A stretch of 33,634 nucleotides of DNA from the IMG/VR virus record IMGVR_UViG_3300025137_000142, positions 1 through 33,634 of that record. One strand, given 5' to 3'. Every line of letters starts with the position of its first letter. Within the stretch, counting starts at the first letter, position 1. This DNA comes from a virus. Of this stretch, positions 1 to 33,634 are shown piece by piece. The notes under the pieces are model-generated. The model had not been told where the DNA came from. It was given only the letters and a program-made list of their open reading frames with translations, and made no database searches. The position numbers were made by a program, and so were the translations under genes.

Positions 1-378
1 AGCTAGGTAGCCTTTTAAAATTTCACTTAAAGATGATATTTCCATTGCAACTCTTGCAATCTTTTTAGTTTCAGCATTTGAAATGCTATCAAATAAAGTA
101 TCATCTTCAGCAGTATTGAGTTTAGTTTGTACACTACCTTCTGTACCATTTAAATAATTTGAAAATCTATCCATTTCTTGTATCCATGAATTTAATTCAT
201 CATACATTTCTTTTTGTCCGTTGGCTATTGGTGCATCTGGCACGTCTACGTCAAAATCACCTGTATCAGTACCGTCATCCAACGTAGCATCCATTGCTTC
301 TGTATCAGTAATTTCACTGTCTAATTCTTCGTCTTGTTCATTTAAAAACTTAGAAAACTTTTTTACATATAAACTCAT
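1..378 (-). CDS. Acidic protein with capsid-targeting-like N-terminus, partial (3' end beyond window)
   Basis: An open frame of 126 codons starts at the ATG at 378-376 and runs off the left edge without a stop. Residues 15-50 are dense in Asp and Glu, followed by a helix-prone segment around residues 55-126. The first 14 residues (MSLYVKKFSKFLNE) end in L-N-E and resemble the T4 internal-protein targeting peptide, which is removed by the gp21 protease after (L/I)-x-E. A TATAAATA box lies 5 nt upstream on the minus strand and overlaps the promoter of the divergent gene at 401. I infer a head-internal or prohead-core protein but do not recognise the family. The plus-strand frame over the same bases is discarded because this frame has the promoter and a natural protein composition. 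Confidence 0.7.
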   Translation of the reverse strand, partial: MSLYVKKFSKFLNEQDEELDSEITDTEAMDATLDDGTDTGDFDVDVPDAPIANGQKEMYDELNSWIQEMDRFSNYLNGTEGSVQTKLNTAEDDTLFDSISNAETKKIARVAMEISSLSEILKGYLA

Positions 379-383
379 ATTAA

Positions 384-391
384 TATTTATA
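384..391 (-). promoter_or_regulatory. T4-like late promoter box for the gene at 378
   Basis: The minus strand reads TATAAATA, then 5 nt, then the ATG at 378. It matches the T4 late promoter consensus exactly. The predicted transcription start falls on or beside the start codon. Confidence 0.65.
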
Positions 392-395
392 AATA
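388..395 (+). promoter_or_regulatory. T4-like late promoter box for the gene at 401
   Basis: TATAAATA is followed by 5 nt (TTAGT) and the ATG at 401. It shares 388-391 with the minus-strand box, so the two divergent promoters form one palindrome. Confidence 0.65.
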
Positions 396-400
396 TTAGT

Positions 401-784
401 ATGCATTCTAAAGTAAACTTCAATGATTTTTTATCTCAACTAAATGAAGACATCGGATCCGACAATATGATACCTGATTCTCAAAGGCAACAACTTGGAC
501 TTAAGTCTGAAGTACCTGCTCAACAGACGTCAGTTAATGATATGATGAGAAGACAAGGAAGAACTGATGTTGCACCAGAAAATATACCATACCCGTTAGG
601 TCAGTTTGAAGATACTGCATCTGAAGCTTATGTTGCTATACAGAATTTAGAACAGATACTTAAAATAGCTAAAACTAATGAAGTTATTAAGAATAAAAAA
701 CCTTTAGATGCTATTGGCAAAGAATTAATCAATTTAAAAAAAGAAATAGTTGATATTTCAAGGAAAGTGTCTAAAATAAAATAA
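401..784 (+). CDS. Putative virion/internal protein of unknown function, 127 aa
   Basis: Start chosen at the ATG at 401 because a perfect late box lies 5 nt upstream; the frame can be extended upstream, but only by reading across the divergent gene and its promoter. The N-terminus (MHSKVNFNDFLSQLNED) contains L-N-E at residues 14-16, a possible prohead-protease site like those in three other proteins of this window. The middle is polar and Gln/Pro-rich, and residues about 75-127 form a Lys-rich amphipathic helical region. The late promoter and targeting-like peptide suggest a packaged head protein, but I do not recognise the family. Its stop overlaps the next start by one base (TAATG). Confidence 0.6.
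   Translation: MHSKVNFNDFLSQLNEDIGSDNMIPDSQRQQLGLKSEVPAQQTSVNDMMRRQGRTDVAPENIPYPLGQFEDTASEAYVAIQNLEQILKIAKTNEVIKNKKPLDAIGKELINLKKEIVDISRKVSKIK
750..777 (+). promoter_or_regulatory. Candidate early/middle promoter for the gene at 784
   Basis: TTGATA (750-755), a 16-nt spacer and TAAAAT (772-777), with AAGGAAA at 760-766 exactly 5 nt before the -10 hexamer. Six bases separate the hexamer from the ATG at 784. The same AGGAA-N5-hexamer arrangement occurs before the genes at 1536, 18597 and 19082. Confidence 0.45.
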
Positions 785-1158
785 TGAAGAAAGCTTTTAT
801 ATCCCTATCTATAACATTATTAGTTAGTATATTATTTGGAGTCATTTTTAAAGATATATATGTATTTTGCATTGCATTTATTTTTCAATTCTTATTTTTT
901 TATCTATTCAATTCAGTTTATGGAAACTACTTAAGCAAGAAGGCTTTACAATTAGCTACTGAATTTGAAAAAGAAAGAAGTAAAAATGAAAGAATCGTTA
1001 CATGTCAATGTGGTGGTAGAAGTACACAAGAGGTTAGTTTAGATCCTACTAAAGAACAAATTTATAATTGTAAAGAGTGTGGTAAAGATATAAGAATTAA
1101 TATTTTTATAGATACAACGTTAGTTACAACTCCAGTTTATAGTGCTTCAAATGGATAG
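784..1158 (+). CDS. Small membrane protein with C-terminal zinc ribbon, 124 aa
   Basis: Two hydrophobic segments (about residues 5-22 and 25-45) predict an inner-membrane hairpin or two-pass anchor. A charged linker follows, then a CxC...CxxC set (C74, C76, C96, C99) typical of a zinc ribbon. No specific family recognised. The start overlaps the previous stop by one base, but the gene also has its own candidate promoter of the non-late type. That suggests expression before the structural genes and a role in the infected cell rather than in the virion; this is inference. It overlaps the next gene by 8 nt. Confidence 0.65.
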   Translation: MKKAFISLSITLLVSILFGVIFKDIYVFCIAFIFQFLFFYLFNSVYGNYLSKKALQLATEFEKERSKNERIVTCQCGGRSTQEVSLDPTKEQIYNCKECGKDIRINIFIDTTLVTTPVYSASNG

Positions 1159-1555
1159 CAATTACGATAAACATTTTAAAGAAGTTAAACCAACTTCCTT
1201 TAGTGAAGAAAAAAAAGAAGTAAATATAACTTTAAATGAATTAATTAATTTTTTTAAGGATGGAAACTTTGAAAACTACCAAGAGCTAAATAATGGCATA
1301 GTATATCAAAAGAATAAAGATCTTAAATTAGTAGAGCAATTTTTTAAGTTACTTATCGAAGAAGCTGATAAAGTACAAAGTAAAGCTAAAAATACTGAGG
1401 ATAATATTTTATTTAAAAATAACAAAAAAATATTAGTAACTAATTTAAATTTCATACGAGAAACTTTTAATCAATACGGTATCAATGAAAGCAGAATATT
1501 ATACTTTCTTTTAGGAACTTTCATACAATATATATATGAGCAACGAAAGTATTAA
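1151..1555 (+). CDS. Hypothetical protein, 134 aa
   Basis: Start chosen at the ATG at 1151, overlapping the upstream gene by 8 nt (ATGGATAG); a GTG nine bases earlier is possible. The protein is charged, Lys/Glu/Asn-rich and mostly helical, with no signal peptide or membrane segment and no motif I recognise. It lies in a chain of short overlapping plus-strand genes (401-1971), so it is probably co-transcribed and translationally coupled. Its 3' end also contains the TAGGAAC-N5-TACAAT element preceding the next gene. Confidence 0.6.
   Translation: MDSNYDKHFKEVKPTSFSEEKKEVNITLNELINFFKDGNFENYQELNNGIVYQKNKDLKLVEQFFKLLIEEADKVQSKAKNTEDNILFKNNKKILVTNLNFIRETFNQYGINESRILYFLLGTFIQYIYEQRKY
1512..1529 (+). 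promoter_or_regulatory. Candidate early/middle promoter for the gene at 1536
   Basis: TAGGAAC (1512-1518), 5 nt, TACAAT (1524-1529), then 6 nt to the ATG at 1536. No convincing -35 hexamer is visible. It lies inside the coding sequence of the preceding gene. Confidence 0.4.
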
Positions 1556-1799
1556 TATTGAAGAAGAATATGGGTTAGATTTTTTAGCAAGATTTGCTTG
1601 TTTATACGAAGGTGTAAATGTAGCATGTGCAAGAGCAGAAAAATTAGGTTATGATACGGAAAAGAGTAATGTGTGGATTAAACCTACAGCATTACAAAAG
1701 TATATTGATGAGAGATATCTAGATATGAAATATGATATGTCACTCTATAAAAAAGGAATGGATACAGATGAAATTTATCCCTGGAACCAGGTTTATTAA
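1536..1799 (+). CDS. Hypothetical protein, 87 aa
   Basis: Overlaps the preceding gene by 20 nt and the following one by 32 nt. The protein is acidic at the N-terminus (residues 8-12) and contains aromatic and charged residues typical of a small soluble phage protein. No recognised domain. Upstream sits one of four copies of the AGGAA-N5-TATAAT-like element, suggesting it can be transcribed separately from the late genes. Confidence 0.55.
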   Translation: MSNESINIEEEYGLDFLARFACLYEGVNVACARAEKLGYDTEKSNVWIKPTALQKYIDERYLDMKYDMSLYKKGMDTDEIYPWNQVY

Positions 1800-1971
1800 T
1801 AAAACCTTTAAACATACAAAATTCTTTAAAAGAGGTGAACCATTTACTATTAAAAATATAAAATTAAAGGATGGTAAAATAGAATATACCTTTGATTTTA
1901 TTGAATATGAAAAGTCTATTAAGTTTAATTCTAGTGAAGAAGCTGATAAAGTACTTTCTGTTATGATTTAG
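1768..1971 (+). CDS. Small basic beta-rich hypothetical protein, 67 aa
   Basis: Start placed at the ATG at 1768. An upstream in-frame ATG at 1732 would lengthen the overlap with the previous gene and add an unlikely N-terminus. From MKFIPGTRFINKTF onward the sequence alternates short predicted beta strands and turns (GEPFTI, LKDGKIEYTF), resembling small SH3-like barrels, though I cannot assign a family. The stop (TAG, 1969-1971) overlaps the convergent neck gene stop in the 4-nt TTAG at 1968-1971. There is no terminator between them. Confidence 0.5.
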   Translation: MKFIPGTRFINKTFKHTKFFKRGEPFTIKNIKLKDGKIEYTFDFIEYEKSIKFNSSEEADKVLSVMI

Positions 1972-2756
1972 TAGTAATCACCGTAGACATCGTTATCATT
2001 GACATCCATATCAAAGACCTCTTTCTTACTAACTTCGTCTATAATATATTCACTATAACCGTCTTTCTTAGTTTCAGTTTGAGGGTTAGCACCTCCACTT
2101 AATCTACCAGCTTCTTTATCTTCATATACTTGCTGATTACCGTTTATACCTTCTCCTGCATCATTGAAAGGTATATTAGGTTCAAAACTAAAGTCTAATC
2201 GTTTTGCTTTTAGTAAAAATACATAATGACCACCAAGTGTATTTATCTGAGATATATCTTGATCTAATTTTTCAGTTATTTCAAAATACTTAGCTTGTCT
2301 ATTACTTGGTCTATCATCACCATATTCTGATAATTGAAATATATCACCAGCTTTGGGTTCAATTACATCAAATTGAGTACCATAAACACCGCTTAAAGTA
2401 AAGAATGAATCATGGAAACTAGATATATGAACATATGCAGTAATATCATCATCACTTTCAAAACCAAATTTACTTAAATTAACTGCATTTTCATTTAAAG
2501 TAGCTGCTATTACTAAATCTCTAGGCTCGGTAAAAGTCTTAGTAGTCTGTTCTCCGTAAAAATTATCAGCACTTAGTACATTATATGTATTTACAAAGTA
2601 TTTAGTTTTAGTACCGAATTGATTAATTTGTTCTCTCCACCAATTACTAAAAAGTAACCTTTCACTATGTTGTATTGACTTATCTGAAAATCTATAAGCA
2701 GTGTCATCACTCTGAACTAACCCAGGGTATTCATTGTTATAGTTTATATTACTCAT
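1968..2756 (-). CDS. 14: Neck protein, T4 gp14-like
   Basis: The 262 aa length is close to T4 gp14 (256 aa), which sits with gp13 at the head-tail junction and closes the filled head. Family-like features are an early Trp-rich helix (NWWREQINQFG, about residues 38-48), a Tyr-rich strand and FYGEQ segment (about 53-70), an acidic stretch leading into a strand (about 100-112), and the pattern AGDIFQL...YFEI...HYVFLLKAK (about 136-195) expected of the beta-barrel core. The C-terminal 60 residues are polar and probably extended. Its ATG overlaps the stop of the upstream gene (ATGA, 2753-2756), so the two are translationally coupled. Identification is by recognised sequence pattern, not alignment. 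Confidence 0.65.
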   Translation of the reverse strand: MSNINYNNEYPGLVQSDDTAYRFSDKSIQHSERLLFSNWWREQINQFGTKTKYFVNTYNVLSADNFYGEQTTKTFTEPRDLVIAATLNENAVNLSKFGFESDDDITAYVHISSFHDSFFTLSGVYGTQFDVIEPKAGDIFQLSEYGDDRPSNRQAKYFEITEKLDQDISQINTLGGHYVFLLKAKRLDFSFEPNIPFNDAGEGINGNQQVYEDKEAGRLSGGANPQTETKKDGYSEYIIDEVSKKEVFDMDVNDNDVYGDYY

Positions 2757-3061
2757 TTTTCGATTACAAATTTACCTATATTATCATCAAAGTATAGACT
2801 TATACCAGTACTACCTAATTTTTTAGTTTCACCTTTATAAGGTATAACTTTATATTCATCTCTTATATATGTTAAGTCTCTCCCATCACATATCTTTTTA
2901 CCTTTACCATTACGAAGTGATTCTATCTTATTATTTTTAGTAGGGTCTGATTTAACGTAATCAGGTACTAAATTAAGATGTTTTCTTCTATAGTTTTTAT
3001 CGTGGTCGGTATAACCTCTACGATGTCTATGGTTGGTAAAAAATTTAGAAAATGTATCCAT
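2753..3061 (-). CDS. Hypothetical protein coupled to the neck gene, 102 aa
   Basis: Start taken as the ATG at 3061-3059, 6 nt downstream of a late-type box. The N-terminal third is very basic and His/Arg-rich (HRHRRGYTDHD), the middle is Lys/Asn-rich, and residues about 60-102 look beta-rich. No family recognised. Its overlap with the gp14-like gene and shared late promoter suggest a small head-tail junction or virion component. Confidence 0.55.
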   Translation of the reverse strand: MDTFSKFFTNHRHRRGYTDHDKNYRRKHLNLVPDYVKSDPTKNNKIESLRNGKGKKICDGRDLTYIRDEYKVIPYKGETKKLGSTGISLYFDDNIGKFVIEK

Positions 3062-3067
3062 CAATAT

Positions 3068-3075
3068 TATTTAAG
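3068..3075 (-). promoter_or_regulatory. Late promoter box for the 3061-1968 operon
   Basis: The minus strand reads CTTAAATA followed by 6 nt (ATATTG) and the ATG at 3061. It directly abuts the T-run of the terminator at 3077-3104. Confidence 0.5.
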
Positions 3076-3076
3076 C

Positions 3077-3104
3077 AAAAAAAAAGCTGGTCGAAACCAG
3101 CTTT
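3077..3104 (-). terminator. Rho-independent terminator with UUCG tetraloop
   Basis: On the minus strand, AAAGCTGGT pairs with ACCAGCTTT (9 bp, 3083-3091 with 3096-3104) around the loop TTCG, followed by six more T. It lies 22 nt after the stop of the acidic gene at 3126-4052 and ends that transcript before the next promoter. Confidence 0.85.
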
Positions 3105-3125
3105 AATTTTCTTTAATTTTTTAAA

Positions 3126-4052
3126 TTAGTTAGATTGGTAATAATCTTCACCTGCACTATAAGCTACTTTATTAGATCCTGGTGATACTTTAGAAAGACC
3201 TGAATCTTTTTGATTTACTAATGGATGACCTTCGTCGTTCACTGAATAACTAGTAATTTTTGGCTTTGAATTTTTACCGCCTTTACCTTTTTTAGCTTTA
3301 GATGATACTACGCTTTTGACTTGATTTGAACCACCTGTTACTGAAGTAGGATTACCACGTTTTTGATTTACTAATGGATGACCTTCATCAGTAGCATCAA
3401 CTGCTTCTTTATGAGTCTCATCTTCATCTTCATCTTCACCGTCTTCTTCGTCTTCTTCCATTTCATAATGTTCACCATCTTCATGTTCCATGTCTTCATG
3501 CTCCATGTCTTCTGCTTCAGGATCTTCATCACCAATAGCTGCTTGTAAAATATCGCAAAGCTGTTTCGCCATATCTTTGTTTAATGTTACCGTAATTTCA
3601 TCAGAGCCCTCATCATCTCCACCCTCTTCGGTATCTACTCCTAGAGCTTCTAATTCTTGTTGTTCTTCATCAGACATTACATTTTCAAAAAGTTTGTCAA
3701 AAGTTGATTTCATATAATTATTTATAGACTCTTTAACCTTTTTTCCAATTTTTTTATCATAATTTTCAGAAGAGTAAATTTTTGGCTCGTATGCATTTTC
3801 TTTTTTACTCTTTTTAGGGTCGATAGGTTCATGAATACCTTCAACTTGATCTGTTTCAGTAGTTTCTTTATTCTGCATATCTTGTGCTTGTTTACTATTC
3901 AACTCAACTGGTCCTTTACCAACTGTATTGCCCGGTAAACCACCTTTCATGTTTCCAGATTTAGCAGCCTTTTCACGAGCTGAAGATTTTTCAGATATAA
4001 TGTTATCATTATATGTATTCCATATTTCGGTTAGAGTATTTACACGAGTCAT
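3126..4052 (-). CDS. Acidic low-complexity protein, candidate prohead core/internal protein
   Basis: 308 aa from the ATG at 4052, chosen because TATAAATA lies 5 nt upstream; a longer frame from 4088 would read through the promoter and into the terminase gene. The N-terminus contains L-T-E at residues 7-9, a possible prohead-protease site. A helical segment near residues 103-133 precedes a strongly acidic tract of Glu/Asp/Met/His repeats (about 180-215). The C-terminal part is basic and Gly/Ser/Lys-rich with two copies of EGHPLVNQK. Acidic helical composition and its place beside head and packaging genes resemble T4 core proteins (gp22, gp67, gp68), but no homology is evident to me. A strong terminator follows. 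Confidence 0.6.
   Translation of the reverse strand: MTRVNTLTEIWNTYNDNIISEKSSAREKAAKSGNMKGGLPGNTVGKGPVELNSKQAQDMQNKETTETDQVEGIHEPIDPKKSKKENAYEPKIYSSENYDKKIGKKVKESINNYMKSTFDKLFENVMSDEEQQELEALGVDTEEGGDDEGSDEITVTLNKDMAKQLCDILQAAIGDEDPEAEDMEHEDMEHEDGEHYEMEEDEEDGEDEDEDETHKEAVDATDEGHPLVNQKRGNPTSVTGGSNQVKSVVSSKAKKGKGGKNSKPKITSYSVNDEGHPLVNQKDSGLSKVSPGSNKVAYSAGEDYYQSN
3207..3233 (-). repeat. 27-nt direct repeat, copy 1
   Basis: Identical to 3360-3386; encodes EGHPLVNQK on the minus strand inside the acidic protein gene. The following residues are also similar (G-S-N-x-V), so a unit of about 30 residues appears duplicated. Confidence 0.85.
3360..3386 (-). repeat. 27-nt direct repeat, copy 2
   Basis: Exact copy of 3207-3233, in the same reading frame and about 153 bases away. 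Confidence 0.85.
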
Positions 4053-4057
4053 GTAAA

Positions 4058-4065
4058 TATTTATA
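4058..4065 (-). promoter_or_regulatory. Late promoter box for the gene at 4052
   Basis: The minus strand reads TATAAATA, 5 nt, ATG at 4052. It fills most of the 18-nt gap to the divergent terminase start. Confidence 0.65.
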
Positions 4066-4070
4066 AGGAC

Positions 4071-5756
4071 ATGGCCAAAGATAAACAAAACTATATGAAT
4101 AACCCTAATCTACCTACAGTAGGGGCTGAATTTCAATATACACCAGAGATGGTTCAAGAGTTAAAAAAATGTGATAAAAACATTTTACATTTTGCAGAAA
4201 ATTATTTCCATATTATTTCATTAGATGAAGGTAAGCAAAATATAAAATTACACTTATGTCAGAAAAGAGCTTTACGTAAAATGCGTGATAATCGCTTCTT
4301 TATATTACTAGCAAGTAGACAGATAGGTAAAACTACTATGATGACAATATATGCTTTATGGGTAGCATGTTTTAACCCTGATCAAAGAATATTAATAGTA
4401 GCTAATAAAGAAGGCACTGCTATCGAGATAATGAGTAGAATTAGACTAGCTTATGAAGAATTACCAAATTGGTTGAAACCTGGAGTTAAAGAATATGGTA
4501 AAACTTCAGTAGTTTTAGCAAATGGTACAAAAATAGGTATATCAACTACTACAGGTACTGCAGCTCGTGGTCAATCAGTTAATTGCTTAATATTAGATGA
4601 GCTTGCTTTTATTGAACCACATTTAGTAGAAGATTTCTGGAAATCAGTATATCCAATTATTTCATCATCTAAAAAATCTAAAATTTTTATAGCTTCAACA
4701 GCTAACGGTACAGATAATTTATTTTATAGTTTATATAGCGGAGCTGAAAATGGTGAAAATGGATGGGCTAGTGATAAAATATTATGGAATGAAGTACCAG
4801 GGAGAAATGAAAGATGGAAACAAGAAACTATAAGTAGTATAGGTAGTCAAGAAGCTTTTCAGCAAGAATTTAACTGCGAATTTATAAGCAGTGGTGAAGC
4901 TTCATTAGATGATGAGTTATTTGAAAGGTTATCTACACAAGTATGCGAACCAAAATATGTCTTTGATGATGGTAAGTACTTATTATGGGATCAACCTAAA
5001 GAAGATCGTATATATATAGCAAGTGTTGATACATCTGAAGGATTAGGTAAAGATGCTTCAGTAGTACAAATATTAGATTATACTGATCTTACTAGAATCA
5101 ATCAAGTTGCTGTATATTATAACAATGAAATATCACCTTATAACTTTACTATTAAGGTCCACGAAATATTACAACACTGGGGTAACCCATTAGTATGTAT
5201 AGAACGTAACAACAGTGGTAGCCAAGTAGTTGATATACTTAAAAATACGCATGATTATGAAAATATAATTTCTTGGGGATCTTCTACAGCTAATAGAAAT
5301 AAAAGTCAATTAGGTATCGTATCACATACTAATACAAAGTATAGAGGTGTAACAAATATGAGATATTGGATAAATGAAGTGGAAGCAGTTCAGATAAATG
5401 ACATTAGATTAGTTAAAGAGTTAAAAACCTATGTAAAAGCTGCTAACGGTACATGGAATGCACGTAAAGGTTATCATGATGATTTAGTCACCTCATTAAT
5501 GTGGAACTTAATTGCACTAATTGATGATATAGTTGACAAATATTTTGAAGTTACAAAAAAAGATGCTAATAATAGGCCATTAGAGCTTCAACAATTCGAT
5601 TATGGTATTAAATATTTTATGGACCCTACTTCTTTATATACTAATGAAAAGCAAGGGGCCAGCAACACATTGCCTATTATTATAGGTAATGCTCAACAAA
5701 CACAAAGTGAAATGGAACAATTAATGCAACAAGGATATAAACCATGGCAGTCGTAA
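4071..5756 (+). CDS. 17: Terminase large subunit (gp17-like)
   Basis: 561 aa (T4 gp17 is 610). The packaging motor cleaves concatemeric DNA and pumps it into the prohead. ATPase domain: Walker A SRQIGKTT at residues 82-89, Walker B LILDE at 173-177 and a coupling motif ASTANG at 208-213. The C-terminal RNase H-like nuclease has the acidic residues D320 (ASVDTSEG), E378 (CIERNN) and D470/D471 (YHDDLV). All key residues are present, so it is probably active. The start lies only 18 nt from the divergent start at 4052. Upstream on this strand is a weak TGTAAATA box (4052-4059), 11 nt from the ATG, and AAGGA too close to be a normal ribosome site. The 3' end overlaps the next gene by 13 nt. The T4 order 17-18-19 is kept apart from inserted genes. 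Confidence 0.95.
   Translation: MAKDKQNYMNNPNLPTVGAEFQYTPEMVQELKKCDKNILHFAENYFHIISLDEGKQNIKLHLCQKRALRKMRDNRFFILLASRQIGKTTMMTIYALWVACFNPDQRILIVANKEGTAIEIMSRIRLAYEELPNWLKPGVKEYGKTSVVLANGTKIGISTTTGTAARGQSVNCLILDELAFIEPHLVEDFWKSVYPIISSSKKSKIFIASTANGTDNLFYSLYSGAENGENGWASDKILWNEVPGRNERWKQETISSIGSQEAFQQEFNCEFISSGEASLDDELFERLSTQVCEPKYVFDDGKYLLWDQPKEDRIYIASVDTSEGLGKDASVVQILDYTDLTRINQVAVYYNNEISPYNFTIKVHEILQHWGNPLVCIERNNSGSQVVDILKNTHDYENIISWGSSTANRNKSQLGIVSHTNTKYRGVTNMRYWINEVEAVQINDIRLVKELKTYVKAANGTWNARKGYHDDLVTSLMWNLIALIDDIVDKYFEVTKKDANNRPLELQQFDYGIKYFMDPTSLYTNEKQGASNTLPIIIGNAQQTQSEMEQLMQQGYKPWQS
5731..5735 (+). promoter_or_regulatory. Shine-Dalgarno-like site for the gene at 5744
   Basis: AAGGA, 8 nt before the ATG at 5744, inside the end of the terminase gene. 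Few starts in this window have such a site. Confidence 0.4.
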
Positions 5757-6358
5757 ATCAATCTCAACTTAATAAAAGTAGATTAGATAAATTTCTACTT
5801 GTGTTAAATCTACCTACTTCACTTAAAAAAATCTCTGATAGTTATCTTGGTAGTAGAAAAAATACCGGTATCATAGAAGATAGTTTACAATTTTCAGTAT
5901 ACGGAGCTATAGTACCTCAAGTACAAGTTCCTGAGATATCTCAAGGTTATGCTGGTCAGTTTTATAAAGTTTCATCTAATAATAGACCAGCTTATGAAAA
6001 TGTTACAGTTAATTTTACTATTGATAATGAATTTAACAATTATTGGCTATTATATAAGTGGTTGGATTTATTAAATGATGATAATTTATCTCAATTTAAT
6101 GGTAAAGATGTTATAGATACACCTAACGTACCTTCAAGTCAGAGAAATAAAAGTAAATCTTTAACCCCTCCTGAATTATATCAAACTGACATAACTTTAT
6201 ACGCTAAAGATGAATTTGATAAAAATAAAGTAAAATTTACATACACTAAAGCGTTTCCCGTATCACTTGGTAGTATTGATTACAATTATCGACAAACGGG
6301 AGAGATTGAAACAACATTTGAGTTTGCTTTTTCACAATTACTAGTAGAATTGGTATAA
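5744..6358 (+). CDS. Tail-tube-like structural protein (gp19-related fold)
   Basis: 204 aa. The C-terminal half has the pattern of T4-type tube proteins: a beta strand with Val/Phe alternation (YENVTVNFTIDNEF, about residues 85-98), an aromatic helix (NYWLLYKWLDLL) and a closing segment FTYTKAFPVSLGSIDYN...EIETTFEFAF (about 165-198). A more canonical tube gene lies at 9448, so this may be a paralogue serving as a tail completion or tube-end subunit. It lies between terminase and sheath, overlaps the terminase gene by 13 nt and has an AAGGA site 8 nt upstream. Virion role is confident, exact position in the tail is not. Confidence 0.65.
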   Translation: MAVVNQSQLNKSRLDKFLLVLNLPTSLKKISDSYLGSRKNTGIIEDSLQFSVYGAIVPQVQVPEISQGYAGQFYKVSSNNRPAYENVTVNFTIDNEFNNYWLLYKWLDLLNDDNLSQFNGKDVIDTPNVPSSQRNKSKSLTPPELYQTDITLYAKDEFDKNKVKFTYTKAFPVSLGSIDYNYRQTGEIETTFEFAFSQLLVELV

Positions 6359-6374
6359 TTTTTATTGCGAAGAC

Positions 6375-6382
6375 AATAAATA
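6375..6382 (+). promoter_or_regulatory. Late promoter box for the sheath gene
   Basis: AATAAATA followed by 7 nt and the ATG at 6390. It overlaps the right arm of a weak 7-bp hairpin (6361-6380). Confidence 0.45.
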
Positions 6383-6389
6383 ATAATAT

Positions 6390-8807
6390 ATGGCTAGAAC
6401 AATACAATCTCCCGGTGTAGAAATAAAAGAAATAGATCAAAGTTTGCGACCAGTCTTACCAGCTGGAACTAACGTATTAGTTGCAGGATTTACAGATCAA
6501 GGCCCTTCAGACGAGGTAATCCAGGTTACAAGTCAGAGTGAGTTCGAACAAATTTATGGCATACCCAAAACTCCAGCAGAGAGATATTTTTATCATAGTG
6601 TAAGACCACTATTTCAGTCTCCTGCTAACATTCAAACATATCGCTTACCTTATGGCGATGATAAAGGTAGAGGATTTGGAAATAAATATTCCGCTTTAGT
6701 ATACACTGCAAGTGCTTATGATATGTCTAATATTGGTACAAGACAATTCGGTACTACGATGGAGACTTATAATGAGCAGGAGACAGATGTTGCATATGTT
6801 CTTAATGCCCCGCAACATGTTGAATTGACTGAAACTCAATATAATGATATTTTACAAAAGAAGACATTTAATTGGTCAGCAAGTGCAGCAAGAGGAAGCG
6901 ATGCATTTAGTGGAGATGATTTAGCAACATTAGGTAGATCAGCTTTAATTGTTCTTAATAAAGCTCAAACAACTATTAATAATAAATTTGAAGGATTTTA
7001 TTTAGGTGGTATTGATAATACAAATCTTAACCCTGCTACTAATTTTGATGGTATTCAAAATGCATTTACCGTAGCAGTATCAGGAGATAAAAAATTAGTT
7101 TCAGATTATACTAAATTACCAGCAACAAGATTACAGTTTGCGTTATCAAGCGTATCTGATAATAGTACTGATACATTCGGAGTAGATGATGGTAGTGTTT
7201 CAGAGGTAATGGAAAACTTAACGCAGTTTGATATTAGTAGTGAAGATTTTAATGACACCCTTTCATTCGGTCTATTTAAATTAAGACAATCACCATTCTC
7301 ACCTGATAGCATTAAATTAGATTATGTTTTATCAGAAAGTTTTGTAGGTTCTACTGATTATCATAGACAAATTCAATCAAAAGACGGTGGTGTACCAAAG
7401 AGCTTTTATTTAGATACAGTAGAAGATGGTTCTCCTAATGTTATAGTTTTAACTAATGACTTTATTTCAAATAGAAATAGTGACGGTTATGCTGATATTA
7501 ATGGTAACCCAACAAAGATTGTTAGATTTGCATCAGGTGTTAAAAAAGCACAAGGCGATTTTGATAATAATACTGCTACATTCGGAGTAAGTAGTGAATA
7601 CATTCCAAGTTATTTCGCTGCATCAAGTGGAGTTACAGACGCTCAAATGACTAACTTAAGGAATAATTTAAATGCACAAGCAACTAATTTTCCAGCAGAT
7701 TCATTATTTCCAGTAGGAGTATATTCTGATAATAAATCAGATTCTAAAAGATTAGGTTCTATACCTGGTAAATTAGATAGATTATTTGACAGTGTAGAAA
7801 ATGTAGATTTATTTGATATTGATCTTACAATTGATGGTGGTATTTCAACAATACATGCAATGAAAGAATTGAATAATGATGAATTTGACGATCTTATATC
7901 AGTCGATTCTACAATGCAAGGTTTTTATACATCAGATATTATTAATGGGTTATCAGATAGTGCTAAGACATTTAGATCTAATTGGAAAACAATCTTTGAT
8001 AGATTTTCTGATTTTGCTGAAAAGCGTAGAAAAGATCATATGTTTATTTCTGACTTACCGAGACCATTATTCCTACAAGGTAAAAGTAATTTAACTTTAA
8101 ATGATGCAAGTAAGAATTTCTCATTAAACGTTCTTAAACCAATCCAAGCTCATACAAGTGTTGTTAATACAAGTTATGCAACAACGTATGGTCAGTGGGT
8201 GCAGATTTATGATTCATATTTAGATGATCAGTTCTACGCACCGTTCTCAGGGTTTGCAGCAGCTTCAATGGCAAATACAGATGCTAATTTCCAACCTTGG
8301 TTTGCACCAGCAGGATTTACAAGAGGGATTGTTACAGGTGTTAATGATTTAGCATTATATCCAAAACAAAAACAAAGAGATCAGTTATATAAGATTTCAG
8401 TTAATCCAGTTGCGTTCTTCCCGAATGAAGGGTTTGTAATGTTTGGTCAAAAGACTTTACTTAAGAAACCAAGTGCATTTGATAGAATTAATGTAAGACG
8501 TTTATTCTTGAATCTTGAAAAAGCAGTTAGACAGACAGTTAAGTTCTTCGTATTTGAACCTAATACATTGCTAACAAGAACAAGAGTTATCAATACCATT
8601 AATCCTATTTTTGCAAATGCTAAGAATACTGAAGGAGTTTTCGATTATTTGTTAGTTTGTGATGAGAGAAATAATACACCAAATGTTATTGATCAGAACG
8701 AATTGGTGGTAGACATCTACTTAAAACCAGTTAGAGCGGCAGAATTTATATTAGTTAACTTTTATGCTACCAGAACAGGTACAGACTTTAATGAATTAGT
8801 TGGTTAA
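6390..8807 (+). CDS. 18: Contractile tail sheath protein (gp18-like)
   Basis: 805 aa, longer than T4 gp18 (659 aa). The N-terminus has the family signature SPGVEIKEID (about residues 7-16) followed by strands entering the first domain (LVAGFTDQGP). The C-terminal domain, about residues 550-805, carries the conserved polymerisation core with the region of FAPAGFTRG, FVMFGQKTLL, FDRINVRRLF, a long helix (LEKAVRQTVKFFVFEPN) and the final strand VNFYATRTG. The extra length lies in the central surface-exposed domains (about 130-520), which vary widely among phages. It wraps the tube encoded at 9448 and contracts on infection. A late box lies 7 nt before the ATG. Confidence 0.93.
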   Translation: MARTIQSPGVEIKEIDQSLRPVLPAGTNVLVAGFTDQGPSDEVIQVTSQSEFEQIYGIPKTPAERYFYHSVRPLFQSPANIQTYRLPYGDDKGRGFGNKYSALVYTASAYDMSNIGTRQFGTTMETYNEQETDVAYVLNAPQHVELTETQYNDILQKKTFNWSASAARGSDAFSGDDLATLGRSALIVLNKAQTTINNKFEGFYLGGIDNTNLNPATNFDGIQNAFTVAVSGDKKLVSDYTKLPATRLQFALSSVSDNSTDTFGVDDGSVSEVMENLTQFDISSEDFNDTLSFGLFKLRQSPFSPDSIKLDYVLSESFVGSTDYHRQIQSKDGGVPKSFYLDTVEDGSPNVIVLTNDFISNRNSDGYADINGNPTKIVRFASGVKKAQGDFDNNTATFGVSSEYIPSYFAASSGVTDAQMTNLRNNLNAQATNFPADSLFPVGVYSDNKSDSKRLGSIPGKLDRLFDSVENVDLFDIDLTIDGGISTIHAMKELNNDEFDDLISVDSTMQGFYTSDIINGLSDSAKTFRSNWKTIFDRFSDFAEKRRKDHMFISDLPRPLFLQGKSNLTLNDASKNFSLNVLKPIQAHTSVVNTSYATTYGQWVQIYDSYLDDQFYAPFSGFAAASMANTDANFQPWFAPAGFTRGIVTGVNDLALYPKQKQRDQLYKISVNPVAFFPNEGFVMFGQKTLLKKPSAFDRINVRRLFLNLEKAVRQTVKFFVFEPNTLLTRTRVINTINPIFANAKNTEGVFDYLLVCDERNNTPNVIDQNELVVDIYLKPVRAAEFILVNFYATRTGTDFNELVG

Positions 8808-8819
8808 TATATACCTATA

Positions 8820-8827
8820 ATTAAATA
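8820..8827 (+). promoter_or_regulatory. Late promoter box for the gene at 8833
   Basis: ATTAAATA, 5 nt (ATAAT), ATG at 8833. Confidence 0.5.
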
Positions 8828-8832
8828 ATAAT

Positions 8833-9426
8833 ATGGCAGACAGTAAATTAACAGACTTACCAGAAGTAACAACGATTGCAGATAATGATGTATTGTATCT
8901 AGCTAATGTATCATTAAATCAATCGAATAAAATAACTTATGCAAATTTAATTAATAATAAATTTGTTGTTTTAAATACAGCATTTGAAGCGGTAAGTGCT
9001 AGTGTTGATACTTTAAATTCACAATTCCCAGCTATTAGAAATGAAGTATTAGCTCAAACAGCAAGAGAAGGTTTCTTTACTATGGGTGGTGCTGTATTGA
9101 ATAATACTAATTTTAGTAGTAGTGCAGTATTTGTATCTACATTTTCATTTGTACCTTACGGAGCAAATGGTACTGATGTAGCAGCTAATGTATTATCTGC
9201 AACTTTACCATCGCAGTTTTCTCCAGGAGATATATTAACACCATCCTACTTAGGACATGGAGATTATACTCATTTGAGTGGTGTTGAAATGACTGCAGTA
9301 CCTTTAAGTAGTAATGCACTTACACTTATAGTTAAAAATAATACAGGTAAAACACTTCAATTATCAGGGGACGGTGCTGGTACCGATACTCTATATTTTA
9401 AAGTTGATTATAATAGATCAACATAA
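8833..9426 (+). CDS. Small virion protein between sheath and tube, 197 aa
   Basis: Residues 4-40 follow a pattern (KLTDLPEVTTIADNDVLYL...SNKITYANL) that I associate with N-termini of marine phage tail and fibre proteins. A helical linker (about 42-75) leads into a beta-rich C-terminal domain (80-197) with Ser/Thr/Gly-rich strands such as TLYFKVDYN. This looks like an attachment module plus a small jelly-roll or similar head, perhaps a tail or capsid decoration. Own late box 5 nt upstream and a position between two high-copy structural genes suggest high expression. The function is inference. Confidence 0.6.
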   Translation: MADSKLTDLPEVTTIADNDVLYLANVSLNQSNKITYANLINNKFVVLNTAFEAVSASVDTLNSQFPAIRNEVLAQTAREGFFTMGGAVLNNTNFSSSAVFVSTFSFVPYGANGTDVAANVLSATLPSQFSPGDILTPSYLGHGDYTHLSGVEMTAVPLSSNALTLIVKNNTGKTLQLSGDGAGTDTLYFKVDYNRST

Positions 9427-9434
9427 TAAAAAAG

Positions 9435-9442
9435 ATTAAATA
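9435..9442 (+). promoter_or_regulatory. Late promoter box for the tail tube gene
   Basis: ATTAAATA, 5 nt (ATTAC), ATG at 9448. Confidence 0.5.
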
Positions 9443-9447
9443 ATTAC

Positions 9448-9993
9448 ATGGCAGATACATCACAGACAATTCAAGGGTTTTATACAGCAGCACAATCAAA
9501 AGATTTTGCTAGAAATAATCTTTTTAGAGTATTGAATATTAATTTTGGTAGTGGTTCATCGGTTTCATTTGATGAAAGTGATTTGGTATATGCTACTACT
9601 GCAACGTTACCAGGTAAATCAATTACTAACGTACAAGCACCTTATATGGGATTAAATTTTAACGTTCCAGGTGTTGTTCAGTATGACGGAAGTGATAGTT
9701 ATTCAATTACATTTAGAAGTGATGAATCATATGATTTAAGAAATAAATTCTTACAAGCTATTAATGATACTTTTGATGATTCAGATAGTACAGGTAATTA
9801 TTTTATGCCAACTGAAGAAGCAGTTCTTGATTTAGTTCTTTTAGATAAGGAACTTAATAAAGTTGATCAATATCAATTAGTTGGTATATACCCTAAGAGC
9901 GTAAGTGCTCCATCTTATGATGCTACAGCTACAGGCGATATAGTAACGTTTGATGCAGCTATATCATACCATTATTTTAGGAAAACATCTTAA
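9448..9993 (+). CDS. 19: Tail tube protein (gp19-like)
   Basis: 181 aa (T4 gp19 is 163 aa). Canonical tube features: an N-terminal helix-containing lead with FARNNLFRVLNI (about residues 19-30), the loop ATTATLPGKSITN (about 49-61), an inner strand YSITFRSDE (about 83-91), and the C-terminal LVGIYPKSVSAPSYD followed by DIVTFDAAISYHYFR (about 143-178). Polymerises into the rigid inner tube inside the sheath. It has a private late box and is followed 8 nt later by an intrinsic terminator, making it a single-gene transcription unit if the promoter is real, which fits a high-copy product. Confidence 0.88.
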   Translation: MADTSQTIQGFYTAAQSKDFARNNLFRVLNINFGSGSSVSFDESDLVYATTATLPGKSITNVQAPYMGLNFNVPGVVQYDGSDSYSITFRSDESYDLRNKFLQAINDTFDDSDSTGNYFMPTEEAVLDLVLLDKELNKVDQYQLVGIYPKSVSAPSYDATATGDIVTFDAAISYHYFRKTS

Positions 9994-10000
9994 TTTAAAC

Positions 10001-10023
10001 AAACCGTACTAGGTACGGTTTTT
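10001..10023 (+). terminator. Rho-independent terminator after the tail tube gene
   Basis: AAACCGTAC (10001-10009) pairs with GTACGGTTT (10013-10021) around TAG, and the T-run continues to 10023. It lies just after the tube stop and 6 nt before the next late box. Confidence 0.8.
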
Positions 10024-10028
10024 CTATG

Positions 10029-10036
10029 CATAAATA
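10029..10036 (+). promoter_or_regulatory. Late promoter box for the gene at 10044
   Basis: CATAAATA, 7 nt (TAATTAG), ATG at 10044; immediately follows a terminator, as expected for a new transcription unit. Confidence 0.55.
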
Positions 10037-10043
10037 TAATTAG

Positions 10044-10892
10044 ATGTCTATATTAAATTCTATTAATAATGCTATACAAGGAGTTTCTAATGCTACAAAT
10101 TCATTAGTCGGTGGTTCAGTAGCTCAACCAGGTTTATCATTATTAGGTACTAATTTACCAGGTGTACCATTAATAAGTATGAGAGACCATTTTCTTAATA
10201 GTTTAGGTCAATGGTCTTCATCGATACCTTTAAATACACAATTTATAATACTTTTTGATAGATTTCCATTAGGACTTACAAATCATACCATTAAAATGTT
10301 AGAAGAGATAGACGGTAGACAGTTTTCAGATATAACTTTAGCGAAATCAGTTACCACAAATTTAAAGAATCAAGGAATGGTAGGTTGTATATTTGCTACT
10401 GGGTTTAATGTTGGTTCAGAAACTTTAGATTCAGACGCCGCAATGATAGATAATAATAGAGGGTTCATTCAAGGTACAATTTTAAAAGATAGAGGAGCCT
10501 TTTCAGGTAATGCTTTAACTATACCATTTAGAGATACTAATACATCGTTTATTGATTTTGTAATTAGACCTTGGTTAATTATGGCAAGTCATTACGGTTA
10601 TGTAGCAAGAAATCCTAACGATTTAAGAGAAAGACTTAAAGATCCTAAATGTAATATAACTATAGTCCAGTATACAAGGAGCGAAAAAGGTTTATCTCAA
10701 ATACCAAGAAAAACTTGGCAGTTTTTCAATTGCGTTCCAACTGAAGTTGATACAAGAGATTATCAATATGCATCAGGAGAATCTGATAAAAACTTTACAA
10801 CTAAATGGGTTTATGATCATTATACAGTTAACAATAACTTGTTTATGAATATAGAAGAGTTGATTAAGTCACTCAACCCGTTTAAATTTTAA
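10044..10892 (+). CDS. Baseplate tail-tube initiator (gp54-like), tube-fold protein
   Basis: 282 aa (T4 gp54 is 320 aa). The N-terminal 60 residues are Asn/Ser/Gly-rich, then a tube-like core: TQFIILFDRFP (about residues 63-74), LTIPFRDTNTSFIDFVIRPW (about 157-176), and a C-terminal block with CNITIVQYTRS, RKTWQFFNCVPTEVD and KWVYDHYTVN (about 203-273). This organisation fits proteins that nucleate tube assembly on the baseplate. It begins a new unit after the terminator and is followed 2 nt later by the next gene. gp54 is chosen over gp48 because the gene at 14045 fits gp48 better; the assignment is by pattern. Confidence 0.6.
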   Translation: MSILNSINNAIQGVSNATNSLVGGSVAQPGLSLLGTNLPGVPLISMRDHFLNSLGQWSSSIPLNTQFIILFDRFPLGLTNHTIKMLEEIDGRQFSDITLAKSVTTNLKNQGMVGCIFATGFNVGSETLDSDAAMIDNNRGFIQGTILKDRGAFSGNALTIPFRDTNTSFIDFVIRPWLIMASHYGYVARNPNDLRERLKDPKCNITIVQYTRSEKGLSQIPRKTWQFFNCVPTEVDTRDYQYASGESDKNFTTKWVYDHYTVNNNLFMNIEELIKSLNPFKF

Positions 10893-10894
10893 TA

Positions 10895-11665
10895 ATGAAT
10901 GAATATCATTATGAAGGATTTATAGTTAAAGAATTAAATTACTTCGATTATAAAAACTTAGTTAAAAAATTATTGACGACAGATATAGAAGTAATAAATG
11001 TTATTTTTAACGAGTTATTCAATAGTTGTTTAATATCTGATAAAAAATATAACGCACTTGATAAATTTAAATTAATTCTTTTTATACGTTCTTTAATATT
11101 AGGTGAAGACATACAAATAAATTACAAAAAGAGAAATTATAATTTAGATGTAACAACTATATTAAAAGATGCTAATATATATGAGAAAGATATAGAGACT
11201 GATTGTTTTGTTTTAAATAATTTTACTAGTTTTTATATAAAAGATATTGGTGAAGAAATAATAAAAAACTTAAAAATTCTAAAAATAAACAATAAAGAAA
11301 TAAATTTAGAAAAATTTTCATTTGAAGAAAAACAAAAAATATTTAACGAAATAACTGATGTTAATATAGTAGATTTATATAATCAATCATTAAAAGATTT
11401 AAAAAATAATAAAATAAAATTTTTAGATTTAGATATAAATCTTCATAACGGTGATCTACTAAATGTATTGAAACATATTTTTAATTACGATTTAAACAGT
11501 TTATATGATTTTGAATATAGTCTAATGAGACATCTTAATTTCACTTCTAATGAATTCAAAAATTATTCTTTTTCTGAATTAAAATTATTTCACAATAAAC
11601 TCAAAGATGAGATGAAGGAACAAAATAAAGACGATAACCCTGGTATACCTACGCAACACAAGTAA
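10895..11665 (+). CDS. Putative baseplate hub assembly protein, 256 aa
   Basis: Starts 2 nt after the previous stop with no Shine-Dalgarno site, so probably translated by coupling. The protein is Lys/Asn/Leu-rich and mostly helical. The N-terminus (YEGFIVKELNYFDYKNLVKKL) and a following region including DKFKLILFIRSLILG resemble, in general pattern and length, the T4-like hub assembly proteins of the gp26/gp51 group (gp51 is 249 aa). The similarity is weak and this could be another chaperone-type tail protein. Placement between tube initiator and tape measure supports a hub or tail assembly role. Confidence 0.4.
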   Translation: MNEYHYEGFIVKELNYFDYKNLVKKLLTTDIEVINVIFNELFNSCLISDKKYNALDKFKLILFIRSLILGEDIQINYKKRNYNLDVTTILKDANIYEKDIETDCFVLNNFTSFYIKDIGEEIIKNLKILKINNKEINLEKFSFEEKQKIFNEITDVNIVDLYNQSLKDLKNNKIKFLDLDINLHNGDLLNVLKHIFNYDLNSLYDFEYSLMRHLNFTSNEFKNYSFSELKLFHNKLKDEMKEQNKDDNPGIPTQHK

Positions 11666-11668
11666 ATA
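11661..11668 (+). promoter_or_regulatory. Late promoter box for the gene at 11674
   Basis: AGTAAATA, 5 nt (TTAAT), ATG at 11674; overlaps the end of the preceding gene. Confidence 0.45.
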
Positions 11669-11673
11669 TTAAT

Positions 11674-12408
11674 ATGAGTGAAAATTTTAATGACATATTA
11701 AATGAGGTAAAAGGGTTAAAAAAGAATTTAACCTTCTTTTCACGAGCTAATAATTTAGATTTAGAAATAAGTCCATTAAACTTGCAACAGCAGAAAATAA
11801 TTATTGAAAATAGTATTCAAAGTAATTTATCTGTTTTATTCTTTAATAATTCATTTTATAATATTATTAAAGAAAACTTTGCAGGTGATATAAACACGCT
11901 TGATACTATAGACAGAGTATCTATTTCACTATCTTTAAGACAAAAAATGTCAAATGAATATGCTTTAGATGATACAAAAGTAGATATATCAAATATTATT
12001 GATAAAAATAAAACCCATTTATCTATAGACCCACTTGAAATAGTTACTGATAGCTTTACATTTAGAGTTAGTAAACCTTCATTAGTGTTAGATAATAAAG
12101 TTAACAAACTGCTACTTAATAAATACAAAGGTAAAAAAATTACTGAAGATAATGTTAATAATGTAATTAGTGATTTGTATGTGTATGAAATACTTAAATT
12201 TGTTGATGAAATAATAGTAGGAGATAAAACATTAGTTATTTCAGAAAATTTTAACAATTCTTTAAAAATTTTAAGTGAAATCGAAACAAGTGAGTTAAAA
12301 GAAATCTTTAACTATATTAATAAAATAAGAGATATTGAGTTAAATATGACTCAAATACCTAATTCTGAAAAATATATATCTATAACACCTGACTTCTTCG
12401 TAGTATAA
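11674..12408 (+). CDS. Putative baseplate hub protein (gp26-like), 244 aa
   Basis: Residues about 32-65 (LEISPLNLQQQKIIIENSI then LSVLFFNNSFYNIIKEN) fit the start of the T4-type hub subunit family, in which a KQQK-like helix is followed by a short hydrophobic segment and II-x-EN. A second region (about 120-165) has alternating strands and helices. The protein ends with a hydrophobic tail. It precedes the tape measure, as hub genes do in T4 (26-27-28-29). Family assignment is moderate; involvement in baseplate or tail assembly is likely from context. Confidence 0.45.
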   Translation: MSENFNDILNEVKGLKKNLTFFSRANNLDLEISPLNLQQQKIIIENSIQSNLSVLFFNNSFYNIIKENFAGDINTLDTIDRVSISLSLRQKMSNEYALDDTKVDISNIIDKNKTHLSIDPLEIVTDSFTFRVSKPSLVLDNKVNKLLLNKYKGKKITEDNVNNVISDLYVYEILKFVDEIIVGDKTLVISENFNNSLKILSEIETSELKEIFNYINKIRDIELNMTQIPNSEKYISITPDFFVV

Positions 12409-12415
12409 TATTTTT

Positions 12416-12423
12416 TATAAATA
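12416..12423 (+). promoter_or_regulatory. Late promoter box for the tape measure gene
   Basis: Perfect TATAAATA, 6 nt (TTATTA), ATG at 12430. Confidence 0.65.
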
Positions 12424-12429
12424 TTATTA

Positions 12430-14031
12430 ATGGCAGCCGGAGATCAAACTTTATCAGATGCACTTCTCTTAATAACTAAAGTTTCTAATAATCAAAATAA
12501 AAGACTTGATAAATTAGAAAAAGTTTCTGGCTCTTCTTATAATGAAGGTCCTAAAAAAGTTGAAGAGTTGGTAAAAAAACCTGAACCAAGAATTATAACT
12601 GATTTTGGTAAAAGTGCAGAAAAAGATTTAAGAAATGCTTTAACACAGAAAGAAGAAGATGGAGAAAAGAAACCTGAAGGAGGTTTCAATTTTATTAAAA
12701 AATTAATTGGACCTGCCTTATTAGTGTTAGGAGGTCTATCAGCTTTAGTTACAGGTTTAATGACAGATGGTCCTTTAAAAGGTCTGTTTAATATTTTATC
12801 GAAAGGTGGTATTATAGGAGGTGTTAAACTATTTGCAAACTTAGCTGGTAAGCAAATGGGTAAATTTACTGAAACCTTTGCTAAAATATTACCTAAAAAC
12901 TTATTTGGTAATATTATAGAAAGTGCTAAAAGTTTCTTAGGAGGTATAGGTAAATTTTTATTAGCACCATTTAAAAAGCTTGGAGGTAAAGGAGCTGCTA
13001 AAGGTGTATTTGGAGTTATAAGTAAATTATTTGCTAAAACTTTACAACCTGTATTAAAAAGAATACCAGGTATAGGTTCTCTTATATCATGGGGGTTTGC
13101 TGTTAGTAGATTTAAGAGTGGTCAACTTGGAAGAGGTTTAATTGATCTTGCTTCAGGTATAGCTACTTTATTTCCAGGTTTAGGTACTGGTTTAAGTATA
13201 GGTTTAGATGTATTAAATGCGTTTTTAGATGTAAAAGCTGGTAATCCAGAAGAAGTTAAACCAGCAGGTTCAGGGTTTAAAATAGGTGATTTTTTTGGTA
13301 ATGTAAAAGATAAAATTATGAATAATTTTCCAATTAAAAATTTATTTGAATTTTTTGGAGGTGTAGGTGATGTAATGGGTGGTAACTTTAAAGGAGGATT
13401 TACTAGAATGGCATTTGCTATACCGTTCATGAAACCGTTAAGTGATTTTTTATTCAATGAAAAAGAGGAAGCTACTGATAAAGGAGGTAATTTTAGTTTC
13501 GGTACATTTTTTAAAAATATTAAAGATAAAATTTTAGTTAAAGTGTTATCTTTCTTACCTGAAAAAATCTTAGGATTTTCAGTAAGATCAAGAGCAGCAA
13601 AAATGTTAGGTATTGATATGGGTCCAATAGTTGATGGTGAATCAGCCCAGACAAATTTTACAGATATACAAACTGAAAATAATAAACCAAGAAGGAGAGA
13701 GTTAGGAGGAGAAGTAAAAGCAAAAAATGAATATATAGTTGGTGAAGCAGGTCCCGAATTATTCGTTCCAGAATCTGAAGGGTTTATAGTAAGTAATGAC
13801 AAATCACTTAATTTATTAGATAAAGAAACGTTTAGTAGCTTAACCACTAATATAGGTAGTTTACAAGATGAACAATTAAAAGAACTTAAAAAACAAAATA
13901 TTTTCTTAAAAGCTTTGATAGAAAAATCTAATTCAACTGGAAATGTAGTTAGCACTACTAATACTAATACATCAATAATAAATTCAAGTAAAGGACCTTC
14001 GATAAAACAATTTAGAGAAATGTATGCTTAA
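12430..14031 (+). CDS. 29: Tail tape measure protein (gp29-like)
   Basis: 533 aa (T4 gp29 is 590 aa). An N-terminal polar helix (about residues 1-80) leads into a long Gly/Phe/Leu/Lys-rich region with several hydrophobic, membrane-active-looking segments (around 95-115, 120-140, 205-260), as expected for a tape measure that ends in the target membrane. Near residue 437 is VGEAGPELFVPE, a signature common at the C-terminal end of many phage tape measure proteins. The C-terminus is helical and polar. If it spans the tube lumen, its length implies a tail near T4 in length. The overlapping minus-strand frame is a shadow. Confidence 0.8.
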   Translation: MAAGDQTLSDALLLITKVSNNQNKRLDKLEKVSGSSYNEGPKKVEELVKKPEPRIITDFGKSAEKDLRNALTQKEEDGEKKPEGGFNFIKKLIGPALLVLGGLSALVTGLMTDGPLKGLFNILSKGGIIGGVKLFANLAGKQMGKFTETFAKILPKNLFGNIIESAKSFLGGIGKFLLAPFKKLGGKGAAKGVFGVISKLFAKTLQPVLKRIPGIGSLISWGFAVSRFKSGQLGRGLIDLASGIATLFPGLGTGLSIGLDVLNAFLDVKAGNPEEVKPAGSGFKIGDFFGNVKDKIMNNFPIKNLFEFFGGVGDVMGGNFKGGFTRMAFAIPFMKPLSDFLFNEKEEATDKGGNFSFGTFFKNIKDKILVKVLSFLPEKILGFSVRSRAAKMLGIDMGPIVDGESAQTNFTDIQTENNKPRRRELGGEVKAKNEYIVGEAGPELFVPESEGFIVSNDKSLNLLDKETFSSLTTNIGSLQDEQLKELKKQNIFLKALIEKSNSTGNVVSTTNTNTSIINSSKGPSIKQFREMYA

Positions 14032-14038
14032 TTAAATA
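14031..14038 (+). promoter_or_regulatory. Late promoter box for the gp48-like gene
   Basis: ATTAAATA, 6 nt (TTATTA), ATG at 14045. The ten bases before this ATG are the same as before the tape measure gene (ATTATTA region). Confidence 0.5.
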
Positions 14039-14044
14039 TTATTA

Positions 14045-15307
14045 ATGGCAAACTTATGGACTCTTAAATTTGGTAAAGACGCTAAACTACCTGTATTAGT
14101 TAGATCAGGTACTAACGTCGGTGCAAACATGAGTTTTGTTAAAAATAGAGTTTATAAAGGCCTATCAGGACCATCTGATCCTATTGATGTTAATAATGAA
14201 TTTCCTTGGACTAAAAGTCCTAAATCTTCTAGAGAGGATGTACCTAAACTTAGAATGATTGAAAAAAGAATTACTAAAAATAGTACTGTTAGTAATTTAG
14301 CTTATTCTTTATTAGCAAGTGCAGATTTAGCAAATACTGTAGGTAGCAGTGTTATTGATGCTATAAAACCTGGTGATGAAAAAAATATAGAAGATCAGCT
14401 TAATATTATTCGTCAAGGCGGTAGTGATAATAAAACTGATGCAGCAAAGGATGAAGGTATTTTAAGCACTGTAGCTAAAGCTGCAGGGGAATTATTAACA
14501 CAAGACACATTTCAAAGTAACGTACTTAAGCCATATAATTTTTTATATTCTACTGAAAAAACTGGTTTTGAATATATATTTCCTTACTTAGATAATGCAT
14601 ATCGTGAGTCAAACATTGTTATGGGAAGTGATCAAGGTAATATTGCTTCAGATGTTTTAGGAGTAGTTAGAGATTTTCAACAACAAGCTACCGGATTAGC
14701 TTTAGCAATAAGACCAGGAGTATATATAGAAGAAGCTAAACAATTTACGATGGGTGAAGAAGGTAGAACTTTAACTATAAAAATACCTTTATTAAATACA
14801 GGTAAATATGAAGACATTTCTCGTAATTATCAATTAATTTACGGGTTAATATATCAAAATCGCCCTGGTAGAATTACTAAAAATTTAGTTGATGTACCAG
14901 TTATATATGAAACTTTTATTGAAGGAGTAGCTTATATGCCTTATTCATATATTAAAAGTATGTCAGTGAATTTTTTAGGTAATAGAAGAACGATGGATAT
15001 AAATTTACCAGTAACTAAATTTACTTCAACCGGTTCTGAAGTTGGTACTCAAGTTAGAACAATAAGAACTGCTATACCTGATGCATATGAACTTAGTTTT
15101 CAGATAACTGGGTTAAATGATGAAACTAGAAACTTTATGTACGAAAGTATAGATAGAGGAGTTGTAACAGCAGGTGTTAAAGCGTTAAATAATCCTGATA
15201 TAGACAATACAGCTCCTGGTACAGATGAAACCCAAGGAGGACCTAATATAGGTTCAGGAGGAGCTAGAAGCAATCCTTCCGCTAGTAGAAGAAGGAGGGG
15301 TGACTAA
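14045..15307 (+). CDS. 48: Baseplate tail tube cap (gp48-like)
   Basis: 420 aa (T4 gp48 is 364 aa). The conserved core, about residues 220-330, has IRPGVYIEEAKQF, LTIKIPLLNT, a region of YEDISRNYQLIYGLIYQNRPGRI and PVIYETFIEGVAYMPYSYIKS then MSVNFLGNRR, matching the pattern of T4-like tube-cap proteins. The N-terminal 200 residues include a predicted flexible, Asp/Lys-rich linker. The C-terminus is Gly/Ser/Arg-rich (RRRRGD); these Arg codons provide the AAGGAGG site of the next gene. The stop and next start overlap (TAATG). Confidence 0.75.
   Translation: MANLWTLKFGKDAKLPVLVRSGTNVGANMSFVKNRVYKGLSGPSDPIDVNNEFPWTKSPKSSREDVPKLRMIEKRITKNSTVSNLAYSLLASADLANTVGSSVIDAIKPGDEKNIEDQLNIIRQGGSDNKTDAAKDEGILSTVAKAAGELLTQDTFQSNVLKPYNFLYSTEKTGFEYIFPYLDNAYRESNIVMGSDQGNIASDVLGVVRDFQQQATGLALAIRPGVYIEEAKQFTMGEEGRTLTIKIPLLNTGKYEDISRNYQLIYGLIYQNRPGRITKNLVDVPVIYETFIEGVAYMPYSYIKSMSVNFLGNRRTMDINLPVTKFTSTGSEVGTQVRTIRTAIPDAYELSFQITGLNDETRNFMYESIDRGVVTAGVKALNNPDIDNTAPGTDETQGGPNIGSGGARSNPSASRRRRGD
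15292..15298 (+). promoter_or_regulatory. Canonical Shine-Dalgarno for the gp53 gene
   Basis: AAGGAGG with 8 nt before the ATG at 15307. It is the only full consensus ribosome site I found at a start in the window and overlaps Arg codons of the upstream gene. Confidence 0.7.
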
Positions 15308-15672
15308 TGGATGGTAAATATCAAAAAGATATAAGTCAATTACCTGAACTACAAATGTTTAGGTATGAAAATATATTTAAAGTTTATGAAACTGGTGATA
15401 AAAATTTTTATTACTATAATATATTAAAAAAAATTAATATACCAGATAATTTAAATAATAATTTCTTTGATTATTTAACTTTGTATAAAAATACACCATT
15501 AACTACTATTAGTTATCAATTATACGGTACAACTCACTTATGGTGGTTGATTATGATAGTTAATAAGATCAATAATCCTGTAAAGAGTTTACCTTTAGGT
15601 AAAAAAATAAAATATATAAAAAATAACTATATAAAAGATATTATTGATAGTATTAGCCAACAATTACAATGA
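15307..15672 (+). CDS. 53: Baseplate wedge protein (gp53-like)
   Basis: 121 aa, shorter than T4 gp53 (196 aa) but carrying the core: an N-terminal strand region (FRYENIFKVYE), a segment about residues 55-70 (LTLYKNTPLTTISYQLYG) and the signature LWWLIMIVNKINNP (about 78-91), which is typical of gp53/LysM-like wedge proteins. In T4, gp53 joins neighbouring wedges in baseplate assembly. Start overlaps the gp48-like stop by one base with a strong Shine-Dalgarno; the 3' end overlaps the hub gene by 4 nt. Confidence 0.8.
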   Translation: MDGKYQKDISQLPELQMFRYENIFKVYETGDKNFYYYNILKKINIPDNLNNNFFDYLTLYKNTPLTTISYQLYGTTHLWWLIMIVNKINNPVKSLPLGKKIKYIKNNYIKDIIDSISQQLQ

Positions 15673-17237
15673 TTTTAAATAATATATTAGAATTAACTAA
15701 AAATGATTCTTCTTCAAACGAATATTTGATAGATAATCAAAAATATGTAGTTAAAATTTTATTTGTTAATGCAGACTTAAGTGTTTTTACTATGTCTAAA
15801 AATAGTTTAAAGAGCTTTACAATTAATGACAATGCTTTTGACCCTTTTAATTACTCTTCTATTAGCTTTGTAGATAATGATAATTCATTTGAAAGATTAA
15901 AAACTAATAATGATGATTATGAATTTAACCCAGAACTAAAAAATATACTAAAAGGGTTTCAATACAGAGGAGACGGTAGAGATTTCTTATTTGTAGAATT
16001 AGTACCTATTGATAATGCTAATGAAGTTTACGGTACCGAAAATGATGATTTTAATAATAAATTCGGCTATAGAAAACTTTTTGTATGTACTGATGATAGT
16101 GAATCATTGCAAGGGGATGAGACTATTAAAACTATAAATTTAATTGATTTTGATGAAAAAATTTTAAGAGAACAAAAATCATTTTTTTCGTCAGCTGAAT
16201 TGTTAGAAAATAAAAGTAATATATTTTTACTGTCTAATAATGATAGACAAGTAAAAACTGGGATATGTATTAAAAATTTATTAAAAAATAGTTTATTTTT
16301 AAAGACTTTTAACCAAGTACAAAAACTTAAAAAAGATAACACACCAGATTTCGAAGAAGGTATCAGTGAAATATTCTATACTTCGCCAGCCGATAATACA
16401 GCTTATGACGATCTACTATATTTACTGTCAAAACATGTAAGTGATAGTTCTAGTAATGACTTTTCAATACTTAAAAAGGGAAATTATGATAACAAATATT
16501 CTTTAAAAAGTGTTTCATCATTATTTAAAAAAGCTTATAATGCTGAAGATGGTACAGCAGGTGAAGAAAATTTAGAAAAAATATTTATTACAGGTACATC
16601 AGATAGTGATTCAGTAATACAAAGTGATAAAAAGACACCTAGTAGAATAGCATCATTTGGTCAATATAGTGAAATAAAAAATATTAATTTTTTTAATACT
16701 GATTCTATTATTAACAGTGAAAAAATAAAAACGAAAATACTACATTCATATAATTTTAATAATAAAACTTTTAATATAGATAAAAAAAATACTGATATAG
16801 TAAATGTAAAAAACAAATTTAATGAAAATTATGTTACCAATATGAAAGGTAAAGATAATAATCCCTACCCTAATTTAATAGTAAATCAAATGAAAGGTAC
16901 CAATTTATCATTTGATAATTATTATTCATTATATGGTGAAAATGATAATATAAGACTATCAGAAGGTATCAATAATCTTCTTAAAAGTTCTATAGTTACT
17001 AATTTAGCTGCAGAAATAACTTTAAAAGGTCAATTATTTAGAAAAGCTGGTAAATTTATCAGTATTGAAAGAGACGGAGAATATATAGACAATTTATTTG
17101 ATGATAAATTTTTAGGTATTTACTTTATATTAAATGTAGAACATAATTTTATTGATGATACAAGATATAATAATAAAATATTAGCAGTAAAGACATATAT
17201 ACATACAGACCCTAAATTTAATGAAAAAGTAATATGA
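15669..17237 (+). CDS. Baseplate hub protein (gp27-like)
   Basis: 522 aa, longer than T4 gp27 (391 aa). The C-terminal domain, about residues 450-515, follows the pattern TLKGQLFRKAGKFISIERDG...DDKFLGIYFILNVEHNF...NNKILAVKTYI, which is typical of hub proteins of T4-like phages. The N-terminal half contains beta-rich segments expected of the gp27 barrels, with a polar, disordered-looking insertion around 235-330. It would form the trimeric hub joining tube and baseplate centre. No lysozyme domain is fused here, and no gp5-like gene is seen in this window. Overlaps neighbours by 4 nt on both sides. Confidence 0.65.
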   Translation: MILNNILELTKNDSSSNEYLIDNQKYVVKILFVNADLSVFTMSKNSLKSFTINDNAFDPFNYSSISFVDNDNSFERLKTNNDDYEFNPELKNILKGFQYRGDGRDFLFVELVPIDNANEVYGTENDDFNNKFGYRKLFVCTDDSESLQGDETIKTINLIDFDEKILREQKSFFSSAELLENKSNIFLLSNNDRQVKTGICIKNLLKNSLFLKTFNQVQKLKKDNTPDFEEGISEIFYTSPADNTAYDDLLYLLSKHVSDSSSNDFSILKKGNYDNKYSLKSVSSLFKKAYNAEDGTAGEENLEKIFITGTSDSDSVIQSDKKTPSRIASFGQYSEIKNINFFNTDSIINSEKIKTKILHSYNFNNKTFNIDKKNTDIVNVKNKFNENYVTNMKGKDNNPYPNLIVNQMKGTNLSFDNYYSLYGENDNIRLSEGINNLLKSSIVTNLAAEITLKGQLFRKAGKFISIERDGEYIDNLFDDKFLGIYFILNVEHNFIDDTRYNNKILAVKTYIHTDPKFNEKVI

Positions 17238-18088
17238 GTTTTAAAACAACATTAATACCTGAATATACTGATACAATTATTCTACAAAAAGAAGAATTTT
17301 ATAAAAAAAATACTGACCTTATTGATGTAATAGGAGATTACTTAACTGAATTAAATTTAAATATAGACTATGAAAAGGGTAAATCTTCCGGAAGAGCATT
17401 TGCTAATACTGTATTATTTTATAAAAGCTTAAATGATGAAGATTTTACTATAGATGATAAAAAAATTGATGAATCATTTAAAAACTATTACATAGAAAAA
17501 TATAATAGTCTATTTATAGATATAAAAAATTCAGTATCTAATTTCATTAAAGATAACGTTTATTTTAAAAATTATTCAGATGATGTTGGTATATTATTTG
17601 ATAGCAATAGTATTATAGATAATAGTATATCACCTTATTTTGATGTTTTTTATAGTGAAACTGAAATACCTAATAACTTAAATACAACTATTTTTAATAA
17701 AACTACATTAGACAATAAATCCTTACAGAAAAAATTTACTAAATTTAATGATGCACTGATGAAGACTAATTTGAAAGGTATAGTAGGAGATAATTCAGAT
17801 ATATCAATACAAACAACTTCGCATGGTTATAATATTACTAATGATTACAAATATTATGAACGATTTTTTAATTTTAAAGAGCCAATGATAAAAAATATTG
17901 TTTCAAATATAAAAGGTTTGGGGGAGTATATACTCTTTATAAAAGATTTAAACTTAAGAGACAATGAAACTGAGTCGAGTTTATTCAGTTACAGTTATAA
18001 AATAGAAGGTATTGAGGAGCAATATGATATTTTAAAGAATAAATTAGATGTTAGTATATACACTTCTAATTCTATATTATCTTCTTAG
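17234..18088 (+). CDS. Hypothetical tail/baseplate protein, 284 aa
   Basis: Follows the hub gene with a 4-nt overlap (ATGA) and is the last gene of the long plus-strand run. The protein is Asn/Asp/Lys/Ile-rich, predicted mainly helical in the N-terminal half, with aromatic-rich strands later. No signal peptide or membrane segment. I do not recognise it. By position it could be the hub distal component (T4 gp28) or a baseplate chaperone, but no sequence feature shows that. Its stop overlaps the convergent gene in the TTAG at 18085-18088. Confidence 0.55.
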   Translation: MSFKTTLIPEYTDTIILQKEEFYKKNTDLIDVIGDYLTELNLNIDYEKGKSSGRAFANTVLFYKSLNDEDFTIDDKKIDESFKNYYIEKYNSLFIDIKNSVSNFIKDNVYFKNYSDDVGILFDSNSIIDNSISPYFDVFYSETEIPNNLNTTIFNKTTLDNKSLQKKFTKFNDALMKTNLKGIVGDNSDISIQTTSHGYNITNDYKYYERFFNFKEPMIKNIVSNIKGLGEYILFIKDLNLRDNETESSLFSYSYKIEGIEEQYDILKNKLDVSIYTSNSILSS

Positions 18089-18549
18089 TCAGATACTTCA
18101 GCTTCAATTATATCAGCATCATTAATTAATTTTTTAATTAATTCTTCTCTGTTAATTGTAAGACCTAGTAGTTCGTTAGAAGTATTTTGAAGTTCTTTTT
18201 TACTTTGAATATCAATCTCTTTTATTTCTTTTCTAGCTTCATTATTCTTATTAGTAATATGAATTTTATTAAGACTTTCTATAGCAGCAGCTGAAGCACC
18301 TACTAACTTACTTAAAGCTTCTAAATCTTTATAATCAGGAGCAGCTGTTATAAACTGCTTAACATCTTCAACATAATCTACACTACCTTTAATTAGCTTA
18401 CCTGAATATTGTAATAAAAATTCTTCTAAATTCTCATTACTTAAATTTAAATCACCATCTTGAATTTGTTTATTAACTTTAGTTGAACCTTTTAACTGAC
18501 TTAAAAGGTCTCCAACAACGCTTTCTACATCTTCATCTTCTTTACTCAT
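18085..18549 (-). CDS. 16: Candidate terminase small subunit (gp16-like), 154 aa
   Basis: Length is close to T4 gp16 (164 aa). The core, about residues 48-105, consists of two long helices joined by a short turn (GKLIKGSVDYVEDVKQFI, then DYKDLEALSKLVGASAAAIESL), followed by NKIHITNKN. This is the arrangement of the helical-hairpin core of T4-like small terminases (helix, short turn, long helix, then LHK-like end). The tail contains LGLTINREELIKKL, reminiscent of the (V/L)GxTxxL motif near the C-terminus of that family. Acidic N-terminus. It is about 12 kb from the large subunit, on the other strand, next to dUTPase. A late box lies 5 nt before the ATG. Confidence 0.5.
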   Translation of the reverse strand: MSKEDEDVESVVGDLLSQLKGSTKVNKQIQDGDLNLSNENLEEFLLQYSGKLIKGSVDYVEDVKQFITAAPDYKDLEALSKLVGASAAAIESLNKIHITNKNNEARKEIKEIDIQSKKELQNTSNELLGLTINREELIKKLINDADIIEAEVSD

Positions 18550-18554
18550 ATAAT

Positions 18555-18562
18555 TATTTAGT
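18555..18562 (-). promoter_or_regulatory. Late promoter box for the gene at 18549
   Basis: The minus strand reads ACTAAATA, 5 nt (ATTAT), ATG at 18549. It abuts and shares base 18562 with the -35 hexamer of the divergent dUTPase promoter. Confidence 0.45.
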
Positions 18563-18590
18563 TGAAAACTGTTAGGAACGTTAATATAAT
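18562..18590 (+). promoter_or_regulatory. Sigma70-like promoter with AGGAA element for dUTPase
   Basis: TTGAAA (18562-18567), a 17-nt spacer, TATAAT (18585-18590). TAGGAAC (18573-18579) lies exactly 5 nt before the -10. Only 6 nt separate the -10 hexamer from the ATG at 18597, so the predicted transcription start is at or beside the start codon. Confidence 0.65.
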
Positions 18591-18596
18591 AGATAT

Positions 18597-19061
18597 ATGA
18601 GTGAAAAAGTTAATATAAAGTTTATAAAAACGCATGACGATGCAGTTTTACCAACTAAAGCGCATGATGGTGATAATTGTTTCGATTTATATGCAGTTGA
18701 AGATACGGTTGTAAGAGGTAGTTGGTCATGGTTTGGTCAAACTCGTGTAGGTAATGAAGTGGTTCCAGTAGGTATTACTGTAGCAGATATAACTCCTGGT
18801 TATGGATTTGTATTAAGACCTAAATCTGGATTAGGTTTTAAAGCAGGTTTACAACCTCATTTAGGTGAAATTGATAATGGTTATAGAGGTGATTGTGCAG
18901 TTAAGATGTATAATTTTTCTCATGAAGATTATTACTTTAAAAAAGGTGATAAAGTAGCTCAGATTAAAATTGAAAAAATTTATGATACAAAAGTTAGTTG
19001 GGTTAAAAAAGTAACTAAAGCAAAACGTGGTGATGCTGGTTTTGGATCAAGTGGTAAATAG
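18597..19061 (+). CDS. dut: dUTP diphosphatase (dUTPase)
   Basis: 154 aa, the normal length of trimeric dUTPases, with all five motifs: HDGDNCFDLYA (residues 23-33), RPKSGLGFK (74-82), GEIDNGYRGD (90-99, with the catalytic Asp and the Tyr that stacks on uracil), GDKVAQIKI (117-125) and the C-terminal RGDAGFGSSGK (144-154) that closes over the substrate. Hydrolyses dUTP to dUMP and pyrophosphate, limiting uracil in phage DNA and supplying dTMP synthesis. It heads a three-gene cassette with the basic protein and clamp loader. The promoter is of the non-late type. The Trp-rich insert SWSWFGQ (42-48) is a small variation. Confidence 0.95.
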   Translation: MSEKVNIKFIKTHDDAVLPTKAHDGDNCFDLYAVEDTVVRGSWSWFGQTRVGNEVVPVGITVADITPGYGFVLRPKSGLGFKAGLQPHLGEIDNGYRGDCAVKMYNFSHEDYYFKKGDKVAQIKIEKIYDTKVSWVKKVTKAKRGDAGFGSSGK

Positions 19062-19076
19062 GAACTATTATATAAT
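19059..19076 (+). promoter_or_regulatory. Candidate early/middle promoter for 19082-20103
   Basis: TAGGAAC (19059-19065, its TAG is the dUTPase stop), 5 nt, TATAAT (19071-19076), then 5 nt to the ATG at 19082. No -35 hexamer is apparent. Confidence 0.45.
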
Positions 19077-19081
19077 TAATT

Positions 19082-19189
19082 ATGAAAAGAACAAGTCAAA
19101 GAATAACTGAAAAAAAAGTAGGTAATGCTAAGATTAGAAAGACTGTAACAGTTACAGTTACAAAGCCTACTAAAAGAAAAAAGAAATAA
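19082..19189 (+). CDS. Small highly basic protein, 35 aa
   Basis: A short frame of 35 codons from the ATG at 19082, ending with TAA at 19187-19189 that overlaps the clamp-loader start (TAATG). About a third of the residues are Lys or Arg, with a Thr/Val repeat (TVTVTVTK, residues 21-28) and a Lys-rich end (KRKKK). It is too short for a domain, but placement, its own promoter-like element and coupling to the next start argue it is translated. It may bind nucleic acid or act only as a leader for clamp-loader translation; both are inference. Confidence 0.6.
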   Translation: MKRTSQRITEKKVGNAKIRKTVTVTVTKPTKRKKK

Positions 19190-20103
19190 TGTTTAATAAC
19201 TTATACGTAGAAAAGTATAGACCTCAAACGTTATCTGATTTAGTATTATCAGATGGTAATAGAAAATATTTTGAATCTATTACCGATGAAATACCGAATC
19301 TTTTATTTGTTGGTACACCTGGTTTAGGTAAAACGACATTAGCTAGAATATTGGTAAATCATGTATTAGATTGCCAATATCTTTATATTAACGCTTCTGA
19401 TGAAAATGGCATTGATACAATACGCTCAAAGGTAGTAGGCTTTAGTCAGACTAAGTCTCTCGATGGTAAGCACAAAGTAGTCATATTAGACGAGGCAGAC
19501 GGTATTACCATTGACGGTCAAAGAGCATTAAGAAATACAATGGAAGAGTATAGCAGTATGACTCGCTTTATTCTTACTGCAAATTATAAGCATAAAATTA
19601 TACCTGCTATTCAAAGTAGAACTCAATTCTTTGATTTAGCTCCTCCTTTTGATGATGTGGTAAAGCGTGTAGTTGATATAGTTAAAGAAGAAGGTATTAA
19701 AGTAGAAAAAGATGATAAAGTTAATCTAGTTGGTTTAATTAAACAAGGTTATCCTGATATACGTAAAATTTTAAATAGTATACAAAAAGCAAATATTAAT
19801 GGTAAGTTTACTATAGATCATAAAGTTGATAATAATGATATAATAAACGTTATTCATAAACATATAGGTTCTAAAACTGTATTAAAACTTAGAAAATACT
19901 TAATTGAAAACGAGAATGAGTTTCAAGGTGATTATCATAACTTAATGAAGCAATATTTAAACTTTGTTTATACTTCTAGTTTAGATGACAATAAAAAACG
20001 TCAATATATAGTGTCTATTTCAGATCACATGTATAAAGACGTATTTGTATTAGATAAAGAAATTAATGCTTTTGCTTGTTGGGTAAATTTAGAAAATATT
20101 TAA
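19189..20103 (+). CDS. 44: Sliding clamp loader ATPase subunit (gp44-like)
   Basis: 304 aa (T4 gp44 is 319 aa). AAA+ ATPase: N-terminal YVEKYRPQTLSDLV box typical of clamp loaders, Walker A GTPGLGKTT (residues 42-50), Walker B VVILDEAD (97-104), sensor 1 LTAN (129-132) and the arginine finger SR (143-144). The C-terminal helical collar follows (about 210-304). It loads the sliding clamp on primer-template during phage replication. The partner gp62 and clamp gp45 are not in this window. A replication gene inside a morphogenesis cluster is unusual for T4 order. Its stop overlaps the convergent gene (TTAA, 20100-20103). Confidence 0.92.
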   Translation: MFNNLYVEKYRPQTLSDLVLSDGNRKYFESITDEIPNLLFVGTPGLGKTTLARILVNHVLDCQYLYINASDENGIDTIRSKVVGFSQTKSLDGKHKVVILDEADGITIDGQRALRNTMEEYSSMTRFILTANYKHKIIPAIQSRTQFFDLAPPFDDVVKRVVDIVKEEGIKVEKDDKVNLVGLIKQGYPDIRKILNSIQKANINGKFTIDHKVDNNDIINVIHKHIGSKTVLKLRKYLIENENEFQGDYHNLMKQYLNFVYTSSLDDNKKRQYIVSISDHMYKDVFVLDKEINAFACWVNLENI

Positions 20104-20675
20104 CCCATATACTGTGTAGTATAATTACCTACTTGATTAGTTTTACTAACTGAACCATTTGCTGGTATTTTAGTATTAGAAGTAGGATTTGAAATTTCAG
20201 ATTTTTTAAGACTATCACCTTGTTGTGTCATAGTTTGATGTTCTTCTTCGTTTTCTTCAGGTTTTACTGGATCTATTTGAACTTTATTATCATACTTATC
20301 AGAATCAGGAGTAGGGTGTCTATTAATACCTGTGTCTATTCTTTGAAGTAAATTACCATCTAAAGTTACTTTACCTTGATTATCATATCTACCATTAGCT
20401 AATTCTTTTGCAACTTCTACATTAAAAGAATCACCTCTGTTATCATTATTACCAGGTCCTTGAGTACCTACTGAAGTTTTTATATTTACTACATAATAAT
20501 TTTTATCTGTATCAAAGTAATTATCTATATAACCCTTCATATCATCAGATAAACTCTTATATCCATCTTTTGATTTATAGTTGCTAACTAGTTTAACCAT
20601 ATCACCTGTTAAAATACCTCCGTTAGAGTATCTTTCAATTGTATTTTCAATTAACTTTAAGAATTTACGCGCCAT
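20100..20675 (-). CDS. Putative head-internal or virion protein, 191 aa
   Basis: Start at the ATG at 20675, 5 nt after a perfect late box; a longer frame from 20705 would cross the promoter. The N-terminus (MARKFLKLIEN) has L-I-E at residues 8-10, matching the prohead-protease consensus, and resembles the other targeting-like peptides in the window. Residues about 50-115 contain a probable small folded domain (YYVVNIKTSVGTQG, then a strand-rich segment), followed by a polar, Pro/Asn/Glu/Thr-rich tail (120-191), probably disordered. No family recognised. Single-gene unit between the clamp loader and gp25. Confidence 0.6.
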   Translation of the reverse strand: MARKFLKLIENTIERYSNGGILTGDMVKLVSNYKSKDGYKSLSDDMKGYIDNYFDTDKNYYVVNIKTSVGTQGPGNNDNRGDSFNVEVAKELANGRYDNQGKVTLDGNLLQRIDTGINRHPTPDSDKYDNKVQIDPVKPEENEEEHQTMTQQGDSLKKSEISNPTSNTKIPANGSVSKTNQVGNYTTQYMG

Positions 20676-20680
20676 AATAA

Positions 20681-20688
20681 TATTTATA
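20681..20688 (-). promoter_or_regulatory. Late promoter box for the gene at 20675
   Basis: The minus strand reads TATAAATA, 5 nt (TTATT), ATG at 20675. Confidence 0.65.
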
Positions 20689-20708
20689 TTTAATCGTACA
20701 AACATCTA

Positions 20709-20716
20709 ATTAAATA
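20709..20716 (+). promoter_or_regulatory. Late promoter box for the gp25 gene
   Basis: ATTAAATA, 6 nt (TAATAT), ATG at 20723. Confidence 0.5.
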
Positions 20717-20722
20717 TAATAT

Positions 20723-21271
20723 ATGGCAAGAATAAATTTAAATATTTTAGAGAAAACTGATAGTAAACCTGATGTTTCCATTTTTTCTGACTTAAAATTA
20801 GATTTTAAATTAGGTAGAACTTTTAATGATGAACTTAATAAAAAGGATCAAATCACTGATATACAGATATCTAATAATTTAGATGCAATAAGAAATTCAT
20901 TTATAAGTCTTATAACTACATCTCCAGGTGAAAAAATTCTAAACCCTACTTTTGGTATAAATTTTGGAGATTTACTATTTTTACCGGTATCTGAACCAAG
21001 AGCTTTAGTTATAGGAGAAAATATAGTTGAGAATGTATCACGGTTCGAACCAAGAATACAAATAATAGGTTTAGAAGTAATAGCTGATGAAATTGAGCAA
21101 GAATATATTATTAATTTTGAATTCACTATACCAAGATTCAACAATCAAAATTTCAGTATAGTAGGGGCTTTAAACAAAACCGGGTTTTATGAATCTTCTA
21201 AAAATAAATCATCCGGAAAACTATCTGAATTATCAGATTCTAATAACGGGTCCTCGACTGGTGGTTACTAA
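20723..21271 (+). CDS. 25: Baseplate wedge protein (gp25-like)
   Basis: 182 aa (T4 gp25 is 132 aa). The gp25/GPW core is at about residues 50-145: a helix with AIRNSFISLITTSPGEKILNP, then TFGINFGDLLF, a helix over the region of RALVIGENIVENVSRFEPRI and C-terminal strands (QEYIINFEFTI). It is the sheath initiator and wedge component, contacting gp6 and the first sheath ring. The extra N-terminal 45 residues and the Ser/Lys/Gly-rich C-terminal tail (about 150-182) are additions relative to T4. It begins the second baseplate operon, directly before gp6. Confidence 0.85.
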   Translation: MARINLNILEKTDSKPDVSIFSDLKLDFKLGRTFNDELNKKDQITDIQISNNLDAIRNSFISLITTSPGEKILNPTFGINFGDLLFLPVSEPRALVIGENIVENVSRFEPRIQIIGLEVIADEIEQEYIINFEFTIPRFNNQNFSIVGALNKTGFYESSKNKSSGKLSELSDSNNGSSTGGY

Positions 21272-21279
21272 TTACAATG

Positions 21280-21287
21280 ATTAAATA
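21280..21287 (+). promoter_or_regulatory. Late promoter box for the gp6 gene
   Basis: ATTAAATA, 5 nt (TTTCT), ATG at 21293. Confidence 0.5.
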
Positions 21288-21292
21288 TTTCT

Positions 21293-23107
21293 ATGGCAGA
21301 TAACACTGATTTTACTTTAAGTAGAGATAGTTACACAACTTTTGATGCTTTAACCCTTAAACAATTAATCAAAAAAAGATTAAATGAAGGAGGTGTATTT
21401 ACAGATCAAGCGTTTGAAGGTAGTAATATATCAGCTATTATAGATATTATTTCATATTCATACCATACTTTACTTTTTTATCTTAACAATACTGCTTCAG
21501 AATCTACTTTTAATGAAGCTACTTTATATGAAAATATGAATAGAATAGTAAAGTTAATAGATTATAAACCTTCAGGTTTTCAAACATCTATTCTTTCATT
21601 TGAATCGGTGTCTAATGAAAAATTAATACCTAATTTATATACAATAAAAAGATATTCTTACTTTACTGTAAATGGTATAGATTATAGCTTTACAAATGAC
21701 GTGTCGTTCAGCAAATCCTCTAATACAAGTGAAGTTTTATCTAACTTATCTGAAAATAATTTACTATATCAAGGTAAGTATTATGAATACCCAGAACAGC
21801 AAGCAGTAGGAGAGGATTTTGAAACTGTAACTTTAGTAGTTAAAGATAATATAACCGGTGAACCTATTTTTATAGATGAAAAATCTATAAATGTTTATGT
21901 TAGAGAATCTGATAACGGTAGATATAGTTTTTATGAAGAAACAAATAATATGTTTCTTAAAGGTCCTGGTGATTTAAATTATGAAAAACGTATTAATGAG
22001 AACGGGTTTTATGAAATTAAATTCGGTAATGGAGTTTTTGGTAGAAGATTAAGAGATGGAGATGATATATTTATATATTATCTAAAATCAGACGGCGAAT
22101 CAGGAGTAATTTCCCCTAATCAGTTAAACGGTAACCAATTAAACATATATAGCACACCTACTTTTGAAGATATAAGTGATGATATTTATGATAATGCTAA
22201 TTTAACTTTTTTATCTCCTCAAAATGCTCAACTTATATCCTTTTCTAATTTAAATGGTTCAACTACACCTAAACAACGTGAAGATGTAGATAGTATTAGA
22301 ACTAATTCAAAAAAGATTTTTCAAAGTCAAAATAGATTAGTTACTATTGATGATTATGAATCATTTATTAATAAAAATTTCTCTAATATTTTAGATGATA
22401 TTAAAGTAGTTAATAACAAAACTTATATAAGTGATTATATAGATTATTTTTATAAATTAGGTCTTGATAAACCTAATGATGATCCTAGATTTCTTTTCAA
22501 TCAGTTAAAATTTTCTTCACCATCAGATTCTAATAACGTTTACATATTTATGGTGCCAGCTATATCTAATGTTGATAGTGAAAATAATGTAAATTTTTTA
22601 ACAACACCACAAAAAAATACTATAATAAATGCAATTAATACGCAGAAAATGGTAAATATAGAAATTATACCTCAAGATCCTATTTATAATGCATTTGGTA
22701 TAGGTTTACGTGAAGAAAATGAACTATTAACAACTGAAATAATTGATGATACATATTTAGTAGCTAAAAGATCTCTTTCTAATAGAATAAGTGTTGATAG
22801 TATAAAGCAACAAATAAACAATATTTTTATAAGTTACTTTAAAGATGCTAAATTAGGTTCAATTATAAGTCTTACTGAATTAAAAAATAAGATTTTATCT
22901 ATAGACGGAGTAGTTGAATTATTTACTAGAAGAGTCAGCGGTGATAAAATTATAGAGACACCAAACTTGAGTTTACTTTCTTTCAATATTAATTATCCAG
23001 ATATTGATATATCAGATATTACTTCAGATTTACAATTACCGTTTTTTAAATACCCGTTTTTGTATAATAATTCAATTTTAAATAATATTATTATAGAAGA
23101 TGCCTAG
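21293..23107 (+). CDS. 6: Baseplate wedge protein (gp6-like, baseplate J family)
   Basis: 604 aa (T4 gp6 is 660 aa). N-terminus: LSRDSYTTFDALTLKQLIKKRL followed by GSNISAIIDIISYSYHTLLFYLNN (about residues 8-67), typical of gp6/J-type wedge proteins; then NGVFGRRLRDGDDIFIYYL (about 244-262), a recognisable family segment, and the DDYESFI region (about 357-363), as in baseplate J proteins. In T4 gp6 dimers form the inner iris of the baseplate. Sits directly after gp25 as in many contractile phages. It overlaps the next gene by 8 nt. Confidence 0.85.
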   Translation: MADNTDFTLSRDSYTTFDALTLKQLIKKRLNEGGVFTDQAFEGSNISAIIDIISYSYHTLLFYLNNTASESTFNEATLYENMNRIVKLIDYKPSGFQTSILSFESVSNEKLIPNLYTIKRYSYFTVNGIDYSFTNDVSFSKSSNTSEVLSNLSENNLLYQGKYYEYPEQQAVGEDFETVTLVVKDNITGEPIFIDEKSINVYVRESDNGRYSFYEETNNMFLKGPGDLNYEKRINENGFYEIKFGNGVFGRRLRDGDDIFIYYLKSDGESGVISPNQLNGNQLNIYSTPTFEDISDDIYDNANLTFLSPQNAQLISFSNLNGSTTPKQREDVDSIRTNSKKIFQSQNRLVTIDDYESFINKNFSNILDDIKVVNNKTYISDYIDYFYKLGLDKPNDDPRFLFNQLKFSSPSDSNNVYIFMVPAISNVDSENNVNFLTTPQKNTIINAINTQKMVNIEIIPQDPIYNAFGIGLREENELLTTEIIDDTYLVAKRSLSNRISVDSIKQQINNIFISYFKDAKLGSIISLTELKNKILSIDGVVELFTRRVSGDKIIETPNLSLLSFNINYPDIDISDITSDLQLPFFKYPFLYNNSILNNIIIEDA

Positions 23108-23966
23108 TTTAAACTATATTTTTAGTAACGATTATTCAAGACTTAATTCTGTTAATGCGTTATATAATATAACAAGTAGATTGACAAATGTACCTATTTT
23201 CCCTACCTTATCAGGTTCTGAAGGCCTATCAGCAAGAATACCGGGTAGTAGTAAATTAAATGCAAATGGAAAATTTATATATTCTGAATTTGATACTTTT
23301 ACAGGCCCGTTAGGGGAGTTAAACTTTCAACCTAACTTTGAAAATACTGATAGTAGTATAAGTGATTCAAATTACTTTTTTGATTTCGGTGATGGCACTA
23401 CAGGAACCGGTTTAAGTACTTTTCATATATATGATAGTCCTGGTCTTTATAATGTAACCTTTGTAGTTACTGATAGTGCAGGTAATTTTTTTAAAGGTGT
23501 ACAAGAAAAATTAATAAAGGTTATAGACCCATTACAAGATAGTTTATTTTTAACTTTTGATGGTCTAAGTACACAAAAATCTTCTATACCTGACAGAATT
23601 ATAACCGTTACTAGATTTAATTCATTATATAGTAGTAGAATTTTATCTGCTAATGAGTATACAGTAAATTTATCAGTATCAGGGCATGCAAATACGTTTT
23701 ATACTAATAATGAATATTTTAATGATAATAATTTTCAGTATAAAAAAGGAAGTTATCTTATAAAAGATATAGGTGATAATTTTGAAGTTATAGATTCTAT
23801 AAAAACTACATCTGATAATATATACGCTACATATACAGTACCTACTGTAGTATCAACTATATCAGCTTTATCAGTATTAAATCTTAATTTTACACCTAAA
23901 AATGTGGATAATTCAATTTTTATTGGGACATCAGGTAGAGCCACGTTTAGGTATTTCGAGGATTAG
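23100..23966 (+). CDS. Tail/baseplate protein with PKD-like domain, 288 aa
   Basis: A beta-rich protein coupled to gp6 by an 8-nt overlap (ATGCCTAG). Around residues 90-135 it has the PKD signature: YFFDFGDGTTGTG, then HIYDSPGLYNVTFVVTDSAGN. PKD domains are immunoglobulin-like modules common in adhesins and extracellular enzymes. The C-terminal half is strand-rich with many Tyr/Ser/Asn residues. No catalytic motif. It may be a peripheral baseplate or adhesion protein, expressed with the wedge genes; the exact role is unknown. Confidence 0.65.
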   Translation: MPSLNYIFSNDYSRLNSVNALYNITSRLTNVPIFPTLSGSEGLSARIPGSSKLNANGKFIYSEFDTFTGPLGELNFQPNFENTDSSISDSNYFFDFGDGTTGTGLSTFHIYDSPGLYNVTFVVTDSAGNFFKGVQEKLIKVIDPLQDSLFLTFDGLSTQKSSIPDRIITVTRFNSLYSSRILSANEYTVNLSVSGHANTFYTNNEYFNDNNFQYKKGSYLIKDIGDNFEVIDSIKTTSDNIYATYTVPTVVSTISALSVLNLNFTPKNVDNSIFIGTSGRATFRYFED

Positions 23967-23973
23967 ATAAATA
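23966..23973 (+). promoter_or_regulatory. Late promoter box for the gene at 23980
   Basis: GATAAATA, 6 nt (TTCATA), ATG at 23980; overlaps the stop of the preceding gene. Confidence 0.5.
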
Positions 23974-23979
23974 TTCATA

Positions 23980-25716
23980 ATGAACAACGACGTTGTAATA
24001 TTTGCTAACTTTGATACAAGTAATTATCAAGACCCTGAATCTAATTTTTTTAAAATAGATGATGAAAAACTTAATGTATTAAATAGCGTTTCAAATAATA
24101 TCGTGTTAGGTATAAGAGGAGAACCTATTCCTAGTAAATTATCTTTTAGTACAAATGGTATTGATGGTATAGGTAAAACTGATGATACGTTTAATATTGG
24201 TCCTATATACTATACAGGTCAAAAAGTTTATTTTACGATAAAATATAAAACGGATAATAATTTTAGTATAAATAACTACCCTAAACTTAGTTTAGGTAAC
24301 GGTATTAACCAGATTTCTTTATCATGTTTTCAAATACAAACTCTATCTAGTGTGCCTGTAGAAATTTATGTTGATGATATAACTTTTAATTCTAACGATA
24401 CATTGTCAGCATTAAATGGAGGAGGTTATTTTAGAGGTTATTTCGTTTCAGATCAAGGTTTATCTAATTTAAAAATTAAAGGTGAATCTAATACTGGTAC
24501 TGCTACTATTACAGGGGAAAGCGATGTTTTCGATCTTTACCCTACAAAAGGGTTTTATAAATATAGAAAAATAAATGAAGATAACGACCAAAAACAAAAT
24601 TATAAAGATTTAATTTTTCAAGATATATTAACTAATAAAGATAATTTTTTTAATAATTTTCTAGGTACGTCTGTTGGTGATCTAAGCGGTAATCTAGAAA
24701 ATTTAGGTATTAAAATTTATGAAAAGATAAGTAACTTTGTTTCTAATACAAATGATATTAATTATTCTAATTTAAAAAACTTTGTAAGTCAATTAGAAAA
24801 CTTAAATGTAGATTTTGAAAGATTCAATATAGAATATCCGCCTAGTTTACAAAGATTAGTTGATAATTTAAGTATTAATTTATCTTTACAAAAAGGTTCA
24901 AAAAATAATTACAATTTCGATTTTGATAAAAAAGGTTATGATAATAATCCTGATTTTGGTAAAAATTTAGGTAATAATATCCCAGTTTTGAATGGTATAG
25001 TTCAACCTTATAAGAATGGTATCGTAGCTTATGAAAAATTTAGTGAAAAATATAAAGTAATTAATACTAATTTGTTAAGTGCTTACGATATGCGTTTTAG
25101 AGATACTACTACTAAATCATTTCCTCTTAGTGATTATCAAGATGCATGGGGATGGGGTTTAATATTGCCTGATAATTTAGGTAAAAGAAATTTTATTCAA
25201 TTAGAAGGTGATATAAATACAACTAATAGCTTTTTACAAATTGAAAATGGATTGAATATTGGTTTATCAGCTAATAATCAACCTGGTTATTATAGGTTAA
25301 CTAGTCAAACAACTCAGGCTAAAAAGATAACTCTTGATAATCATTATAACTTTTATAGATATAATGATGATGTTATAGAAGGTTCACAATTGCAAAAATT
25401 TATTGATTATGATAACGGTAATAATACAATGGGTAATTTAAATAGTTTCTTCAATTATAGTAAAAAAGGAGGAGTTATGGATGATTTAATCATTAATAAT
25501 TTATTTAAAAATACAGGTTTGGTAGAGGATGATCCTTACCCTACTGAATCTTCATTCGTACCGCATTATATGTATGATGATCTAGGTAATGAGTTTTATG
25601 CAGAAACTTATCAACAGCATATTAAGTTTAAATCTTTAGGTTATCAACATTCTCCACCAGTAGGTACATCTGAAGATAGCGAAAGCGGTATAGATTACGG
25701 TGGAGGAGGATATTAA
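23980..25716 (+). CDS. Large tail/baseplate structural protein, 578 aa
   Basis: The N-terminal about 190 residues look like a carbohydrate-binding-type beta-sandwich: alternating strands, IYYTGQKVYFTIKYKTD, VPVEIYVDDITF and GGGYFRGYFVSDQG. A helical central part (about 200-300) and an aromatic region with QDAWGWGLILPD near residue 388 follow, then a Gly/Tyr-rich end. By order (after gp6) it may occupy the place of T4 gp7 or gp8, but I recognise no homology. Its late promoter and setting support a virion role. Confidence 0.6.
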   Translation: MNNDVVIFANFDTSNYQDPESNFFKIDDEKLNVLNSVSNNIVLGIRGEPIPSKLSFSTNGIDGIGKTDDTFNIGPIYYTGQKVYFTIKYKTDNNFSINNYPKLSLGNGINQISLSCFQIQTLSSVPVEIYVDDITFNSNDTLSALNGGGYFRGYFVSDQGLSNLKIKGESNTGTATITGESDVFDLYPTKGFYKYRKINEDNDQKQNYKDLIFQDILTNKDNFFNNFLGTSVGDLSGNLENLGIKIYEKISNFVSNTNDINYSNLKNFVSQLENLNVDFERFNIEYPPSLQRLVDNLSINLSLQKGSKNNYNFDFDKKGYDNNPDFGKNLGNNIPVLNGIVQPYKNGIVAYEKFSEKYKVINTNLLSAYDMRFRDTTTKSFPLSDYQDAWGWGLILPDNLGKRNFIQLEGDINTTNSFLQIENGLNIGLSANNQPGYYRLTSQTTQAKKITLDNHYNFYRYNDDVIEGSQLQKFIDYDNGNNTMGNLNSFFNYSKKGGVMDDLIINNLFKNTGLVEDDPYPTESSFVPHYMYDDLGNEFYAETYQQHIKFKSLGYQHSPPVGTSEDSESGIDYGGGGY

Positions 25717-25737
25717 CTTTAATAATCACTTTTTTAT

Positions 25738-25745
25738 TATAAATA
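25738..25745 (+). promoter_or_regulatory. Late promoter box for the gene at 25752
   Basis: Perfect TATAAATA, 6 nt (ATCTTA), ATG at 25752. Confidence 0.65.
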
Positions 25746-25751
25746 ATCTTA

Positions 25752-28157
25752 ATGGGTGAGAGTTTTAATAGTTTTTCTGATTATACAATAGCTAATAGTG
25801 TAACTAATGACCTAAATGATGATAAATTAGATAGGAATAAACCGTTTTCATTCATTGAATTTTTAAACTACTCTAGAGTATTCGATGATGAAGCTGAAAA
25901 TTTTAGAAAATATGAAAGTTATATTAAAAGTTGGAATAATATTTCATACAATAATAATATAAACTTTGATAAAGATGTAAAAGATCAATACATTAATTTA
26001 TTTAAAGAAATATCATTAAAATATTCTACACCAGAAGAAAGAAGATATTTACAAACTATTAATTTTAATAATAATGAAAATTTAACTATTGCGATTCCCT
26101 TTTATTCTAAAAAAATTAGAGAAATATGCTTATACTTCAAGGAAAAAAGAGATACATTTCAAAAAGGTTTAAGAGAAGTTAAAGATAAAGGTTCTACATT
26201 AAGTGTAAAGAATTTTGTAAAGGATAAAATTATAGATTTATTTCAAGGAGATGATAGTTCTATACCTGTATCTTCTACTTTAGCTTTAAGTGTGTTACAA
26301 GTTAATATAGAAGTAGAAATTGAAGAATCTTACGATACATTTAATGATTATTTTGATTTAGATCCAGATAAATTGTCAGATTTTTATGATAGTACTTTAA
26401 ATAGAAAAAAATTCTTTACTTCAAATTCAAATAAAATTGAAGGTACTGATTTTATAGATTTAGATAAAAGTATAATAAGAATAATAAACGAAAAAAATAT
26501 AAAACTAGAGGAATTAGGAGACTTTAGTCCTATTATAAATGTAAATGATGTTGATGAAAGTTATTTAGAATCTACTGATTATATAGACTATAAAAAAGGG
26601 GATAGAGATAAACTTAATTTCTTATTCGAAGCAGAATTAGTTAAAAAATTAATTGGTACTGATTATTACTTCTTATCGACAAATTCAGAAAATAAATTCT
26701 TATCAGGGGTATTATTTGAAGGTAATAATAAAGTTAACAACTTACTTAATATAAACTATGCTTCTACATTAACAGTTCCAAGTACTAGTAATAAGTTTGA
26801 AAGAGAAGTAGGAGGTTTTTATAAACCTACTTCATTTTCAATATTAAAAATGAAAGGTGATTATACAACTTCATTAAAACAAGATTTATCAGCAAATACA
26901 TTGTATGTATTTCCGGATATTAATAGTTTTGGTAATATTACTAATTTAAGTAAAGTTAAGAGAGACCATCCATTTGAATTTAATCTAAATAAAGATAGCG
27001 TTTTTAAAAATGAATCTTCTTCAGTAAGTCAAAAAAATGTAAAAAGTGAATTTTTTGATAGTAATTTTTACTCATATAATACCTTTGAACAATTTAGAAA
27101 TACAAATAATTTATTAAGTACGTTCGATACACCTTATTCATTTAATCACAATTATGGAATTATTAATAAAGTAGAGATAGATATATACGGTAATAAATTC
27201 GTAGAATATCTAACTGATACAAGTGATATACAACAATTAAAAAAGGACAGTATAGTATCTAATAAACAATCATTTGTAGGTTCAAACACTTTATCAACCT
27301 TTGATAGACCTACTGATAAACTTTCATTCTTTGATAAGAAAATAGCTAATAAAAACGTATTTGTTCAAAATATATCTACAAATAGTTACTTACCTTTAAG
27401 TTCATCTTTCAATAACTTGTTTGATAAATATACTGGTAATATTCAACTGCATCAAGAATTATTAAGTGCAGTGAGAAATATAAACATTTATGATGACGTG
27501 TTTACTATAGATACTGATTCGTTTACTTTAATTGATTCATTTAAATATAACGGTAATTTTAATCAATCTACTGATATTCCTTTAACTGTACCTGTAGTAT
27601 TGACAGATAACACCTTTACTGGAGTTTCTAATGATATGGTAGTAGATAATAACATATACAAGGTAACTATTAATACTATACCTAATTCAAGACTTGCAAG
27701 TAACCCTGGTCTATCAGGTATAAAGAATGATAACAATTACTTATTTTTCTATGAATTTTTTAGTTATGATCTTGATAAGAAAATTGAATTTCCTATTATT
27801 AATAGAAGGAAAACAGCCTTAAATGTATTTACTTCTTTATTCAATCTATCAGCTTTAGATATAGTACCTAAAAGGTTAAGAAATTTATCATTGAATTATA
27901 GTTCTAAGTTAAACGTGTTTAATTTAATAGCTCAGTATAATGATTTAAATGAAAATGTTTACCTACATAACGTTCTATATAAACTATTCAATAATAGATT
28001 AGAAATATTAGATAATTCTATATTTAGACCAGAAAATTATTATAGGACTTACAGTTTTTTCACTTCATCATTTTCAGGTAGCGATGAAGGTTATTATTCA
28101 ACATCTTTAAGCGGGAGAATTTTTCAAGACTTTGAAGAAGGTATATTATTTTTATAA
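25752..28157 (+). CDS. Large baseplate structural protein, 801 aa
   Basis: One of the two largest complete proteins in the window. The N-terminal about 150 residues are helical and charged (FSFIEFLNYSRVFDDE; KKIREICLYFKEKRDTFQ), and the remainder is rich in Asn, Ser, Phe and Tyr with predicted beta structure. Position after gp25-gp6 and the size suggest a wedge arm component equivalent to T4 gp7, or a fused wedge/fibre-attachment protein, but this is from gene order only. It overlaps the next start by one base (TAATG). Confidence 0.6.
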   Translation: MGESFNSFSDYTIANSVTNDLNDDKLDRNKPFSFIEFLNYSRVFDDEAENFRKYESYIKSWNNISYNNNINFDKDVKDQYINLFKEISLKYSTPEERRYLQTINFNNNENLTIAIPFYSKKIREICLYFKEKRDTFQKGLREVKDKGSTLSVKNFVKDKIIDLFQGDDSSIPVSSTLALSVLQVNIEVEIEESYDTFNDYFDLDPDKLSDFYDSTLNRKKFFTSNSNKIEGTDFIDLDKSIIRIINEKNIKLEELGDFSPIINVNDVDESYLESTDYIDYKKGDRDKLNFLFEAELVKKLIGTDYYFLSTNSENKFLSGVLFEGNNKVNNLLNINYASTLTVPSTSNKFEREVGGFYKPTSFSILKMKGDYTTSLKQDLSANTLYVFPDINSFGNITNLSKVKRDHPFEFNLNKDSVFKNESSSVSQKNVKSEFFDSNFYSYNTFEQFRNTNNLLSTFDTPYSFNHNYGIINKVEIDIYGNKFVEYLTDTSDIQQLKKDSIVSNKQSFVGSNTLSTFDRPTDKLSFFDKKIANKNVFVQNISTNSYLPLSSSFNNLFDKYTGNIQLHQELLSAVRNINIYDDVFTIDTDSFTLIDSFKYNGNFNQSTDIPLTVPVVLTDNTFTGVSNDMVVDNNIYKVTINTIPNSRLASNPGLSGIKNDNNYLFFYEFFSYDLDKKIEFPIINRRKTALNVFTSLFNLSALDIVPKRLRNLSLNYSSKLNVFNLIAQYNDLNENVYLHNVLYKLFNNRLEILDNSIFRPENYYRTYSFFTSSFSGSDEGYYSTSLSGRIFQDFEEGILFL

Positions 28158-28813
28158 TGAAATTACAAACTAAAACAGTTACTTTATCTAATTATTACCC
28201 TACTTCAGGATTTAGAATTACTCTTGACTATGCTACTAATACTAAAATATTACCTATAGAAAGCGGTACTAAAGTAAATTTTGATCTATCTAATATAGTA
28301 AATGAAGACAACGGTAATGGTTTAGGAATTAAAAGAGCTGAATTTGATTATGGTGATGGTAATATAGATTACGTAAATGCTGATTTAATTTTTGATAATG
28401 ATTTAGGTAAATATACCTTTAAATTACCTAATACTGTATCACATAATTATGTGTTAGATTCTTTATCAGGTTTAAGTGATGGTAAATTATCATTTTTTTA
28501 CAGAAATGGTAATAAATTTGAATTTACTTTATCTACTTTTTTTACTTTAAAAAATAATATAGACATGAATTTTATTACAATGTCTAACAATTCATTTGTT
28601 GCTTTATCTGCAGATACTTTAATTAGCATTATAGATGATAATAATACATATTTTAATTCTATTATATCAAATAGTGATAATCTTATCATTAGTGATCCGT
28701 TTAGATCAAATTTAATAGATAATGATGGTATTTGGATTGTTAAAGATACTGGTACTGATTTAGACCCAGTTTTAACTGATGATAAACAGAAAATTTATAC
28801 TATTTTCTTTTAA
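28157..28813 (+). CDS. Small tail protein with PKD-like segment, 218 aa
   Basis: Coupled to the 801-residue gene (TAATG). Residues about 60-125 contain AEFDYGDGNIDYV followed by VSHNYVLDS and GKLSFFYRNGNKFEFTL. The DxGDG and HNY elements with strand spacing are those of a PKD fold, though less typical than in the gene at 23100. The rest is beta-rich with no recognised domain. Probably a baseplate-peripheral or fibre-related protein. Its stop overlaps the convergent kinase gene in TTAA at 28810-28813, with no terminator between. Confidence 0.6.
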   Translation: MKLQTKTVTLSNYYPTSGFRITLDYATNTKILPIESGTKVNFDLSNIVNEDNGNGLGIKRAEFDYGDGNIDYVNADLIFDNDLGKYTFKLPNTVSHNYVLDSLSGLSDGKLSFFYRNGNKFEFTLSTFFTLKNNIDMNFITMSNNSFVALSADTLISIIDDNNTYFNSIISNSDNLIISDPFRSNLIDNDGIWIVKDTGTDLDPVLTDDKQKIYTIFF

Positions 28814-29787
28814 TTAAGTAGCAAATTAGCTTTTTCACCATCTGCAGGGGTTAATTTTAAAGCTCTAATCATCCAGGATAAATTGGTACGTAGTCTGTTA
28901 GTATATAATTTTTTACCATGCTCTGCACCGTGATTACATAAAAATGCACTGTAACCACAAACAAAAACTGCATAATCAGATCTATTAGGCATGAATACTT
29001 CAGGAGGTATGCCTCCTTCTAAATGTATATCAGCAAGTAAAAAAGCTAAATCATGAAATTTATCTCCTAATTTAACTTTATCAAAATCTATAAATTTTGT
29101 AACACCATTATCTATACATAAATTATGTGATCTCATATCACCATGGACAGTATAATTACCAAATGATAATTTAGGATCATATGCTTCTAAGATTTTATTA
29201 ATATTCTTCTCTATCCAATCCAATGTAACATATTTTGTATGTATTAAATTTTCACAACATTCTTTTGTTTTTATCCAGTTACAATTAGATGAACTGTGAA
29301 AAGACATATCTTCTAAATTATCAATTTTAAGTTCTGAGAATTTTTCTATTTGATTTAATACAGAATTTAAATTGTCATCATTCCATTCTGGACACCAAGT
29401 GCATTCTGATAAATCTGTTAAAAATAATGAAGGAGGGTATTGTAAAGATTTTAATAATGATGGTCCAAATTTACCATCTGGTAATTTATTATATATTTCA
29501 GTTTCAATTAAAGTATTATTAATAGTAGTAGGTTTATCGTTTGATATTTTAGCAAAAATAGTAGAACTGTCAGCGAATTTAATTATACCAGTATAAGCTC
29601 CTAATAGATCACCTTTAGAGTATACAGGTTTAAAAGAAACTATTTCCTTTTCGAAAAAATTTTTTAAATTGTCTACTAATATATCTTTTATTTCAAATAC
29701 GTTCTTATCTTTTTTACCGTATAAATCATTACAAAAATTATCAGCTAGTTTTTGTAAATAAATATTGTCCCCTTTTTTTAATTTCAC
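28810..29787 (-). CDS. Aminoglycoside/choline-kinase-fold phosphotransferase
   Basis: 325 aa with a full kinase signature: a Lys in a beta strand (FAKIS, K80), an acidic helix residue region (E95/E97), the catalytic loop HGDMRSHN (215-222, with D217 and N222) and the metal-binding IDFD (233-236), followed by HDLAFLLAD (245-253). This matches APH/choline-kinase-type phosphotransferases, which phosphorylate small molecules, sugars or lipid head groups. No substrate can be read from sequence. Start codon is probably GTG at 29787, overlapping the upstream TAG (TAGTG); the next Met is too far inside. Last gene of the fibre operon, so expressed late. Confidence 0.75.
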   Translation of the reverse strand: MKLKKGDNIYLQKLADNFCNDLYGKKDKNVFEIKDILVDNLKNFFEKEIVSFKPVYSKGDLLGAYTGIIKFADSSTIFAKISNDKPTTINNTLIETEIYNKLPDGKFGPSLLKSLQYPPSLFLTDLSECTWCPEWNDDNLNSVLNQIEKFSELKIDNLEDMSFHSSSNCNWIKTKECCENLIHTKYVTLDWIEKNINKILEAYDPKLSFGNYTVHGDMRSHNLCIDNGVTKFIDFDKVKLGDKFHDLAFLLADIHLEGGIPPEVFMPNRSDYAVFVCGYSAFLCNHGAEHGKKLYTNRLRTNLSWMIRALKLTPADGEKANLLLN

Positions 29788-30188
29788 TAGTTACTTAATT
29801 TATAATAATAAGTAGATAATATACTTTGATGGGTAGGATAACTAGACAAATTATTTTTTATAGTTAAATAAATTTCGTATATTTTAGTATATTTTTCGGA
29901 TAAAGTTAATTTTAATTCTGATGTATAATACCTCATTTGTTCAGGGGTAAAAGTAAATTTATTACCATTATTATCAGTAAAATTTATATTTTCAGTTTTT
30001 ATTCCTAATAAATCATATCTAAACATATCACTCTGTGATACGTCAAAACAAACTGATGAAAGTGTTACTGGAAGATATTCAACTTTTCTTCTTAAATTTT
30101 TTAATGCTCTATCATGTAAAGGATTATATCTTTGTAATTCTAATTCTGGGTCAATATAATCTTTTTTTTGTTTTTTAATTATTCTCAT
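29787..30188 (-). CDS. Hypothetical protein, 133 aa
   Basis: Lies between the 144-residue protein and the kinase, starting 1 nt after the previous stop. The N-terminus is basic (residues 1-10, Lys/Arg-rich) then acidic/polar with ELELQRYNPLHDRALKNLRRK. The middle is mixed strand/helix and the C-terminus is Tyr-rich. No membrane segment or recognised motif. Tight coupling suggests a function linked to the fibre or the kinase, but nothing in the sequence identifies it. Confidence 0.55.
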   Translation of the reverse strand: MRIIKKQKKDYIDPELELQRYNPLHDRALKNLRRKVEYLPVTLSSVCFDVSQSDMFRYDLLGIKTENINFTDNNGNKFTFTPEQMRYYTSELKLTLSEKYTKIYEIYLTIKNNLSSYPTHQSILSTYYYKLSN

Positions 30189-30189
30189 T

Positions 30190-30624
30190 TTAAAATGCTG
30201 TTAATAGGTGAGTTTTATTGCTTAGATAATCTTGATGTTTAAAATTTAGATATAATATTCCTTTATCCATTGTATCAAGTTCAAATTCTAATATACCATC
30301 ATTAACTATTTCTGTATAAATGATATTACTTAAATTATTACTTAAAGTAAATCGAGTACCGCTAGGTATCCCTGATATTGAAATAAAATCAGTAGAAGTA
30401 ATATCTTGAACTAAAGTATTAAAAACTATAGGAAAATCATCTTTATTTGAGATTTGATTAGTAGATAAATTAATTTTGTTATGATCTAAACTAATGTTAC
30501 TATAATTATCTACAGCAGAAAGGGTATAATTTGTTTCATAATATAAATCTTTATCACTTTCATTAATATAAATTATAGAATGCAATTTACCAGTCAAAGT
30601 ATTATATTTAAGAAATTTTTTCAT
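30190..30624 (-). CDS. Hypothetical beta-rich protein next to the fibre, 144 aa
   Basis: Begins 5 nt after a late-type box that overlaps the fibre stop codon. Predicted beta-sandwich: alternating hydrophobic strands (GKLHSIIYI, FPIVFNTL, GILEFELDTMDKGILYLNF) with many Ser/Thr/Asn turns. It could be a fibre chaperone, a small receptor-binding or a fibre-tip protein, as commonly found beside long fibre genes. Family not recognised. Translationally coupled to the next gene. Confidence 0.55.
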   Translation of the reverse strand: MKKFLKYNTLTGKLHSIIYINESDKDLYYETNYTLSAVDNYSNISLDHNKINLSTNQISNKDDFPIVFNTLVQDITSTDFISISGIPSGTRFTLSNNLSNIIYTEIVNDGILEFELDTMDKGILYLNFKHQDYLSNKTHLLTAF

Positions 30625-30629
30625 AATAT

Positions 30630-30637
30630 TATTTATC
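30630..30637 (-). promoter_or_regulatory. Late promoter box for the 30624-28810 operon
   Basis: The minus strand reads GATAAATA, 5 nt (ATATT), ATG at 30624. It overlaps the TAA stop of the fibre gene (30633-30635). Confidence 0.5.
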
Positions 30638-33634
30638 TCTTAGATTGACGGACTTCAATAAACGGGGTGTTAATAGTTAATTCTGCAGATGACCCATCAA
30701 AAGGAGGATGGCAACCTTTACAGTATACGCAATCTACCCCTACATTTTCAGTTGTATAAAAACAAGTATATTCATTATATGTACGAGTGCCAAAATAAGT
30801 AAAAGTACCATTTCTGCTTATACCCATATTACAGCTTCCTTTATGGTATTTAACTATGGATTCTAAGGTTGTTTGGTAACAACAAAATCTAGTTAGATAA
30901 CTCTGAGTAATATATCCATCACAACCGGTATCAACAACGTTTGCAACACCTGATGTCCAAGAACCTTCACATAGATATTCTCTATACGGTCTTACTTGTA
31001 ATTTATAAGATATAGGCCCTATTGGCGGATTAGGATCTATATACTGATTATTTATACCTGATGGAAGTACAAATATATCCGTTGTAGTTAAATCAACCCT
31101 TATTAGTCTAGTAAGTAAACAAGTATACATTCTTCTAAAAGCACCGTAAGTTTTTACAGCACATGAAGCTATGGCACATGTTGTGCTACTATTATAGTTT
31201 ATAACAAAAGCACTGCTTGGACTATTATTATACTTAAAAGCATAGTCTCCATTATATGTAGATTGATCTCTAATATCAAATAAAATTGAACTATTACCGG
31301 TTTGATTAAGATATCCTGAATTTACAATAGTTGCACAACCAGCAGATGCTATATTACTTACTGCTATATCTTGCCAATCCCCCCTAGGATATGCATTGAA
31401 AGGGTCATCACTATAGCAATTAGTATAATTATAAGTTACACCTGTAGAAAATGATCCAGATGAAATTGCTTGTTCATTAATTTGTAAAGTATCTACTGAA
31501 AGATCTTTAATGCAAGCACCTTGTATTCTAACACAATTATTTTCTACAGTAAATGGTTGTATTTCAGGAGTTTCAGAATCTTGACCTGCTATAACAAATC
31601 TATCGGCAGTTACTACAAATGATGAATCACCTGATTGAACTAGACCACCTTCACTAACTTTAGCGTTAGCAATTAAATCAAATCCTGCAACATGACCTTG
31701 AGCATTTACTTTTAATCCATAAACTGAATTAATATCAGCTATCTTATTATTTGCTTCTGTTGTATTTGAAAGGGCTGTGTCAGCACAACTTCTAGCAGTA
31801 TTAGCAGTTTCTTCAGCTCCTTCTGCTTTTGTTACAGCATCTGCTGCAGCTGTAGTATTACTTGATATTATACTTGCTTGACCAGCTACTGTATTATTAA
31901 GTGTTTGGACAGTACTATTATCTGCTTTACCATCAGCAGTTACCTGTGCTTCAACTGCTTTTACACTAGTTGCAGCATTTAGCGCAAAATTTACTGCATT
32001 ACAAGCTTCTGCAGTGGTCGCGATTTGACCAGCTGAGTCAGCAGTACTTTGTGCAGCGGCTATAGCGCTATCTGCAGCAGTTTTATTAGAAGCTATACTA
32101 TCAGTTATAGTAGTTATAACATTACATGTCTGGCAAATACTACCATCTAAAAATCCTCCGAAACCACATTCAACAGCATTTAATCTAGATTCTAAACTAT
32201 TTACTGCACTTAATGCAACGTTTACTGTACCTGCTGAAACATTTGATAAAGTAGTTTTTAATGCAGCTACATCATTGCATACACTCGTAGCACTTAAACC
32301 TTGAATATTAACTGTATTTTTTAAAGTACAAATATCTACAATATCATTAACAGCACTTAAAGTATTTCTTAACCCAGTAAGTCCTTCGAAAACAGAAGAA
32401 CTTAAAGCTAATATCTGAGATTGCATACTTGTAATACCTTCTTTAGAACCTCCTACTGTACCAACGCCAGATAAGACGCCTCCTGTAATGTTGTTATATA
32501 AAGAACGTACTTCAGTTAATGTAGCTCTTTGAACTACTGCTCCGCTTAACCCATCACTAGCATTACCTATAGTTCCTATTAAGTTTGTAGAAACACCACT
32601 TAGATATAAAACGTTAGATTTACCATTACATATTTGATTAAAAGAACTTAAAGAATTAGCATTAACTCTTAATTGTAAATTATCAAAACATGTTACACTA
32701 GCTTTAGTTTCGATTGCAGGTAAAATCGCATTATTAATTATAGTACTTGATAAAGATTGAGCAAATGCACTTAATTGAGCAAATTGACCACTTAAGAAAT
32801 TATACGAAGTATTAAAAGAACCGGTAAACGAACTTAAATTATCAAAATATGAACTTAATAAAGTAAAGTTACTTGAAATTGCTAAATTTAATGAATTAGG
32901 ATTACCTGTAATACTATTAATTAAAGTGTCTAACGAACTTCTTAAATCACCAACTACTACTGTACCACATCCATCAATAGTATTAATTCTTGTATCAAGA
33001 CAATCTGTACAAGTTTGTAAAGTAGAATTAATTGATGCTTCTAATCCATTATCACCAAATATTGAAGCTGAAGTCGCATATTCTCCTCCCGTTAATTGCG
33101 TTTTCAATGAAAAGAAATCGCTACAAGACGCTCTTGCTTCAATTTCACTACTTAACCCTCCAGTATTAGAACTTACTGATACGACAACTGCCGATAAAGC
33201 ATTTAATCTACCGTATGTATAATCTATATCAGCAACTTCAGTATCGATACAAGATGATAAGAATGCAAAATCAGTTAAATTAGCTTTTGCAGTTATTGCG
33301 TTTAAAACTACCGAACCACCACCTAAAACAGCTCCATCTGAACCAGTTAAATTAGTTAAAAAGGTATTAGTAAGTCTGCTTATATCAGATTCTAATACAG
33401 TTTGTTTAGAATCCAAATTAGTTATTGAAGTATTATTAACAGTAGCAAATGTACTTAATTGTTCTAAATCATTTGCAAAAGCTCTATTATTAATCTGAAC
33501 AACTAAAGAAGTAAACGTTGGTGTTAAAGTATTAGTTTCTAAAGAGACTATTTCAGAGCATAACTGCGTGGTACGTGTCGAAGCAGTACCTGCTGTAGAT
33601 GAAACTGCTCTAACATCTGCTGCTATCAATTCAG
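30633..33634 (-). CDS. Cysteine-rich tail fibre with lambda J-like module, partial (5' end beyond window)
   Basis: Frame is open to the right edge, so the N-terminus is missing; about 1000 residues are visible and numbering here starts at the codon at 33629. Residues about 1-625 are a Ser/Ala/Thr/Asn-rich repetitive region with heptad-like LSAV and SLESRLNAV segments, suggesting a trimeric coiled-coil shaft. Residues about 628-725 (INSVYGLKVNAQGHVAGF, SSFVVTADRFVIAG, FTVENNCVRIQGACIKDLSV) follow the C-terminal module of lambda-type host-specificity protein J (DUF1983). The C-terminal about 270 residues are beta-rich and full of Cys, with CCY and CVYCKGC. About 31 Cys are present in all. Function: receptor binding or fibre, from composition and module. 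Confidence 0.75.
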   Translation of the reverse strand, partial: ELIAADVRAVSSTAGTASTRTTQLCSEIVSLETNTLTPTFTSLVVQINNRAFANDLEQLSTFATVNNTSITNLDSKQTVLESDISRLTNTFLTNLTGSDGAVLGGGSVVLNAITAKANLTDFAFLSSCIDTEVADIDYTYGRLNALSAVVVSVSSNTGGLSSEIEARASCSDFFSLKTQLTGGEYATSASIFGDNGLEASINSTLQTCTDCLDTRINTIDGCGTVVVGDLRSSLDTLINSITGNPNSLNLAISSNFTLLSSYFDNLSSFTGSFNTSYNFLSGQFAQLSAFAQSLSSTIINNAILPAIETKASVTCFDNLQLRVNANSLSSFNQICNGKSNVLYLSGVSTNLIGTIGNASDGLSGAVVQRATLTEVRSLYNNITGGVLSGVGTVGGSKEGITSMQSQILALSSSVFEGLTGLRNTLSAVNDIVDICTLKNTVNIQGLSATSVCNDVAALKTTLSNVSAGTVNVALSAVNSLESRLNAVECGFGGFLDGSICQTCNVITTITDSIASNKTAADSAIAAAQSTADSAGQIATTAEACNAVNFALNAATSVKAVEAQVTADGKADNSTVQTLNNTVAGQASIISSNTTAAADAVTKAEGAEETANTARSCADTALSNTTEANNKIADINSVYGLKVNAQGHVAGFDLIANAKVSEGGLVQSGDSSFVVTADRFVIAGQDSETPEIQPFTVENNCVRIQGACIKDLSVDTLQINEQAISSGSFSTGVTYNYTNCYSDDPFNAYPRGDWQDIAVSNIASAGCATIVNSGYLNQTGNSSILFDIRDQSTYNGDYAFKYNNSPSSAFVINYNSSTTCAIASCAVKTYGAFRRMYTCLLTRLIRVDLTTTDIFVLPSGINNQYIDPNPPIGPISYKLQVRPYREYLCEGSWTSGVANVVDTGCDGYITQSYLTRFCCYQTTLESIVKYHKGSCNMGISRNGTFTYFGTRTYNEYTCFYTTENVGVDCVYCKGCHPPFDGSSAELTINTPFIEVRQSKR

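Follow-up and report, generated by a model that had tools for sequence, protein, structure and literature searches.

In the middle promoters of phage T4, which are used by AsiA-modified sigma70 polymerase, the role of the -35 element falls to a MotA box (TGCTTtA) located at about -30, with constant spacing to a sigma70-type -10 element. The -35 element is also dispensable in extended -10 promoters carrying TGn, including the middle and late promoters of Thermus phage P23-45 (gp39), and Caulobacter GcrA-type co-activators are DNA-binding cofactors that act via sigma2 and not sigma4 (PMC7403470). A further element within the promoter spacer, the Z-element, extends from -24 to -18 and has been proposed to contact the beta-prime zipper of RNA polymerase (Yuzenkova et al. 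2011, cited in PMC4496709). Here, we describe an AGGAAC box found upstream of TATAAT in a group of uncultured T4-like phages. The best explanation of the data as a whole, to which we assign a probability of roughly 80%, is a clade-specific, leaderless promoter class of the sigma70 type, active before the late phase, in which the box serves as a second anchor.

The window, i.e. the whole 33.6-kb stretch of DNA that was analysed, is a fragment of a T4-like phage with a GC content of 27.8% and contains genes for terminase, sheath, tube, baseplate proteins, dUTPase, and gp44; the sheath, tube, and baseplate genes are presumed identities, named in part from synteny. Positions 1–28813 are 99.94% identical to part of a 78-kb contig (G025), which thus represents the same phage and supplies 49.4 kb of extra sequence for an independent test. 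In the window, AGGAA-N6-TANAAT has exactly four matches on the + strand and none on the - strand, with ATG located 6, 6, 6, and 5 nt downstream, and the reversed control has no match in the whole window. The narrower form AGGAAC-N5-TA[TC]AAT was observed three times, compared with 0.04 times in dinucleotide shuffles (maximum, 1), and a start codon lies 5–7 nt downstream of all three copies. A first-pass annotation had grouped the four matches as one shared element; all four strings are where it placed them, and those at 1513, 18574, and 19060 stand, whereas the one at 761 (AGGAAA) was removed from the class. The sites and the genes behind them are as follows.

750–777, + strand: TTGATA-N16-TAAAAT promoter-like site before gene 784; rejected as a class member, AGGAAA being present by chance
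1513–1529, + strand: AGGAAC box (1513–1518) and -10 TACAAT (1524–1529), exact motif; putative promoter of gene 1536–1799
1536–1799, + strand: gene behind the box at 1513, encoding an 87-aa conserved phage protein
18562–18567, + strand: -35 TTGAAA of the putative dUTPase promoter, separated from TATAAT by a 17-nt spacer that contains the AGGAAC box
18574–18590, + strand: AGGAAC box (18574–18579) and -10 TATAAT (18585–18590), exact motif; putative dUTPase promoter
18597–19061, + strand: dUTPase gene, behind the box at 18574 (phrog_135, E = 2.9e-35)
19060–19076, + strand: AGGAAC box (19060–19065) and -10 TATAAT (19071–19076), exact motif; putative promoter of the gene for a 35-aa basic protein
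19082–19189, + strand: gene for the 35-aa basic protein, behind the box at 19060; read from the sequence, 85% identical in locus L049
19189–20103, + strand: clamp loader gene gp44 (phrog_168, E = 4.7e-74)

At the first of the three retained sites, the predicted transcription start (+1) is at or near the A of ATG 1536, and 10 other loci with an orthologue of this gene (50–72% protein identity) also have the motif in front of it. The 87-aa product has no PHROG or Pfam match and has homologues in 19 other loci of the clade delimited below. The predicted +1 of the dUTPase promoter is at ATG 18597. The box at 19060 overlaps the dUTPase stop codon and is conserved in L049, where it reads TAGGAACTGTAATATAATATAGATATG; the stop codon of the 35-aa protein gene in turn overlaps the gp44 start. 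No motif of its own is found directly upstream of gp44, which is presumably transcribed together with the 35-aa protein gene from the 19060 box.

The fourth match (761, AGGAAAGTGTCTAAAAT) falls within the final codons of the preceding gene and has A at the position where the box has a near-invariant C (95–96% where that position was left free). In the orthologues in G016 and G023, the residues are kept and TTGATA/TTGATT-N16-TAAAAT-N6-ATG is retained, yet AGGAA is gone, and the site was excluded from the class for this reason; it is probably an ordinary promoter of the -35/-10 class. One of the two -35-like hexamers pointed out in the annotation, TTGAAA at 18562–18567, belongs to a box promoter (spacer 17), whereas the other, TTGATA at 750–755 (spacer 16), belongs to the rejected site.

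The annotation had proposed that the motif should be enriched before replication and metabolism genes elsewhere in the genome. In the held-out 49.4 kb of the same phage, seven copies of AGGAAC-N5-TA[TC]AAT were found versus 0.04 in shuffles. The AGGAA-type sites in this region precede the genes for DNA polymerase gp43 (which begins with GTG at N6), gp32, the gp45 sliding clamp, a QueE-like protein, dATP/dGTP diphosphohydrolase, and two uncharacterised proteins, and one site has no gene behind it. Among 2.9 million viral contigs, TAGGAAC-N5-TATAAT-N6-ATG was detected in at least 119 stretches, with up to 10 copies per stretch among the matches listed; controls with a spacer of 4, a spacer of 6, and reversed words gave 14, 27, and 19 stretches, respectively, all with single copies. 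The motif-rich contigs that contain a terminase group with the window (53–85% identity), the best matches in cultured T4-like phages being about 40% identical or less, and almost every locus with at least two copies has homologues in this clade. In 12 other T4-like phages, including T4, Syn9, P-SSM2, S-ShM2, HTVC008M, and phiM9, zero or one copy each was found, which rules out a general promoter of T4-like phages or cyanophages, and the strict form has three scattered matches in the chromosomes of 84,980 bacterial species, which rules out a bacterial chromosomal promoter type for that form. The motif thus appears to be specific to a clade of uncultured T4-like phages and absent from the cultured relatives examined. 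No matching description of an AGGAAC/TATAAT element was found in the open-access literature; a paper on phage pf16 contains both words and describes no such element.

The geometry of the motif is rigid. In 1.35 Mb of clade DNA, AGGAAC and TATAAT are separated by 5 nt in 260 exact copies, whereas any other spacer from 0 to 59 occurs in at most 8 copies and the reversed control in at most 3. ATG follows at N6 in 145 of the exact copies and at N5 in 35. Lack of enrichment and random placement relative to starts, the two outcomes that the annotation had named as fatal, were therefore not what was seen, and the idea of a promoter class survived. The consensus of 331 sites is WWAGGAAC-TYTGA-TATAAT-AAWAG-TATG, in which, of the positions left free in the search, the last one of the box is C in 96% of sites and the third -10 base is T in 95%, as in a canonical TATAAT; nothing is conserved farther upstream of the box, including near -30, where a MotA box would lie. 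If TATAAT is placed at -12 to -7, a start codon at N6 makes the A of ATG the +1 position and the box spans -23 to -18, and the box promoters are accordingly predicted to be leaderless, with +1 at the start codon. In one lineage (G009, L149–L154), the prevailing form is AACGAAC-N5-TATAAT (23 copies, besides 10 of AGGAAC); a scan of viral contigs for this variant yielded 31 stretches, and TGGAAC and CGGAAC are among the box variants of another phage (G006). The drift to AACGAAC in one lineage suggests that the box has a dedicated reader.

The relationship of the box to the -35 element was analysed in 430 starts with TA[TC]AAT-N5-7-start, with the -35 element scored at N16/17. Among these predicted leaderless starts, 251 have the box only, 65 the -35 element only, 16 both, and 98 neither, i.e. 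the two are mutually exclusive (odds ratio 0.10, p = 5e-18, a value that overstates the certainty because the copies are not phylogenetically independent), and no such pattern was seen at control spacers 20/21. A canonical -35/-10 arrangement is not a feature of the box promoters, 16/267 of which have a TTGACA-like hexamer at N16/17. Within the group to which the window belongs, 10 of 38 box promoters have TTGA at spacer 17, compared with 0–1 at spacers 14–16, 18, and 19. Orthologous genes switch between the two elements: the dUTPase gene has both in the window and the -35 element alone in L049 and G006; ssb has both in G015, G016, and L097 and the -35 element alone in G023, G007, and others; and gp43 lies behind the box in G015 and G023 and behind a -35 element in G006. 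TGn is found in 69/267 box promoters versus 11/163 others, and in 67/251 starts with the box only versus 4/98 with neither element. Because of the mutual exclusion and the switching between orthologues, the box appears to take over the role of the -35 element, either substituting for it or helping it, which argues against a plain repressor site.

According to PHROG and Pfam scans (best 25 families per scan), the proteins encoded behind the box include DNA polymerase, helicases, ligase, SSB, a sigma factor, dUTPase, dATP/dGTP pyrophosphohydrolase, QueC, QueE, and tRNA nucleotidyltransferase, whereas those behind TAAATA-N5-7-start (best 25 families per scan) include portal, major head, sheath, tube, terminase, baseplate, and tail fibre proteins and endolysin. 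The box gene set is separate from that of the TAAATA late box, in agreement with the earlier description of the box genes as non-structural or uncharacterised and lacking the late box. From this gene set, we infer that the box promoters are pre-late. Within that period they may be early or middle. Of the core replication genes, uvsX, uvsY, gp55, and ssb mostly have plain -35/-10 promoters, and clusters of small early-like genes bear the box (27 copies on one strand of G001), a distribution that suggests the reverse of what would be expected for a middle class; the orthologues in which the box is swapped for a -35 element suggest that both work at the same time.

Several other features of the clade were observed. 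The T4-type late box also appears to be leaderless, with 362 copies of TAAATA-N5-ATG and 129 at N6 versus about 30–84 at other spacings, and in the window it is found in this form before the starts at 6390, 8833, 9448, 12430, 14045, and others. The QueC-like and QueE-like genes behind box promoters (L178:12325–13077 and other clade contigs) may indicate a 7-deazaguanine DNA modification. Genes for tmRNA are present in three clade phages (L135:715–1126, L155:15777–16193, and L197:670–1018), that of G007 with a box promoter, and the 221-kb G006 (L196–L197) carries a tmRNA gene together with about 39 genes for tRNAs, one of them labelled tRNA-Pyl (cta). The gp44 and terminase genes of G006 (about 21317–23616 and 38662–41562) give two-piece matches with 1.2–1.4 kb between the pieces, as does gp43 of G024 (14603–17322; 0.14 kb); introns, inteins, or split genes are possible. 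A DUF1501 protein (L155:12583–13806; PF07394, E = 2.4e-102) is found in five contigs and is a possible clue to the host.

Under the preferred reading, a polymerase carrying a sigma70-type factor would recognise TATAAT at -12 to -7 and start transcription at the A of the start codon or within 1–2 nt of it, with the AGGAAC box at -23 to -18 as a second anchor that usually replaces the -35 element and would often act together with one in the lineage of the window. A phage-encoded protein could bind the box and thereby recruit the host polymerase or stabilise it; we regard this as the likeliest reading, at about even odds. Such a factor would follow MotA-like logic but act at another site, roughly 10 bp nearer the start, with no homologue of MotA or AsiA involved. 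Domains of MotA (PF09114) and AsiA (PF09010) were detected in the T4 control and in none of the 11 clade records searched, which may be incomplete, and no candidate activator gene for the box was identified, which counts against an activator.

A role in translation instead, or a by-product of codon usage, is very improbable. The fixed distance to start codons and the similarity of AGGA to the Shine-Dalgarno core are what would be expected of a translation signal, yet the motif includes a complete TATAAT, alternates with -35 elements, and, at four tRNA genes, one tRNA labelled Pyl, and one tmRNA, ends 8–13 nt upstream of the mature 5' terminus, and 43/251 sites have no start codon close by. Because RNA genes are also preceded by it, the motif is better regarded as a promoter. 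Moreover, Shine-Dalgarno sequences are found in the clade contigs at background level (6.4% versus 6.6% at an offset control; in pieces of other T4-like phages the figure is 40%, from 25 genes only), and on both grounds a Shine-Dalgarno function, already doubted in the annotation on account of distance, was rejected. The same background level is observed in contigs G002–G025 (L129–L217) even for operon-internal genes, and the lack of this signal points to a host with Shine-Dalgarno-independent translation.

Two other readers of the box were considered. RNA polymerase itself could recognise it as a spacer (Z-) element with sequence specificity, contacts from the beta-prime zipper and sigma region 3 standing in for the sigma4/-35 contact; a phage protein would then be unnecessary and the promoters would be immediate-early. 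The position of the box coincides with that given for the Z-element in PMC4496709, the higher frequency of TGn beside the box and the dense arrays in the clusters of small early-like genes are in keeping with this idea, and the exclusivity and swaps of box and -35 element between orthologues fit direct reading by polymerase as well as they fit an activator. However, the Taq open complex has no protein contacts from -29 to -18, the zipper being at the -17 phosphate (PMC4593229), the near-invariant GGAAC resembles the target of a dedicated DNA-binding protein, and the strict form is nearly absent from bacterial chromosomes, so that we consider direct reading possible but doubtful. Reading by a special sigma factor, either a phage RpoD-like sigma or an alternative host sigma, is less likely still. 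An RpoD-like sigma of about 380 aa comprising regions 1.2 to 4 is encoded in four clade phages, with 53–71% identity to the G003 protein, and in G003 and G005 its gene is itself behind a box promoter:

G003, 2887–4020 (L134): RpoD-like sigma
G005, 10509–11660 (L138): RpoD-like sigma
G007 (L156): RpoD-like sigma
G014 (L202): RpoD-like sigma

The best solved relatives of this protein are housekeeping sigma factors. Its region 4 is housekeeping-like and should therefore read ordinary -35 elements, and -23 to -18 is not within easy reach of sigma region 4. The protein was not found in the motif-bearing 221-kb G006 or in G009, G021, G024, and G025 (records that may be incomplete), and it was rejected as a general reader on this ground.

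Compared with the described systems, the box promoters resemble T4 middle promoters in that a box, constantly spaced from a sigma70 -10 element, stands in for the -35 element and in that the gene sets overlap; the analogy had been drawn in the annotation, and the mutual exclusion of box and -35 element backs it. The clade phages are also T4-like in having a gp55-type late sigma, found in several records, and a TATAAATA-like late box. In contrast to T4 middle promoters, the box is AGGAAC, lies nearer the start than the MotA box, and is followed by a start codon at the predicted +1, and homologues of MotA and AsiA were not found in the records searched. The class is thus MotA-like in its logic but is not a member of the MotA-type family. 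GcrA reads methylated DNA, in which it differs from the box class, the likeness being a DNA-binding cofactor that acts through sigma2. Like extended -10 promoters, the box promoters would need no -35 element; they have TGn in only about a quarter of cases and carry the additional AGGAAC upstream of it. The Z-element occupies the same spacer position; it is not known to be read sequence-specifically (PMC4496709). On balance, we lean slightly towards the view that AGGAAC is a previously undescribed second anchor for sigma70-type polymerase within the spacer that replaces the -35 element, is read either by the core of the polymerase or by a phage factor with no relation to MotA and AsiA, and organises pre-late transcription throughout the clade.

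Marine T4-like phages are said to be without identifiable middle promoters, and sequence divergence is one explanation that has been offered (PMC9004378). The AGGAAC motif makes a strong candidate for a pre-late, phage-specific class in one clade of this kind. The motif provides hundreds of natural test cases of an anchor that would replace the -35 element from inside the spacer, and its exact rule may allow genes to be assigned to the early/middle or the late class, and start codons to be corrected, from sequence alone.
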